The notes below the pieces were generated by a model that was not told the origin of the DNA, did no database searches, and saw only the letters and a list, made by a program, of their open reading frames with translations. Both the position numbers and the translations under genes were made by a program. A DNA stretch of 64,000 nt from Corynebacterium uberis (GTDB lineage Bacteria > Actinomycetota > Actinomycetes > Mycobacteriales > Mycobacteriaceae): contig NZ_CP085051.1 in the NCBI RefSeq assembly GCF_020616335.1, positions 2,170,001-2,234,000 of the forward strand. The letters run 5' to 3'. Of this stretch, positions 1 to 64,000 are shown piece after piece (within the stretch, counting starts at the first letter, position 1; each line of letters starts with the position of its first letter).

Positions 1-237
1 TACTCCAACCCCGCCGACGACGTGGTCCCCTTCCCCCAGGCACGCACGATGGCGCGGGATTTCTGCCAGCGCGGAGCCACAGTGCTTTTCGACGCCACCC
101 CCGCACCCGTCACCTTCCCCGCAGGCCTGGCCATCAACCACGCGCTGCCGCTGTTTAGCACGTTCCCCGGCGCGCTGAGCTACCTCATCGACCGCTTCAA
201 CGGTCACCCCGCCCCCAGCAACTGCGGGCAGTTCTAG
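1..237 (+). CDS. Secretory lipase family protein, C-terminal fragment (cut by window edge)
   Basis: The reading frame is open from base 1 and ends at a TAG, so only about the last 78 residues of a longer exported esterase/lipase are seen. The fragment carries a DDVVP stretch and, about 40 residues later, an NH pair. These match the catalytic Asp and His regions of the actinobacterial secretory lipase (LIP) family of alpha/beta hydrolases. The C-terminal NC near the end fits a disulfide in an exported enzyme. The nucleophile serine and signal peptide lie outside the window. A hydrolase is likely; the substrate cannot be judged. Confidence 0.7.
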   Translation, partial: YSNPADDVVPFPQARTMARDFCQRGATVLFDATPAPVTFPAGLAINHALPLFSTFPGALSYLIDRFNGHPAPSNCGQF

Positions 238-857
238 CCGCTTATCGACGCCCCCTTTCCCCCACCCCAGCACGGGGTACGGGAGGGGGGGGGACCAAGG
301 TGGATCAGCAGCACTCTTAGAACTCTGCCGACTGGTGCGGCCAGTCAACCTGGAATCACACCTCGCGTGCCACTTCTTCTCAACGTGCGCCCTACTCCTG
401 TTAACAAGTCTCACCTGCACACATCTGATGCTCTCCGCTCGCTGTGCCGCCTAGACAGCCTCAATGAACTGTAGAAGAGACAGAACCTATGCGCGCAGAA
501 TATATTCCCCCTGATAGTCCAATCTCCGGGACTAGAACACCTTGCACTGGAGCCTGCTAATATCGCGAGCCTGGCCTCCAAGAGAAGATCTCAATGGAGG
601 ATTAATATCCGCGAGAGACTAGCGCCCTTACTCAGCTCACCTCACAAATCCATTGTCCGGCACCCGGCCTACCATTCCAGAGAAGTTGGTTTCCTGGGGC
701 AACGCCAGACAAGGTGCGACACACTCGTAGATAATCCGTCCCGATTTAAACAATAAAAATAAGTAGCGGGACCATTCTCTAATTTCTCAATAGCACAGAC
801 TCCCCGCGTTCTGCTGCTCTTCGCCAAAGCGCTCCCTGCACACAATGAGATTCCGTC
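238..857. other. Gene-poor stretch, 620 bases
   Basis: No convincing reading frame is present. It opens, right after the lipase stop, with one copy of the dispersed motif CGCTTATCGACGC (239-251) and a C-run/G-run stretch (249-294) that could fold as a hairpin but lacks a T tract. From about 400 onward base composition is clearly less GC-rich than the neighbouring genes and stop codons are frequent in all frames, which suggests decayed or foreign DNA. Confidence 0.5.
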
Positions 858-1049
858 TCATCGCTTTGGATAAATGATCCACTGTATGAGATATACGACG
901 ACCATCGGAACGCCAAACAAGGCCGCCATTACATAGATCACTCTTACAGTATTCGCAGTCAGCCCGCAGGTCTCAGCTACGCCTGCGCATATTCCAGCAA
1001 TACGTTTTCCATCGTCGGTACGATGCCATTTATCTTCCGCAAAACTCAT
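858..1049 (-). CDS. PspC domain small membrane protein
   Basis: This 63-residue protein is essentially one PspC domain. A basic, polar start with KRIAGICAGVAE (residues 15-26) is followed by one hydrophobic segment (about 37-58) and a short basic end. PspC domains sit in the inner membrane and in other bacteria take part in envelope-stress signalling; stand-alone short copies are common in actinobacteria and their role is unclear. The start is supported by AAAGGAC about 9 bases upstream on the minus strand. No partner gene (pspA, toastrack) is adjacent. Confidence 0.8.
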   Translation of the reverse strand: MSFAEDKWHRTDDGKRIAGICAGVAETCGLTANTVRVIYVMAALFGVPMVVVYLIQWIIYPKR

Positions 1050-1561
1050 GAGTATGTTTGTCCTTTTATCGCTCCAACAACATCACACGAGCTTAAGTGA
1101 GAGCGCAAGCTTGAAATTTGCAGCGCTTCTACCGTCTATTCAAGATTTCTACACTCTAGCAGCAAGATAGGCGACTGCCCTTGGCATGACTCGTTCTTAC
1201 TACTAACCGGCTCGGGTGGGAAAGCGTTCATGGGACTAACGCATACGCCGACGGCGAACGAGTTCGGGAGCCCTAGGGTTCGGTTTCAACGTCGACCCTT
1301 CGCAGACCTGGATGGCTCCAGCGCGGATCTAACAAGCTTACATTCCCCCTCCAGGTACCAAGAGCCATCACCACAGGGTTTGAACTGTCGCGAATACCAT
1401 CTCCTTGTGAGCTCCAAGCCCCTCCTTGCCGCTGTCACCCCCCTATGGCCTAGCCACGTACCAGCAGGCCTCACAGCTGGCATCAAGCCACCAGTTGCCA
1501 CGATCGCATCATTGCGAATTGCAGTTGTACGACCATGGCAACTCGGCTCTGTGTATCCTGA
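1050..1561. other. Intergenic region upstream of the pspC-like gene and downstream of clpC
   Basis: I see no gene I can support. Short overlapping frames exist on both strands but lack ribosome binding sites and look like low-complexity translations. A 7-base inverted repeat, GTTGCCA (1494-1500) and TGGCAAC (1536-1542), lies just past the clpC stop and might help end clpC transcription, though it has a 35-base loop and no T tract. Confidence 0.4.
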
Positions 1562-4246
<2,685 letters not shown>

Positions 4247-4275
4247 GTCTTAAATAACCCCTATGCGGATAAGTG

Positions 4276-4281
4276 ATATTA
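4276..4281 (-). promoter_or_regulatory. Likely -10 box of the clpC promoter
   Basis: On the minus strand the sequence reads TAATAT, close to the consensus, about 30 bases before the clpC start codon. An AGGGG ribosome binding site lies between. The -35 element is weak. Confidence 0.45.
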
Positions 4282-4410
4282 GTTGTGCGATCCGGACTGG
4301 ATTGTCCGCGCTTGTGGCAGCGGCTAGTACAAGTGCCACCTACTGTAACGCGGGCCGGGCCCACAAACTTGCACTCCCGGCCACGCCCTGCCAAATCTAC
4401 CCATAAAAGT

Positions 4411-4457
4411 GCTGGTCACGGCCGTGTACGCCGCTAGCGAACACGACTGTGACCAGC
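4411..4457 (-). terminator. Hairpin after the YhgE/Pip gene
   Basis: A 17-base stem (GCTGGTCACGGCCGTGT against its near-perfect complement, with one wobble and one mismatch) and a 13-base loop begin 15 bases after the yhgE-like stop. On the minus strand it is followed by ACTTTTATG, a weak T tract. It probably ends the yhgE-like transcript and insulates clpC. Confidence 0.55.
4425..4442. promoter_or_regulatory. Candidate ClgR operator upstream of clpC
   Basis: The site has CGC, five bases and GCG, flanked by A/T positions. It fits the corynebacterial ClgR consensus as I recall it (WNNWCGCYNANRGCGWWS) at all but the central A. ClgR activates clp genes in Corynebacterium. The site lies about 180 bases upstream of the clpC start, inside the loop and inner stem of the hairpin at 4411-4457, which makes the assignment uncertain. 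Confidence 0.35.
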
Positions 4458-4471
4458 CTTGTCAAAGAAAT

Positions 4472-6481
4472 TTATGCGGTTGCCCGGCGCCGCTGCACCC
4501 ACCAGGCGATGACCAGCGCGGCGATACCAAATCCGGCCAGGCCCCCCAGGCCGAGCCAGAAGGTGGGGTCATAGATGCCGTCGGTGGCGCGGGTAAAGGC
4601 GAAGCGCGCGTAGCTCAGCGGGGAGACCATGTGGAACGCCCGCAGGGCTGCGGGGGTGGTGGCCAGCGGCCACACGCCGCCGAAGCTAAACAGCCCGATG
4701 GCAAAGACCGCGGCTGCCGCCACCCCACCGCCCAGCCGCCCGCCGACGCGGCGGCACAGCCCGAACACGGCGGCACCTGCGGCGGCCATGGCGATGAGCA
4801 CGCCGGCCAGCGGCAGCCAGGCCATGGGCGCCCAGCCGGTGACCACGGACAGTCCGGCCAGGCCGAAGAGGATGAGGGTGTTGATGGCGGTCTTTTCGGC
4901 GAACCCGTGCGCGACGCTGCGCCGCAGCGGCATGGCGATGGCCACCACGCCCATGAGCAGGCTGCCAAAGACGAGGATGAACAGCATGGAGGCGCCGCCG
5001 GAGAGCGTCTTGACGGTGGGGTCATCCACGCTGACCACGGCCTGGACGGCGTGGTGGTTGGTCTCGTCGAAGGCGATGGGCACGGCGATCTGGCGGGCGG
5101 ACAGGGAGGGCGAGTCAATCTTGGGCGCCCGGGCCGCGCCCTTGCCCAGTTCACCCGACAGGGTGCCGGTGCCCTCGGTCAGCTGGCGGGTGCCGTCGTT
5201 GAGTTGGCGGGTGCCGTCGGCAAGCGTGGAGGTGCCTTCGGCCAGGCGGCCGGCGCCGGCGTCGAGTTTGGCGGTGCCGTCCTTGAGTTTGCCGGTGGAG
5301 GCCTGGAGTTTGGTCAGCCCTGCGGACAGGGTGTCTGCCCCTTCGGAGAGGGTGCCCAGGCCCTGCTGGAGGGTGAGCACGCCGGAGAGGTAGGGCGCCT
5401 CGGGGTTGTTCAGGTTGTCGCTCAGCTGCGCGGTGCCGTCCTTGAGGCGGGTGAGCTGGGCGGCCATGTTCTGCGGATTGTTGGCGTCGAGTTTGTCCGC
5501 CAGCCCGGAGATCTGGTCGGCCTGTTCGGTCATACCCAGGCTGCGTAGGGTGTCTGCAACGGGCCGCAGGGTGGGGGCGACGGTTTGGGCCTGGTCGAGC
5601 AGGGGCAGGACCATGCCGGTGAGTTGGCCGACGCCGGCGTCGATTTGCGCGGCACCGTCGCCGAGCTTGGCGGTGCCGTCGACGAGTCGTCCGGCGCCGT
5701 CGGAAAGCTTATGGGAACCGTCGGAGACCTTGGCGCCGCCCGCGGCGAGCTTGTCCACGCCCGCGCCGAGTTCGCCGATCTTGCCGTCGAGGGTGGTCAG
5801 GCCTTGTGAGAGGGTGCCGGCGCCGTCGGCAAGCTTGGCGGCGCCGTCGACGCCGCGGGTGGTGCCGTCGTGGAGCTTGGCCGCGCCGGCGTCGAGTTGC
5901 TGGGCCCCGGCGGCGGCACGAGTCAGGCCGTCGGAGAGCTGGCCCAGGCCGTCGAGGACCTGCTTGGCGTAGGTCTCGGAGATGGATGCGGCGACACCCG
6001 CCTGGACCTGGGGCACCAGCCCGGAGGTGAGGATGGTGCCGTTGGTGCCGTTGTAGTCGTTGTAGGAGATGTTGACCTTGGGCTGGCGCGGCTGGGAGTC
6101 CACGACGGTGACGATGTCCGAGGAGAAGTCCTGCGGGATGGTCACCGTGAACAGGTAGTTGCCCTTGAGCAGGCCGGTCTGGGCGTCCTCGGCGGAGACC
6201 TCTTGGAAGTTGAGGTAGTGCTTGTCCAGCAGGCCGTGGACCACCTCCGCACCGTAGTTCTGGTGCTTGCCGTCGCGGTCCACCCCGGTGTCCGTGTTGA
6301 CCACCGCGAGCGGCACTTTGCGCAGGTAGTGAGTGGGATCCCACATGGACCACATGTAGACGGCGGAGAGGATCACGGGGATGAGGGTGCAGATGATCAG
6401 CGTGGAGCGTAAGCGCCGGCGCACGAGCACGCTGCGGGGCGGGACGATGCGGTGCGAGGGTCCTGTGGTGCCTATTGTCAC
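4472..6481 (-). CDS. YhgE/Pip family membrane protein
   Basis: The 669-residue protein has one transmembrane segment near residue 30, a long extracytoplasmic region and about five membrane segments in the last 200 residues. That is the YhgE/Pip architecture, distantly related to ABC-2 permeases and the type VII secretion-linked EsaA/YueB phage receptors. Between about residues 190 and 430 it carries many 7-11-residue repeats of the form LxxGxxxLxDG, predicted to form a long helical rod outside the cell. It starts at GTG with AGGAGG eight bases upstream. No ATPase or secretion gene is adjacent, so its substrate and role are unknown. Confidence 0.85.
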   Translation of the reverse strand: MTIGTTGPSHRIVPPRSVLVRRRLRSTLIICTLIPVILSAVYMWSMWDPTHYLRKVPLAVVNTDTGVDRDGKHQNYGAEVVHGLLDKHYLNFQEVSAEDAQTGLLKGNYLFTVTIPQDFSSDIVTVVDSQPRQPKVNISYNDYNGTNGTILTSGLVPQVQAGVAASISETYAKQVLDGLGQLSDGLTRAAAGAQQLDAGAAKLHDGTTRGVDGAAKLADGAGTLSQGLTTLDGKIGELGAGVDKLAAGGAKVSDGSHKLSDGAGRLVDGTAKLGDGAAQIDAGVGQLTGMVLPLLDQAQTVAPTLRPVADTLRSLGMTEQADQISGLADKLDANNPQNMAAQLTRLKDGTAQLSDNLNNPEAPYLSGVLTLQQGLGTLSEGADTLSAGLTKLQASTGKLKDGTAKLDAGAGRLAEGTSTLADGTRQLNDGTRQLTEGTGTLSGELGKGAARAPKIDSPSLSARQIAVPIAFDETNHHAVQAVVSVDDPTVKTLSGGASMLFILVFGSLLMGVVAIAMPLRRSVAHGFAEKTAINTLILFGLAGLSVVTGWAPMAWLPLAGVLIAMAAAGAAVFGLCRRVGGRLGGGVAAAAVFAIGLFSFGGVWPLATTPAALRAFHMVSPLSYARFAFTRATDGIYDPTFWLGLGGLAGFGIAALVIAWWVQRRRATA

Positions 6482-6573
6482 TGGCTTGGCCTCCTGGAAA
6501 TGTCAGGCAATCACGGATGGCTACGCTGACCACGGTCGGTTACCGCGCCGTAGCATACCTAGTAGTTTTCCAG

Positions 6574-6588
6574 ACAAAGCTACTTTGT
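6574..6588. promoter_or_regulatory. Palindromic operator candidate upstream of the YhgE/Pip gene
   Basis: ACAAAG-CTA-CTTTGT is a perfect 6-base inverted repeat with a 3-base centre, about 90 bases upstream of the yhgE-like start codon. The form suits a TetR- or MarR-type dimer. No regulator gene is adjacent. Confidence 0.4.
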
Positions 6589-6890
6589 TTTGCCCACAGA
6601 ACCAATTCGCCCTGCTCAGCGGCTACGTCGCGCCACGCACACAACCCCTCCAAACAAAAACGTGAGATAGCACACGTCCGCGCGTCACAGCCGCCCCATC
6701 ACCCGTCCCCGGGCCACCCCATGCGACCTGCACCGACAACCGCACCGTCTATTTTCGCATGCGTAACGACGCCGCCCGTCCCCGACCAACCCCGCCCATA
6801 AGCGCCCATAAGCACAGCGCGCCACCCCGCGCGAATGCTAGGCTGTGGGCGTCTTGGAACAGAAAGAGACAACCAGTCATTGCTGGACAT

Positions 6891-6925
6891 CCTTTAAGGA
6901 CCGCACAGAGAAGCGGGAAAGGAGG
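6891..6925 (+). promoter_or_regulatory. PyrR-type RNA loop over the pyrR ribosome binding site
   Basis: Bases CCGC (6901-6904) and GCGG (6913-6916) can pair around ACAGAGAA, which contains CAGAGA, a match to the CNGNGA hexaloop bound by PyrR. A lower stem CCTTT (6891-6895) pairs with AAAGG (6918-6922), the core of the AAAGGAGG ribosome binding site at 6918-6925. When PyrR-UMP stabilises the loop, translation of pyrR should be blocked. This translational mode is known from mycobacteria, unlike the attenuation used in Bacillus. Confidence 0.65.
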
Positions 6926-6930
6926 TCACG

Positions 6931-7503
6931 ATGAGCGAAGCTGATTCCCGTCCAGACACCGCCGAGATTTTGAGCGGCGACGACGTCGGACGCATCATCG
7001 CGCGCATCGCGCACCAGATCATTGAAAAGACTGCTATTGACTCCCCGGATTCACCACGGGTAGTCCTACTGGGAATTCCATCGGGAGGGGTTCCGCTGGC
7101 CAAGCGGCTCAGCGCAAAAATCGAGGAATACTCCGGAGTCCACGTCGAATACGGCGCACTGGACACCACTCTCTACCGCGACGACCTGCGCGGCAAACCG
7201 CACCGCGCACTGCGGCCCACCCAAATCCCCGCCGGGGGAATCGATGACATCACCGTCATCCTGGTCGACGACGTCCTCTACTCCGGGCGCACCATCCGCG
7301 CCGCGCTGGACGCCCTGCGCGACCTGGGCCGCCCCGCCCGCATCCAGCTGGCCACGCTGGTTGACCGCGGCCACCGGGAACTGCCCATCCGGGCGGACTA
7401 CGTGGGCAAGAACCTGCCCACCTCCCACACCGAGGACGTCACGGTCCTCCTCGAAGAACTCGACGGCACCGACGCGGTGACCCTGACCCGGAAGGATGCG
7501 TGA
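6931..7503 (+). CDS. pyrR: Bifunctional pyr operon regulator / uracil phosphoribosyltransferase PyrR
   Basis: PyrR binds UMP or UTP and pyr leader RNA to repress pyrimidine synthesis, and has uracil phosphoribosyltransferase activity. The 190-residue protein has the type I PRTase fold with the PRPP-binding motif [13 protein letters not shown] at about residues 107-119. The start is fixed by AAAGGAGG six bases upstream. It leads the operon and its end overlaps or abuts the pyrB start, suggesting translational coupling. It likely autoregulates through the loop over its own ribosome binding site. Confidence 0.95.
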
Positions 7504-7510
7504 GCACGCG

Positions 7511-8446
7511 GTGAAGCATCTCCTGAGCATTTCTGACCTGTCCCGCGAAGAAATCGTGGGACTCATGGACGAGGCGGACCGCTTCCGCGAGGCGCTCGAA
7601 GGCCGCGAGGTCAAGCAGCTGCCCACCCTGCGCGGCCGCATGGTGTTCAACCTCTTCTACGAGAACTCCACCCGCACCCGCTCCTCCTTCGAGGCCGCCG
7701 GCAAGGCGCTGAGCGCCAACATGATGAACATCGCCGCCAGCTCCTCGTCGGTGAAGAAGGGCGAGTCCCTGCGCGACACCGGCCTGACGCTGCGCGCCGT
7801 GGGCGCCGACGCCATCATCATGCGCCACCCCGTCTCCGGCGCCGCCCAGCACCTCGCCGAGGTTGTCGCCCCCGGCGGCAAGGGCCCCAGCGTGATCAAC
7901 GCCGGCGACGGCCGCCACCAGCACCCCACCCAGGCGCTGCTCGACGCGGTGACCATGCGCCAGCGCATCGGAGAGATCTCCGGCAAGAAGATCGTCCTGT
8001 GCGGCGACTGCCTGCACTCCCGCGTGGTGCGCTCCAACGTGGACCTGCTGACCACCCTGGGCGCCGAGGTCGTCCTGGTCGCCCCGCCCACCCTGCTGCC
8101 CGTGGGCGTAGAAAACTGGCCCGTGCGCACCACCGCCAACTTCGACGCCGAAATCCCGGACGCCGACGTCGTCATGATGCTGCGCGTCCAGGCCGAACGC
8201 ATGCACGGCGGATTCTTCCCCTCCAACCGCGAATACACCGCCCTCTACGGGCTGACCGAGGAGCGCGCGGAGAAGATCCAAGAAAACGGCATCATCATGC
8301 ACCCCGGCCCCATGCTGCGCGGCATGGAAATTGACTACCCCGTCGCCGACCAGGGCAACACCGTGGTACTCCAACAGGTCTCCAACGGCGTTCACGCCCG
8401 CATGGCCGTCCTGTTCACCCTGCTGGCCACCGACGACGCCGCCTAA
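7511..8446 (+). CDS. pyrB: Aspartate carbamoyltransferase catalytic subunit
   Basis: PyrB condenses carbamoyl phosphate and aspartate, the committed step of pyrimidine synthesis. The carbamoyl phosphate loop STRTR, the HQHPTQ motif and HPGPMLRG near the end are all present. Length (311 residues from GTG 7511) matches the family. I chose GTG 7511 because it gives the family-typical start KHLLSI. An in-frame ATG at 7496 that overlaps the pyrR stop adds five residues but has GGAAGG directly against it. No pyrI-like regulatory subunit is present, as usual in actinobacteria. Confidence 0.95.
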
Positions 8447-8479
8447 ACCCGGCTCACACGGAAAGGAACATCTACACCC

Positions 8480-9865
8480 ATGTCCGATTCAACCCAGCCG
8501 GGCGGCACCAGCACCGAAAACTACCCCGCCACCGGCACCACCGCCCCGGCCTTCGCCGGGACCGTCCTGCTCACCAACGTGCGCCCCTACGGCGAAGGCT
8601 CCCCGGTCAACGTGCTCATCACCGACGGCGTGATCAGCGACCTCGACGCCTCCGCCGATACTGACGCGGACCGCACCGTCGACGGCCACGGCGGCGTCCT
8701 GCTGCCCGGCCTGGTAGACATGCACGTCCACCTGCGCGAGCCCGGCCGCGAGGAGACCGAAACCATCGCCTCCGGCTCCGCAGCCGCAGCCCAAGGCGGA
8801 TTCACGGCCGTGTTCACCATGGCCAACACCCAGCCGGTCACGGACCAGCCCGTCATCGCCGAAGGCGTGTGGTACAAGGGCCAACAGGTCGGCCTGTGCG
8901 ACGTCCACCCCGTCGGCTCCATCACCAAGGGCCTGGAAGGCAAGACGCTCACCGAGTTCGGCCTCATGACACAGTCCGACGCCAAGGTGCGCATGTTCTC
9001 CGACGACGGCAAGTGCGTGGAAAACCCCGTGATCATGCGCCGCGCCATCGAATACGCCCGCGGCCTGGACGTGCTGCTCGCCCAGCACTGCGAGGACCCG
9101 CGGCTGACCGATGACGCCACCGCACACGAAGGCGAAATCGCCGGGCGCCTGGGCCTGCGCGGCTGGCCGCGCGCCGCCGAAGAGGCCATCATCGCCCGCG
9201 ACGCCCTGCTCGCCCGCGACTACGGCAACCGCGTGCACATCTGCCACGCCTCCACCGCCGGCTCCGTCGAACTGCTCAAGTGGGCCAAGGGCCAAGGCAT
9301 CCCCATGACCGCCGAGGTCACCCCCCACCACCTGCTGCTCTCCGACGAGCTGCTGGAAACCTACGACGGCCAGTACCGGGTCAACCCGCCGCTGCGGGAA
9401 AACTCCGACATCGAAGCCCTGCGCACCGCACTGCTCGAAGGCACCATCGACTGCGTCGCCTCCGACCACGCCCCGCACTCCGCGGAGGAAAAGTGCTGCG
9501 AGTTCGAACTCGCCCGCCCCGGCATGCTCGGCCTGGAGACCTCCCTGGCCATCATCGCCGAGGTCTTTGTCAAGACCGGCCTGGCCGACTGGCGCTGGGT
9601 GGCCAAGGTCATGTCCGAGCGCCCCGCCCAGATCACCCAGCTGCCCGACCACGGCCGGCCCATCGCCGTCGGCGAGCCCGCCAACCTCACCGTGGTCGAC
9701 GAGGACTCCCCGTGGACCGTCAGCGGACGCGAACTGGCCTCCAAGGCCAGCAACACCCCCTACGAGGGGCGCACCTTCAACGCTAAGGTCACCACCACCC
9801 TCCTGCGCGGGCACGTCACCTGCCAGGACGGTGCGGCCGCCCCGGCGGGAACGCACACCGCCTAG
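8480..9865 (+). CDS. pyrC: Dihydroorotase
   Basis: PyrC cyclises N-carbamoylaspartate to dihydroorotate. The 461-residue protein is a class I dihydroorotase of the amidohydrolase fold, with the zinc motif [10 protein letters not shown] (about 76-85), conserved histidines in the barrel and DHAPHS (about 328-333). The N-terminal 30 residues are Ala/Pro/Thr-rich and not conserved, so translation could begin downstream. It follows pyrB after 33 bases with GGAAAGGA upstream. In many relatives carA, carB and pyrF follow; here they do not. Confidence 0.95.
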
Positions 9866-9930
9866 GCGCCTACAGCAGCCCTACGGCAGCCCTACAGTTG
9901 CCGTACAGCCACCACCGGCCCCGGCCTCCA

Positions 9931-9959
9931 CCCCGCCCCGCGCGGACAGGAGGGCGGGG
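9931..9959 (+). terminator. GC-rich hairpin after pyrC
   Basis: CCCCGCCC and GGGCGGGG form an 8-base stem with a 13-base loop 65 bases after the pyrC stop. There is no T tract, so it would be an inefficient intrinsic terminator at best. Confidence 0.35.
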
Positions 9960-10467
9960 CCGTGGCACATTCCCAGCCACCCCCAAGATGGGGGGAGAAC
10001 GCCGACCGCACGGTGTGATTTACAGAACATTTCCACTTCTGGACAGCCGCACTTTGTTGGGTATACACCGCAGTGCATGGCCAATTCCACCGATCGGCGT
10101 GACTTTTAATTGATAGTCGCACTCACTGCGGCAACCCCGCACCCCGATAGTTTCCACTGCAATTAAAAGGCGCAAACTATGCCCCGGCACCCGGAAAGAC
10201 CCGCTGCCCCAGCGGCGAGCGGACCGGAGATTTTGTGCAAAACCCCAGGCACGAGGGTCGTCGATAAGCGAAGGGGACACCGCTCCGCCTCGCGCCCGCG
10301 CAGCGCCCCCAGTGGACACGACACCGCCGCGGGCATTAATCTTTTAATTCGAAAGACGGAAACGTATTTCTACTATGCACGCCGCTACACTTTATTGAAA
10401 TATCTGTTTCGCGGGCTGTTTCCTCGATTGTGGCGGCACCGGCGATCAATTCGCAGGAAGGAATAAC
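9960..10467 (+). promoter_or_regulatory. Leader and control region of arcDA
   Basis: This AT-richer stretch holds no gene. It has a perfect 10-base inverted repeat, CTTTTAATTG (10103-10112) and CAATTAAAAG (10160-10169), and a third CTTTTAATT copy at 10341-10349. There is a short palindrome TTTTGTGCAAAA (10231-10242), a half site TGTGATTTA at 10014 like one arm of a GlxR/Crp site, a near copy of the dispersed motif at 10254-10267 and a possible TACTAT -10 box at 10370-10375. The layout suggests multi-input control of arginine catabolism; which protein binds which site is unknown. Confidence 0.45.
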
Positions 10468-11964
10468 ATGCAAACTGAGAACGTTTCGGGCAGCGGCACC
10501 GCGGCCGCTCCCGAGTCGCCCACCCAAGGGGGTGCCGGGGCCCAAGGGCTGTCCTTCTTCGCCCTGCTGGCCCTGGTGGTGGGCTCCATGATCGGCGGCG
10601 GCATCTTCTCCCTGCCCCAAAACATCGCCTCCGTCGCCGCGCCGGGGCCCATCATCATCGGCTGGACCATTACCGGCGTGGGCATGGTCTGCCTGGCGCT
10701 GGTCTACCAGTTCCTGTCCATGCGCAAGCCCAACCTGGACAACGGCATCTACGCCTACGCGCGCGCCGGCTTCGGCGACTTTGTGGGCTTCAACTCCGCC
10801 TGGGGCTACTGGCTGTCCGCCTTCATTGGCAACGTGGGCTACCTGGTGCTGCTGTTTTCCACGCTGGGCAAGTTCTTCCCGATTTTCGAAGGCGGCAACA
10901 CCCTTCCGGCCATCATCGGCGCCTCCGTGGTGCTGTGGGCCACCCACGCGCTGGTCATCCGCGGCGTGCAGACGGCCGCCCTGGTCAACACCATCACCAC
11001 GGTGGCCAAGATCGTGCCGCTTGCGGTGTTCATCATCATCGTCGCCTTCGGCTTCCACTATGACCTGTTCACCCTGGACTTCTGGGGCTCCGAATCCGCC
11101 GACCTGGGCAGCATCGCCGAGCAGACCAAGTCCATGATGATGGTCACCGTGTGGGTGTTCATCGGCATCGAAGGCGCCTCGATCTACTCCAAGCGCGCCG
11201 CCAAGCGCTCCGACGTGGGCAAGGCCACCGTGCTGGGCTTCGTGTTCATGCTCGCCCTGCTCGTCGCCGTGAACCTTTTGTCCCTGGGCGTGATGAAGCG
11301 CGCCGAGGTCGCCGGCCTGCCGGACATCTCCATGGGCGACGTCCTCGCCGAGGTCGTGGGCCCCTGGGGCTCCTGGCTGATCAGCATCGGCGTGCTCATC
11401 TCACTCATCGGCGCACTGCTCGCCTGGATCCTCCTGTGCGGCGAAACCATGCAGGTCCCCGGCTCCGACGGCACCATGCCCAAGTTCTTTGGCAAGCTCA
11501 ACTCCCACGGCGCCCCCGCCAACGCCCTGTGGGTGACCAACATCCTGTGCCAGCTGTTCCTGCTGAGCACCTTCTTCTCCAACGACGTCTACCTGGGCAT
11601 GGCCACCCTGGCCGCCGCACTGATCCTGGTGCCCTACCTGCTCAGCGCCGGCTACGCCCTCATGGTCACCCTGCGCGGCGACACCTACACCGGCGAGCTG
11701 GCCAAGGGGCGCACCCGCGACCTGGTGGTCTCCATCATCGCCACCATCTACGGCTTCTGGCTGATCTACGCCGCCGGGATTGAAAACCTCCTGCTCGCCG
11801 CTCTGCTCTACGTCCCCGGCGCCGCCGTCTACATCTGGGCCCGGCGCGAAAAGGGCGAAAAGACCCTCTTCCGCGGCTACGAATTGCTCATCCTCGCGGT
11901 CATGGTCGTCGCCGCCGTCGCGGCCATCGTTCTTATCGCCCGCGGCGAGCTGTCCCTGATCTAG
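10468..11964 (+). CDS. arcD: Arginine/ornithine antiporter ArcD (APC family)
   Basis: ArcD exchanges external arginine for ornithine at the membrane, with no net energy cost, and so feeds the deiminase pathway. The 498-residue protein has about 13 membrane segments and the APC-family GGGIFSLP motif in its first segment (about residues 43-50). A 28-residue Ser/Gly/Pro-rich N-terminal tail precedes it. AGGAAGG lies upstream of the ATG. It is followed after 40 bases by arcA, so the two are probably cotranscribed. Specificity for arginine/ornithine is inferred from family and context. Confidence 0.92.
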
Positions 11965-12004
11965 TTTCCACTGTATTTCCTGTCACGAAAGGATTTTGAT
12001 CATC

Positions 12005-13252
12005 ATGTCCCACACTCCCATCGGTGCCTGGTCCGAGGTTGGCAAGCTGCGTCAGGTCATGGTCTGCTCCCCCGGCCGCGCCCACGAACGCCTCACCCCC
12101 CGCAACTGCCAAGAGCTGCTTTTCGACGACGTCCTCTGGGTCGACCAAGCACGCCGCGACCACGCCGACTTCGTGGAAAAGATGAGAGGCCACGGCGTCG
12201 AGGTACTAGAAATGTCCCAGCTGCTCGCCGAAACGCTCGAAGACACCACCGCGCGCGCCTGGGTGCTGGACAACAAGCTCGCCCCCAAGAACGTCGGCCA
12301 CGGCATCTCCCAAGAACTGCGCGGATGGCTTAACGACGTCCCCGCCGCCGAACTGTCCGAACTCCTCATCGGAGGCGTGGCCTACGCCGACCTGCCCAAG
12401 GACCTGCGCGGCCCCGTCTCGTCTGCACTCGCCGGCGTCCACGAGCCCACCGAATTCGTCCTGCCCCCGCTGCCCAACACGCAGTTCACCCGCGACACCA
12501 CCGCCTGGATCTTCGGCGGCGTCTCGCTGAACCCCATGCACTGGCCCACCCGCCGCCAGGAAACCCTGCTGACCACCAGCATCTACAAGTTCCACCCGAC
12601 CTTCGCCGACCAAGACTTCAAGATCTGGTACGGAGACCCCAACGAGGACCAAGGCCTGTCCTCCCTGGAAGGCGGCGACATCATGCCCGTGGGCAACGGC
12701 GTGGTGCTCATCGGCATGGGCGAGCGCTCCTCCTGGCAGGCCATCTCCCAGCTGGCCCGCAACCTGTTCGCCGAAGGCGCCGCCGAAAAGGTCGTCGTGG
12801 CCGCCATGGCCCCCGACCGCGCCTCCATGCACCTGGACACCGTCTTCTCCTTCTGCGACCGCGACCTGGTCACCTGCTACGAGCCGGTCACCGACACCAT
12901 CGCCTCGCTCATCCTGCGCCCCGAAGACAACGCCGCCGGCATGTCCGTCGAGCGCGACGACCGCAAGTTCGTCGACGTGGTTGCCGATGTCCTGGGCCTC
13001 AAGGAACTGCGCGTCGTATCTACCGGAGGCGACGCCTTCGCCGCCGAGCGCGAGCAGTGGGACGACGGCAACAACGTTGTCGCCCTGGAGCCCGGCGTGG
13101 TCGTGGGCTACGACCGCAACACCTACACCAACGCCAAGCTTCGCGACGCCGGCATCGAGGTCGTCGAGGTCAGCTCCGCCGAACTCGGCCGCGGCCGCGG
13201 CGGCGGACACTGCATGACCTGCCCGATCACCCGCGAGGCCGTTGACTACTAA
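12005..13252 (+). CDS. arcA: Arginine deiminase
   Basis: ArcA hydrolyses arginine to citrulline and ammonia. The 415-residue protein has the catalytic C-terminal motif GHCMTCP, with nucleophile Cys at about residue 403, FTRDT around residue 160, and the HLDT motif at about 279. I chose ATG 12005 because GAAAGGA lies 11-17 bases upstream; an in-frame TTG at 11996 would place the ribosome binding site too close. It is the second gene of arcDA and is closed by a strong terminator, which separates it from arcB and arcC. Confidence 0.97.
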
Positions 13253-13297
13253 CGCCTAGAGGGTTTTCGAAGGTTTTCGAGGGTTTTCGGCCCCCGC

Positions 13298-13340
13298 GAA
13301 GGGCCCGCACGCTGCAGGGTGTGCGGGCCCTTCTTCGTGT
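13298..13340 (+). terminator. Strong terminator after arcA
   Basis: GAAGGGCCCGCAC (13298-13310) pairs perfectly with GTGCGGGCCCTTC (13321-13333) over 13 bases with a 10-base loop, followed by TTCGTGTCTT. It lies 45 bases after the arcA stop. Three imperfect 10-base repeats of GGGTTTTCGA precede it. Confidence 0.75.
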
Positions 13341-13383
13341 CTTGGGGGTTGGGGAGGTCGGCACCCTTCTGCGCCCCCTCGCC

Positions 13384-14249
13384 ATGCACCGTGTGACTGG
13401 TGGGGTTAACAAAGTGCGCAAATCACCCCCGAAACGCCGGTTTTTCACCCCCGAAAACGCATCGTGTAAACCTCACCAGTCACACGGTGCATTTTGGGGG
13501 CCTACCCGAAAGGGCAAGACCCCCGGAGACGCGAACAGACCCCGGGCCCGAGCAGAACGCGAACGCACGAGAAGGCCCCGGGGGCGTCGATAAGCGTCTG
13601 CCTTGCGGACCTTGTAGACTCTCGGCCTCGGTACGCGCCCCCCTCCTGCACCGTGTGACTGGTGGGATTAATACAGTGCACAAATCACCCCCGAAACGCC
13701 GGCTTTTCACCCCCGAAAACGCACCACGTAAACCTCACCAGTCACACGGTGCATTTTGGGGGCACGGAGAGTGCGAGGCCCGCGCCCGGGGGACGCGAAC
13801 AGACCCCGGGCCCGAGCAGAACGCGAACGCACGGGAAGGCCCCGGAGGCGTCGATAAGCGTCTGCCTTGCCGCCCTGCGCCGCGCCCCCGTTCTCTGCAC
13901 CGTGTGACTGGTGGGATTAACAGAGTGCGCAAATCACCCCCGAAACGCCGGCTTTTCACCCCCGATAACGCATCGTGTAAACCTCACCAGTCACACGGTG
14001 CATTTTGAGGGCCTACCCGAAATGGCAAGACCCCGGATACGCGGACAAGCCCCGGGCCCGAGCAGAACGCGACCGCACGGGAAGGCCCCGGGGGCGTCGA
14101 TAAGCGTCTGCTTTGCGGCCCTGCGCCGCGCCCCCGTGCCATGCACCGTGTGACTGGTGGGATTAACAGAGTGCACAAAACACCCCCGAAACGCCGGCTT
14201 TTTACCCCCGAAAACGCACCGTGTCAACCTCACCAGTCACACGGTGCAT
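13384..14249. repeat. Array of four hairpin-bounded repeats between arcA and arcB
   Basis: Four elements of 107-109 bases lie at 13384-13492, 13647-13753, 13896-14002 and 14141-14249. Each is bounded by perfect inverted repeats, TGCACCGTGTGACTGGTG and its exact complement, 18-19 bases long. Each contains two copies of TCACCCCCGAAA. The spacers (154, 142 and 138 bases) are also alike, and the three of them each carry GCGTCGATAAGCG. The unit is therefore a tandem duplication of about 245-263 bases. The perfectly kept arms with changes elsewhere suggest selection for the hairpin or an element with terminal repeats. No transposase is present. Confidence 0.85.
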
Positions 14250-14638
14250 GTGAGGACCCTCCCGGAGAGGGCAGCGGCCTGCAAGGGTCTACCGCTTGTG
14301 CCGCCCTGGCGGTGCATCGTCACCAAAATAGGCCAGATAACAGCACCCCAAACAGTCCCTCGCACCGCAATCCTCGCCGGCAAAAATCGGCACAGCAATA
14401 CCCTCGATCCCCTTCTTTATGTTGGGTTTGTCGGGCCCGTGGGACCAGCGCGGATCAACATAAACCGCTACATTTCCACCTTTCGCATTATATTTGCACA
14501 CCCCGTTAGTAGCAGCGTTTAGTGTGACAATTGCCATAGCACATTCGGGGGTAATCCGTTTCCACTATAGAAATACCAAAAGTCCCCACATGCCCGCAGA
14601 TTCGCGCATACCTGCAGGTCAGGGCGTCGATAATGTGG
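14250..14638. other. AT-rich region between the repeat array and the arcB promoter
   Basis: No gene can be supported. An 82-codon frame on the minus strand (14289-14537) has no ribosome binding site and no family I recognise. A truncated copy of the dispersed motif (GCGTCGATAA) is at 14623-14632. Confidence 0.4.
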
Positions 14639-14709
14639 ATTATGCAATCGCCGGAACATTGCACAATTACCGCCGTTCGATTTTCGCAATTCTGACAAAC
14701 TGGTAGCAT
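14639..14709 (+). promoter_or_regulatory. arcB promoter with an ArgR-like upstream operator
   Basis: ATTATGCAAT (14639-14648) and ATTGCACAAT (14658-14667) form an inverted repeat matching at 9 of 10 positions with 9 bases between, similar in style to arginine boxes. Just downstream lie TTTTCG (14681-14686) and TAGCAT (14704-14709), 17 bases apart, as a possible promoter. The operator sits upstream of the -35 element, the position of an activator. Binding by ArgR is an inference from its neighbouring gene. Confidence 0.45.
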
Positions 14710-14810
14710 CGCAAACGTGAACGGAGGTCAGGGGATACTCGATTCCCAACGTTCAGCCCGGGAGGGACGACCCGATCCCGGGATTCGAAGTCAGAAGGAG
14801 AGTCACTCTC

Positions 14811-15806
14811 ATGCCAGTTAGCCTCAGCGGCCGGAACTTCCTCAAGCTTCTTGATTACACCCCCGATGAGATCCGCTACCTCATCCGCCTGTCCAAGCAG
14901 TTCAAGGACATGAAGCTCGCGGGTGTGCCCCACCGGTACCTGGAGGGCAAGAACATCGTCTTGCTCTTTGAAAAGACCTCCACCCGCACCCGGTGTGCCT
15001 TCGAGGTTGCCGGCATGGACCTGGGCATGGGCGTGACCTACCTGGATCCGGGCAGCTCCCAGATGGGCAAGAAGGAGTCCATCGAGGACACCGCGCGCGT
15101 GCTGGGCCGCATGTATGACGGCATTGAGTACCGTGGCTTCGCCCAGGAGATCGTGGAAGACCTGGCCGCTAACGCCGGCGTGCCGGTGTGGAACGGCCTG
15201 ACCACCGAATTCCACCCCACCCAGATGATCGCGGACATGCTCACTGTGGAGGAGAACTTCCCGCAGGGGCTCAAGGGCCTGAAGTTCGTGTTCATGGGGG
15301 ACGCCCAGAACAACGTGGCCAACTCCCTGATGGTTGTGTGCGCGAAGCTGGGCCTGCACTTTGTGGCCTGCGGCCCGACCGAGCAGATGCCGGAGGCGGA
15401 CCTGGTCAAGCAGTGCGAGGAGATCGCCAGCCAGACCGGCGGGTCCGTCACCCTGACCGAGGACGTGGAGGCTGCCGCCAAGGATGCCCACGTCATCTAC
15501 ACCGACATTTGGGTTTCCATGGGCGAGCCGGATGAGCTGTGGGAGAAGCGCATCAAGCTGCTGGAGCCCTACCGCGTCACCGCCGACGTCATGGCCAAGG
15601 CCGACAAGGATGCCATCTTCATGCACTGCCTGCCGTCCTTCCACGACACCAAGACCACCATCGGTGCGGACATCGCCGAGAAGTTCGGCGTCTCCGAGAT
15701 GGAGGTTGCTGACGACGTCTTCGAGTCCACGCAGTCCCGCGTCTTCGACGAGGCCGAAAACCGCATGCACACCATCAAGGCTGTCATGTACGCCACGCTG
15801 TCCTAG
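14811..15806 (+). CDS. arcB: Ornithine carbamoyltransferase, catabolic
   Basis: In this pathway ArcB splits citrulline with phosphate into ornithine and carbamoyl phosphate. The 331-residue protein has the carbamoyl phosphate loop STRTRCAFE (about 57-65), FHPTQ and the ornithine-side motif HCLPSFHD (about 271-278). Length and the N-terminal SGRNFLKLLDY start fit catabolic ArcB rather than biosynthetic ArgF. AGAAGGAG lies upstream of the ATG. It is separated from arcA by the repeat array and has its own likely promoter; arcC follows after about 200 bases. Confidence 0.95.
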   Translation: MPVSLSGRNFLKLLDYTPDEIRYLIRLSKQFKDMKLAGVPHRYLEGKNIVLLFEKTSTRTRCAFEVAGMDLGMGVTYLDPGSSQMGKKESIEDTARVLGRMYDGIEYRGFAQEIVEDLAANAGVPVWNGLTTEFHPTQMIADMLTVEENFPQGLKGLKFVFMGDAQNNVANSLMVVCAKLGLHFVACGPTEQMPEADLVKQCEEIASQTGGSVTLTEDVEAAAKDAHVIYTDIWVSMGEPDELWEKRIKLLEPYRVTADVMAKADKDAIFMHCLPSFHDTKTTIGADIAEKFGVSEMEVADDVFESTQSRVFDEAENRMHTIKAVMYATLS

Positions 15807-16005
15807 CGGCACGCAGCGACACCGCGCGGCACCGAGCGGCAAGCACCGCTGAGCCGCACCCCCGTCACCGGCCCCCCACACCCCCTCGTGGGGGCTGCCC
15901 GGGGCTTGACTCATCCCTTTTTCCGGATCACCCACCTCGTTGTGTCGTGGGGGCCGGACACACGAACCGAGACATGATCTAGAAAGCCGGAGGTTCCTAC
16001 CCTTC

Positions 16006-16947
16006 ATGACTGACTCCAAGAGAATCGTCGTTGCCCTCGGCGGCAACGCTTTGGGCAAGACTCCCGCCGAACAACTCGAGCTGATCAAGCACACTGCCAC
16101 ATCGCTGGTGGAGATGATTGCGGCTGGCCATGAGGTGCTTATCTCTCATGGCAATGGCCCGCAGGTGGGCATGATCAAGGTGGCTACTGATGAGTCCGCG
16201 CGCACGGGCTCCACGCCGGAGATTCCGTTCGCCGAGTGCGGCGCAATGTCGCAGGGCTACATCGGCTATCACCTGGTTCAGGCGTTGCGCAATGAGATGG
16301 CTGCGCGTCAGCTGAATCGTGCGACCACCGCGATTGTCACGCAGACGGTGGTGGACGCGGATGATCCTGCGTTCCAGAAGCCGACCAAGCCGGTGGGCGC
16401 GATGTTGTCTAAGGAGGAGGCGGAGTCTCTGGCCGCCGCGACGGGCAACACCTATGTTGAGGATGCTGGGCGCGGCTGGCGTTGGGCGGTTGCGTCCCCG
16501 CAGCCGGTGCGCGTGGTTGAGGCTGATGTGATTCGTTCGCTTCTCGACGCCGGCGTGGTCACCGTCGCCGCCGGCGGCGGCGGCATCCCCGTCACCGATT
16601 CCGGTTCTGAGCTGCGCGGGGTGCCGGCGGTGATTGATAAGGACCGCACCGCGGCGCTGCTGGCCCGCGACGCGGATGCTGATGAGCTGGTGATTCTGAC
16701 CGCGGTGGACAACGTCTACCTGGATTACAACCAGCCCACGCAGCGTAAACTGGAGACCGTCACGGCGTCGGAGGCGCGTAAGTACGCCCAGCAGGGCTAC
16801 TTCGCGGAGGGGTCGATGCTGCCGAAGATTGAGGCCTGTTTGGACTTTGTGGAGTCCGGCCCCGGACGCAGCGCGCTGATCACGTCTTTGGAAAAAGCCA
16901 GCCAGGGCCTCGAGGGGACCTGCGGCACTCATATCGTCGCCGATTAA
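16006..16947 (+). CDS. arcC: Carbamate kinase
   Basis: ArcC transfers phosphate from carbamoyl phosphate to ADP, giving the ATP gained from arginine. The 313-residue protein has the amino acid kinase fold with ALGGNALGK (about 10-18), SHGNGPQVG (about 47-55), the PTKPVG carbamate kinase signature and DKDRTAALLA. I chose ATG 16006, which gives the family-typical start and has GGAGG 13 bases upstream, over an in-frame upstream codon. A run of more GC-poor codons distinguishes it from arcA. Confidence 0.95.
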   Translation: MTDSKRIVVALGGNALGKTPAEQLELIKHTATSLVEMIAAGHEVLISHGNGPQVGMIKVATDESARTGSTPEIPFAECGAMSQGYIGYHLVQALRNEMAARQLNRATTAIVTQTVVDADDPAFQKPTKPVGAMLSKEEAESLAAATGNTYVEDAGRGWRWAVASPQPVRVVEADVIRSLLDAGVVTVAAGGGGIPVTDSGSELRGVPAVIDKDRTAALLARDADADELVILTAVDNVYLDYNQPTQRKLETVTASEARKYAQQGYFAEGSMLPKIEACLDFVESGPGRSALITSLEKASQGLEGTCGTHIVAD

Positions 16948-16965
16948 CCCCGGCACCCTAACGGT

Positions 16966-17024
16966 AAAGGACCTTCCGGCATGCACCCTTTCGCAGTGGT
17001 GAGAATTGCCTGGGGGTCCTTTTT
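16966..17024 (+). terminator. Terminator between arcC and the YfcC-type carrier gene
   Basis: AAAGGACC (16966-16973) pairs with GGTCCTTT (17015-17022), followed by a run of five Ts. The loop is long (41 bases) with possible internal pairing. It could act as a partial terminator lowering carrier expression relative to arcC. Confidence 0.5.
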
Positions 17025-17062
17025 CTTAGCTCCTTGTTGCTTTGCACAGAAAGGTCGCAACA

Positions 17063-18706
17063 ATGACTGCGTCTCAGCCAGATTCGCTTGACGCCCACGC
17101 CCAGGACAACACCCTTATCGATGCCCCGCCGGGAGGCGAGCTACCGGGGTCAGCCACGGATGAGGCACAGAAGAAGCCCAAGAAGAGAAAGTTCAGTTTC
17201 CCTTCCGCGTTTACTATCCTTTTTGCTCTTACCATTGTTGCCGTCGCGGCCACGTGGTTTGTTCCCGCCGGGTCCTATTCCAAGCTGCATTTTGATGACA
17301 GCTCCTCCCAGCTGGTGGTCACCGCCCCGGATGGCAGTACGGAGAATCTTCCTGCTGAGCAGTCCAGCCTGGACAAGCTCAACATGGACATCGGCATTGA
17401 TAAGTTCACGTCGGGGGCCATTAAGAACGAGATCTCTGTTCCGGGCACCTATGAGCGCGTGGAGCAGGTGCGTGCCGGGGCGTGGGATATCCCGACCTCC
17501 ATGGTGGAGGGCACCATTGAGGCGGTGGACATCATCGTGTTCATCCTGGTGCTGGGCGGTTTGATCGGGGTGGTCCGCGCGACGGGGGCCTTTGAGTCGG
17601 GGCTGATGGCCCTGACTAAGAAGACTAAGGGCCGCGAGTTCATGCTCGTTGCGGTGGTCTCTGTGCTCATGGTGCTGGGTGGTACGGCCTGCGGCATGGA
17701 GGAGGAGGCGGTGGCCTTCTACCCCATCCTGGCGCCGATCTTTATCTCTTTGGGTTATGACTCGATAGTCACGGTGGGTGCCATCTTCCTTGCCGGATCG
17801 GTGGGGTCCGCGTTCTCCACCATTAACCCATTTTCTGTGGTCATTGCGTCGAATGCGGCGGGCGTGCAATTCACGGAGGGCATCACGTGGCGTATTGCGG
17901 GCTGCGCGGTGGGCGCGGTGGCCATCATCGCTTACCTGGCCTGGTATTGCCGGCGCATTAAGAAGGACCCCAGCGCATCCATTTCTTATGAGGACCGGGA
18001 CAAGTTTAAAAAGCACTGGGGTATGAGCGAGGACGCCGCCGCTATTGGGGCGTTCACGGTGGAAAAGAAGATCATTCTTACCCTGTTTGCCATCGCTTTC
18101 CCGCTGATGGTGTGGGGTGTGATGAGTCAGGGCTGGTGGTTCCCCACGATGGCGGCCTCGTTCCTGACGATCACCCTGATCATCATGTTCATCGCCCACT
18201 ATGGGGGCAGTAAGCTCAGCGAGTCGCAGGTGGTGGATGCGTTTTCGGAGGGGGCGTCATCGCTCGTGGCGGTCTCGCTGATCATCGGCCTGGCCCGCGG
18301 CATCAACATCGTGCTCAACGAGGGCAAGATCTCCGACACGATGCTGGATTCGGCCTCCCACATGGTCACCGGCATGCACGGCCCGGTGTTCATCCTCATG
18401 CTCATGGTGGTGTTCTTCTTCCTGGGCTTTGTGGTGCCGTCCTCCTCCGGCTTAGCGGTGTTGTCCATGCCGATCATGGCTCCGCTTGCCGACGCCGTGG
18501 GCATCGAGCGGTTCATCGTCGTTTCGGCTTATCAGTGGGGCCAGTATGCGATGCTGTTCATCGCCCCCACCGGCCTGATCATGGCGACCTTGCAGATGCT
18601 GGACATGAAGTTCTCCCACTGGCTGAAGTTCGTCTGGCCGATGGTGGCGTTCATGTTCGTCTTCGGCGGCGGCATGCTCGTCGCCCAGGTGCTGGTGTAT
18701 AGCTAG
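17063..18706 (+). CDS. YfcC/ArcD2-type basic amino acid carrier
   Basis: The 547-residue protein has a charged N-terminal tail of about 45 residues and then about 12 membrane segments. Motifs of the YfcC / C4-dicarboxylate anaerobic carrier family include GGTACGMEEEAVAFYP and FVVPSSSGLAVLSMPIMAPL. Members beside arginine deiminase genes act as arginine/ornithine exchangers, so this may be a second exchanger alongside arcD, unrelated in sequence. ATG 17063 is preferred over an upstream TTG because GAAAGG lies 11-17 bases before it. It ends the arcBC group and is followed by a clear terminator. Confidence 0.88.
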   Translation: MTASQPDSLDAHAQDNTLIDAPPGGELPGSATDEAQKKPKKRKFSFPSAFTILFALTIVAVAATWFVPAGSYSKLHFDDSSSQLVVTAPDGSTENLPAEQSSLDKLNMDIGIDKFTSGAIKNEISVPGTYERVEQVRAGAWDIPTSMVEGTIEAVDIIVFILVLGGLIGVVRATGAFESGLMALTKKTKGREFMLVAVVSVLMVLGGTACGMEEEAVAFYPILAPIFISLGYDSIVTVGAIFLAGSVGSAFSTINPFSVVIASNAAGVQFTEGITWRIAGCAVGAVAIIAYLAWYCRRIKKDPSASISYEDRDKFKKHWGMSEDAAAIGAFTVEKKIILTLFAIAFPLMVWGVMSQGWWFPTMAASFLTITLIIMFIAHYGGSKLSESQVVDAFSEGASSLVAVSLIIGLARGINIVLNEGKISDTMLDSASHMVTGMHGPVFILMLMVVFFFLGFVVPSSSGLAVLSMPIMAPLADAVGIERFIVVSAYQWGQYAMLFIAPTGLIMATLQMLDMKFSHWLKFVWPMVAFMFVFGGGMLVAQVLVYS

Positions 18707-18728
18707 CCTTGCCCGATCAGCACCGAAA

Positions 18729-18754
18729 AACCCCTGCCACACCCGGCAGGGGTT
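18729..18754. terminator. Bidirectional terminator between the carrier gene and argR
   Basis: AACCCCTGCC and GGCAGGGGTT form a perfect 10-base stem with a 6-base loop. T-rich sequence follows on the plus strand and AAAAA precedes it, giving Ts on the minus strand. It serves both convergent genes. Confidence 0.8.
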
Positions 18755-18780
18755 GTTGTGTTCTTCCGGGGCGCTCGGGC

Positions 18781-19296
18781 CTACTCGCTGCCTTCCGCGT
18801 TGGCCTTGCCGATGCCGTTGACGCCATCGGCGAACAGCTTCTCCAGCTCCTTTCCGGTCCAGGGTTCGCGGGCCAGCACAAAGACGGTGTCATCGCCGGC
18901 GGTACAGCCCACGATCTCCGGGACGCGGGCGCGGTCGATGAAGCTGGCTAGGTATTGGGCCGCTCCCGGCGGCGTGCGTAGCACCACGATCGCCGAGGAA
19001 GAGTCAATGCTCACGGCCAGCTCGTTGATCATCTTCTTGAGCTTTTCCAGCGGGGTGGAGTACATCTCCGTGGTTTCGGGGGATTCGCCGACCACGTAGT
19101 AGGCGCGCCCCTTGGCGGGTCTGATCTTTTGGGCGCCGAGTTCGTCGAGGTCGCGCGAGAGCGTGGTCTGGGTGACCTCGATGCCCGCCTTGAGCAGCAG
19201 CTCGGACAGTTGGCCCTGGCTGGTGACCTTGGTGCTGGACAGGATTTCCAGAATCTGGCCTTGCCGGGCGGTCCGAGACGTCGAGTTATACATCAA
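18781..19296 (-). CDS. argR: Arginine repressor ArgR
   Basis: ArgR is a hexameric, arginine-binding transcription factor. The 171-residue protein has an N-terminal winged helix ([20 protein letters not shown], about 28-47, then [15 protein letters not shown]) and a C-terminal oligomerisation domain with GCTAGDDT (about 143-150) for arginine binding. AAGGAT lies six bases before the ATG. In most corynebacteria argR lies inside the arginine biosynthesis operon; its place here, convergent with the arc genes, suggests a dedicated regulator of arginine catabolism. Whether another argR exists elsewhere cannot be seen. Confidence 0.95.
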
Positions 19297-19335
19297 TATC
19301 CTTGCTAATGAGGGGGGAAGGGGAAGTCAAAGGTC

Positions 19336-19363
19336 TGTGTACGTCGAGGATTACCGTACTCAA
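19336..19363 (-). promoter_or_regulatory. argR promoter candidate
   Basis: On the minus strand TTGAGT and TACACA are 16 bases apart, about 40 bases before the argR start codon. Confidence 0.4.
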
Positions 19364-19453
19364 CTATGAGGTGACTCGGCCACAGCACGCACCGCTGATT
19401 CAGGCGACCTACAGGCAATCCCTATTCTGTTGATTGACAGGTTGTGTACATGA

Positions 19454-19490
19454 GTGCACCCCGCCGGTCCGAGGACTCGACGGGGTGCAC
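19454..19490 (-). terminator. Hairpin after argS
   Basis: GTGCACCCCG and CGGGGTGCAC form a perfect 10-base stem 20 bases after the argS stop, with a 17-base loop and no T tract on the minus strand. Confidence 0.5.
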
Positions 19491-19509
19491 CGGTGTATCC
19501 GTTCGCGTA

Positions 19510-21162
19510 CTACATCCGCTCCGGGGCACTCACGCCCACCAGTTGCAGCGCGTTGGCCAGCGTCTGCTTGGTGGCCTGCGCCAGGCCCAGACGCGCGGCA
19601 TTAACCGGCTGGGGCTCTTCTTCCCCGCGCGGCAGGATCTGGCAGTTGTCATAGAACTTGTTGAAGGCGCTGGCCAGCTCCTCGGCGTAGCGCACCACGC
19701 GGTGCGGCTCGCGCAGCTCGGCCGCAGAGCGCACCACCGTGGGGAAGTCACCCAGCGTGCGGATCAGGTCGCCCTCCTTCTCGTGGGTGAGCAGCGAGAA
19801 GTCCGCACCCTCTGAGGACACGCCGGCATCCGCGGCGCGCCGCATGATGGAGGCCAGGCGCGCGTGCGCGTACTGCACGTAGTAGACCGGGCTCTCAGAC
19901 GACTGGGAGGCCCACAGCTCGAGGTCAATATCCAGGGAGCTGTCCACGGAGGAACGCACCATGGAGTAGCGGGCGGCGTCGATACCCACGGCCTCGACGA
20001 GGTCATCGAGGGTGATCACTGTACCGGCGCGCTTGGACATGCGCACCGCCTTGCCGTCGCGCACCAGGTTGACCATCTGGCCGATGAGCACCTCGACCTG
20101 ATCGGCCCGGTAGCCCATGCCCGCGGCCGCAGCCTTGAGGCGATCGATGTAGCCGTGGTGGTCCGCGCCGAGCATGTAGATGCACAGCTCGTGACCGCGC
20201 TCGATCTTGTCCGCCACGTAGGCGATGTCGCCGGCGATGTAGGCGGCGTTGCCGTCGGACTTGATCACCACGCGGTCCTTCTCATCGCCGTAGGCGGTGG
20301 TGCGCAGCCACCAGGCCCCGTCGTGGAAGTACAGCGAGTCATTGTCCTTGAGCCGCTGGATGGCCTTTTCCACCGCGCCGGACTCGAACAGGGAGTTCTC
20401 GTGGAAGTAGACGTCAAAGTCCGTGCCAAAGTCATGCAGCGAGGTCTGGATGTGCTCGAACATCATGTCCACGCCCAGGGAGCGGAAGGTCTCCTGGACC
20501 TCTTCCGGCGTGCCGGAGAGGGCATCGGGCTGCTTGTCCAGCACGGCCTGGGCGATCTCATTGATGTAGTCTCCGCCGTAGCCGTCCTCCGGCACGGGCT
20601 CGCCCTTCGCGGCGGCCACCAGGGAGCGGGCGAAGCGGTCGATCTGCGCGCCGTGGTCGTTGAAGTAGTACTCGCGGGTGACCTTGGCACCGGAGGCCTC
20701 CAGGACGCGGCCCAGGGAGTCGCCGACTGCGGCCCAGCGGGTACCGCCCAGGTGGATGGGGCCGGTGGGGTTGGCGGAGACGAACTCCAGGTTGACGGTC
20801 AGGCCGTCATACATGTCATTGTGGCCAAAGTTGGCGCCCTGCTCCAGGATGGTGCCCACCAGGTCGCCCTGGGCGGCGGCGGCGACCCGGATGTTCAAGA
20901 ATCCGGGGCCGGCGACGTCAGCGGACTCGACCGCCGCGTCTTCGACCAAGGCCTCGGCCAGCCAGGTCGCCAGGTCGCGGGGTGCCACGCCGGCCTTCTT
21001 GGCCACCTGCAACGCCAGGTTGGTGGCGTAGTCACCGTGCTCGGGATTACGCGGTCTCTCCACGACCACCGTCTGCGGTAGTACGGAGGTGTCCAGGTCA
21101 TGGGCGCCAAGGACCGCAACCGCGCGCTCGCGGATGAGTGTGGCGAGATCAGTTGGTGTCAT
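19510..21162 (-). CDS. argS: Arginyl-tRNA synthetase
   Basis: ArgS charges tRNA-Arg. The 550-residue class I synthetase has the N-terminal Arg-tRNA domain, the HIGH-box variant HLGG in [12 protein letters not shown] (about 128-139), the KMSK counterpart MSKRAG (about 375-380) and a C-terminal DALR anticodon-binding domain ending in PERM. Length is normal for actinobacteria. In C. glutamicum argS is followed by lysA; here the next gene downstream is argR and then the arginine deiminase genes, which is suggestive because argS in C. glutamicum is itself arginine-responsive. Confidence 0.96.
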
Positions 21163-21211
21163 AACCCCACATTCTAACGCCAGGCATACCCCCGCACGCC
21201 TGGCAGGGCCG

Positions 21212-22795
21212 CTAAGCCTCCGGCTTGACCATCGGGAAGAGCACGGTCTCCCGAATGCCCAGGCCAGTCAGTGCCATGAGCAGGCGATCAATGCCCATTC
21301 CGTTGCCGGAGGTCGGGGGCATGCCCTGTTCCATGGCGCGCAGGAAGTCCTCGTCTAGGACCATGGCTTCCTCGTCGCCGCCGGCGGCCAGGCGGGCCTG
21401 GTCCTCAAAGCGTTCGCGCTGGATGACGGGGTCCACCAGTTCGGAGTAGCCGGTGGCCAGCTCGAAGCCGCGGACGTAGAGGTCCCACTTTTCGGTGACG
21501 CCGGGCTTGCTGCGGTGCTGGCGGGTCAGCGGGGAGGTCTCCACGGGGAAGTTCTTGACAAAGACCGGCCCGTAGAGCTGATCGGAGCACAGGTGCTCCC
21601 AGATCTCTTCGACGAACTTACCGTGACCCCACCCGCCTGCCTTGGGCCAGTCGAGCCCGATGGCGTCGGCAAGCGAACGCAACTCATCGACGGTGCTGTC
21701 GATGGTCACCTCGGGTTGGCCGGGGTGCTTGGCGGCGAGCGCCTCGTTGAGGGAGGGATACATTTCCATCTCGCGCCACTGCCCGCCGAAGTCATATTCG
21801 GTGCCGTCCGCCAGGGTGACGGTGGTGGAGCCGAAGACCTCCACGGCGACGGATTGGATCAGCCCCTTGATCAGCGCGGCGCCGTCCTCATAGGTGCCAA
21901 AGGCCTGGTAGGTCTCCAGCATGGCAAATTCGGGGCTGTGGGAGGAGTCCACGCCCTCGTTGCGGAAGTTGCGGTTGACCTCAAAGACGCGCTCCAGCCC
22001 GCCGACGACGCAGCGCTTGAGAAACAGCTCCGGGGCGATGCGCAGATACAGGTCAATGTCGAGCGCGTTGGAGTGGGTGACAAACGGGCGCGCGGCCGCC
22101 CCGCCATGCAGGGTTTGCAGCATGGGGGTTTCTACCTCCAGGAAGCCCTGGTCTTCCAGGTAGTGGCGCACGGCGCGCAGCACCTTAATCCGGGTCAGCG
22201 CGTTGTCGCGGGCCTGGGAGCGCATGATCAGGTCCGTGTAGCGCTGGCGCACGCGGGTGTCCTCATTCATCTGCGCGAAGGCCACGGGCAGCGGGCGCAG
22301 GGCCTTGGCGGCCATGGACCAGCGAGTGGCCATGATGGACAGCTCGCCGCGGCGGGAGGCGGCCACGATGCCGCGAACGGAAATAAAGTCGCCCAGGTCA
22401 ACGTCGGCCTTCCAGGCGTCGAGGGCGTCCTTGCCCACCTTGGCCAGGGAGAGCATGGCTTGGATCTGGGTGCCGTCGCCGGCCTGGAGGGTGGCAAAGC
22501 ACAGCTTGCCGGTGTTGCGCATAAACATCAGGCGGCCGACCACGGCGACTTCGTCGTCGGTCTCCTGACCCGGCTCGAGGACGGTCACGCCGGCGTCAGG
22601 ATCAGCCGGCGAATCAGCAGCGCCGTCCTGCGCGACGGTGTAGCGGGCGCGGATATCGGCGATGTCTGCGGTGCGGTCGACGGTGACGGGGTAGGCCTCA
22701 ATTCCGGCGTCGAGTAGTCGGGCGCGCTTCTCGCGGCGGATGCGCAGCTGTTCGGGCAGGTCGGCGGCGTGCTGGGGGTTTTGGGGGTTGTTCAC
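21212..22795 (-). CDS. lysS: Lysyl-tRNA synthetase, class II
   Basis: LysS charges tRNA-Lys. The 527-residue protein has an N-terminal OB fold and a class II core with motif 2 ([18 protein letters not shown]) and motif 3 ([15 protein letters not shown]) near the C terminus. An insertion with [13 protein letters not shown] (about 60-75) sits before the OB fold. In Mycobacterium tuberculosis lysS lies between coaX and lsr2-clpC1. Here panD, coaX and lsr2 are not beside it. Confidence 0.96.
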
Positions 22796-22996
22796 AGCAT
22801 CCCAGCGTATCGCATGGGTTGGCGGTTCCAGCCACCGGCAGATTAATGTGATATCGCTTTTTCGCCGTGTGCGCGCTAAACTGATATCAGATTATCGCTT
22901 CTCGACGCCCCGCGTGCCCCACCCGCCGCGCCGCGCCAGCGATGGTCCCCCACTTATTCCCGCTCCCCCACCCGCACCATCAAGAAGGAGAAACCC
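22796..22996. promoter_or_regulatory. Divergent control region of lysS and the SPFH gene
   Basis: It contains the perfect palindrome CTGATATCAG (22881-22890), immediately followed by a copy of the dispersed motif CGCTTCTCGACGC (22896-22908) extended with CCC. AT-rich patches around 22850-22895 could hold promoters for both genes. Confidence 0.4.
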
Positions 22997-23938
22997 ATGA
23001 GCACAGACACCAACCCCGAGGTCCCAGAGGCCGAGGTCGCCGACCGCCCCGTGGGCTTGGGCGCGACCAAGGTAGACATCAAGGAGCAGCGCACATTTAG
23101 CGCCGGCGGCGGGGCCACCCTGGGCGCGGTGGTGGTGGCCATCGTGTGCTTCGGCGTCGGCGCCTGGGCGGTGGCCACCGAGTCCTCGCTGGCCATCATC
23201 GCCCCCGTCGCCTTTATCATCGGCGCGCTGCTGCTGAGCATGATCCGGATTATCAACCCGGGCCACACCTTGGTTATCCAGCTCTTCGGCCGCTACCTGG
23301 GCACCTGCCGGCGCACGGGCCTGGTGCTCGTCCCGCCGCTGACCACCACCAAGAAGGTCTCGGTGCGGGTGCGCAACTTTGAAACGGAGCAGATCAAGGT
23401 CAATGACTTTGGCGGCAACCCGGTCAACATCGCCTCCATCATCGTCTGGCAGATTGCCGATACCGCCAAGGCCACGTTCTGCGTAGAAACCGTCGACGAG
23501 TTCATCGCCTCCCAGGCCGAGTCCGCGCTGCGCCACGTGGCCACCTCGCACCCCTACGACGGCGGCACCAACCACCACCCCTCACTGTCCGGGTCCACGG
23601 ACCTGGTCTCCCGGGAGCTTGCCGATGAAGTCGCCGCGCGCGTATCCATGGCCGGCATCGAGATCATCGAGGCGCGCATCTCCTCGCTGTCCTACGCCCC
23701 GGAGATCGCCCAGGCGATGCTCCAGCGCCAGCAGGCCGCCGCGATCGTGGACGCCCGCGAGACCATCGTCGACGGCGCGGTGTCCATGGTCGATTCCGCG
23801 CTCAAGGAGCTGGAGGCCAAGCAGATCGTGGACTTGGATCCGGAGCGCCGCGCCGCGATGGTGTCCAACCTGCTGGTGGTGCTGTGCTCGGACAATAATG
23901 TCCAGCCGATGGTTAATACGGGTAGTCTGTATTCCTAA
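22997..23938 (+). CDS. SPFH/band 7 (stomatin-like) membrane protein
   Basis: The 313-residue protein has two hydrophobic segments near the N terminus (about 38-60 and 63-84), then an SPFH domain starting at NPGHTLVIQLFGRY and a helical region rich in Ala, Gln and Glu. SPFH proteins form large rings that organise membrane microdomains and associate with proteases. AAGGAG lies upstream of the ATG. Its stop codon is directly followed by the ATG of a ribbon-helix-helix gene. The role in this organism is not known. Confidence 0.85.
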   Translation: MSTDTNPEVPEAEVADRPVGLGATKVDIKEQRTFSAGGGATLGAVVVAIVCFGVGAWAVATESSLAIIAPVAFIIGALLLSMIRIINPGHTLVIQLFGRYLGTCRRTGLVLVPPLTTTKKVSVRVRNFETEQIKVNDFGGNPVNIASIIVWQIADTAKATFCVETVDEFIASQAESALRHVATSHPYDGGTNHHPSLSGSTDLVSRELADEVAARVSMAGIEIIEARISSLSYAPEIAQAMLQRQQAAAIVDARETIVDGAVSMVDSALKELEAKQIVDLDPERRAAMVSNLLVVLCSDNNVQPMVNTGSLYS

Positions 23939-24166
23939 ATGGCCCGCAAAAACGTCCCGCTGCGCATCGACCCGGGGGTCTATGACGCCATCGCCCGCTG
24001 GGCGGCCGACGAGGCGCGCAGCGTCAACGCCCAGATGGAAGTGATGCTTCGCGACGCCCTCCGCCGCGCCGGTCGGCTGCCCCGCAACGTCGGCGACCTG
24101 CCGCGCCGCGGCCGGCCCAAGGGCACCAGCTCTGCTGCCCCCACCTCTCCCGAGGACGCCAGCTAG
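23939..24166 (+). CDS. Ribbon-helix-helix (Arc type) small protein
   Basis: The 75-residue protein begins with [20 protein letters not shown] and has [15 protein letters not shown] about residues 27-41, the beta strand plus two helices of an Arc/MetJ DNA-binding dimer. The tail is basic and Ser/Pro-rich. Its ATG touches the stop of the SPFH gene, so the two are translationally coupled. Similar proteins act as antitoxins, but no toxin is next to it; the downstream gene is convergent. An autoregulator of the SPFH pair is a reasonable guess. Confidence 0.75.
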
Positions 24167-24972
24167 CTGGCGTCGCCCAGGTTTTTAAAGCCCACCCCCA
24201 GCGGCACGCCCACGTTATCTACCAGGCGCACCGGCCCGAACGTGGCGGCCACCAGCAGGCGAGCGTCCGCCTGCTGGCACTGCGGGTCAAGCCGGCGCAG
24301 GCTGCGGTCCCGCAGCTCAAGGTAGTCCGGGGCCACCCCCGCCGCGGCGAGCACCCCGGCCGCCGTGTCCAGCACCGCCTGATAGCCGCGCTCGGCCACA
24401 TGCGCGCCGGCTGTCAGCGCCGCCGACAGTGCCACCGCCGCCTCCCGCTGGTTCTTAGGCACGGCCACGTTGCGGTGGGAGACCGCCAGCCCACCAGGCA
24501 TGCGCACCGTGGGCACCGAGCGCACCGTGACATTCTGGTGCAGGTCCGTCATGGCCTGCTGGGCGGCCAGCGCGAACTCATAGTCCTTTTCGCCGACCAC
24601 CACGTCGCTGGCGCGCACCGCCGCGGCCAGCGCCACCAGCTGGGTCAGCGCCTCGCCCAGCTGCGCGGGGTCTTCCAGGCCGTGGTCGGCGGGCACCAGG
24701 CGGGTGCGCGGCCCGGCCGGATACAAGTCCCGCGGATCCACCCGGACCACCGCGTCAACCTGCGGGAGGGGCCCATCCTGGGTGCCGGTCAGCGCCAGGA
24801 TGGTGATGCCGCGGGGCAGGCGGGCGGCGGCGTCGATAAGCGCGAGGTGACCGGCGTGGATGGAATCCGCGCACACCAGCGCCACCGGGCGGCCCTGGGA
24901 GCGCAGCGCATGGCCCAGGCGTCCGGCCTGCTCCAGGGTCAGTTCGCGGGCCTGGCCGAAAGCAAAGCTCAT
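24163..24972 (-). CDS. PanC-like protein, divergent pantoate-beta-alanine ligase
   Basis: PanC joins pantoate and beta-alanine using ATP. This 269-residue protein keeps the nucleotidyltransferase HAGH motif (about residues 39-42) and VVGEKDYE (about 138-145). The usual PTMGALHEGH reads [12 protein letters not shown], and SSRNxYL reads SHRNVAV. Both are active-site regions, so activity may be lost or altered. ATG 24972 is chosen because it forms an ATGA overlap with the upstream stop and has AGGAG before it. Gene order DUF2520-panC matches mycobacteria, but panD does not follow. Confidence 0.75.
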
Positions 24973-25712
24973 GAGTTGCGCTCCTGTCGGGCCCACAGTT
25001 CCGCGTCCTGGTTGCCGGCCTCCTCGGCGGCAAAGCAGGTCAGGTCCAAAAATGCGCGGGCGACGCCGGGGTCCGTGATCGCCTGGTATTGCAGCTCCAG
25101 CTGGGTGACGCTGGGCAGCCCGTGGAGGGCGGCGGCGACATCGATGTCCAGCGTGTCAAGCTCCCCGGGCAGCGCCGCGCCGAGCAGGTCAGCAGCCTTT
25201 TCCAGCGCCGCGCGCGAGAACGCAATCCACGTCAGCGCGTGGTGGAGGTCGCACACCTGGTCCTCCTCGGCGAACACGCACAGCCCGTTGAGATCCGTGA
25301 CCATCATCCGCGCCACCGCCGCGCCGATCTCATCCGGGGCGTTGACTATCCAGCGGCTGCCGTCGAGCGGGCGAATCGCCGCGCACACCACGCCGGTGGG
25401 CGCCAGCGGGTCGAAGATCTCGGTGCCGTACTCAAAGCAGGTGTGGATGAGGATCTGCCGGGGGCGCAGCCGCGGCGCAAGATCCTCAATAAGCTGCGGC
25501 AGCTCGTCCGGATTGCAGGTCAGCACGAGCGCGTCCGCCGACGCGGCCAGCGCCTCGCGGATGTCCGTGTAGCGGGTCACGCTGTGCCCGGCGTTGCGCA
25601 TCCCCTCGGCGAAGACGGTGGTCACATAGGGTTCCTCGCCGAGGATGCCCTGCGTGGATTCGTCGTAATAAAACGCCACCCGCATCCGCGGCGGGCGTTC
25701 CCCTCCACTCAC
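24969..25712 (-). CDS. Rossmann-like, DUF2520-related protein
   Basis: The 247-residue protein sits where M. tuberculosis has Rv3603c, a Rossmann/DUF2520 protein next to panC. The N-terminal half alternates strands and helices, but no clean GxGxxG motif is visible; the start reads MRVAFYYDESTQGIL. The C-terminal half is helical, as in the 6-phosphogluconate-dehydrogenase-like DUF2520 domain. Translation starts at GTG within a GTGA overlap with the preceding gene, with GGAAAG upstream. A link to pantothenate synthesis is from context only. Cofactor binding looks doubtful. Confidence 0.7.
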   Translation of the reverse strand: MSGGERPPRMRVAFYYDESTQGILGEEPYVTTVFAEGMRNAGHSVTRYTDIREALAASADALVLTCNPDELPQLIEDLAPRLRPRQILIHTCFEYGTEIFDPLAPTGVVCAAIRPLDGSRWIVNAPDEIGAAVARMMVTDLNGLCVFAEEDQVCDLHHALTWIAFSRAALEKAADLLGAALPGELDTLDIDVAAALHGLPSVTQLELQYQAITDPGVARAFLDLTCFAAEEAGNQDAELWARQERNS

Positions 25713-27022
25713 CGGCGCCGTCTTTCCGATCCCGCCACCAGGTCAGCCACGGACACGCTGCGCGCGTTTTCATCGGCGCGGCGCCGCCCGCGTCGGCCCT
25801 CCCCCGACCGCGGGGAGGCCGCCTCGCCGCGGGCGATATCGCGCACGCCCATCTCGGCGGTGTCGTCCGCGCGCCAGGACGGGATCTCCGCGGCCGGCTC
25901 CTCGGGGCTGGCATGGTGCCCGTAGCCTGCGGCCTCATCACGGTCCTGATCCGCTTGCCGACGCCGCCGTCCCCCATGCCGGCCGGAATCCTGCTCCCGG
26001 TCCTGGTCCCGGTCCTGGTCCCGGTTCTGCTCCCGCCTGCGCGCCCGCGCGCCCGAGTGCCGCCCCTGCGGCTCCTCCTCGGGCTCAGGATCGGGCTCCG
26101 GCTCCGGGTCATCGTGCGCGGCATACAGCCAGCTGGCCAGCTCGCTCGAATCGCCGCCCCGGTGGCTGCCGGTATACGCGTCGCTGCCGGAGGCCTCCGT
26201 GGTCACCGCCCAACCCTCATCCGAGGGCGTCAACGGTGCCGCCGCGGCGGAATCTTCATCCTCCAGCAGGCGCGCCAACTCCGGGGAGATAGAGCGCGGG
26301 TACTGCCCGTGCACATCCGAGGCGCCCAGGCGGCCCTCCACCGCGTCAACAGAGGGCGCCCCACTGGCGTGGCCGGCCTTTTCAAAGTGCTCGCCGCCCA
26401 CCGCGTGGGCCTCCGCCTCCAACTCGCGCAGCCGCCACGCCTCCGCGCGCAGCGCCGCCGGCTCATACTCGAAGGAATGCCCAGATAGCTCCTCCAGCTG
26501 TGCCTTTAGCTCATCAAGCCCGGCGCGAATATCGGCCAGGATGGCCATATCCGCATCCCGCAGCTGGTACTCCGTGCGCGCCTTGGCCTGCTCCGCCTGC
26601 GCGTTCGCCTGCGCCTGGCGCAGCTGCGAGCGGTGCAGGCGTTGCTCATAGGCCAATTCCTCCCGGGAACGTTCCACCTGGCGGCGATAACGGCCTACCA
26701 AAATAAAACCAATTATCGCCGACCATAACGCCGCCAACAGCGCCAACTTCAAGGCGATATCATTTTGGGTCAACAGCATGACCACGCTGGCAATAAACGC
26801 CACCGCGATGACCACAACAAGCAGAATCTGGCCGCCGTCCCAGCCCCCACTATCCGCCCCCTGGCGAGCACGCCGCGGGCCTGTTTGCCCTGCATACCCG
26901 GCACGCCCCGCGTGGCTCGTGTGCTCCCCGTGGGCACCACCACGCCGGGAAACGGGCCTGTCTGTGCCGGCTGCGCGGCGCGCAGTGGGCTCGGAATGGC
27001 GGTCCCTATAAGGCGAGTTCAT
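25709..27022 (-). CDS. DUF6779-type membrane protein with long disordered tail
   Basis: The 437-residue protein has a charged N terminus (about 1-62), two membrane segments (about 66-86 and 90-110), a coiled coil rich in Gln, Ala and Arg (about 113-170) and a long low-complexity C-terminal half with Asp-Arg-Gln repeats and Arg clusters. This matches the position and form of M. tuberculosis Rv3604c. ATG 27022 lies 8 bases after the upstream stop codon and is chosen over a farther upstream codon. Function is unknown; the charged tail is probably cytoplasmic. Confidence 0.75.
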   Translation of the reverse strand: MNSPYRDRHSEPTARRAAGTDRPVSRRGGAHGEHTSHAGRAGYAGQTGPRRARQGADSGGWDGGQILLVVVIAVAFIASVVMLLTQNDIALKLALLAALWSAIIGFILVGRYRRQVERSREELAYEQRLHRSQLRQAQANAQAEQAKARTEYQLRDADMAILADIRAGLDELKAQLEELSGHSFEYEPAALRAEAWRLRELEAEAHAVGGEHFEKAGHASGAPSVDAVEGRLGASDVHGQYPRSISPELARLLEDEDSAAAAPLTPSDEGWAVTTEASGSDAYTGSHRGGDSSELASWLYAAHDDPEPEPDPEPEEEPQGRHSGARARRREQNRDQDRDQDREQDSGRHGGRRRRQADQDRDEAAGYGHHASPEEPAAEIPSWRADDTAEMGVRDIARGEAASPRSGEGRRGRRRADENARSVSVADLVAGSERRRR

Positions 27023-27032
27023 GTTCCCCAAC

Positions 27033-27500
27033 TTACCCAACCGCCTCGCCTTCAGTCGGCGGCGACACTTCACAGGAATTCTCTAAAAACAAACCCGCGG
27101 CGCACAATGCCACGCCCCCCAGCGCACTGGCCGCCACGCCCGGGGCATCCGTCCCGGCCGCCACCAGCTGCCCGGCGTGCGGAAGAACATAGACGGCCAT
27201 GCCCACATAAACGCCGCCGACGATCGCCCCCGTCCACGCCGAGGCCTTGCCCACCACCAGCAGCTGAGCCGCCAGCACCGGGTTGAGCTGGCTGCGGTCC
27301 AGCCCAATGCGCCCGTCCTCCTTGCGCGACCGAACCTTTAGCGCAAAATAGACGCACAGCCCGGCCATGACCCACAGGGTGACAGACACCGTCACCGGGA
27401 TGGGCGGCAGGGAGCCATAGAACCGCCACGTTCCTATCAGCGCCAGCGCGGCGCAGAACCCGCCAGCGGCCACCAGGGCGGTCACCGAGGTTTTCTTCAT
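27033..27500 (-). CDS. DUF3180 membrane protein
   Basis: The 155-residue protein has four hydrophobic segments and matches DUF3180, a family found beside folK in Corynebacteriales (Rv3605c in M. tuberculosis). The start at ATG 27500 has GGAGGT about 9 bases before it and lies 7 bases after the folK stop. A paired NSCEVSPP near the C terminus is polar. Function is unknown. Confidence 0.85.
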   Translation of the reverse strand: MKKTSVTALVAAGGFCAALALIGTWRFYGSLPPIPVTVSVTLWVMAGLCVYFALKVRSRKEDGRIGLDRSQLNPVLAAQLLVVGKASAWTGAIVGGVYVGMAVYVLPHAGQLVAAGTDAPGVAASALGGVALCAAGLFLENSCEVSPPTEGEAVG

Positions 27501-27507
27501 GGTTGAT

Positions 27508-28005
27508 TCACACCTCCAAGGGCCCGTCGGCGCGCACGGCCGCAACCTCGTCGGGGTCAAGGCCCGCCACAATCTGCGCGACCGGCTTTCCCCCCAGCGT
27601 GGCATGCGGATCGATTTCTAGCCAGGGCACGAGCACAAACGCCCGGTTGTGGGCCTGCGGGTGCGGCAGCGTCAGCGTGGGGTCTGCGGAGGTGATCTCC
27701 GCGCCGCGCTCGTCCCACGCGGCCACGATGTCCACGTCCAGGGTGCGCGGCCCCCACCGGCGCAACCGGGTGCGCTGCGCCGCCTGCTCTAATGCCCACC
27801 CGCGGTGCAACAGCTCCAGGGGGGTATCTGGGGTCTCCACGATGAGCGTGACGTTAAGAAAGTCCGGCTGGTCCGTGACCCCCCACGGCGGGGTGGCATA
27901 GACCTGGGATTGGGCGCGGACCTGGGGCCCAAAGTGGCGCGGCACGCTGGCCAGCAGCGCGCGGCGATCCTCCATGTTGGACCCGATGGACAGCACGGCG
28001 CGCAC
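27508..28005 (-). CDS. folK: 2-amino-4-hydroxy-6-hydroxymethyldihydropteridine pyrophosphokinase
   Basis: FolK transfers pyrophosphate from ATP to the pterin alcohol before FolP acts. The 165-residue protein has the N-terminal GSNMEDR loop and the signature RWGPRTLDVDI (about 82-92). It begins with GTG in a TAGTG one-base overlap with the folB stop, so the pair is tightly coupled. Confidence 0.95.
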   Translation of the reverse strand: MRAVLSIGSNMEDRRALLASVPRHFGPQVRAQSQVYATPPWGVTDQPDFLNVTLIVETPDTPLELLHRGWALEQAAQRTRLRRWGPRTLDVDIVAAWDERGAEITSADPTLTLPHPQAHNRAFVLVPWLEIDPHATLGGKPVAQIVAGLDPDEVAAVRADGPLEV

Positions 28006-28394
28006 TATTTCGCCCCCGTCAGGCCTTGGGTCTTGCGGGAGCGGCGCGCCACCACGGCGACGTCAGCGAACGTGTGCGGGATGGGCGCCTGCGGCTTGTG
28101 CACGGTGACTTCCACGGCGTGCAGCTGCGGGAACTGGGCCATCGCGGCATCGGCAATGCGCCCCGCAACGGCCTCAATGAGGTCGCACGGCGGGCCGGTG
28201 AGCACCTGGTAGGCCAGCTCCGCGAGCTGCGCATAGTTGACGGTCTGGGTCAGGTCATCGCTTGCCGACGCCCCCCGCAGATCCGCCCAGCACACAACAT
28301 CGGCAAGGAAGGTCTGCCCGACGCGCTTTTCTTCCGCAAACACCCCGTGGTAGCCAAAGGCCTCCAGGCCCTTCAGCTCAATGCGATCAGCCAT
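28005..28394 (-). CDS. folB: Dihydroneopterin aldolase
   Basis: FolB cleaves dihydroneopterin to the hydroxymethyl pterin. The 129-residue protein starts MADRIELKGLEAFGYHGVF, the family N terminus, with the catalytic Tyr/Glu region and the C-terminal VTVHKPQAPIP. ATG 28394 overlaps the folP stop by 8 bases. A much longer upstream frame exists only as a shadow of folP. Confidence 0.95.
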   Translation of the reverse strand: MADRIELKGLEAFGYHGVFAEEKRVGQTFLADVVCWADLRGASASDDLTQTVNYAQLAELAYQVLTGPPCDLIEAVAGRIADAAMAQFPQLHAVEVTVHKPQAPIPHTFADVAVVARRSRKTQGLTGAK

Positions 28395-29271
28395 GGTGGG
28401 CCTCCGACTCTGCGGTGGCCTGTGCCGCGCCTTGTGCCCACGCCTGCGCCACGTCCACCGCGTCGCGGGAGACCGCCACATCGTGGACGCGCACCCCCCA
28501 GGCACCGGCTTGTGCGGACAGTGCGGTGACCGCGGCGGTGGCGGGGTCGGCGTCGATAGGCGTGGAAGCCAGGCCCCGATCGGCGCGAATGGCGGTGAGG
28601 AAACGCTTGCGCGAGGCCCCCACCAGCACCGGAAAGTCCTTCTCAATGAAACTGGGCAGGGCGTGCAGCAGCGCCCAATTGTCCTGGGCGGACTTGGCAA
28701 AACCCAGGCCCGGATCCACCACAATATTGTCCGGGGCCACCCCGGCGCGCACCGCCGCATCCGCCAACCGGCGCAGCGTGGAGTGCACGTCCGCGACCAC
28801 CCCGCCGGTATGCTCGGCGCGCCCGGAGGCGTCCCCAAAGCGCACGGTCTTCCAGTGCATGAGGCACACCGGCAGGTTCGTGCGCGCCATGGCGGCGTAC
28901 ATGTCCGGGTCCGCCAGGCCGCCGGAGACGTCATTGATCATGGCCACGCCGGCCTGCGCGGCGGCCACCGCGGTGGAGGCGCGCATGGTGTCCACGGAGG
29001 TGGCAATCCCGCGCTGCGCCAGCTCCCGGATGACCGGGGCGACGCGCTGGGCCTCCACGTCCGCCGGGACGCGGGTGGCCCCCGGGCGGGTGGACTCCGC
29101 GCCCACATCGATCATGTCCGCGCCTTGTTCCACCAGCTCGATGCCGTGGGCGATGGCGGCGTCTACGTCCAGGTAGCGCCCGCCATCAGAGAAGGAATCC
29201 ACCGTGACGTTGACTATGCCCATGACCAGGCAGCGCCCCGGAACCGTCAAATCAGCTACGCGCACGGTCAT
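28387..29271 (-). CDS. folP: Dihydropteroate synthase
   Basis: FolP joins the pterin pyrophosphate to p-aminobenzoate and is the sulfonamide target. The 294-residue TIM-barrel protein has VNVTVDSFSDGG (about 20-31), GAESTRPGA (about 57-65), DPGLGFAK and the C-terminal RVHDV region. It lies between folE and folB in the folate operon. Loop residues look standard. Confidence 0.95.
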   Translation of the reverse strand: MTVRVADLTVPGRCLVMGIVNVTVDSFSDGGRYLDVDAAIAHGIELVEQGADMIDVGAESTRPGATRVPADVEAQRVAPVIRELAQRGIATSVDTMRASTAVAAAQAGVAMINDVSGGLADPDMYAAMARTNLPVCLMHWKTVRFGDASGRAEHTGGVVADVHSTLRRLADAAVRAGVAPDNIVVDPGLGFAKSAQDNWALLHALPSFIEKDFPVLVGASRKRFLTAIRADRGLASTPIDADPATAAVTALSAQAGAWGVRVHDVAVSRDAVDVAQAWAQGAAQATAESEAHHG

Positions 29272-29313
29272 GCCCGCCGCCTTTCTCCTTGAAACCTGTG
29301 TGTGGTGAAGAAG

Positions 29314-29892
29314 CTAACCTTTGATCAGGCTCAGCGCCTCCGCGCGGGAGGCCGCGTTGGCCTTAAAGCCCCCGCGCACCGCGGAGGTCACCGTGCGCGC
29401 CCCGGGCTTGCGGATACCGCGCATGGCCATGCACAGGTGCTCGCACTCGATGACCACGATCACGGACTGGGCGCGCAGCTTATCCACCAGGGCGTCTGCC
29501 ACCTGGGAGGTCAGCCGCTCCTGAACTTGGGGGCGCTTGGCAAAGCCGTCGACCAGGCGCGCCAGCTTGGACAGCCCGGTGACTTTGCCTTCCTTGTTGG
29601 GGATGTAGCCCACGTGGGCGACCCCCATGAAGGGCAGCAGGTGGTGTTCGCAGGTGGAGTACACCGGGATGTCGCGCACGAGCACCAGCTCTTGGTGGCC
29701 TTCGTCGAAGGTCTTGGCCAGCACCTCGGTGGGGTCGGTGTGCAGGCCGGCGAAGGTCTCCTTATACGCCCGGGCAACCCGCGCCGGGGTTTCGCGCAGG
29801 CCTTCGCGGTCCGGGTCCTCGCCGACGGCGATGAGCAGTTCGCGCACGGCCGCTTCGGCGCGGGCCGCATCAAATGTGCCCGCGGCGGTCAT
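29314..29892 (-). CDS. folE: GTP cyclohydrolase I
   Basis: FolE opens GTP to dihydroneopterin triphosphate, the first folate step. The 192-residue protein has the zinc motif [10 protein letters not shown] (about 80-89), the QERLT motif and IECEHLCM with the second zinc cysteine. Its ATG overlaps the ftsH stop as ATGA, so it is coupled to ftsH. Confidence 0.96.
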
Positions 29893-32393
29893 GGGCGAGC
29901 CTCCGGGTCGTCCGGTAGCTGCGGCTCGGCGTGCTCGCCGGGCTCCTGCACGCCCGGGGTAGGCGTGCGGGGTACCTCGCCTACGCGCGGGCCGTCGATG
30001 ACGCCGGGGGTTTCCTCCGGGGCCGCCTCAGCACCGTGTTCGGATGCCGGGGTTGCGCTGGTGTCCGGGTGGTCGGGGCGTTCGCGCTCTGGCAGGCGGA
30101 AGCCGATCATCTCTTCTTCCTTCGGCGGCGTGGCGGGCGCTTCTGCGTTCCCTGGCTGGGCGTCCTGGTTCGGGTGTGCCGCATAGGGGTTGGCCGGCGC
30201 CCCGCCCTGCTGGCTGGCGCCCTGCGGGGTGCTGCCCTGCGGGGTACCACCCTGCTGGTTGGTTCCCTGCGGCGGCCAGCCGGGCACGGTCCAGCCCTCT
30301 GGCGGCGGGGTGCCCTCGTAACGCGGAGTTACCGCGGTGGCGGTTCCCGTCGCGGTGGCGCCGGAAGGCTGGCCCTGCGTGTTCTGCTTGGCCAGCTGCG
30401 CCTGGCGCTTGGCGCGCGCGGCGCGGGATGCCTCCAGGAGGCTAAACGGCTTGGGCGGTTCTTCGCCGCGCTCCAGGGCCAGCTCGGTGGGGGTCTTCAC
30501 CGGTTCGCGGCCTTCCTGGCGGGGGAAGCGCACGGGCTCGTCGGGGAAGACCTCGCCGGCGCTGACCGGCTCGATGCCGGTGAACAGGGCCTCCAGGTCC
30601 GGGCGGCGCAGGGTTTCTTTTTCCAGCAGCTTTTCTGCCAGGCGATCCAGGTAGTCGCGGTGGCGCGAGAGGATCTCATAGGACTTTTCGTGCGCCCGGT
30701 CGATGAGGTACTGCACCTGGGAGTCAATGTCCGCGGCGATGGCCGGGGAGTAATCCAGGGTGCCGCCGGCTCCGCGGCCGGAGAACGGGTCGCCCTGTTC
30801 CTGGCCGTACTTGACGGTGCCCAGCAGCGGGGACATGCCGTATTCGGTGACCATGGCGCGGGCGATTTTGGTGGCCTGCTCGATGTCTGCGGACGCCCCG
30901 GTGGTGGGTTCGCCGAAGACGAGCTCTTCGGCGGAGCGCCCGCCCATGGCGAAGACCAGCCGGGCGAAGAGTTCGTCGCGGTTGTACATGCCCTTGTCAT
31001 CCTCGGCGGCGGTCATGGCGTGCCCGCCGGTGCGCCCGCGCGCGAGGATGGTCACCTTGTATACGCGCTCGATGTCCTTGAGCGCCCAGGCGGACAGCGT
31101 GTGGCCGCCTTCGTGGTAGGCGGTGACCTTCTTTTCTTTTTCGGAAATGACCTTGGAGGAGCGCCGCGGCCCGCCGATGACGCGGTCGGTGGCCTCTTCG
31201 AGGGCGTCGGCAGTGATCACGTTGCCGCCGATGCGGGCGGTGAGCAGCGCGGCCTCATTGAGCACGTTGGCCAGGTCCGCACCGGACATGCCGGCGGTGC
31301 GCTTGGCCAGGGCCTTCAGGTCAGCGTCGGGGGCAAACGGCTTGCCCTTGGCGTGGACCTGGAGGATCTTTTCCCGGCCGGTCAGGTCCGGGTTGGTCAC
31401 CGGGATTTGGCGGTCGAAGCGGCCCGGGCGCAGCAGGGCGGGGTCCAGCACGTCCGGCCGGTTGGTGGCGGCCATGAGGATGACGCCTTCGCGGGCGCCA
31501 AAGCCGTCCATTTCCACGAGCAGCTGGTTGAGGGTTTGTTCGCGCTCGTCGTGCCCGCCGCCCATGCCGGAGCCGCGGTGGCGGCCCACGGCGTCGATCT
31601 CATCAATGAAGATGATGCAGGGGGAGTTTTCGCGGGCCTGCTTGAACAGGTCGCGCACGCGGGAGGCGCCCACGCCGACGAACATTTCTACGAAGTCCGA
31701 GCCGGAGATGGAGTAGAACGGCACCCCGGCCTCGCCGGCGACGGCGCGGGCCAGCAGGGTTTTACCGGTGCCGGGCGGGCCGTAGAGCAGCACGCCGCGG
31801 GGGATTTTGGCGCCGAGTTCGTAGTAGCGGGTGGGGTCCTCCAGGAAGTCTTTGATCTCCTGGAGCTCATCAACAGCATCGTCGGCACCGGCAACGTCCG
31901 CGAAGGTGTTGGTGGGCATGTCCTTGGTCAGCTGCTTGGCCTTGGAGGATCCGATGCCAAACATCCCGCCGGACTGCATCCTGGTCATCAGGAACATGAG
32001 CACACCGAAGAGCAGCACCATGGGCAGCAGGAACGTGGCCATGGACATGAGGAAGGATTCCTTGGTCACGGAGGTGTCATACTTCTCCGCGCCGGAATCT
32101 GTCACTGCCCTAAACACGTCCGGTGCGGTGCGCGCCGGGTATTGGCTCATGACCTCCTTGACGCCCTCGCGTTCCTCTACCTTGATGGGCTCCTTGAGGG
32201 TCAGGCGGACGCGCTGCTCGCGGTCGTCGATACGCACCTGATCCACGTTGTGGTCCTTCAGCTGCGTCATCACCACGGAGGTGTCTACCTTTTGGAACCC
32301 CCGAGTATCGTCGGTAAGCAGGGAAAATACGTAGAAAAGTACCAGCACCACCGCGGCGGTGGTGCCGAACTGAATAATGCGCTTATTTTTCAT
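29889..32393 (-). CDS. ftsH: ATP-dependent zinc metalloprotease FtsH
   Basis: FtsH is a membrane-anchored AAA+ protease degrading misfolded membrane and regulatory proteins. The 834-residue protein has two membrane segments (about 10-27 and 116-136), Walker A GPPGTGKT near residue 205, the SRH region and the zinc motif HEGGH near residue 430 (HEAGH is usual; the Ala to Gly change leaves the metal ligands). The last 170 residues are a Pro/Gln/Gly-rich tail with repeats of [11 protein letters not shown] type, longer than in E. coli but like other corynebacteria. It heads the folate genes. Confidence 0.96.
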
Positions 32394-32529
32394 CTACATC
32401 TAGATCAGACCCGCAGGGCCGTTGGCGTGGCCCGGGCTCGCGTCTTTTCCTTATCTTGTCTCAGCTATCAGCAGGATGCGTGTTGTGCTGTTGAAACGTT
32501 GCAGCGAACGGAGACGTTCCCGCCCGGGC

Positions 32530-33114
32530 CTACTTGGTGTACACCTCAGGCTTGAGCGTACATAGGAACGGCAGGTCACGGTACTTTTCTGCGTAGTCCA
32601 GGCCGTAGCCGACCACGAACTCGTTGGGGATGTCAAAGCCCACGTCCAGCATGTCCACCTTGGCGGTCTGCGCCTCCGGCTTGCGGAACAAGGAGATGAC
32701 TTCCAGGGACTTCGGGTTGCGGTGGCGCAGGTTGCGCATCAGCCACGACAGGGTCAGCCCGGAATCGATGATGTCTTCCACGATGAGCACATCACGCCCG
32801 GCGATATCAATGTCCAGGTCCTTGAGAATGCGCACCACCCCGGACGAGGTGGTGGAGTTGCCGTAGGAGGACACGGCCATGAACTCCATCTGGGAGGGGA
32901 TGGACAGTGCGCGGGCGAAGTCAGTCATGAAGAACACCGCACCCTTAAGCACGCCGACGAGCAGCAGGTTGTCCCCGGAGTCGGCGTAGCGGCGCGACAT
33001 CTCATCGGCCATCTCCTGCACGCGCTCCCGCAGCTGCTCCTCGGAGACCAGCAGGGCCTCCAAGTCCTGGCCATACTTGTTGTCCGGTACGTCGTAGTTC
33101 TTCTGGTCGTGCAT
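32530..33114 (-). CDS. hpt: Hypoxanthine-guanine phosphoribosyltransferase
   Basis: Hpt salvages hypoxanthine and guanine to nucleotides. The 194-residue protein has the PRPP motif [14 protein letters not shown] and the C-terminal [18 protein letters not shown] 33114 is chosen because the family N terminus begins here, with AAGGCGGA upstream. In relatives tilS ends directly before hpt; here 6.4 kb of other DNA intervenes. Confidence 0.95.
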
Positions 33115-33439
33115 GGCTCCGCCTTCTTTTCTTCGTCTCTGCGCCGCCCCCTGGGACTCAGGCCACAACGGGATGCCGGCGCTGGCTGTTGATAAAGACA
33201 CTGTAGGTCACAGTAAGACTCATTAAGACACTGCCAGTCTGCCATTAAGGCACCGGTGCCAGCCAACCTAGCAGGCCCTATGCTCGCTTGCCGACGCCCC
33301 GCGTCCCCCTCCTCCTCCCCCACCGTCACGCGCGCGCCGCCGCCCCGAGCGCCGCCGCCCCGGGCACTGCCGTGGCGCGGGCTGTCCTGGTGGTCCTGGA
33401 CCACCCGCCGGGCCCGTCGGTTGCAGGTAGCATCGACAC
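33115..33439. other. Left junction of the accessory segment, upstream of hpt
   Basis: There is no gene. Near 33195-33250 the sequence has short repeated units (AAGACACTG twice, CATTAAG twice) and probably holds the hpt promoter. A copy of the dispersed motif CGCTTGCCGACGC followed by CCC lies at 33285-33297. I found no tRNA end or clear attachment duplication. Confidence 0.4.
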
Positions 33440-34330
33440 ATGGCTGACAATGACGCCACCGATGAGCACCTGCCCGCTCCGCAGCACCGGGCGAGTTCGG
33501 GGATCACTGGGGGTGCTGGGATCGTGGCCACCGGCACGCTGGCAGTCATCGGCGTGTTCGGGATTGTGGCGGCAGCGCTCGGCGTGCCTGGCCTGGCACT
33601 AGCGCTGGTGTTTACCCTCGCCGCCCTGGCCGCGTGCGCAACGTTGGTGTGGTCCGCACTGCGGAACACCGCCCCTCCAGAACAGCCCACGCCGGCCATG
33701 CCGCCCGCCGACGCGCAGCCCGAACAACCAGAAGACCAGGCCCAGCCCGAACCACTAGACCTCGACGCAGCCAAAAAGGCGCTCCAAGAACACTCCTTTA
33801 CCCCGTGGCAGGAACCTCCCGCACGCCCCACGCCAGTTGAGCGCGACATCCTGCCCCGCACGGCCACCCGCGCAGCGGAGCTGGGCTACTCCGTGGACAA
33901 GCTCTTTGCCGCCCTGGACGCCAAGCCGCCACGCCGCCGCACCGGCTACCGCGGGCGCTGGCTCGTTGAACTTCCCGGCATGGACGTCATTGTTGCCGAT
34001 GACTCCGCAACCGTCCTGGTCGTCTACCCGGAAGGCGAAGGCCTCGCAGCCTCCCAAGCCCCCACCCCGCGGGCGATGCCCCGGGTTGCCGGCACCAAGA
34101 AGGACGACCGCGCCCCCATGCCCCACAGCGTGGCCGAGCTGCTACAGCTATGCCGCAAGCACGGCTTCGAGGTGGATGGTTCCTCACGGCACTTCAAACT
34201 CACCCACCCCGACCACCCCGGCGTGTACTGCTCCGTCTCACGGACCCCATCCGACTACCGATGGGCCTACAACTGCATCACAGAGATTCGCCACAAGTTC
34301 GACATTGACCTGCGCGAGCCGCTGGAGTGA
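33440..34330 (+). CDS. Membrane protein with a HicA-like C-terminal domain
   Basis: The 296-residue protein has two membrane segments (about 26-48 and 50-72), a Pro/Gln/Glu-rich linker (about 78-106), a middle domain with GYRGRWLVELPGMDVIV and a C-terminal domain (about 225-296). That domain reads LLQLCRKHGFEVDGSSRHFK and continues with a His/Pro loop, then CSVSRTPSDYRW. This resembles the small double-stranded-RNA-binding fold of HicA toxins, including the Ser-x-His region. No HicB antitoxin is adjacent. I do not recognise the whole protein. Confidence 0.6.
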   Translation: MADNDATDEHLPAPQHRASSGITGGAGIVATGTLAVIGVFGIVAAALGVPGLALALVFTLAALAACATLVWSALRNTAPPEQPTPAMPPADAQPEQPEDQAQPEPLDLDAAKKALQEHSFTPWQEPPARPTPVERDILPRTATRAAELGYSVDKLFAALDAKPPRRRTGYRGRWLVELPGMDVIVADDSATVLVVYPEGEGLAASQAPTPRAMPRVAGTKKDDRAPMPHSVAELLQLCRKHGFEVDGSSRHFKLTHPDHPGVYCSVSRTPSDYRWAYNCITEIRHKFDIDLREPLE

Positions 34331-34405
34331 GGGGCTGAAGCCGAACACTCCAGGCAACAACCACAGCGCAGCGGGCACGATGCCGTAATATAAGCCGTGA
34401 TAGAT

Positions 34406-34465
34406 CCCCGGTCAGGCCTCTTCCCCACGTGGGTAACGCACAAATGACCGGGGCCGTTCTTTTCT
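34406..34465 (+). terminator. Terminator after the HicA-like membrane protein gene
   Basis: CCCCGGTCA (34406-34414) and TGACCGGGG (34445-34453) form a perfect 9-base stem with a 30-base loop, followed by CCGTTCTTTTCT. Confidence 0.65.
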
Positions 34466-34586
34466 GTGAGGGGGCTAACTGGGGTCCACAACTGGCTGAG
34501 TTCCACGTAGTGGAGTGAGCGCAGGGGTGACCACCAAAGTGCGGGTACGCCCAAAGACAGCCGACTTTACGCTTATCGACGCCCCA

Positions 34587-34760
34587 CTACTTCTTCCTAT
34601 TGGTACGCACCCGATGGACGAATACGGCAGTGACCACACCCACCAGGAGCATCCCGAGCCCCCAAACGGATCCATAATTTGCAGCCAGCATCACAGCAAA
34701 GACTGCGGCCAACAGGGTCACGATGTACGCATTAGCTTCAATACTGGTGAAGTTCTTCAT
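34587..34760 (-). CDS. Small hydrophobic protein, unknown
   Basis: The 57-residue protein has two membrane segments (about 11-29 and 33-49) and a basic end RVRTNRKK. The ATG at 34760 has GAGAGGA about 10 bases upstream. A copy of the dispersed motif (34570-34582) touches its end. I do not recognise a family. It lies downstream of a YdeI-like gene on the same strand. Confidence 0.55.
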   Translation of the reverse strand: MKNFTSIEANAYIVTLLAAVFAVMLAANYGSVWGLGMLLVGVVTAVFVHRVRTNRKK

Positions 34761-34789
34761 CGCTGTGTTGTCCTCTCCATGAGTGAGAC

Positions 34790-35056
34790 TTAGGCGTGCC
34801 CGGTGCGCTCCCGGTGCTTGCACCCCGGCCAGCAGCACGGCCGCCGCTTGCCCTCATGCAATTCCTCGCGGGTGCGCCGGATACGCCTAGTGCGTGTTTC
34901 TGGCTTCTTGGCGTCTTCCACCCAGCACACAAACTCGTTGCGCGCCAAGGGCGTGATGTCCTCCCACAGCTCCAGGGCCTCGCGATCTCCCAGCAGGGCA
35001 TCGCGCAGGTCATCGGGTAGCTCATGGACCACGCCACCGGATACGGAATCGGTCAT
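34790..35056 (-). CDS. YdeI/OmpD-associated family protein (short)
   Basis: The 88-residue protein has ELPDDLRDALLGDREALELWE and LARNEFVCWVEDAKKPETR, which match the bacteriocin-resistance YdeI/OmdA helical domain. The C-terminal part RRPCCWPGCKHRERTGHA is Cys/His rich and might bind a metal. I prefer ATG 35056 over a GTG two codons earlier. Cellular role is unknown. Confidence 0.7.
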   Translation of the reverse strand: MTDSVSGGVVHELPDDLRDALLGDREALELWEDITPLARNEFVCWVEDAKKPETRTRRIRRTREELHEGKRRPCCWPGCKHRERTGHA

Positions 35057-35106
35057 GGCCACTAGGTTACTGATTGCACCCCGCCCGGCGCTAGGGCTGA
35101 CCTAGG

Positions 35107-37968
35107 ATGTTTCGCATGACTCATGCTCCTGCCGCACCCCACCCCACGAACCCCACTGAGGCGGTGAACGTTGAGGCCCAGCGCCGCGCGGCCGCCCGCA
35201 AGTTCGCAGCCAAGTGGGCAGGACGCGGCTATGAAAAGGGCGATACTTCAAGTTTCTGGCTAGAGCTGTTGGGCTCTGTGGTGGGCATGGAGGATGTGAC
35301 CACGAATGTACGCTTTGAACAGCGCACCATTTCGCGCGGCTACATTGACGTGGTTATCGCGGACGCGAAGACGTTTATTGAGCAAAAGTCCCTGGGCGTG
35401 GACCTGGACAAGCCCGATGTGCGCCAGGGGGAGATGGTCACCCCGTTCCAGCAGGCGCGAAACTATGCGGATACGCTGCCCAATTCGCAGCGGCCTGACT
35501 TTATTATCGTGTGCAATTTTGGCACGTTCCGCATCCATGACCTCAATAGTGTGACCGCGCACGAGCCTGCCGTCGAATTTGAGCTCGCCGAGCTCCCCGA
35601 CAATATTCACCTGCTCGATTTCCTCATCGACCCCCAGCGGGCCCGCCTCAAGCGCGAGGAAAAGGTGTCCATGGACGCCGGCGAGCTGGTGGGCAAGCTC
35701 TACACCGGCCTGCGCGCCCAGTATTTGGACCCGGACACGGAGGCCAACCAGCACGCGCTCAACGTGCTGTGCGTGCGCCTGGTGTTTTGCCTTTTCGCCG
35801 AGGACGCCGGGCTCTTCCAAAAGGACGCGCTGTTCCACTACCTCGACGGCGCGCCACCGCACCTGGTGCGCGGGATGCTCAAGGAACTTTTCACCGTGCT
35901 TAACACCCCGGTGGAGAAGCGCGACCCGTATCTCTCGGATGATTTGAAGGTCTTCCCCTACGTCAATGGTGGGCTGTTCGCGGCTGAGGAGGAGATCCCC
36001 CATTTCACCCCGGAGCTGCTTAGCCTGCTCTTGCAGGAGATCTCCCAGAACACCAACTGGGCCCAGATCAGCCCGACGATCTTCGGCGGGGTCTTTGAAT
36101 CCACACTCAACCCGGAGACTCGCGCTAAGGGAGGCATGCACTACACCTCCCCGGAGAACATCCACAAGGTCATTGATCCGCTGTTCTTGGACGGCCTTAA
36201 AGACGAGCTGGCCGCGATCCTCGACGATGCCTCCCTCGGCCCCATCAAGCGCAACAACCAGCTGAAACGCTTCCACGACAAAATCGCCGGGCTAACCTTC
36301 TTCGACCCGGCCTGCGGCTCCGGCAACTTCCTCACCGAGACCTACATCTCGCTGCGGCGCATCGAAAACAAGATCCTCTCGGTGCTTGTGGGCGACCAAA
36401 ACGTCCTCGGCTTCGATGACATCGGCGCCACCCCCTTAAAGATCTCCCTGGACCAGTTCTACGGCCTGGAAATCAATGACTTCGCCGTCGCCGTCGCATC
36501 AACCGCACTGTGGATCGCCCAACTCCAGGCCAACATCGAGGCCCAGACCATCATCACCACCAACATCGCGGACCTTCCGCTTCGCGACGCCGCCCACATC
36601 CACCACGGCAACGCCCTGCGGGTGGACTGGACCGAGGTCCTGCCCCCAGAGAATTGCCATTACATCATTGGCAACCCGCCGTTTTTGGGCGCCCGCAATC
36701 AATCGAAGGAGCAGAAGGCCGAGCTCAAGGACGTCTTTCCCAAGGGCACCAAGAATGTAGGCAACATCGACTACGTTGCTGGCTGGTACATCAAAGCCGC
36801 TGAGTATATGGGCGACTTTCCTGTCCGCACAGCATTCGTATCAACCAATTCGATCTGCCAGGGTGAGCAGGTTGCCAACGTGTGGTATCCCATCACTTGC
36901 CAAGGCTTCCGGATCAATTTCGCCCACGACACATTCCGGTGGGGCAACGAGGCCGCCCAACAGGCACACGTATTTTGCGTCATCGTTGGATTCTCTAAAC
37001 AAAATGACCCCGTGCGCCTGTATCACCACCCCGGCCCCGATGCAGAGGCACACCTGCAACTACCAGGCAGATTGAACCCTTACCTTGCCGACGCACCTGA
37101 TGCGTTCGTGTGGAATCGTAGCAAGGCCCTGTGTGCCATCCCTGCGATTGGCATCGGGAATCAGCCCATCGATGGCGGCCACTACCTCTTCACCCCAGAA
37201 GAGAAGAACGACTTCATTAAAGCGGAGCCCTACTCCGAATCATTTTTCCATCCTTGGATCGGGGCCAGAGAATTTCTGCAGGGTTCCGAACGCTGGGTCT
37301 TGTGGCTTGGCAACGCAACTCCAGCGGACTTCAAACGCATGCCACTGGCACGAGAAAGAGTGCTGGCAGTTCGGGACTTTCGCTTGTCAAGTAAACGCAT
37401 ATCCACGCTCAAACTCGCTGAATCACCCACCCGTTTTCAAGTGGAGAAAATGCCAAAGGGAAACTCCATTGTTGTTCCTAAAGTATCTTCTGAGCGGCGC
37501 AGCTATATCCCACTTGGTTTGATCGAACCCGAGATTTTCGCTAGCGATCTAGTTTTCCTCATCCCCAATGCCACCCTGTACCACTTCGGGGTCCTGCACT
37601 CGCAGTTCCACAATGCGTGGATGCGCACTGTCGGCGGAAGACTCAAGAGCGATTATCGCTACTCCGGCGGGGTCGTCTACAACAACTTCATCTGGCCTCA
37701 GCCTGACGCCACGATGAAAAATTCAATCGAACGCTGCGCCCAATCCGTCCTCGATGCCCGCGCTCAATACCCGGATTCAACTCTCGCGGACATGTATGAC
37801 CCCGATAATGCGTTCCTCTATCCCGCACTGACCAAGGCACATGCTGGGCTCGACACCGCGGTGGAGCGCGCCTACGGCGTGGACTTCTCTGATCGTGATG
37901 ATGATACCCGGGAGCAGGCCATCGTTTCCCACCTGTTCAAGCTTTATGGGGAGGTCATAGGTGAATAA
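35107..37968 (+). CDS. MmeI-type (type IIL) restriction-modification enzyme
   Basis: The 953-residue protein combines nuclease, methyltransferase and target recognition in one chain. The N-terminal region has a PD-ExK pattern with IDVVI (about 77-81) and EQKS (about 90-93). A helical connector follows, then an adenine methyltransferase with FDPACGSGNFL (about 398-408, SAM binding) and GNPPFLG (about 520, catalytic). The C-terminal third resembles the MmeI target recognition region. Such enzymes cut DNA about 20 bases from their site and methylate one strand. It is the main cargo of the accessory segment. From about 36.7 kb its codons become more AT-rich. Confidence 0.85.
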   Translation: MFRMTHAPAAPHPTNPTEAVNVEAQRRAAARKFAAKWAGRGYEKGDTSSFWLELLGSVVGMEDVTTNVRFEQRTISRGYIDVVIADAKTFIEQKSLGVDLDKPDVRQGEMVTPFQQARNYADTLPNSQRPDFIIVCNFGTFRIHDLNSVTAHEPAVEFELAELPDNIHLLDFLIDPQRARLKREEKVSMDAGELVGKLYTGLRAQYLDPDTEANQHALNVLCVRLVFCLFAEDAGLFQKDALFHYLDGAPPHLVRGMLKELFTVLNTPVEKRDPYLSDDLKVFPYVNGGLFAAEEEIPHFTPELLSLLLQEISQNTNWAQISPTIFGGVFESTLNPETRAKGGMHYTSPENIHKVIDPLFLDGLKDELAAILDDASLGPIKRNNQLKRFHDKIAGLTFFDPACGSGNFLTETYISLRRIENKILSVLVGDQNVLGFDDIGATPLKISLDQFYGLEINDFAVAVASTALWIAQLQANIEAQTIITTNIADLPLRDAAHIHHGNALRVDWTEVLPPENCHYIIGNPPFLGARNQSKEQKAELKDVFPKGTKNVGNIDYVAGWYIKAAEYMGDFPVRTAFVSTNSICQGEQVANVWYPITCQGFRINFAHDTFRWGNEAAQQAHVFCVIVGFSKQNDPVRLYHHPGPDAEAHLQLPGRLNPYLADAPDAFVWNRSKALCAIPAIGIGNQPIDGGHYLFTPEEKNDFIKAEPYSESFFHPWIGAREFLQGSERWVLWLGNATPADFKRMPLARERVLAVRDFRLSSKRISTLKLAESPTRFQVEKMPKGNSIVVPKVSSERRSYIPLGLIEPEIFASDLVFLIPNATLYHFGVLHSQFHNAWMRTVGGRLKSDYRYSGGVVYNNFIWPQPDATMKNSIERCAQSVLDARAQYPDSTLADMYDPDNAFLYPALTKAHAGLDTAVERAYGVDFSDRDDDTREQAIVSHLFKLYGEVIGE

Positions 37969-38351
37969 ATTACGCCCGGCCATTATCCCAAACATCGTCA
38001 CCCCTCAACGTTCATCTGCCATCAATCGACTTGCAGTAATTCAAACACGTACCAGGCGTGCCAATCATTACCTAATGCCCAAATCTTAATCCCCCGTCTA
38101 GTTTCCTGCAGGTCCCACAGTAGAAAAGGAGCAGATACCTGTTAGCCATCAGCCAACTTGACCAATAACCATGAGATAATACCGCAATAATCCAAATAAT
38201 TACCAATGAACCATATCGACAACTAAACACGAGGCACACAATTTTGGACCTATATTCACGTCCAAAATACCGCTCCCCCTGCCTCATCTATGCCCTACAA
38301 CGCGCCTCGAAGTAAAATTTACACTTCGAGACGCACCGTAGCTTGCAACAT
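37969..38351. other. Intergenic region with two hairpins after the MmeI-type gene
   Basis: No gene is supported. Two perfect or near-perfect hairpins are present. ATTTTGGAC/GTCCAAAAT lies at 38241-38249 and 38260-38268 with a 10-base loop. A 12-base stem follows next to the small-gene pair (listed separately). The stretch is AT-rich. Confidence 0.5.
38302..38334 (-). terminator. Hairpin after the phage-like small gene pair
   Basis: GCGCCTCGAAGT (38302-38313) pairs with ACTTCGAGACGC (38323-38334) at 11 of 12 positions with a 9-base loop, 17 bases after the stop of the second gene of the pair. There is no long T tract. Confidence 0.55.
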
Positions 38352-38597
38352 TTACGCCCGGAAGTGGATATTGACCCCTTCGCTAACCATCTGGGCATAT
38401 TGTGCCAGTTCTTTATTAGAAACTGACCCTCCATGCTTCTTGAAGATAGCCGCAATACGAGGCTTTATCACCGCAACCGGCTTGCCCTTGTAAGAGCGGG
38501 CGAGTGCAGCGAAATCTCGCTCGTATCGTTTCGCAGTTTCCTTCGCGATCGATTGGGTAAGTTTACCCAGAGTTTTCTCATCGATGTAGGAATTCAC
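38352..38597 (-). CDS. Small protein, unknown, phage-like context
   Basis: The 81-residue basic protein begins MNSYIDEKTLGKLTQSI and is predicted mostly helical, with AVIKPRIAAIFKKHGG in the middle. I do not recognise its family. It starts two bases after the stop of the upstream gene with the TGRFV repeats, so the pair is cotranscribed. Confidence 0.6.
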   Translation of the reverse strand: MNSYIDEKTLGKLTQSIAKETAKRYERDFAALARSYKGKPVAVIKPRIAAIFKKHGGSVSNKELAQYAQMVSEGVNIHFRA

Positions 38598-38599
38598 AG

Positions 38600-38803
38600 C
38601 TAGACCCCCTGCCTGATCGTGGTGTTTGGGTGTCGGTTAGCTGCCGCTTCTGAGACGAATCGGCCTGTGATTGCAGATCGGTAGACCGACCTATTGCCCC
38701 CGTTCCCCACCACCTCGGTAGTCGTGGTACGGGGACTCCGCACTGCCGTAGCAGCTCTCACGAACCGTCCCGTAGAAGCGCTTCGATGGACTTTGCGTGT
38801 CAT
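38600..38803 (-). CDS. Small protein with two RSAxTGRFV repeats
   Basis: The 67-residue protein is an internal duplication. VHRSASTGRFVRAATAVRSP with TTTTEVV is followed by VYRSAITGRFVSEAAANRHP with TTIRQ. This short repeat occurs in many small proteins of phages and actinobacterial accessory regions, with no known function. A GGAAAGTAGG stretch precedes the ATG. The downstream partner is two bases away. Confidence 0.7.
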   Translation of the reverse strand: MTRKVHRSASTGRFVRAATAVRSPRTTTTEVVGNGGNRSVYRSAITGRFVSEAAANRHPNTTIRQGV

Positions 38804-38858
38804 GCGACACCTACTTTCCGGCTTTCGCCAAATGGTGAGCGCTGCGCACGAAAAGCTG

Positions 38859-38931
38859 TAGACTAGGGAGCCTAGCCACCAAACTAGCCTCTAGCCCCGA
38901 GCTGTCCGCAACCCCGACGCTCGGGGCTTTT
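38859..38931 (+). ncRNA. Candidate small RNA with its own terminator
   Basis: A TAGACT -10 box (38859-38864) is followed about 30 bases later by a 10-base perfect hairpin, AGCCCCGAGC (38893-38902) and GCTCGGGGCT (38919-38928), and TTTT. No coding frame lies between, so a transcript of about 60 bases starting near 38871 is possible. It is divergent from the small gene pair. The -35 element is weak, and the RNA is an inference. Confidence 0.4.
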
Positions 38932-38948
38932 GGCGCTCATGGGCATAT

Positions 38949-39021
38949 ATTACATCACGGAATTACATCACTGTAGTTTTTGCGCTGCTCCTGTGGATAA
39001 CTTTTGCCAAGCTGTGGATAA
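38949..39021. repeat. Direct repeats and two perfect DnaA boxes
   Basis: ATTACATCAC occurs at 38949-38958 and 38962-38971, a 13-base period. It is followed by two TGTGGATAA sequences (38992-39000 and 39013-39021) in the same orientation. Both are exact complements of the TTATCCACA DnaA consensus. The arrangement resembles a small origin-like or DnaA-titration element. Confidence 0.55.
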
Positions 39022-39517
39022 CCCCCCTCCCGTATGTAGCTAACCCACCATACGTATAATGGATCACACTTCTGTTTCGGTTCTGCCAGTCACGCCGAGC
39101 CTGGTCTGACATAGACACTCGACAGGATGTCAGCGAGATTGAAGGTGGTGACGTCCTTCTATGGGGGAGGCGTCACTGAACCCTTTTGGCTTTCACACGG
39201 TTCGGCTACGCGTACGCGAAGTGACGACCTGATGGAAATTGTGCTCAATAGACTTCTTGATTGAGGGCGAGAGCTCCCGTTCGGGTGGACATGCTTCTAG
39301 GGGAAGTTGTGGATCAGGCAATGACTTGTAGTTGATCTTCGTACTACCGGTGGCTTCCCAGCCTCCAAGGTTTGCGGGTGTTCAAAACGGAAGCCCCTCA
39401 ATGCTTGCCTCGAATCGGCCGAGCAGGACTCTTCACTAAGCCCTAATACCGGCTGAACACCACATGAGCCACCTTCCTTGAGCCTCCCCTGCCACGAACT
39501 GAATACTTGCTGCTACT
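39022..39517. other. Possible insertion-sequence debris next to tilS
   Basis: This 500-base stretch has no intact gene. On the minus strand, short open frames end in stops every 50-60 codons. A hairpin-like pair, GGTGACGTCC and GGAGGCGTCAC, lies around 39147-39175. Composition differs from tilS. It could be the decayed end of a mobile element at the right junction of the accessory segment, but I recognise no transposase motif. Confidence 0.3.
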
Positions 39518-40444
39518 TCACTGCTCCGTACTCGCCCTTTCCACCACCAACCCCCCATCCCTGCGCACGCGCACGCCACCGCTCACGTCCACCGGGCCTT
39601 GCCCATGCCAGGTCATCACCAGGGCGTCGACGGCAGCCACATGATTCTGGGTCACCCGCCCCCCGGCGTCGCGGATCAGGCGTGCTAGTGCCCGGGAGCG
39701 CACCGCCGGGGGCAGCGCGGCCAGCGCCGCAACGTCAGTGGGGTCCACGCTCGCGGCCCACTGTTCTACTGCGGCGGCGTCGGCGGCGGCGCGGGTGGCA
39801 GCACCGGCGAGTGGAGGTGCGGGGTCGGCGTGCAGGGCGTCGGCAAGCGTGGGCAGTAGGTGGCGCACGGCGACGCGCCGGTAGGCAACATCACAGTTTT
39901 GCGGGTCGTGCCAGGGCTGTATTCCCAGCTCGGCGCATGCCCCGTGGGTGTCGGCGCGGCGCACGGCCAGCAGAGGGCGGTGGAAGCAGTCGCGCACGGG
40001 GAGCATGCCGCCGGGGGTGGCGCGCAGGGCGGCAAGCAGGAAGGTTTCGGCTTGGTCGTCTAGCGTGTGGCCCAGCAGTACCGGCGCACCGCAGGCCGCG
40101 GCCTGCAACGCCTCCAGGCGTGCCCGGCGCGCAGCCGCCTCCATCCCGCCTTCCCCAGCGACGGTCACGGGCAGCACCCGGGTGTTAGCTCCCCACGCCC
40201 GCGCCTGCTCGGCGGCACGCGCCGCCACCGCACCAGAGCCCTCCTGAAGTTGGTGGTCGACGATCAGCGCCGTGGCGGCCAGGCCTTCGGCAAGCACCCC
40301 GGCGAGCAGCGCCAGCGAGTCCGGACCGCCAGAAAGCCCCACGCACACCTCGGCGACCCCGGCCAAGTGCGCGCGGACGTGGCGGCGCACCCCCAGGCGG
40401 ACCTGGAGGAAATGCGGCGGATCGTGGGGCAGGTTAAGCATCAT
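39518..40444 (-). CDS. tilS: tRNA(Ile)-lysidine synthase
   Basis: TilS adds lysine to C34 of tRNA-Ile(CAU) so that it reads AUA. The 308-residue protein has the N-type ATP pyrophosphatase loop SGGPDS (about 37-42), LGHTLDDQAETFL and RPLL. Its start overlaps the dacB stop by 11 bases. The protein is short, as in actinobacteria, lacking the C-terminal domains of E. coli TilS. In relatives hpt follows directly; here the accessory segment does. Confidence 0.95.
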   Translation of the reverse strand: MMLNLPHDPPHFLQVRLGVRRHVRAHLAGVAEVCVGLSGGPDSLALLAGVLAEGLAATALIVDHQLQEGSGAVAARAAEQARAWGANTRVLPVTVAGEGGMEAAARRARLEALQAAACGAPVLLGHTLDDQAETFLLAALRATPGGMLPVRDCFHRPLLAVRRADTHGACAELGIQPWHDPQNCDVAYRRVAVRHLLPTLADALHADPAPPLAGAATRAAADAAAVEQWAASVDPTDVAALAALPPAVRSRALARLIRDAGGRVTQNHVAAVDALVMTWHGQGPVDVSGGVRVRRDGGLVVERASTEQ

Positions 40445-41723
40445 GCAGCGCGGAGGCCAGGGCGTCGAGCGCCCCGCGGGCGGCGGTGATCTGCGAGCCG
40501 TTAGAGATCATGCCAAAGCTATACAGCCGCCCAGAGCGGCTGACCACCGTGCCAGCCAGCGCAGACGTGTTGTCCAGCGTGCCCGTCTTGGCACGCACCC
40601 ACCCGCGCCCATCCAGCTGCCCGTAGCGCTGCTCCAGCGTCCCGGAACCGCCCGCCACCGGCAGGGTGGGCAGCAGGGCGCGCAGCTGCGTATCCGTCGC
40701 CGCGGAGCGCACCAGCGCCTCCAGCAGCGCCGGCGGGATCCGGTTATCCACCGACAGCCCCGAATTGTCCTGGAGGGTCACGCCTTCAAGGTCAAAGCCC
40801 GCCTGCGCCAGCACCTCCAGCGTGGACTGCGTGGCCCCAGCAGCGTCCGCGGTCACGCCCCGGTGCACCGCCACCTCCCGCCCAATGGCCTCCGCCATGA
40901 CGTTATCCGAATGCACCATCATCGCCGCGATGCGCTCACTCAAGCTTGGCGACGCCACCTTGGCCACCACCGCAGCCCCCTGCGGCGCAGTCGCCTGCCC
41001 CACCGTGGTCACCCCCAGCTGCTCCGCCAGCGCCGCCGCCACATCGTGGGCGGGAGTATGCGAGCGCGGCACGTCACCGTCTACCTCCCCGCCCAGGCGC
41101 GCGCCGTTAATCATCGCCGGCTCCAGCGGGGCCACAAACCCGGCATCCACATCCGCCGGATTCCAGCCCTGCAAAATCGTCTCCCCCGACCACACTGACG
41201 TATCAATGAACACGCCCGTGACCTCCGGGTGAGCGGACTTGATCTGCTCGGCCAGCTCCCCGATGGCCTCCTTGGTCATCCACACATCGCCCGCGGCCTT
41301 AATCACCACCGTGCCCGGCAGCTCTCCCTCCACCACCTGGGTGACAATGCGATCTTGGGCGCCCAACTCCACCAGCGCCGCAGAAGCGGTGAGCACCTTG
41401 GTGGAGGAGGCGGGGCGCAACGGGGTGGTGGAGGCGGCGTCGAGAAGCACCTGCCCAGAACCCACCTCCGTGACCTTCGCCCCAAACGTGGCCAACGCAG
41501 GATCCGCGGCCAACTGCTCCAGGCGCGCACGCAACGCCGCCACATCCACCTCACCGGTCGGCTGCGCCGGCTCCAACAACGGCTGCGGAGCCACCACCTG
41601 CACCGCCGGGCCGTGCTCCAACGCGGCATAACGCTGCTGACACGCCACACCCACGCCTGCCACACCGGCAACCACCACCGCGGTCGCACTCGCCGCCGCT
41701 ATCCACCACGCCTTCTTAGTCAT
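40434..41723 (-). CDS. dacB: D-alanyl-D-alanine carboxypeptidase/endopeptidase (PBP4 type)
   Basis: DacB trims peptidoglycan peptides outside the membrane. The 429-residue protein has a signal anchor (about 5-28) and the penicillin-binding triad SSTK (in PASSTKVLTA, near residue 108), SDN (HSDNVMAEAIG) and KTG (RAKTGTLDNTS). It belongs to peptidase family S13. I chose ATG 41723, giving MTKKAWW followed by the hydrophobic core. It overlaps tilS, an order conserved in actinobacteria. Confidence 0.93.
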   Translation of the reverse strand: MTKKAWWIAAASATAVVVAGVAGVGVACQQRYAALEHGPAVQVVAPQPLLEPAQPTGEVDVAALRARLEQLAADPALATFGAKVTEVGSGQVLLDAASTTPLRPASSTKVLTASAALVELGAQDRIVTQVVEGELPGTVVIKAAGDVWMTKEAIGELAEQIKSAHPEVTGVFIDTSVWSGETILQGWNPADVDAGFVAPLEPAMINGARLGGEVDGDVPRSHTPAHDVAAALAEQLGVTTVGQATAPQGAAVVAKVASPSLSERIAAMMVHSDNVMAEAIGREVAVHRGVTADAAGATQSTLEVLAQAGFDLEGVTLQDNSGLSVDNRIPPALLEALVRSAATDTQLRALLPTLPVAGGSGTLEQRYGQLDGRGWVRAKTGTLDNTSALAGTVVSRSGRLYSFGMISNGSQITAARGALDALASALHDA

Positions 41724-41874
41724 CGCCTCACCACAGTAGCCGCCCAACCCCGCCCGCGGCAGACACGCCACAACCAAACCCGCACACGCCCCGGGCTAGG
41801 ATGGAAGCCGGTTCCGTACGGCGTAGGCACCCGCGCCCACGCCACCAACAATCAACATGAAGGAGCGCCCACCG

Positions 41875-42351
41875 ATGAGCGTTGAAGTGACCGTGGAGAT
41901 CCCCAAGGGCTCACGCAACAAGTATGAGATCGACCATGAGACCGGCAAGGTCCACCTGGACCGCTACCTGTTTACCCCCATGGCCTACCCCGCGGACTAC
42001 GGCTACATCGACGGCACCCTCGGCGAAGACGGCGACCCGCTCGACGCCCTGGTCATCCTGCCCGAGCCCGTCTTCCCCGGCGTCATCGTGGAAGCCCGCC
42101 CCGTCGGCGTGTTCAAGATGACCGACGAGGCCGGCGGCGACGACAAGCTGCTGTGCGTCCTCGACGACGTGCGCTACGAGCAGTTCCAGGACATCGAGGA
42201 CATCTCCAGCTTTGTCAAGGACGAAATCGAGCACTTCTTTGTCCACTACAAGGACCTGGAGCCCGGCAAGGAAGTCCACGGCTCCGGCTGGGGCAACAAG
42301 GCCGAGGCAGAAAAGATCCTCGCCGAGGCCATCGAGCGCGCCGGCAAGTAG
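41875..42351 (+). CDS. ppa: Inorganic pyrophosphatase
   Basis: Ppa hydrolyses pyrophosphate and so drives biosynthesis forward. The 158-residue family I enzyme has DGDPLDALV (about 52-60), with the metal-binding aspartates, and the YPADYGYI motif. AAGGAGCG lies 8 bases before ATG 41875. It is divergent from dacB, which is a conserved arrangement. Confidence 0.97.
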
Positions 42352-42367
42352 GCCGCGGGCTTCAGCT

Positions 42368-42411
42368 GGGGGCTCGGGGGCTCAAAGATAAGCGGCGCGG
42401 GGGCTCGGGGG
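42368..42411 (+). repeat. GGGGGCTC repeats between ppa and the spermidine-synthase-like gene
   Basis: Two pairs of GGGGG separated by CTC (42368-42380 and 42399-42411) are placed directly between convergent genes. Four G5 runs could form a G-quadruplex or, on the other strand, C-rich RNA. A like tract follows the M20 gene at 57.66 kb. Confidence 0.5.
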
Positions 42412-43938
42412 CTATTCGCCTGCCTGGCGGTAGCCGCGGCGCAGGTCATCGACAATGCGCGGATGATCCAGCGTCGACGGCGCCAGCTCGCGCGGCTGAT
42501 TATCTGCCCCAAAAACCTGCGCGGCGGCCAGCACCTCCGGGGTGAGATAGCGCAGCTGCGGTGCGCCGTCGGGCAGGGCCAGCCGCGTGCCGGCCGGCCC
42601 GCACAGCTGGAAACCCCAGTCCCCAAACGTGGGCACATGCACGTGGTAGGGAATCGTCGCCGCGCAGCCCGCATCCCGCAGCGTGGCGCCAATGCGCCAA
42701 AACACATCCGGGGTGGTGTAGGCCGACGTCGCCTGGACCACCATGCGCCCCTGCGGGCGCAACACCTGGCGGGCCAGGGCATAAAACTCCGTGGAATACA
42801 GCCGCGCCATTGTTTCATTGTCCGGGTCAGACAGGTCCACGATCACGGCATCGAAACGCCCCGGGCCGCGCTGGGCGCGCAGCCACGTAAACGCATCATC
42901 GGTGATCACGTCGACTCCCGGATCCTCCAACGACCCGCCGTTGTCCTCCCGCAACACCGTATTAGCCACCCGCACCATCTCCGGGTCCAGCTCCACCTGG
43001 GTCACGCGCGCACCCATGCGCAGCAGCTCGCGGGCGGCCAGGCCGTCCCCGCCGCCGATGACCAACACGTCCTGCCCGCGGCCCCGCAACGCCGGGTAGA
43101 CCAAAGACTCCGTATAGCGCGCCTCATCCCGGGTGGAATACTGCAAACCCCCGTTGAGGAACAGGCGCCTGTCCTTACCCCGCTGCGTGACCACAATGTC
43201 CTGGTAGGCCGACTGGTGGGCATAGACCACCGGGTCCGCATACAGCTGCTGGCGCGCCGTGGTCACAATGCCCTCGCTGCGCACCAGCAGCGTGACCAGC
43301 ACCGCCAGCGACACCCCCAGGGCCACCATCGCGGCGCAGAAGTGGCGAAACGGCATCCACGTGCGCAGCAACACCACCGCCACAAACGCCGCCGCCACCA
43401 CGTTGACCACCCCGGCGGCCATCGTCCCGCGCATGAGCCCCAGCCACGGCAGCAAAACAAACGGCCAGGCCAACCCGCCCAGCAAAGCACCGCAGTAGTC
43501 CGCAAAGTTCAGCGTGGACACCAGCCGGCCCACCGTGGGGGCATCCGCCTGCCGACCACGCTGCACCAGCACCATGAGCAGCGGCAACTCCGCGCCCACC
43601 AACACGCCGATCAGCCCCGTGGCCACCACCAGCACCGCGGTGGACTGGCCCACCAACGCGAAGAACACGTATAACACCACGGCGCTGACCCCGCCGATCA
43701 GCCCCAGGGCCGTTTCCACCGCCAGGAAAGCCTGGGCGGGCCAGTGCACCAGCGGGGCCGCGGCCAGCGCGCCGGCGCCCAGGGCCGCCACATAGCCGGC
43801 CACAATCAGCGAGGTCTGCACCACCCCGCCCCCGTTGAGCGAGGTAGACAAGCTGAGCAAGGCCAGCTCATACACCAGCCCGGAGGCGGCACAAATGGCC
43901 ACCGAGACCAACAGCAGCCAGCGCCGGGATGCGATCAT
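42412..43938 (-). CDS. Membrane-bound spermidine synthase-like protein
   Basis: The 508-residue protein has about seven membrane segments in its first 210 residues and a C-terminal aminopropyltransferase-like Rossmann domain with VLVIGGGDGLAARELL, VELDPEMVRVAN and DAVIVDLSDPDN. Soluble spermidine synthases lack the membrane part. ATG 43938 is chosen because it forms an ATGA overlap with the DUF350 stop. As the last gene of a five-gene membrane operon with DUF4178, DUF2617, DUF4247 and DUF350, it may use a polyamine-type substrate for envelope modification; this is not proven. Confidence 0.85.
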   Translation of the reverse strand: MIASRRWLLLVSVAICAASGLVYELALLSLSTSLNGGGVVQTSLIVAGYVAALGAGALAAAPLVHWPAQAFLAVETALGLIGGVSAVVLYVFFALVGQSTAVLVVATGLIGVLVGAELPLLMVLVQRGRQADAPTVGRLVSTLNFADYCGALLGGLAWPFVLLPWLGLMRGTMAAGVVNVVAAAFVAVVLLRTWMPFRHFCAAMVALGVSLAVLVTLLVRSEGIVTTARQQLYADPVVYAHQSAYQDIVVTQRGKDRRLFLNGGLQYSTRDEARYTESLVYPALRGRGQDVLVIGGGDGLAARELLRMGARVTQVELDPEMVRVANTVLREDNGGSLEDPGVDVITDDAFTWLRAQRGPGRFDAVIVDLSDPDNETMARLYSTEFYALARQVLRPQGRMVVQATSAYTTPDVFWRIGATLRDAGCAATIPYHVHVPTFGDWGFQLCGPAGTRLALPDGAPQLRYLTPEVLAAAQVFGADNQPRELAPSTLDHPRIVDDLRRGYRQAGE

Positions 43939-44372
43939 GACATGCACGCGGCGTTAACGCAGGCCACCACCACCAGGCACACCCCAGCTACCACGACGCC
44001 CGCGCGCAACTGCGGGTCACGCACCACGTCACGCACCCGGCCCGGAATAAGCACCTCAATGACCACCAGCGCTACCGCTTGGATAACCAGCCCCACCACG
44101 GCATACACCGCCGTGTACACCAGGCCAGCAGCCACAGCCTCCGGGGAATGAACAATCGCGCTGACCACGATGATGCCCAAACTGATCTGCCCCGCCGCGG
44201 CAAGCACCGCCGCGTTGGGCAGGTGGTGGATAAACACCAACTGGTGCAGGTTGCCCGGGGTGAGCGCATCAAGCACGCAAAACCCCACGACGAGCACCAC
44301 CGCGGCCACCGCGAAGTAGGCCACCGTGCCGCCCACGCCGCTGACTAAGTCCTGCACAAACTGCGTATCCAT
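43935..44372 (-). CDS. DUF350 membrane protein
   Basis: The 145-residue protein has four predicted membrane segments, with paired hydrophobic halves as in the DUF350 (YjfL) family. E. coli yjfL lies in a cluster with a glutathionylspermidine-synthase-like gene, which parallels the spermidine-synthase-like neighbour here. It is coupled by ATGA to that gene. Confidence 0.85.
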   Translation of the reverse strand: MDTQFVQDLVSGVGGTVAYFAVAAVVLVVGFCVLDALTPGNLHQLVFIHHLPNAAVLAAAGQISLGIIVVSAIVHSPEAVAAGLVYTAVYAVVGLVIQAVALVVIEVLIPGRVRDVVRDPQLRAGVVVAGVCLVVVACVNAACMS

Positions 44373-44424
44373 GTTTTTCCTCCGCTACCTGTGCGGTGCG
44401 CCGCGCACCGCGGGAATCTGCCGC

Positions 44425-44838
44425 CTACTTCACCCCACCCCGGGAGCCGGACGATCCGCCAGACGACCCGCTGGGCGAGGACGGACTAAACCCGGGCCCC
44501 AAGAAGATCAGGCCTCCGTTGTGGACGCGCCCCAGGTCCTCCTTGGTCACCTGGCAGGTCCCGCCCGCGGCGTGGACGCGGATGATAAAGCGGGAGTAGC
44601 GCAGGTAGATGTCCCCGGTGGCGTCGTCAGTCGCCCGCGCCTGCGGGGTGCCCAGGCGCTGCTCAACGTCGTCCGCGCTAGCCTCCGCCGACTCCGGGTG
44701 GGTGCACTGCCCCGTCACCTGGTCAGCGGAGCGTTCCTGCTGCCGATCCCCAGAACCGGAGCCGCAGCCGATCATCAAAAACAGCACCGCGAGCAGCGCC
44801 AACAGCAGTGCCAGGACGTAGTTTCCACGAGAGCTCAT
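44425..44838 (-). CDS. DUF4247 putative lipoprotein
   Basis: The 137-residue protein has a hydrophobic N-terminal signal ending at LMIGC (about residues 21-25), a plausible though imperfect lipobox. A small domain follows with YLRYSRFIIRVHAAGGTCQV, matching DUF4247. The end is Gly/Ser rich. ATG 44838 overlaps the DUF2617 stop as ATGA. Confidence 0.8.
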   Translation of the reverse strand: MSSRGNYVLALLLALLAVLFLMIGCGSGSGDRQQERSADQVTGQCTHPESAEASADDVEQRLGTPQARATDDATGDIYLRYSRFIIRVHAAGGTCQVTKEDLGRVHNGGLIFLGPGFSPSSPSGSSGGSSGSRGGVK

Positions 44839-45362
44839 AGTGACACCTTGCTTTCCGTGCGCACGATGGTGGCCTCCCCCGGGTAGAGGTGCACGCTGCG
44901 CCAACTCCAACCATCCGCAGTCGCCGCCCCGCACAGCGCGGTCAGGTGAAACGGGCCCGCCCCAGGGAAGCGGCCAACCAGCCAGCCGCCGCGCTCGAGG
45001 TCTGCCACCAGCGCGCCGGCCTGGGCCACAAAATCACCGGCCACGTCCACGCGGCTGCGCAAGCAGTAGCCCGCGCACTCGTAGCGGGGCGGCAGGGCAA
45101 CGTCGCAGGTGGGCGCGGGGGTGGGGACGGGGGCGTCGCTAAGCGAGCGGCACGAGATCTCCTCCCGCCACACCAACTTATGCGCACCGTCGCGCACCGA
45201 AACCACATGGGACGCGCCAATGATCCCCAACTCCAGTGACCCGGCACCCGCGCGCACCACATCGCGCGCCAACAGCGGCGCCTCCGGGCCATTGAGCCGC
45301 AGCAACAAATCCCCGGCGCGCGTGTCCGCGGGTGCCACGGACAACTCCAGCACCCGGCTCAC
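44835..45362 (-). CDS. DUF2617 protein
   Basis: The 175-residue protein is cytoplasmic by composition and matches DUF2617. It has SRVLELSVAPADTRAGDLLL at the start and GWSWRSVHLYPGEATIVRT at the end. The start is a GTG overlapping the DUF4178 stop as GTGA; a longer upstream frame is only a shadow. Its function is unknown, but the gene stays with DUF4178/DUF4247/DUF350 in actinobacteria. Confidence 0.82.
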   Translation of the reverse strand: MSRVLELSVAPADTRAGDLLLRLNGPEAPLLARDVVRAGAGSLELGIIGASHVVSVRDGAHKLVWREEISCRSLSDAPVPTPAPTCDVALPPRYECAGYCLRSRVDVAGDFVAQAGALVADLERGGWLVGRFPGAGPFHLTALCGAATADGWSWRSVHLYPGEATIVRTESKVSL

Positions 45363-45964
45363 TGCTCTGGGGCCGGGTAGACAATGACCTCCCCGGAGCG
45401 CAGCTCGCGGCCCACCGAAACCTCCCAGGGACCAGACCCAAAGCGCTCCAAGCCCAGCAGCTTGCCGTCCGGACCCTGGTAATCCCAGTACTCCAGCGAG
45501 CCGGACTCCGGCAGACCCGTGGTGCCCTCCGTGGTGAAATCCGCCACGCCCGACTCCTTCTTCCGGTAGGTCACCCCATCGACGGTCACCTGCGGCGCGG
45601 GCGTGAGCTGAAGATCCGTGCGCGTCGTCCACCAGGACAAGTCCAACTGGCCTTCACTCACATCCACCGACAACCACTCCGAGCCACTGCCCCCATCAAG
45701 CATGTGCTCATGCCACACGTAATAGCCCTGCCGGACCTCCACGCTGCCGCGCACCACATAGTCCGTGGCACCATACGTCACGATTGCCCCCGGCCCCAGC
45801 ATGTCCGGACCAAACTTCCGATCCGGCGTCGCCTGCGCCAGCGGATCCTGCCGCACACCGCGGCGCTGCTGCTGCTCCTTGCGCGACGCCTGCGCGCCCC
45901 GCATAAGGAAGTACACCGCCGCCGCCCCCGCCACGAGTGCCAGAATGATCCACCAGTAATTCAT
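45359..45964 (-). CDS. DUF4178 membrane-anchored protein
   Basis: The 201-residue protein has one N-terminal membrane anchor (about 4-22), then one DUF4178 beta-rich domain with YVVRGSVEVRQGYYVWHEHML and WSVDVSEGQLDLSWW-like features. It is first in the operon leading to the spermidine-synthase-like gene. Confidence 0.85.
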   Translation of the reverse strand: MNYWWIILALVAGAAAVYFLMRGAQASRKEQQQRRGVRQDPLAQATPDRKFGPDMLGPGAIVTYGATDYVVRGSVEVRQGYYVWHEHMLDGGSGSEWLSVDVSEGQLDLSWWTTRTDLQLTPAPQVTVDGVTYRKKESGVADFTTEGTTGLPESGSLEYWDYQGPDGKLLGLERFGSGPWEVSVGRELRSGEVIVYPAPEQ

Positions 45965-46258
45965 TGCACCTCACCTTGTCCGGTCGCACCGGCCGTTGGA
46001 CTGTTCCCCACATTCTGGCACACCCCAACCACCGACGCAGCGCCGCACGATCCTGCTTATCTTGCGTCCCCTCGCCGCCGCTTGTGCCGCAGCTCAGCGA
46101 TTGCGGCCCATAAAGCTAGCAGAACATTCATGTGTAGTACAGAGCCGTCAATCGAGCATTTTGTTGCCTATGACTGAAAGTGATATTCAAAGCTGGCCAG
46201 ACTCCTGATCACTCCCTTAAGAATTACATTTTCCTGTTCTGGATAAAATGGTGACACA

Positions 46259-47203
46259 CTATCCCTCATCGATCCACATTAAATTGCGATGATCCCATGT
46301 ACGGTTCCGCCGAGCAGTTTCGACACACAGGAGGGGGTTGAGCAAAAGACCTGCGACACGAAGCGCTTCTTCTATATTATCCAAACCCGACTCAACATTA
46401 CCGAATCCTCTAACAATTTCCGGATACTTCAATAACCATTCATCATCCGGGACCACAAGCGTGCTTGGCAAAGAGAATCGTCGAACAACCTGTTGCTCAT
46501 CCAATGCTCTCTTAAGATCAGCATACTTCACAGAAAGTGACCTAGCCATGAGAGCGAGGTCATAGAGATCACGGTAACGTGTGGAAGGCTTACCGGGGGG
46601 ATTTGATCCATATCGTTCATACATTGCGCAGACTTTATCCGCCATCTGGTTTGCAACCGGATACACATAAACAAAAAACTCTTGAGGCAAAAACTCCGTG
46701 ACCACCTCAAAGGTAGCACTGACCGTTAAAGGCTCTACTACATCAGCAGCTTTTATATCACCGCTGACGTCGACCGTAAAATGGACTAGTTCGTTGTGCT
46801 CCACTCCATATCTCACCGAAACACTTATTCGCTCACTTTCAACTGCCCCACCCGATCTCGTAGACTTTGGATGTGACAATCGAAATTCGTACGGCCCAGT
46901 CCTCTTTCCATTCATTGTGTCTACAAGGATCTCGGCAGATTCCCAAGATGAAGTTGTGTTTTCTTGACGGTACAAATCTAAATCCTTAGTTTGCCGCGCT
47001 CCAGGAATCCTACAATAAATTCCCGAACCACCCTTCAACACCCAACCAGATTGGCTCTCCATTACGAGATTGAGAAAGGTTTCTCTAAAAAATTGGTTGT
47101 AAGCGTCCGTAACGCTCTTTCCTTTGCTCTTGGCTTCTTCCTTCAACGCAGAAGAAATTTTCCCGTGGGTTCTTCTAGCCTTTGGCTTTTGTGCCATCAC
47201 CAT
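46259..47203 (-). CDS. abiEii: AbiEii nucleotidyltransferase-like toxin
   Basis: AbiEii is the toxin of the AbiE type IV toxin-antitoxin and phage-abortive system, a nucleotidyltransferase that modifies tRNA ends. The protein (about 314 residues) has VLKGGSGIYCRIPGARQTKD followed by LDLYR, covering the GG and DxD nucleotidyltransferase motifs, and YRDLYDLALMA. Its start lies inside the antitoxin gene. ATG 47203 and ATG 47197 are both possible; GGGAG is 4 or 10 bases upstream. Base composition is more AT-rich than all neighbours, a sign of transfer. Confidence 0.85.
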   Translation of the reverse strand: MVMAQKPKARRTHGKISSALKEEAKSKGKSVTDAYNQFFRETFLNLVMESQSGWVLKGGSGIYCRIPGARQTKDLDLYRQENTTSSWESAEILVDTMNGKRTGPYEFRLSHPKSTRSGGAVESERISVSVRYGVEHNELVHFTVDVSGDIKAADVVEPLTVSATFEVVTEFLPQEFFVYVYPVANQMADKVCAMYERYGSNPPGKPSTRYRDLYDLALMARSLSVKYADLKRALDEQQVVRRFSLPSTLVVPDDEWLLKYPEIVRGFGNVESGLDNIEEALRVAGLLLNPLLCVETARRNRTWDHRNLMWIDEG

Positions 47204-48224
47204 CACGCTCCCTATCCTCATCATAATTTGGGACCATTTGTTCCTGTAGGCCTTGAACGAATGGTTCAAAGATGGCTGGATTAGGCGTAGGTATTTTCAA
47301 CTCTCTAAAACGCTTAGCTAGATCAGGAAGTGGAGGTGTAATATTTTGCATCTCACGTACGGGCGTTCTCAAGTATTCTATGTCAAATTTGGGGCCGAGT
47401 AATCTCTGCATGCTGGAAAACATTGCCACATTTGAATATGTAGCAGCCCCTATTTGTTCCATCCATTTTTGTGCTATTTGTTGCTGTTTTAAAAAATCCT
47501 CCATTCGTTTCTGAATTGGACCTATGGCGTCTTCAATCATGGAGCTGAGCTTGTGCTCGGTTTCATCGACGGGGAACCGTGAAGAAACCAGGAGCTTTAA
47601 TCCACGAACATCTTTGGCTTTTAGTCCAAATTCGACTTCGAGTCCAGTGACCGCTTCTAGCAAAGTTTCCTGGTCTATCAGTTCATTGGCCGCAGCGTCT
47701 GCAACAAGGTTGAGCAGATGGTCCGCCTCGTGCCCATCGCGAGCAAGGTCAGCGATCGTTCGTCCGACCGTCGTCACCGGTAGACGTGCGCGTGGGTGAA
47801 TCACCCAGTCTTCCTCAGCAAAATCAGCCGTATGGAACGTGACCTCTGCTTGCCGGCTTCGACGTCGGGTCTTCGTGGTGAAGTGAATGCCGTCAGACCA
47901 CAGGTCCCCAATACCCCACAACTCTGCCGCGGTGGTATGGGAAACCACCGCTTCGCCAGCGTGTTGTGGGTCGGTCAACCTATCTGCTGCCATGAGATCT
48001 GGTTTCAACGCGAGCCACTGGGCCTTGAGCTCCAATTCGGCGGATTGTGTTGCTCCAGGTGTGACGTACACACCGTGCCGGACCCGTTCCAACACCCCAC
48101 TTCGGGTCAGTCGCGACAGAGTTGGCACATCTACCCCCTGATCCTTCGCCTGCGCAGACGTCACCAGCCCCCATTGCTGTGACGCTAGGTCACCCACAAT
48201 CTCCAAAGCTTCTGCGCTGTCCAT
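47175..48224 (-). CDS. abiEi: AbiEi family antitoxin
   Basis: AbiEi represses its own operon and counters AbiEii. The 349-residue protein begins with a winged-helix domain (QWGLVTSAQAKDQGVDVPTL, about 17-36, then SRLTRSGVLERVRHGVYV). A C-terminal antitoxin domain and a helical Gln-rich extension (about 235-350) follow, longer than in many AbiEi. There is no ribosome binding site; TAATTT lies exactly 7 bases before the ATG, typical of a leaderless transcript. It overlaps the toxin gene by about 29 bases. Confidence 0.85.
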   Translation of the reverse strand: MDSAEALEIVGDLASQQWGLVTSAQAKDQGVDVPTLSRLTRSGVLERVRHGVYVTPGATQSAELELKAQWLALKPDLMAADRLTDPQHAGEAVVSHTTAAELWGIGDLWSDGIHFTTKTRRRSRQAEVTFHTADFAEEDWVIHPRARLPVTTVGRTIADLARDGHEADHLLNLVADAAANELIDQETLLEAVTGLEVEFGLKAKDVRGLKLLVSSRFPVDETEHKLSSMIEDAIGPIQKRMEDFLKQQQIAQKWMEQIGAATYSNVAMFSSMQRLLGPKFDIEYLRTPVREMQNITPPLPDLAKRFRELKIPTPNPAIFEPFVQGLQEQMVPNYDEDRERDGDGTKAKG

Positions 48225-48231
48225 GGCTCAA

Positions 48232-48287
48232 AAATTAGCACAGTCGGAATTTTCGTGCCACCTGCCCTAGCTTTCGTGGCACAAAAA
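48232..48287 (-). promoter_or_regulatory. abiE promoter and inverted-repeat operator
   Basis: The minus-strand -10 box TAATTT is at 48232-48237. Upstream, TTTTCGTGCCAC (48250-48261) and GTGGCACAAAAA (48276-48287) form an inverted repeat matching at 11 of 12 positions, 14 bases apart. AbiEi of streptococci and others binds inverted repeats in its promoter, so this is the likely autoregulatory site. Confidence 0.65.
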
Positions 48288-48334
48288 TTACCGCGGCGCG
48301 GGATCGAGTCCTTGCGATCGCCGCGCCCCACGCA

Positions 48335-48499
48335 TCACTCCTTGTGCCGCCGATCCAGCCGGACGACCAGGATCCACGTGAAAAAGGCGGTAAACAGGGT
48401 AAAGATGACGGTGTCCCACACAGAATCTCCCCGAGCCAGACACCACAGGGATAGAACCACTCCCACGGCAGGAAACAGGATGTTTTCCGCAGATTTCAC
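48335..48499 (-). CDS. Small membrane protein, unknown
   Basis: The 54-residue protein has two hydrophobic segments (about 8-23 and 28-45) and a basic end RLDRRHKE. The start is GTG 48499 with AGGAGGTG 7-14 bases upstream, a strong ribosome binding site that outweighs an earlier in-frame codon. No family is recognised. Confidence 0.6.
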   Translation of the reverse strand: MKSAENILFPAVGVVLSLWCLARGDSVWDTVIFTLFTAFFTWILVVRLDRRHKE

Positions 48500-48627
48500 C
48501 TCACACCTCCTGGTTGTCGCCTGTTCCGTCCGCGCGCCGCACGGTTGTGGCAAGGGTAGCGCAGCCACCCGCTAGACTGCTTTGTCAGTCATTATGGCCC
48601 CCGCAATCGTTTGGAGTAGGTCCCGCC

Positions 48628-48921
48628 ATGCACACCGTCACCGTCGCCGACGTCCCCCAGGGCGTTCAGCTTATCGACGTCCGCGAGCCGGACGAGTACG
48701 CCACCGCCCACGCCGCGGGGGCTATCAACATTCCGATGAGCCAGTTTGTCACCCAGCTCGCCCAGGTAGACACGTCTCGGCCGGTGTACCTCATCTGCCA
48801 GGCTGGTGGGCGTTCGGCGCATTGCGCCGAGTACTTAGAACAGGCCGTGCCGCAGGCGAGCGTGTACAACGTTTCGGGCGGCACCCAGGCCTGGTTGGCT
48901 GCGGGTCTTCCCACCGAGTAG
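48628..48921 (+). CDS. Rhodanese-like domain protein
   Basis: The 97-residue protein is a single rhodanese domain with VREPDEYATAHAAGAINIP and active-site loop CQAGGRS, with Cys at about 57. It may transfer sulfane sulfur or reduce thiols. ATG 48628 gives the family start. It lies 9 bases before the first glycosyltransferase gene, likely in one transcript. Confidence 0.88.
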   Translation: MHTVTVADVPQGVQLIDVREPDEYATAHAAGAINIPMSQFVTQLAQVDTSRPVYLICQAGGRSAHCAEYLEQAVPQASVYNVSGGTQAWLAAGLPTE

Positions 48922-48930
48922 ACCGGCCAG

Positions 48931-50238
48931 ATGTCCATGCCTGCTTTTGCCTTGCCTGCGCTGAGCGCTACTCAACGCCACCGCCTTGCCTCTGCCACCG
49001 CGGTGGTGGCCTGGTATTGCACCCGCGTGCTGCTCGTCCTTTTTGCCCTTCGCCACCCCACTACCCGCACGGATGTGTTCTATTTTTACGGCGGGGTGCG
49101 CAGGGAGCAGGCTGGGCAGGCCGATGCGATGCGCGAGTACCCAGATCTGACCGTGTGGATTCCCCGGCTGCTCCACCACCTGGTGGGCGATAACAAGGAT
49201 CAGTTCGTCGTCGCTTTTGCCGTGGCCATCCTGACCCTGGATGCGATCTTGTGTTGGATGTTGGCCCGCCGCAGGGCGTGGGTGGCGTTGGGCTTTTGGC
49301 TAGCGTTTAGCCTGGTGCTTGGCCCGTTGTTTATCCGCCGCCTGGATTTGCTTCCGGGGTTGCTGGTGGCGGTGGCCGCGCTGTGGGTGGGTTCGGCAAG
49401 CCCGGCGGCAAGCGCCCTGGTGGGCTTGGCGGCGTGTGCCAAGTTGTGGCCGGTCGCCCTGGTGGCTGGTCTGGTGGGCCACTGGCGTGCGGGGGGCACG
49501 TGGCTGCGCTTGGCGTGGGCGGGGCTGGCCATCGTGGCGGTCAGCACCATTACGGCCATGACTCGCGGGTGGGCGCGGGTGGTCTCCCCGCTGGTGTATC
49601 AGCAGGAGCGCGGCTTGCATGTGGAAGCCGTTCCCGCAACGCCGCTGTTGTGGTTCCATGCGAAGGATCCGCAGCGGTGGCCGATCGATTTTGCGGAGTC
49701 GAAGTGCTTTGAGATTTTTGGCCCCCACGTCTCCACCCTGCTGGCGGTGTCCACGTGGGCGTCCGTGGCGGTGGCTGCCGGCGTGCTGGTAGTGGTGGGC
49801 GTGCGTTTTGTGCGCACTGGCGGCCGGGACCCCTTGGTCACTCGGGTGCTGTGGCTGACCACGGTGTTGGGCATCATGGTGACCGCCAAGGTGCTCTCCC
49901 CGCAGTACATGCTGTGGCTGGGCCCGCTGGTGGCTGCGGTGGTCGCGTGTGACCTCAAGACCCGCACCGCCGCGGGCCAGGTGGTGTGGCGCTGGCAGCC
50001 GGCGGTCATTGCGGTGTGCGTGTTGGGGGCGGCTTATGCCACCACGCAGATCTTCCCGCTGCACTACGCGGGCATGGTGTCTAATTCGCATCGCGATGAC
50101 ATCGCCTACGTCATCGCCGCGTGCCGCAACGGATTGTTGCTTGTTGCCTTTGGGGTGTCAGTGGCGTGGCTGGTCAGCGCGTTTCGCGCGGAGACCCGCC
50201 GGGCGCTGGCGGCGTCCCACGGCGGGCCCAAGGAGTAG
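48931..50238 (+). CDS. GT87-like membrane glycosyltransferase, paralogue 1
   Basis: The 435-residue protein has about 10 membrane segments. An early acidic loop, YFYGGVRREQAGQADAMREYPD, corresponds to the region where GT-C enzymes carry catalytic acids. Conserved blocks ACAKLWPVALVAGLVGHWR and KVLSPQYMLWLGPLVA mark the DUF2029/GT87 family of polyprenyl-phosphate mannosyl- or arabinosyltransferases acting on lipoglycans at the outer membrane face. Two close paralogues follow downstream. Confidence 0.8.
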   Translation: MSMPAFALPALSATQRHRLASATAVVAWYCTRVLLVLFALRHPTTRTDVFYFYGGVRREQAGQADAMREYPDLTVWIPRLLHHLVGDNKDQFVVAFAVAILTLDAILCWMLARRRAWVALGFWLAFSLVLGPLFIRRLDLLPGLLVAVAALWVGSASPAASALVGLAACAKLWPVALVAGLVGHWRAGGTWLRLAWAGLAIVAVSTITAMTRGWARVVSPLVYQQERGLHVEAVPATPLLWFHAKDPQRWPIDFAESKCFEIFGPHVSTLLAVSTWASVAVAAGVLVVVGVRFVRTGGRDPLVTRVLWLTTVLGIMVTAKVLSPQYMLWLGPLVAAVVACDLKTRTAAGQVVWRWQPAVIAVCVLGAAYATTQIFPLHYAGMVSNSHRDDIAYVIAACRNGLLLVAFGVSVAWLVSAFRAETRRALAASHGGPKE

Positions 50239-50291
50239 TGGTGGTCACCCATAGTTCGCAGCTTCCATGCTGGGCTAGGTAGCATTGAGCC

Positions 50292-50756
50292 ATGTCGTCG
50301 AAGAAGGCTCCGGTTTCGGCTCCCGCTATTCCGCCCGCGTTGTTGCAGTCGCCGTCGTTCCAGTTGGAGCGGCTGCGTCGGCGCACCCGCGATGAGGTGG
50401 AGTCGCGGCTGGCGGAGCATTCGACGTCCCTGCGCGAGTATTGGGTGCTTACCTGCCTGGATGACGGGGATGCCACCAGCCAGACTGCCTTGTCGGCGAC
50501 CCTGATGATCGATACCTCCGATATGGTCCGCCTGGTGGATTCGCTGGAGAAGCACGGCTGGGCGGCCCGGGAGCGGGATCCGAAGGATCGACGCCGCCAG
50601 ATTGTGGCGATTACTAAGAAGGGCCACAAGGCGCGTGCGGACTTAGAAAAGCTGGTTACCCGCGGCGAGGATGAGGCCCTGGACGAGTCCACGTCTAAAC
50701 AACTCAAGCACCTGCGCAAGCTGGCTAAGGCGATCATTGCCACGGAAGATGACTAG
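50292..50756 (+). CDS. MarR family transcriptional regulator
   Basis: The 154-residue protein has the MarR winged helix with TSQTALSATLMIDTSDMVRL as recognition region and DPKDRRRQIVAITKKG as wing. A helical dimer region is at both ends. It lies between the first and second glycosyltransferase genes on the same strand and may control them. Its ligand is unknown. Confidence 0.9.
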   Translation: MSSKKAPVSAPAIPPALLQSPSFQLERLRRRTRDEVESRLAEHSTSLREYWVLTCLDDGDATSQTALSATLMIDTSDMVRLVDSLEKHGWAARERDPKDRRRQIVAITKKGHKARADLEKLVTRGEDEALDESTSKQLKHLRKLAKAIIATEDD

Positions 50757-50774
50757 GCAGGCTGTCCTGATACG

Positions 50775-52118
50775 ATGTGCGGCGTGCTAGCCCCACGCCT
50801 GAAGTCTTCCGCCGTGCGCGCGCGCCTACCTTTTCCAGAGTCTTGCGCCCTGGCGTGGGTAGCCACCCGCGTCCTCATCGCGTTGTTTGCCGCGCGCATC
50901 GGTCCTGGTGATATCCCCTATTACTTCCGCTCGGTGCACTCCCCCGATCCGGGCCGCGTGCCCCTGGAGGAGTACCCGTACCTTTTGGCCGCCCCACTGG
51001 GTGTGCTGGAGCATCTTGTCGGCGGGGATCAGACGCGCTTCATCGTCGCGTTCGGGCTGCTGCTGTTGTCGTGCGATGCCGCGCTGACCTGGTACCTGGT
51101 GCGCGCCCGCGCGCGCTGGGCGCTGGCCTTTTGGCTGGCGTGCGGGGTGGTGCTTTCCCCCATCGTGCTCACCCGGCTGGACCTGGTGCCGGGCATGATG
51201 GTGGCCGCCGCTGCGGCGGCATTGGGAACCTCGGACCGCGTGGCCGGGGCGCTGACTGGCCTGGCCACCGCCATCAAGCTGGGCCCGGTGGTGCTGGTTG
51301 CAGGGCTGGTGGGCCACTGGCGTGATGCGCGCACGTGGGTGCGCGTGGGCTGGGCTGCAGGCACCATGGCGCTAGCCGGGCTGCTCACCCTGGTGGCCGC
51401 GGGCCCGACGCGCCTGCTCTCACCTGTGGGCTATCAGTTCCACCGCGGCCTCGAGGTAGAAGCACTGGCTGCGATCCCGTTGTATTGGCTGCGCTTGGGT
51501 GACCCGCAGCGCTGGCCGGTGCGCTTCGCGGCGTCGAAAAGCTATGAGATCTTCGGTCCTGGGGTGGCGGGCCTGCTCACGGTGACCACGGTGGCTATCG
51601 CGTGCGCGGGCATAGCGATCCTGGGCTTGGTGGCTTGGCGGGCGCTGGATCACCGCGCGCCGACGAGCCCGCCCGCCTCGCGTGCGGCGTGGCTGACCAT
51701 GCTCATCGCAGTGCTGGTGACGTCCAAGGTGCTCTCCCCGCAGTATCTGCTGTGGGTCTGCCCGCTGGTGGCGGTCATGCTCGCGCTGGATGTGCGCCCG
51801 GTGGGCACGCCGCGGCGGTGGGTACTGCCCGCCATCGGGGTGGGGCTGCTCATCGCGGCCGCGGCGACCACCGTGGTCTACCCTGTGCGCATCTCCGGGT
51901 TTGTCTCCAACACCGCGCCGGACGCGCTGGCCTACCTGTGCGCCACCGTCCGCGGCGTGGTGCTGCTGGGCATCGGCGTGCTCGCGGCGGTGGAGATGTG
52001 CACCCCGCGCCCGGTGCCTCACAATGAGCCCAAGCCCAAGCCCGAGCCCAAGCCCGAGCCGATTTTCCCCGTCTACCGGGAGGTGAGCTATGTCCCAGTT
52101 GCGTCGCGGACTCGATAG
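50775..52118 (+). CDS. GT87-like membrane glycosyltransferase, paralogue 2
   Basis: The 447-residue protein shares blocks with its neighbours: EEYPYLLAAPLGVLEHL, AIKLGPVVLVAGLVGHWR, SKSYEIFGPG and KVLSPQYLLWVCPLVA. It ends in a repeated KPKPEPKPEP tail before IFPVYREVSY, absent from the other two. The gene starts 18 bases after marR and overlaps the third paralogue by 29 bases. Confidence 0.8.
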   Translation: MCGVLAPRLKSSAVRARLPFPESCALAWVATRVLIALFAARIGPGDIPYYFRSVHSPDPGRVPLEEYPYLLAAPLGVLEHLVGGDQTRFIVAFGLLLLSCDAALTWYLVRARARWALAFWLACGVVLSPIVLTRLDLVPGMMVAAAAAALGTSDRVAGALTGLATAIKLGPVVLVAGLVGHWRDARTWVRVGWAAGTMALAGLLTLVAAGPTRLLSPVGYQFHRGLEVEALAAIPLYWLRLGDPQRWPVRFAASKSYEIFGPGVAGLLTVTTVAIACAGIAILGLVAWRALDHRAPTSPPASRAAWLTMLIAVLVTSKVLSPQYLLWVCPLVAVMLALDVRPVGTPRRWVLPAIGVGLLIAAAATTVVYPVRISGFVSNTAPDALAYLCATVRGVVLLGIGVLAAVEMCTPRPVPHNEPKPKPEPKPEPIFPVYREVSYVPVASRTR

Positions 52119-53304
52119 CCCGCTGGGCAGCGCCGTCGGCTGGTGGGTCACGCGCATGGCCCTGCTGCTCTTCGCCGCCCACCAGCGCGGCCCCGCCCCA
52201 GAGGTGAAGTACTACTACAAGGGCGTCACCGGGCAGGGCTCCGCGCTGCGCGAATACCCCGACCTTGGGGTGGTGCCGCTGCGGGTACTCCACCTGCTCA
52301 CCGGCGACGATCGCGTCCACTTCACCGTCGCCTTCGCCGCACTGATTCTGCTTTGCGACGCCGCTCTCACCTGGTACCTCGCCCGCCGCCACGCATGGTG
52401 GGCAGTATGGTTCTGGCTGCTGTCCGGCCTGGCACTCGCGCCCATCTATACCCGCCGCCTCGACCTCATGGCAGGCCTGCTGGTGGCGTGGGCCGCCGCA
52501 CTGCTGTCCCGCCGCGGCCCCGCCAGCGCAATCCTGACCGCGTGCGCCACCGCCGTGAAACTCTGGCCCGCCGCCCTGCTCGCCGGCCTGGTAGGCCACT
52601 GGCGCGCCAGCGGCACATGGATGCGCCTAGGCTGGGCGGGACTGACCCTGGTGGCCACCGTTGCGCTGACCACGGTGACCCAGGGGTGGGACCGGGTGAC
52701 CTCACCCCTGGACTACCAGGTGGACCGCGGCCTCCAAACGGAATCGGTGGCGGCCACGCCGTTCTTGTGGGCGCACTGGGCGGCGCCGCAGCGCTGGAAG
52801 ATTGATTACGCGGCGTCGAAAAGCTTTGAAGTCTTCGGCCCGCATGTCTCCGTCGGGCTGGCAGCCACCACGGTGCTCAGCATTGCCGTGGCCGCGGTGA
52901 TTCTGGGAGTGGCGCTGCGCGCCTTCCTGCGCACCGGGGCGCTGACCCCCACCGCCACCCGCGCCCTGTGGCTGGTCTCCATCGCCGGGATCCTGGTCTC
53001 CTCCAAAGTGTTTTCCCCCCAATACCTCATGTGGGTCACCCCGCTGCTGGCGGTAATGCTGGCTCTCGACGGCCGGCCACGCAGCCTCATCGGCGGCGCC
53101 TGCGCAGTGACGCTGGCCGCCTGCGTGCTCACCACCGCCGTCTACCCGCTGACGTTTAACGGGTTTATCTCCTCGACCAACCCGTCCGCTGTGTCCTACC
53201 TGTATGCCACGGGCCGCAACCTGCTCATCGTGGCGCTGCTGGTCATCGCCGGGATGTGGCTGTGGCGCACGCTGCGCCGCCCGCAGGACGCCGCGGAAAG
53301 CTAG
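52090..53304 (+). CDS. GT87-like membrane glycosyltransferase, paralogue 3
   Basis: The 404-residue protein has about 10 membrane segments, the acidic loop YYYKGVTGQGSALREYPDLG and blocks AVKLWPAALLAGLVGHWR and KVFSPQYLMWVTPLLA. Closest in layout to paralogues 1 and 2, it lacks the KPEP tail. It overlaps the preceding gene, so translation is coupled. Substrate unknown; a mannosyl or arabinosyl transfer to cell envelope glycolipids is the family expectation. Confidence 0.8.
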   Translation: MSQLRRGLDSPLGSAVGWWVTRMALLLFAAHQRGPAPEVKYYYKGVTGQGSALREYPDLGVVPLRVLHLLTGDDRVHFTVAFAALILLCDAALTWYLARRHAWWAVWFWLLSGLALAPIYTRRLDLMAGLLVAWAAALLSRRGPASAILTACATAVKLWPAALLAGLVGHWRASGTWMRLGWAGLTLVATVALTTVTQGWDRVTSPLDYQVDRGLQTESVAATPFLWAHWAAPQRWKIDYAASKSFEVFGPHVSVGLAATTVLSIAVAAVILGVALRAFLRTGALTPTATRALWLVSIAGILVSSKVFSPQYLMWVTPLLAVMLALDGRPRSLIGGACAVTLAACVLTTAVYPLTFNGFISSTNPSAVSYLYATGRNLLIVALLVIAGMWLWRTLRRPQDAAES

Positions 53305-53362
53305 CGGGGGCTGGCGGTTTCTGGCGAGGAGGCTAGCGGTCTCTGGCGAGGCCTAGCGGGGG

Positions 53363-54262
53363 CTAGTCGCCGATCTGATCGCGCCCGCGCATGACAATCC
53401 GCGGATCCGGCTCGGCGACCAGCTCATGATCCTTGTCCGTGTACTCAAACTTGGACAGCACATACCGCATGGCGTTGATGCGGGCGCGCTTCTTGTCATT
53501 GGACTTGATGGTGATCCAGGGGGACTCATCCGTATCCGTGTAGCGGAACTGCTCCTCCTTGGCGCGGGTGTAGTCATCCCACTTATCCAGGCTGGCCAGG
53601 TCCATGGGCGACAGCTTCCACTGGCGCACCGGATCCACCTGGCGGATGGCAAAGCGGGTGCGCTGCTCCTTGCGCGTGACGGAGAACCAGAACTTGGTCA
53701 GCGAGATCCCGGAGCCCAGGATCATGTTTTCTAGCATGGGGACCTCGCGCAGGAACTCCGCATGCTGGGATTCCGTGCAAAAGCCCATGACGCGCTCTAC
53801 GCCGGAGCGGTTGTACCAGGAGCGGTCAAAAAAGACGATCTCCCCGGCGCACGGGAAGTGCTGAATATAGCGCTGGAAATACCAGGACGTGGATTCGCGG
53901 GGACTGGGTTTTTCTAGCGCCACGGTGCGCGCCCCGCGGGGGTTGAGGTGCTCATTGAAGCGCTTGATGGTGCCGCCCTTACCGGCGGCGTCGCGGCCCT
54001 CGAAGAGAATGATGTGGCGCTGGCCGGTTTCCTTGGTCCAGTTTTGCCACTTGAGCAGCTCGATCTGGAGGGCGCGCTTGATGTGGTCATATTCCTCGCG
54101 GGTCAGGCGAGCTTCATAGGGGTAGTTTTCGCGCCACGTTTCTACGGGCGTGCCGTCGGGTCGGATGAGTGCGGGATCGTCCTCATCGGAGTCATCGACG
54201 ACGTAGCCTTCAGTCTTGGCCAGGTCGATGGTGGGCAGATCGTCGTCGTGATTGGCAGCCAT
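53363..54262 (-). CDS. ppk2: Polyphosphate kinase 2
   Basis: PPK2 uses polyphosphate to phosphorylate nucleoside diphosphates (or the reverse). The 299-residue protein has Walker A GRDAAGKGGTIKRF (about 89-102), a Walker B-like FFDRSWYNR and a lid region with RKEQRTRF. Class I PPK2 length fits. It is convergent with the glycosyltransferase genes; short repeats of CTAGCGG lie between. Confidence 0.93.
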   Translation of the reverse strand: MAANHDDDLPTIDLAKTEGYVVDDSDEDDPALIRPDGTPVETWRENYPYEARLTREEYDHIKRALQIELLKWQNWTKETGQRHIILFEGRDAAGKGGTIKRFNEHLNPRGARTVALEKPSPRESTSWYFQRYIQHFPCAGEIVFFDRSWYNRSGVERVMGFCTESQHAEFLREVPMLENMILGSGISLTKFWFSVTRKEQRTRFAIRQVDPVRQWKLSPMDLASLDKWDDYTRAKEEQFRYTDTDESPWITIKSNDKKRARINAMRYVLSKFEYTDKDHELVAEPDPRIVMRGRDQIGD

Positions 54263-54298
54263 GAGCTTATTTTACCCACACTGGCGCCATTGTCCGCG

Positions 54299-54341
54299 CA
54301 AGAAAAAACACCGCCCCCACACCTGGTGTGCGGGGGCGGTG
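54299..54341 (-). terminator. Terminator after groEL
   Basis: A GC-rich stem, CACCGCCCCCACACC with GGTGTGCGGGGGCGGTG (one 2-base bulge), is followed on the minus strand by TTTTTTCTT. It lies about 100 bases past the groEL stop. Confidence 0.8.
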
Positions 54342-54440
54342 CTCACAGGGCGCCCGCAAGGGCGCTTCATGGGTGCGCGCGGAGCCGAACTGCGCCGGGG
54401 CAACGGGCGCAGCGCGGGCGCCGCGGGGCGCGGCGGAGGC

Positions 54441-56105
<1,665 letters not shown>

Positions 56106-56208
56106 TTAAAAACAGCTTTTGTTGGGACGACACTCACGTCGCTTGATCGGCCAGCAGGCGCCCGCGACGGTTACGGCCGGTTGAGTGCGATCCGGCCCAC
56201 CCGCTTTG

Positions 56209-56235
56209 TTGGCACTCATCGGTGTGAAGTGCTAG
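56209..56235. promoter_or_regulatory. CIRCE operator for HrcA
   Basis: TTGGCACTC, nine bases, then AAGTGCTAG matches the CIRCE consensus TTAGCACTC-N9-GAGTGCTAA at 15 of 18 positions. It lies about 120 bases upstream of the groEL start. Confidence 0.85.
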
Positions 56236-56309
56236 CCACCGTTCTAGCAGTCGCAGCCTCCGAGTGCAAGGTCTGCGCCCGCCCGCGCGACGGCGCTACG
56301 GTAGTACCC

Positions 56310-57662
56310 ATGAGTTACGCCACCGTCGAAGACCACGTCCGCGCCGAGCGCGACACCATCTTCCAGCAGCTAAAGCAGATCGTCTCCTACAACTCCGTCC
56401 ACGGCGAACCCGAGCTTGCTAGCGACGCCGCCGGCGCCTGCTCCTGGGTCGCCGAGCACTTCGAAGAGCTGGGCTTTAGCGTGGAGCGCATCGCTACTGC
56501 CGACGGCTCCACCGCGGTCGTCGGCAAGCGTGAGCCCGCACCGGGACGCCCCACGGTGCTGCTGTACTCGCATTACGACGTCGTCCCCGCCGGCAACCCC
56601 GCAACCTGGACCACTGACCCCTTCACGCTCACCGAACGCGACGGCCGCTGGTACGGCCGCGGCGCCGCCGACTGCAAGGGCAACCTGGTCATGCACCTGG
56701 CCGCCCTGCGCGCCGTCGAAGCCGCAGGCGGCAGCGACATCGGCATCACCGTAGTCGTGGAAGGCTCCGAGGAGCGCGGCGGCGAAGGCCTAGACGCGCT
56801 CATTGAATCGCGCCCCGAACTATTCAAAGCCGACGCCATCATGATCGCCGACACCGGCAACGCCGCGGTAGGAACCCCCACATTAACGACGTCCCTGCGC
56901 GGCGGCGCCCAGCTCACCGTCACCGTCTCCACCCTGGAAACCGCCATCCACTCCGGCAACTTCGGCGGCGCCGCCCCCGACGCCGCCTTCGCCCTCGTGC
57001 GCACGCTGGACTCCCTGCGCGACCAGCAAGGCCGCACCGTCATCGAAGGGGTAGACACCTCCGCACGCTGGGACGGCGAACCCTACACCCCCGAAGCCTT
57101 CCGCGCCGACGCCGGCGTCCTCGACGGCGTCAACCTCATGGGCACCGAAGCCGACTCCCCCGCCGACTTCGTCTGGGCCCGCCCCGCCGTGACCATCACC
57201 GGCTGGACCTCCACCCCCGTTGCCGAAGCCGTCAACGCCGTGCCCCCGCGCGCCCAAGCCAAAATCAACCTGCGCGTCCCCGCCGGCATGGACGCCCAAG
57301 ACACCGCCGACAAACTGGCCAACCACCTGCGCAACCACGCCCCCTGGGGCGCACACATCGACGTGGAGATCGACGACGTCAACCAAGGCTTTGCCACCGA
57401 CGTAACCAAGCCCGCACTCACCCTGCTGCGCAGCTGCCTGGCCCAGGCCTACGGCACCGAAGAATCCGCCACCATCGGCTCCGGCGGATCCATCCCCCTG
57501 ACCACCGCGCTGCAAAACGCCTTCCCCGACGCCGAAATCGCCCTCTACGGCGTGGAAGAACCCACCACCACCATCCACTCGGCAGACGAATCGGTGGACC
57601 CCACCGAGATCGAGCGCATCGCCATCGCCGAAGCACTGTTCCTGCTGCAGTACGGGAAGTAG
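56310..57662 (+). CDS. M20 family dipeptidase
   Basis: The 450-residue zinc peptidase has all the metal and catalytic positions of the family: H88 and D90 in SHYDVV, bridging D121 in GRGAADCKG, the E154-E155 pair in EGSEERGG, D181 in IADTGN, and a C-terminal His in TTIHSADES. The dimerisation domain lies about 200-310. It probably hydrolyses dipeptides in the cytoplasm. There is no ribosome binding site; TACGGT lies exactly 7 bases before ATG 56310, as in leaderless transcripts. It is divergent from groEL. Confidence 0.92.
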   Translation: MSYATVEDHVRAERDTIFQQLKQIVSYNSVHGEPELASDAAGACSWVAEHFEELGFSVERIATADGSTAVVGKREPAPGRPTVLLYSHYDVVPAGNPATWTTDPFTLTERDGRWYGRGAADCKGNLVMHLAALRAVEAAGGSDIGITVVVEGSEERGGEGLDALIESRPELFKADAIMIADTGNAAVGTPTLTTSLRGGAQLTVTVSTLETAIHSGNFGGAAPDAAFALVRTLDSLRDQQGRTVIEGVDTSARWDGEPYTPEAFRADAGVLDGVNLMGTEADSPADFVWARPAVTITGWTSTPVAEAVNAVPPRAQAKINLRVPAGMDAQDTADKLANHLRNHAPWGAHIDVEIDDVNQGFATDVTKPALTLLRSCLAQAYGTEESATIGSGGSIPLTTALQNAFPDAEIALYGVEEPTTTIHSADESVDPTEIERIAIAEALFLLQYGK

Positions 57663-57673
57663 GGGGCTCGTTC

Positions 57674-57701
57674 GGGGGGTCGGGGGTCGGGGGGCTCGGG
57701 G
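57674..57701 (+). repeat. G-quadruplex-forming tract after the M20 gene
   Basis: Runs of 6, 5, 6 and 4 Gs are separated by TC, TC and CTC, which satisfies the G3+N1-7 rule for a quadruplex. The tract begins 12 bases past the stop codon and may act in termination. Confidence 0.6.
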
Positions 57702-57738
57702 CGTGTCACCCCACACACGCATTGGGTACTTTTGGCCA

Positions 57739-57768
57739 TTGTCGCGCACCTGCCGCTAAGCCTATCCT
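57739..57768 (+). promoter_or_regulatory. Promoter of the ABC transporter genes
   Basis: TTGTCG (57739-57744) and TATCCT (57763-57768) are 18 bases apart, about 80 bases before the ATPase start. Confidence 0.45.
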
Positions 57769-57847
57769 CGGGTGGACACTACAACGTCTCCTGTACACCA
57801 ATAGCTGTGCAGCACCGGCGCCTCCGGCTCACAGAAAGGACGCGACC

Positions 57848-58537
57848 ATGAGCCCCACGCCCGTGAAGTCGGCGATACACGCACACAACCTCGCCGTCCG
57901 GCTGAGCACCAACACCGCGCCGCTCTTTTCCGACCTCACCCTCGACGTCGCCGCAGGCGAAAGCATATCCATCGTTGGCACCAGTGGAGAGGGGAAAACC
58001 ACCCTCCTCCACACCCTTGCCGGGCTCATCCGCCCAGAAAGCGGCTCCGTACACATCACCGGGCGCGATATATACGCCCTGAGCCCCAAAGAACAAAGCC
58101 TTTTCCGGCTGACCTCCGTTGGTTACGTATTCCAGTTTGCCGAACTCATCCCCGAATTGACATTGCTGGAAAACGTCATGGTGCCCAATTACCTCGCTGG
58201 GGCCACGCGCCGGGACGCCAAAGCCGCTGCGCTAAAACACCTAGCGGCCGTAGGCATTGACGCCGAAACAGCATCGCGCACACCCGACCACGTCTCTGGC
58301 GGACAAGCACAACGCGCTGGCATCGCGCGGGCACTAATTAACCAGCCGCCCGTAGTTCTCGCCGACGAACCAACCGGGTCCCTTGATGCCGCAACATCGC
58401 AGGACGTCCTGGCTGTTCTATTGAAGGCCGTAGCAGACACGCAGGCCACCTTGGTGCTCGTCACTCACGACGCCGCGGTCGCCCACGCAACGGATCGCAG
58501 TGTTCGCCTAGAGGGAGGGCGGCTCCACGAATGCTAA
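57848..58537 (+). CDS. ABC transporter ATP-binding protein (LolD/MacB type)
   Basis: The 229-residue ATPase has Walker A GTSGEGKT (about 45-52; Ser-Gly-Glu variant), the signature SGGQAQR near residue 149, Walker [10 protein letters not shown] and the H-loop THDAA. It belongs to the LolD/FtsE-like group working with FtsX-type permeases. GAAAGGA precedes ATG 57848. It overlaps the permease start by 7 bases. Confidence 0.92.
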
Positions 58538-60645
58538 AGTCACCGCACACCCGGGCGCTCGGACTCGGCGCCCTCATCAGCTTCCGGTCCCACTCGCTCC
58601 CCCGCCTCGGAGCAATTGTTGCCACCGCGATAGCGGTTATGTTTCTTGCCTTTGCGTGCGTGTTACCCCAGGCCATCACGCAGCGTACCGATCACGCCAA
58701 TGCCCGCATTCCCCATCAACAGTACGTCAATGACATGCTCCAGGAACCGTGGATCTTGTCCACAATGGACCTCAAACTCATTGGCGACAAAAAACTCACA
58801 GTCTTTTACACTGCGGACGGGCAAATTTCCACCGAGGACGTAGCGCCTCCCCCTGGAATCCCGAGCTTGCCGCCAAATAATAGCTACTACGCCTCACCCA
58901 AGCTCCAAGCATTAATTGATGCCGGATCGGTGACCATTCCTGGAAGCAGCTTGGGGACGATTCACGATAGCGGGCTGCAATACCCCGATGAGCTAGTTGC
59001 CTGGGTGGGGTCCACGCGCGAGGCGCTGGAACGTGAAAATATCGCCTACTCTGGGTCTTTCGGAGGGCCCTTGCGGAAGGTTCAGAGTTTTGGCGTGCCG
59101 GACGCGGAGAAGCATGAGTCCATTGGGATGAATAGCTTTGCACTATCCCCACCAGTTCAGATACTCCTCTTTGTGTGTGCCATTGTATCTGCAATACCCT
59201 GCATTCTCGCCGCTCAAACCGCGTGCACATTGATTGCCCGCCAGCGCGTAGAAATGCTGAGCAAGTTCACGCTCATCGGACTTTCCCAAAAAACCATCAG
59301 ACTGCTCTCCACTGGGGAAACGCTCTACATCCAGGTGCTCGGCTGGGTCCTGGGGCTCACCGCAGCTTGGGGCCTTGAACCGCTCGCCCGGACACTCACT
59401 CCCAGCGAGGCACAGTGGTTTACAAGCGAGACGCACATTCTCAATCCGCTCATTATGGTTTGTGCGTTAGTTATCATTTCCGCCGGCTGCCTGGCAGCAC
59501 TGAAACCGCCGCGTAAGGCTCGACGCCGCGGCCGCTTCTTGCCAGTCCTGTGCTTTGCCACGGGCATTGTCACCATGCTGCTGTGCGTCCACTTCAAAGT
59601 GGAGATGATTAATGCTGTTGAGGGAAGCCTGTTGTTCATCGGACTAGCAGGGTTGACACTCGTTGCATTGAGCCTTCGCGGCTGCATTATGTGGGTCACC
59701 GGGGCAGTCGCCTCAGCGATAAAGTCTTTTAGCCCTTCGATCCTTTTGGGAACAGCGCGCCTGCGCAAAGAACCAACAGCGGCGTCCCGCGGCCCCGCTG
59801 CAATTGGCCTTGCGGTTCTCGCGGTCAGTTTGAGCACCATGATTACCGGGCAGCTATTTTCCTATATCATCGCCCCAGTAAACCAAGCAGATAATGATCT
59901 GACAGTCGTCGAATCCACTCATGCAGAAGACGTCGCACGGAATGTTCCTGGAGGAGTGCTGGTTTCCCACAGGGAAGATGGCATCCAAATTAATTGTGAG
60001 CAAGTACGATCGCTCCTCCACAGGGATTGCGCCAACGGGGCCCGGGGAATATCCCGACACATCGCGTACAACAACGCGGGTCATCCGCTCAACTTGGCCG
60101 ATACTCCTGAACCCATCCAACATCCCAACGTCGTTGCCTACCGCAACACCGACCTTGCCTCCCTCGACCCGATTTATCGCGCAGACCCCTTCGCCGTAGT
60201 GACCAACCGCGATGTCTCCATCGCCGCCTACCTCTACGCCAAGGGCTCCATCTTCACCCTCTACCGCACCGCCGGGTGGTGGACCGTGGCCACCTGTACA
60301 TTGTTTGCCATCGTGGCGGCGGGGGCGTCGGCAAGCGGGCGCAAGCGCCTAACCGCGGCCCTGGGAGTAGTTGGGGTCAACGCACGCACTCAGCGCCTGG
60401 CGTGGCTGATCTATGCCGCAGTGCCATTGCTCGTTGCCGTGGCGCTGGGCGCAGGGACGGCCTTCATCGCGGACTGGTGCTTTGTCACCCTGGTGGAAAT
60501 CCCCGGCGCGCTGGGATGGGCGAGCGTGATAGAGCCCTTGATTGTCGGCGCCATCGTGGCGCTCGTGGCCGGAGGTGCCTATGCGGCGATCTCTATGACG
60601 GCCGCGCGGGAGAAGGTCACCGTGTCAGACCTGCGGCGGGTGTGA
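58531..60645 (+). CDS. FtsX-like ABC permease
   Basis: The 704-residue protein has an N-terminal membrane segment (about 27-47), a long extracytoplasmic domain (about 50-210), several membrane segments in the middle, a second extracytoplasmic region (about 450-570) and three final membrane segments, the doubled FtsX layout. Such MacB-like mechanotransmission systems export or sense peptides or lipids. The gene is less GC-rich than its neighbours, which hints at transfer. No substrate gene is adjacent. Confidence 0.85.
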   Translation: MLKSPHTRALGLGALISFRSHSLPRLGAIVATAIAVMFLAFACVLPQAITQRTDHANARIPHQQYVNDMLQEPWILSTMDLKLIGDKKLTVFYTADGQISTEDVAPPPGIPSLPPNNSYYASPKLQALIDAGSVTIPGSSLGTIHDSGLQYPDELVAWVGSTREALERENIAYSGSFGGPLRKVQSFGVPDAEKHESIGMNSFALSPPVQILLFVCAIVSAIPCILAAQTACTLIARQRVEMLSKFTLIGLSQKTIRLLSTGETLYIQVLGWVLGLTAAWGLEPLARTLTPSEAQWFTSETHILNPLIMVCALVIISAGCLAALKPPRKARRRGRFLPVLCFATGIVTMLLCVHFKVEMINAVEGSLLFIGLAGLTLVALSLRGCIMWVTGAVASAIKSFSPSILLGTARLRKEPTAASRGPAAIGLAVLAVSLSTMITGQLFSYIIAPVNQADNDLTVVESTHAEDVARNVPGGVLVSHREDGIQINCEQVRSLLHRDCANGARGISRHIAYNNAGHPLNLADTPEPIQHPNVVAYRNTDLASLDPIYRADPFAVVTNRDVSIAAYLYAKGSIFTLYRTAGWWTVATCTLFAIVAAGASASGRKRLTAALGVVGVNARTQRLAWLIYAAVPLLVAVALGAGTAFIADWCFVTLVEIPGALGWASVIEPLIVGAIVALVAGGAYAAISMTAAREKVTVSDLRRV

Positions 60646-60675
60646 TGCGTTTCGCGCGGTCACACGTCCCGCGGC

Positions 60676-60882
60676 TTAGTCTTCAAGGATCCGGAATTGG
60701 TATGCCCCCGTCAGCTTGTTTGTGATGGTGAGCTCGTAGGACTTCCCGCGGGCGGCGGCGCCGTCGATAAGCTGAATGATCTCCTGGTGGTTGAAGTAGT
60801 TCTGCGCTGCCACCAGGAAGGCGACAACGAGGAGCGGTACTACTACTGCTGCGCTGGCATTGAGCTTGGTTGCCCTTTCCAT
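60676..60882 (-). CDS. Small membrane protein, unknown
   Basis: The 68-residue protein has one membrane segment (about 10-27) and a polar C-terminal part with LIDGAAARGKSYELTITNKL. The ribosome binding site is weak. It is convergent with the FtsX-like gene. The composition looks like real protein, but I recognise no family. Confidence 0.45.
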   Translation of the reverse strand: MERATKLNASAAVVVPLLVVAFLVAAQNYFNHQEIIQLIDGAAARGKSYELTITNKLTGAYQFRILED

Positions 60883-61152
60883 GAGATTTGTTTCTGCTCA
60901 TGGAAACGGTGATTATCCGCGGACCCGAAACGCACAGCACCCTTGCTGGACGCGACGGTACCGACCCCGGCCCACCACCATCACTGATCCGTGCAGAGTG
61001 TGATACATGCGACACGCGGGGAAACGCCGCTTGATAGACTGGGCGCCATTGGTTGCCTCCAAGGCGCGCCTCTTCTACCGGGGGGATGGCGTCACGTGTG
61101 AGGAATCTCCATATACGACTGACCGCTCGAGTATAGGAAGAGCGAACACCAC
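60883..61152. other. Upstream region of the Mrp antiporter gene
   Basis: No gene is seen. A TAGACT at 61034-61039 and TATAGG at 61132-61137 are possible -10 boxes; AGGAAG at 61135-61140 could be the ribosome binding site of the antiporter gene. Confidence 0.35.
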
Positions 61153-64000
61153 TTGTTGATACTGCTTGGCGCACTCGCCGTCGCGGCCATCCTTGCGCCG
61201 CCCGCGATACGCCTCCTGGGTAGGCCTGCCTTTGGTCTGCTCGCCCTGGTGCCCGCCGCGGGCTTCGCCTGGGTGCTCAGCCTGTTTATCTCCGGACCGC
61301 TGGGCCGCGGGGAGGCGATAGTTTCCCACCACGGCTGGCTGCCCATGCTGTCCCTGAACTTTGACCTGCGCCTCGATCCCCTGGCCGGGCTGTTTAGCCT
61401 GATCATCCTGGGTGTCGGCGCGCTGGTGCTGTTTTATTGTTGGGGCTATTTTGACTCCAACCCGCGGCGCTTGTCCGTCTTTGGCGCCCAGATGGTGTGC
61501 TTCGCGCTGGCCATGTTTGGCCTGGTGTGCTCGGACGCCATGCTCTTGATGTACATCTTCTGGGAGCTGACCTCCATCCTGTCCTTCCTGCTGGTGGGCT
61601 ACTACGGGGAGCGGGCCTCTTCCCGGCGCGCCGCCGGGCAGGCGCTCATGGTGACCACGCTTGGTGGGCTGGCCATGCTGGTGGGCATCATCGTGTTGGG
61701 GCGCACCGCTGGGGTGTGGCACTTCTCCGAGCTGACGGCGCTGGCGCACAGCCACGACATTGCAGGCACGCCGTATATCACGGCGGCGATCGTGCTCATC
61801 CTGGCTGGCGCGCTGACCAAGTCCGCCATCGCGCCGGCGCACTTCTGGCTGCCAGGCGCCATGGCTGCCCCCACGCCGGTCTCGGCGTACCTGCACTCCG
61901 CGGCGATGGTCAAGGCCGGAATCTACCTGGTGGCCCGGCTGGCCCCGGACCTGCACCTGGCGGTGGCGTGGCACCTGGTGATCATCCCCATCGGTGTGTT
62001 CACCATGCTCATGTCGGGGTGGATTGCGCTGCGCCAGAAGGACCTGAAGCTGATTTTGGCCTATGGCACGGTCTCCCAGCTGGGCTTTATTATCTCCGTG
62101 GTGTCCGTGGGCTCGCGGGAGGCCATGCTGGCGGGCCTGGCGTTGACGTTCGCGCACTCGCTGTTTAAGGCGACGCTGTTTATGATCGTCGGCGCGATCG
62201 ACCACACCACCGGTACCCGCAACGTGGCGGAGCTGTCCGGCCTGGGCAGGCGCCAGCCGGCCCTGTGCGCGCTGGCGTGCCTGGCCGCGGCCTCTATGGC
62301 CGGAGTGCCGCTGCTGTTGGGCTTTGTGGCCAAGGAGGCCGCCCTGGATGCCATCGTCCATGAGGAGCTGCTGGTGGGCATGCCGGGCAACATGTTCATC
62401 GTGGGCCTGGTGCTGGGATCCATCCTCACCATGGCGTATAGCTGCGTGTTCCTGCACGGGGCGTTTGCCACCAAGAACGGGGAGGTCTCCCCGGCGGTAA
62501 ACACCATGGCCCACATCAACGCGGCCCTGTGGGTGCCCCCGGCTATTCTTACCGCCCTGACCATCGCGTTGGGGGTGGCACCTGGGCCGCTGAGCCGGGC
62601 TATTACCGCGCACCTGGATGCCACGTTTGGGCCGTCGACTGCGCACGCGCATGATTACCTGGCGGCCTGGCATGGCTTCGGGGTGCCGCTGGCGCTCTCT
62701 ACGGTGATCCTCGTCGGCGGGGCGATTCTGTTCTGGCAGCGCAAGGTGCTGCGCATGGTCAGCCTGGAGCTTCCGGCGTTGGGTAGCGCGGATGCTGCCT
62801 ATGATGCGGTGCTGGTGTTCCTGCGCAACCTGTCGCTGCGCTTGACGGCCTCCACCCAGCGCGGCTCCCTGATTATCAACCTGGGTGTCATCTTTGTGGT
62901 GCTCACGGTGCTGCCCATGGTGGTGCTCATCGCCGGGCAGCGCAATGACGTGCGCATGGAGCTGTGGACCACCCCGTGGCAGGCGCTGATCTGCGTGATC
63001 ATTGTCATCATGGCCGTTGGGGCGACCCGCACGAATAATCGCCTGTCCGGGGTGATCATGGTGGGGGTCACCGGCTACGGGCTGGGCATGATCTTCGCCC
63101 TGCATGGCGCCCCGGACCTCATGCTCACCCAGGTGCTGGTGGAGACCATCGTCATGGTGATCTTCATGCTGGTGTTGCGCAAGCTGCCCACGCAGACCGA
63201 GTGGACGGGCACGCCTCGGGGCAACCGGGCGCGCGCCTGGCTGGCCATCGCCGTGGGCGTGTCTGTGACTGTGGTGACGCTGTTTGCCATCAACGCGCGT
63301 ACCCGCCCCACCATCGCGGAGCACATCCCGGACCTGGCCTATGACATTGGGCACGGGCGCAATGCCGTCAACGTTTTGTTGGTGGACCTGCGCGCGTGGG
63401 ATACCTTGGGCGAGATCTCGGTGCTGGTCATCGCCGCCACGGGCGTGGCGTCGCTGATTTATGGCACCCGGTCCTTCGCCCGCGAGTCCCACCGGCCCAC
63501 GCTCACCGCGCTGGGGCGGCGCTGGCTGTCCGCGGGGGCGGATACGGAAAAGGCACAGAACCGTTCCCTGATGGTCGACGTGGTCACCCGCATGACCTTC
63601 CCCACCATGATGGCCGTGAGCGCCTACTTCTTCTTTGCGGGCCACAACGCCCCGGGCGGCGGTTTTGCCGGCGGCCTGGTCGCCGCGCTGGCCATGGCGC
63701 TGCGCTACTTGGCGGGTGGGCGCCGGGAGCTGGAGGAGGCCTTCCCCATCGACGCCGGCCGCATCCTGGGCGTGGGCCTGCTCGCCTCCGCGTTAGGGGC
63801 GGTGTGGCCCATGTTCTTCGGACGGCCGCCGTTGACTTCGCAGGTGTGGGAGCTGGCGGTTCCGCTCATCGGAGAGGTGCACGTGCCCTCGGCATTGCTT
63901 TTCGACGCCGGCGTCTACCTCATCGTCATCGGGCTCACCCTCCACATCCTGGGCTCCCTGGGCGCGCAGATCGATTCCGACGAGGCGCTGCGACGCCAGC
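61153..64000 (+). CDS. mrpA: Na+/H+ antiporter subunit A with fused B domain (MnhA/MrpA), partial
   Basis: The frame starts at TTG 61153 or TTG 61156 and is open to the window edge, about 949 codons. It is nearly all membrane segments. The proton-pumping module related to complex I NuoL spans about residues 60-500, with ILAGALTKSAIAPAHFWLPG and SAAMVKAGIYLVARL. The MrpA C-terminal DUF4040 region follows (HGAPDLMLTQVLVET), and then an MrpB-like domain with MTFPTMMAVSAYFFFAGHNA. The fusion of A and B is usual in corynebacteria. Mrp complexes export sodium and support alkaline pH tolerance; subunits C-G should follow. Confidence 0.92.
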   Translation, partial: MLILLGALAVAAILAPPAIRLLGRPAFGLLALVPAAGFAWVLSLFISGPLGRGEAIVSHHGWLPMLSLNFDLRLDPLAGLFSLIILGVGALVLFYCWGYFDSNPRRLSVFGAQMVCFALAMFGLVCSDAMLLMYIFWELTSILSFLLVGYYGERASSRRAAGQALMVTTLGGLAMLVGIIVLGRTAGVWHFSELTALAHSHDIAGTPYITAAIVLILAGALTKSAIAPAHFWLPGAMAAPTPVSAYLHSAAMVKAGIYLVARLAPDLHLAVAWHLVIIPIGVFTMLMSGWIALRQKDLKLILAYGTVSQLGFIISVVSVGSREAMLAGLALTFAHSLFKATLFMIVGAIDHTTGTRNVAELSGLGRRQPALCALACLAAASMAGVPLLLGFVAKEAALDAIVHEELLVGMPGNMFIVGLVLGSILTMAYSCVFLHGAFATKNGEVSPAVNTMAHINAALWVPPAILTALTIALGVAPGPLSRAITAHLDATFGPSTAHAHDYLAAWHGFGVPLALSTVILVGGAILFWQRKVLRMVSLELPALGSADAAYDAVLVFLRNLSLRLTASTQRGSLIINLGVIFVVLTVLPMVVLIAGQRNDVRMELWTTPWQALICVIIVIMAVGATRTNNRLSGVIMVGVTGYGLGMIFALHGAPDLMLTQVLVETIVMVIFMLVLRKLPTQTEWTGTPRGNRARAWLAIAVGVSVTVVTLFAINARTRPTIAEHIPDLAYDIGHGRNAVNVLLVDLRAWDTLGEISVLVIAATGVASLIYGTRSFARESHRPTLTALGRRWLSAGADTEKAQNRSLMVDVVTRMTFPTMMAVSAYFFFAGHNAPGGGFAGGLVAALAMALRYLAGGRRELEEAFPIDAGRILGVGLLASALGAVWPMFFGRPPLTSQVWELAVPLIGEVHVPSALLFDAGVYLIVIGLTLHILGSLGAQIDSDEALRRQ

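Follow-up and report, generated by a model that had tools for sequence, protein, structure and literature searches.

The window analysed here is a 64-kb stretch of the Corynebacterium uberis genome in which a 13-base motif recurs on both strands, within genes, antisense to them and between them. Copies were located by exact matching and placed on a gene map. Intergenic copies lie on the forward strand at 239..251 (CGCTTATCGACGC), 22896..22908, 33285..33297 and 34570..34582, and on the reverse strand at 13584..13596, 13848..13860 and 14094..14106, the latter three forming one tandem array with a period of ~250 b. Forward-strand copies also sit in an amino-acid-kinase-family gene (16006-16947, +; copy at 16538..16550), a DcuC-like carrier gene (17063-18706, +; 18483..18495) and an MmeI-like restriction-modification gene (35164-37968, +; 36578..36590). 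On the reverse strand, copies sit in a ClpC-like gene (1562-4246, -; 1692..1704), a class II tRNA synthetase gene (21212-22795, -; 21663..21675), a pantoate-beta-alanine ligase gene (24163-24972, -; 24830..24842) and two other called genes (39518-40444, -; 39837..39849, and 44835-45353, -; 45133..45145). Antisense copies occur in a DUF6779 gene (25709-26815, -; copy at 25952..25964, +) and in called genes at 28005-28394 (-; 28259..28271, +) and 60094-60645 (+; 60325..60337, -). The window thus holds 18 exact copies, 9 per strand, and our recount reproduced every position and the orientation split given in the first-pass annotation. Since three of the 18 share the tandem array, about 16 copies are independent. 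The ~0.1 copies predicted there per 64 kb also agreed with 100 dinucleotide-preserving shuffles of the window, which gave an expectation of 0.12 and a maximum of 2. With up to one mismatch, 33 copies were found against 3.19 expected. An Rfam scan of the window at gathering scores gave no match.

The 13-base unit originally described is real, but it was trimmed: the true motif is longer, and C is favoured rather than fixed at its first position. Over 464 kb of the own genome, that base was C in 68 copies, T in 49, A in 21 and G in 13, and the base directly 3' of the 13-base unit was C in 68 of 68 copies. The window has 27 copies of the 12-mer GCTTNNCGACGC, nine of which lack the leading C, at 84..95, 13138..13149, 24046..24057, 40944..40955, 52350..52361 and 63897..63908 on the forward strand, and at 41437..41448, 51531..51542 and 52813..52824 on the reverse strand. 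The reported taste of the two free bases for AT or GC was evident in 13 of the 18 window copies; of 48 intergenic copies, 30 had A and 43 had T at these bases. The longer form of these intergenic copies (n = 48) is YGCTTATCGACGCCSC, which is our consensus, with GCTTnYCGAYGCC as the core. Single-base variants of the core are mostly rare, the exception being GCGT for GCTT (37 copies). Past ~16 bases, all that is left is codon periodicity and a tail weakly rich in C; a mobile element or REP is not supported, as there are no conserved flanks and no longer unit.

Enrichment is not confined to the window. The own genome (G000, 2.53 Mb) carries 385 copies of the motif (195 forward, 190 reverse) against 6 (4 forward, 2 reverse) of a reversed-pattern control, and ~785 copies of the 12-mer (796 in one count minus 11 in another). 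Of 160 sampled copies, 117 were genic, 42 intergenic and 1 at an edge, figures that are approximate because genes were called with a home-made caller and some window ORFs (e.g. 58531-60645) were only partly called. With 83% of the DNA called coding, the density of copies is higher between genes (42/160 in 17% of the DNA) than within them; in six other genomes, 20 of 142 copies were intergenic, two of the six having none. When the origin was placed near the contig start by GC skew, 73 of the 160 copies fell on the leading and 87 on the lagging strand, and the sampled stretches of the own genome showed no enrichment near origin or terminus, no clustering and no clear replichore bias. If anything, the copies tend towards slightly even spacing: counts in 21 stretches of 20 kb had a mean of 8.4 and a variance of 5.0. 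No neighbours within 40 b were found among 214 copies in the own genome (3.8 expected); six other genomes gave two, of which one was inverted.

The over-representation extends to related genomes. Among 201 genomes of the genus, 134 are enriched in the form containing CGACGC (the AC dialect), 14 in a form containing CGATGC (the AT dialect) and 53 in neither. The sister dialect, GCTTNNCGATGC, came out of an unbiased search for gapped words; its 14 genomes have 73-646 copies of it and 1-24 of the first form. Strand totals over the genus were 11883:11885, with a standard deviation of strand z-scores of 1.02 over 129 genomes, hence the motif is not polar, and it was rightly described at the outset as unlike a strand-biased guide. 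Polar guides (KOPS, AIMS-like) are ruled out by this symmetry together with the leading and lagging counts. Thirty other genera of the family stayed near control level, a few reaching up to 3.7-fold above it, and when GTDB was scanned for a 17-base form, 74 of 80 loci among the matches listed belonged to Corynebacterium, in support of the genus assignment. Viral contigs looked like background: at least 120 stretches had the motif and 112 the reversed control, and every one of the 80 stretches listed in either scan had a single match.

Judged from two gene trees, the dialects track descent. The TadA tree places its 8 AT-dialect genomes in a single group (support 86/85), and so does the HolA tree with its 8, where motif-free G014 falls inside the group; the two trees together cover 10 different AT-dialect genomes. 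We also searched for a third dialect in 12 genomes with few copies of the first form, sampling 80-100 kb of each. Two carried the second dialect, and the other 10 sampled, of the 53 with neither form, yielded nothing convincing: G010 gave CGACGCCACC and AATTTNGCCAC, G066 gave CCGACGCCGA, G132 gave CTCGACGCC, and G062 was swamped by an unmasked CRISPR-like array. In G152, a CRISPR-like array was masked before the search. A repeat element was picked up in G133.

Conservation at orthologous sites, proposed earlier as a check, held in part at position 36578. The gene around it (35164-37968) had been read from its peptide as UvrA, an identity that we dropped because Pfam assigns it to MmeI, with a target recognition domain. 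The motif is present at this site in 5 of 8 AC-dialect genomes, the own included (4 of 7 aligned same-dialect relatives), despite a differing middle codon; it is missing from 3 of the 8 and was found in 0 of 6 genomes outside the AC dialect. This single site makes up 20 of the 22 kept comparisons within the AC dialect, and it lies inside a restriction-modification gene, which may itself be mobile between species. By a DNA search, as distinct from a protein census, the MmeI-like gene has matches of at least 900 b in 15 of 201 genomes, the own included, and some of these are motif-free (G014, G147, G030 and G163).

Could the motif be a by-product of codon or amino-acid usage? Leu-X-Asp-Ala peptides might seem to generate it, as 74 of the 117 genic copies lie in that frame, and CTT, 7.0% of Leu codons overall, makes up 83 of 175 within Leu-X-Asp-Ala. 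Synonymous shuffling (100 runs, own genome), however, gave a mean of 4.28 genic copies and a maximum of 10, far below the 117 observed. Of the two outcomes named at the outset as refuting the motif, a count close to a codon-aware expectation and its absence beyond the window, neither was borne out. The codon bias that the first-pass annotation had invoked for part of the genic copies therefore covers a small share (4.3/117) and leaves the bulk unaccounted for. All six other enriched genomes behaved like the own genome, and five motif-free genomes had 0 or 1 genic copy. Genic copies are thus retained at the DNA level, independent of codon choice. Codon usage alone is ruled out by the shuffling, and with intergenic copies denser than genic ones, and a middle codon at 36578 that varies while its flanks stay, we give the by-product reading a negligible chance.

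Other readings concern proteins that might recognise the motif. It could be a Chi-like recombination hotspot, read by an AdnAB-like break-processing enzyme and protecting or directing recombination; it is genome-wide, dispersed and species-variable, Chi itself has species-specific variants, and the own genome encodes two long, adjacent open frames with PDDEXK_1 (1081 and 1171 aa) that are probably AdnAB-like. RecC was not found in the own genome, which puts RecBCD-Chi out. Known Chi sites are, moreover, shorter than this motif and polar, whereas neither the genus totals nor the leading and lagging counts show polarity here, and we know of no Chi that AdnAB reads, so we consider the hotspot unlikely. 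No more and no less likely is a binding site for a nucleoid or chromosome-organising protein that changed its specificity in a single clade. Slightly even spacing and the presence of copies on both strands, genic and intergenic, would suit such a protein; the lack of origin or terminus enrichment in the sampled stretches would not, such sites are usually few and regional, and full turnover in a subclade with scattered loss elsewhere would be unexpected of an essential organiser. Over-representation and restriction to a lineage do not by themselves prove a function, which leaves a slightly smaller chance for some other genome-wide role comparable to that of HIP1, the cyanobacterial motif of unsettled function; HIP1 is a palindrome, whereas the present motif is asymmetric and, within one genus, has a dialect. 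Recognition by a methyltransferase or restriction enzyme, such as the MmeI-like protein encoded in the window, would accord with the asymmetry of the motif, but we think it highly improbable: the gene matches in 15 of 201 genomes, some motif-free, do not track enrichment in 134, restriction sites are usually avoided or neutral and not ~60-fold enriched, and being a methylation target would not account for enrichment.

We next consider genes for natural transformation. The own genome has open comEA and comEC frames in the order comEA-comEC-holA, an open dprA frame and a Tad-pilus locus (gene presence only). Across the 201 genomes, ComEC was detected in 200, T2SSE in 198 and Tad pilin in 198, and open comEA/comEC frames were kept in 6 of 6 motif-free genomes examined. 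Being nearly universal, this machinery does not separate enriched from motif-free genomes, and the presence of ComEC, T2SSE or Tad pilin fails as a predictor of the motif. In our view, machinery that distinguishes the two is not a strict requirement of the DUS/USS family. T2SSE scores across genomes appeared bimodal. Alignments of TadE, TadG and pilin showed no clean marker for a dialect-specific receptor residue, and no competence experiment in Corynebacterium was found in the literature searched.

Four options had been put forward for the motif, namely an uptake-like tag, a nucleoid or segregation site, a methylation target and the trace of a mobile element. The uptake-like tag is the best supported, the nucleoid and methylation options are weaker, and the mobile-element trace is unsupported. 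The tag is favoured because of the dialects, the strand symmetry, codon-independent retention, near-confinement to the genus and the transformation-type genes; equal strand counts are as for a tag working in either orientation. We put the probability that the motif is a DNA uptake sequence with dialects at roughly 60%, its uptake function, receptor and drive being inferred. The motif would be a short watermark in the genome that lets Corynebacterium cells identify DNA from their own kind in natural transformation. Its receptor would be a DNA-binding Tad (Flp) pilus protein, the likeliest candidates being a minor pseudopilin (TadE/TadG-like) or the pilin, or else ComEA, and would bind the motif in double-stranded form at the cell surface, whichever way the motif is oriented. 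The DNA would then be pulled in by the pilus, ComEA and ComEC would pass one strand, and DprA and RecA would recombine it. Biased uptake and recombination could then spread and maintain copies where they are tolerated, above all in the genic Leu-X-Asp-Ala frame and, in some species, in intergenic DNA. The second dialect may reflect a shift of receptor specificity in one clade at a single base, T replacing C at core position 10, which is the third base of an Asp codon in the commonest frame; other species may have lost uptake specificity.

To our knowledge, self-DNA uptake tags have so far been reported only from two Gram-negative families, Neisseriaceae and Pasteurellaceae. We regard it as slightly better than an even bet that most Corynebacterium species have a third, independently evolved system, the first in Gram-positives and the first linked to a Tad pilus, in which dialects partition gene exchange between clades and have reshaped the proteome, through the rare Leu codon CTT and additional Leu-X-Asp-Ala peptides. 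If so, it would be the first uptake-sequence system outside those families, and its occurrence in a distant phylum would mean independent evolution of the same device; many corynebacteria would be predicted to be naturally transformable, and the dialects would give a sequence-readable map of which lineages exchange DNA. The one-base change inside one genus would be a natural specificity experiment for the receptor. Even if the function differs, a ~16-base motif maintained in 148 of 201 genomes merits explanation. The first annotator knew of no description of the motif; likewise, we found none in the literature searched (preprints and most subscription papers being outside its scope), where CTTATCGACGC as text gave only matches unrelated by title.

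Chi, KOPS and HIP1 are likewise dispersed, over-represented motifs, but Chi and KOPS are polar and HIP1 is palindromic, and the Corynebacterium motif is neither. In Neisseriaceae, the DUS is recognised by the receptor ComP. The present system differs in its actinobacterial host, in a Tad rather than a type IVa pilus and in two wobble bases within the core; its ~785 12-mers are fewer than the ~1900 copies of Neisseria, and inverted-pair terminators, which are frequent there (typical, not defining), are lacking in the Corynebacterium genomes examined. Compared with the DUS described in PMC3630211, the likenesses are that both motifs are short and asymmetric, are very numerous within genes as well as between them, and have dialects that differ by one or a few bases and follow phylogeny, some relatives being motif-free; the ~785 12-mers of the own genome compare with 943-5918 10-mers per quoted Neisseriaceae genome. 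For Micrococcus luteus, PMC6667448 nowhere uses the term 'uptake sequence'; it describes tadA1, tadA2 and comEA as competence-related genes. Actinobacterial Tad ATPases and ComEA are shared with the Tad-linked transformation of that species. The Pasteurellaceae USS is unrelated in sequence, has an AT-rich rather than C-rich flank and belongs to another phylum and pilus. Nevertheless, according to PMC12616744, it too combines a core with a longer flanking region and comes in two dialect types, and a pilin-like protein, ComN/PpdA, is its predicted receptor, just as a pilin-like receptor is proposed here.

The first-pass annotation had reported 18 exact copies of a 13-base word in the window, nine on each strand, and we confirmed this count against an expectation of 0.12. 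The motif is asymmetric, with the core GCTTnYCGAYGCC. Near copies were also in excess (33 vs 3.19 expected with one mismatch allowed). Over the single 2,533,318-b contig of the Corynebacterium uberis genome, of which the window spans positions 2170001–2234000, the 13-mer occurred 195 + 190 times versus 4 + 2 times for the reversed pattern. The exact shape of the motif was derived from 464 kb of this genome (the window and 20 stretches spread over the genome), in which 68 13-mer copies were aligned and positions counted from 0. The base just after the motif as first stated (position 13) was C in 68/68 copies, positions 15 and 22 were C in 59/68 and 57/68, respectively, and the stated first base turned out to be a C/T preference. 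Each single-base variant at positions 1, 2, 7, 8, 10, and 11 was represented by 0 or 1 copy. The first T of GCTT was the weakest inner position (37 copies of GCGT..CGACGC vs 160 of the 12-mer without the leading C), and the last C was a preference (alternatives: 29 T, 14 A, 11 G). The C at each third base 3' of in-frame copies is codon periodicity; the 48 intergenic copies, being free of codon constraint, yielded YGCTTATCGACGCCSC and still showed a weak C-rich tail.

Enrichment extended to related Corynebacterium: the 13-mer reached at least 30 copies in 134/201 genus genomes, a threshold set at double the highest control count (15). An unbiased gapped-word search of genomes poor in the 13-mer returned a second form, GCTTGNCGATG, in G006 (29 copies per 100 kb) and G111 (20 per 100 kb), against <1 expected. 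Genus-wide, GCTTNNCGATGC (threshold 70 copies) reached 73–646 copies in 14 genomes with just 1–24 copies of the first form, and was a minor spelling (40–72 copies) in 13 of the 134 first-form genomes. We refer to the ...CGACGC and ...CGATGC spellings as the AC and AT dialects. Neither form was present at these thresholds in 53 genomes, ten of which were sampled for a third dialect with nothing convincing found. Phylogenies were built from TadA (21 genomes) and from HolA (20 genomes); both are rooted by midpoint only and have some poorly supported branches. The AT-dialect genomes formed one group in each (eight per tree, ten different), inside which the motif-free G014 fell in the HolA tree. 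A separate motif-free group consisted of G010, G066, and G147 (TadA) or G010, G147, and G128 (HolA), the latter also containing the long-branched AC-dialect G099; motif-free G152 and G163 were placed among AC genomes. Beyond the genus, in a family draw of 201 genomes from 31 genera, GCTTNNCGAYGC was near the reversed-pattern control in the 30 other genera (185 genomes). The largest excess there was 171 vs 46 (G297), and five genomes of one genus (g23) had 134–156 vs 71–94, compared with 796 vs 24 in C. uberis. In the 84,980-species GTDB collection, a 17-base form matched at least 120 stretches, and 74/80 among the matches listed were named Corynebacterium.

In 484 kb of the C. uberis genome, GCTTNNCGACGC occurred 160 times; a home-made gene caller, which assigned 83% of the sequence as coding, divided these copies into 117 genic, 42 intergenic, and one edge copy. 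The intergenic share in six other enriched genomes sampled was 20/142 (0/22, 3/21, 4/35, 12/28, 0/24, 1/12), therefore an intergenic preference is not general. Codon bias had been suggested as a possible explanation for part of the genic copies; of all 117, 74 read G-CTT-NNC-GAC-GC (Leu-X-Asp-Ala). Synonymous-codon shuffling ruled out codon usage as the source, giving a mean of 4.28 copies (maximum 10 over 100 runs) versus the 117 observed, and CTT made up 7.0% of Leu codons overall vs 47% (83/175) within Leu-X-Asp-Ala. AC-dialect G096, G192, G029, and G099 (the last by 11-mer) had 14–49 genic copies vs 0.6–3.7 by shuffling, and both AT-dialect genomes tested behaved alike (G006, 22 vs 1.7; G111, 18 vs 0.9). 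Motif-free G010, G014, G066, G147, and G163 had 0 or 1 genic copy each. Leu-X-Asp-Ala peptides numbered 0.45–0.92 per 1000 codons in these five motif-free genomes vs 1.07–1.55 in enriched ones.

The reported lack of strand bias extended to the 201 genus genomes (11883 forward, 11885 reverse), and strand z-scores had an SD of 1.02 in the 129 genomes with at least 50 copies. Among 160 sampled copies in C. uberis, 73 were leading and 87 lagging, as counted by us after assignment by contig halves and GC skew. Copy density was 1.5–4.5 per 10 kb across 22/22 stretches; the motif is neither polar nor regional. Three window copies lie in the linkers of one tandem array (window 13385–14248, period ~250 b), in which a 107-b element is present four times with the inverted repeat TGCACCGTGTGACTGGTG / CACCAGTCACACGGTGCA at its bounds. 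Other words were enriched elsewhere. A dispersed repeat rich in CTAAGNGGTGC and CCCAANNNTGCAC occurred at 12–16 copies per 100 kb in the motif-poor G133 (L181–L185). In 100 kb of the motif-free G010 (L071–L075), AATTTNGCCAC had 10 copies vs 0.16 expected and CGACGCCACC 16 vs ~1, possibly representing another element or dialect. The palindrome TAGACN6GTCTA, perhaps a regulator site, had eight matches on both strands (~4 places; 0.02 expected) in G066 (L076–L080).

Conservation at orthologous sites held in part, among genomes of the same dialect. The copy at window 36578 sits within an MmeI-like type IIL restriction-modification gene (window 35164–37968) that has all five MmeI Pfam domains and a patchy distribution in the genus. 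Fourteen genomes were aligned here, eight of the AC dialect: GCTTnnCGACGC was found in C. uberis, G056, G037, G184, and G045 (middle bases CG, CA, AA, GT, and CA), and the motif was absent from G176, G157, and G106. It was also absent from all six non-AC genomes: the motif-poor G014, G147, G030, G163, and G195, and the AT-dialect G138. Over ordered pairs at the aligned Tad, ComEC, and MmeI loci, the motif was kept in 22/48 AC-AC comparisons vs 6.3% in control windows, and in 38/96 AT-AT comparisons, which include the near-identical G006 and G105, vs 14.1%. It was kept in 0/33 AC-to-none, 0/14 AT-to-none, 0/16 AC-to-AT, and 0/39 AT-to-AC comparisons; only the dialect base differed in 2/16 AC-to-AT cases. 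Site conservation is nevertheless weak by itself because 20/22 kept AC-AC comparisons stem from the MmeI site.

The C. uberis genome encodes comEA-comEC-holA and dprA, as well as a Tad locus at 219.5 kb whose genes we take, by homology, to be those for an Ssd-like protein, TadA (PF00437), T2SSF, a DUF4244 pilin, and TadE/TadG-like proteins. ComEC, T2SSE, and the pilin family were present in nearly all 201 genus genomes, and open comEA and comEC frames were kept in 6/6 motif-free genomes examined. Similarity searches did not detect TadE in G010, G066, or G147. The ComEC match of the motif-poor G195 (C1:543012–543797) has one in-frame TGA. In Micrococcus luteus, tadA1, tadA2, and comEA have been described as competence-related genes (PMC6667448).

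We consider it likely that the motif is a DNA uptake sequence. Its receptor would be a DNA-binding protein at the cell surface, either part of the Tad pilus or ComEA. Recognition would favor kin DNA in uptake, subsequent recombination would spread the copies, and the motif would be lost in species that gave up specificity. Such receptor-biased uptake with recombination would account for the high copy number, orientation indifference, tolerance at synonymous and intergenic positions, clade dialect, and scattered loss. The main named rival is a novel Chi read by an AdnAB-like enzyme, since C. uberis has neighboring AdnAB-like PDDEXK_1 open frames of 1081 and 1171 aa (C1:634026–638034); no RecC was found in this genome. 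As a Chi, however, the motif would be unusually long, and unpolar. We found no published description of the motif in the literature searched; in the accessible part of a study that sought spaced motifs in prokaryotic genomes (PMC5217627), the five mentions of Corynebacterium concern CRISPR-derived pairs only. DUS distributions have elsewhere been used to find mobile elements (PMC7371117). The Corynebacterium motif does not share the close inverted pairs at terminators of the Neisseria DUS, but as an uptake sequence it would resemble, in its dialects, those of Neisseriaceae and Pasteurellaceae.
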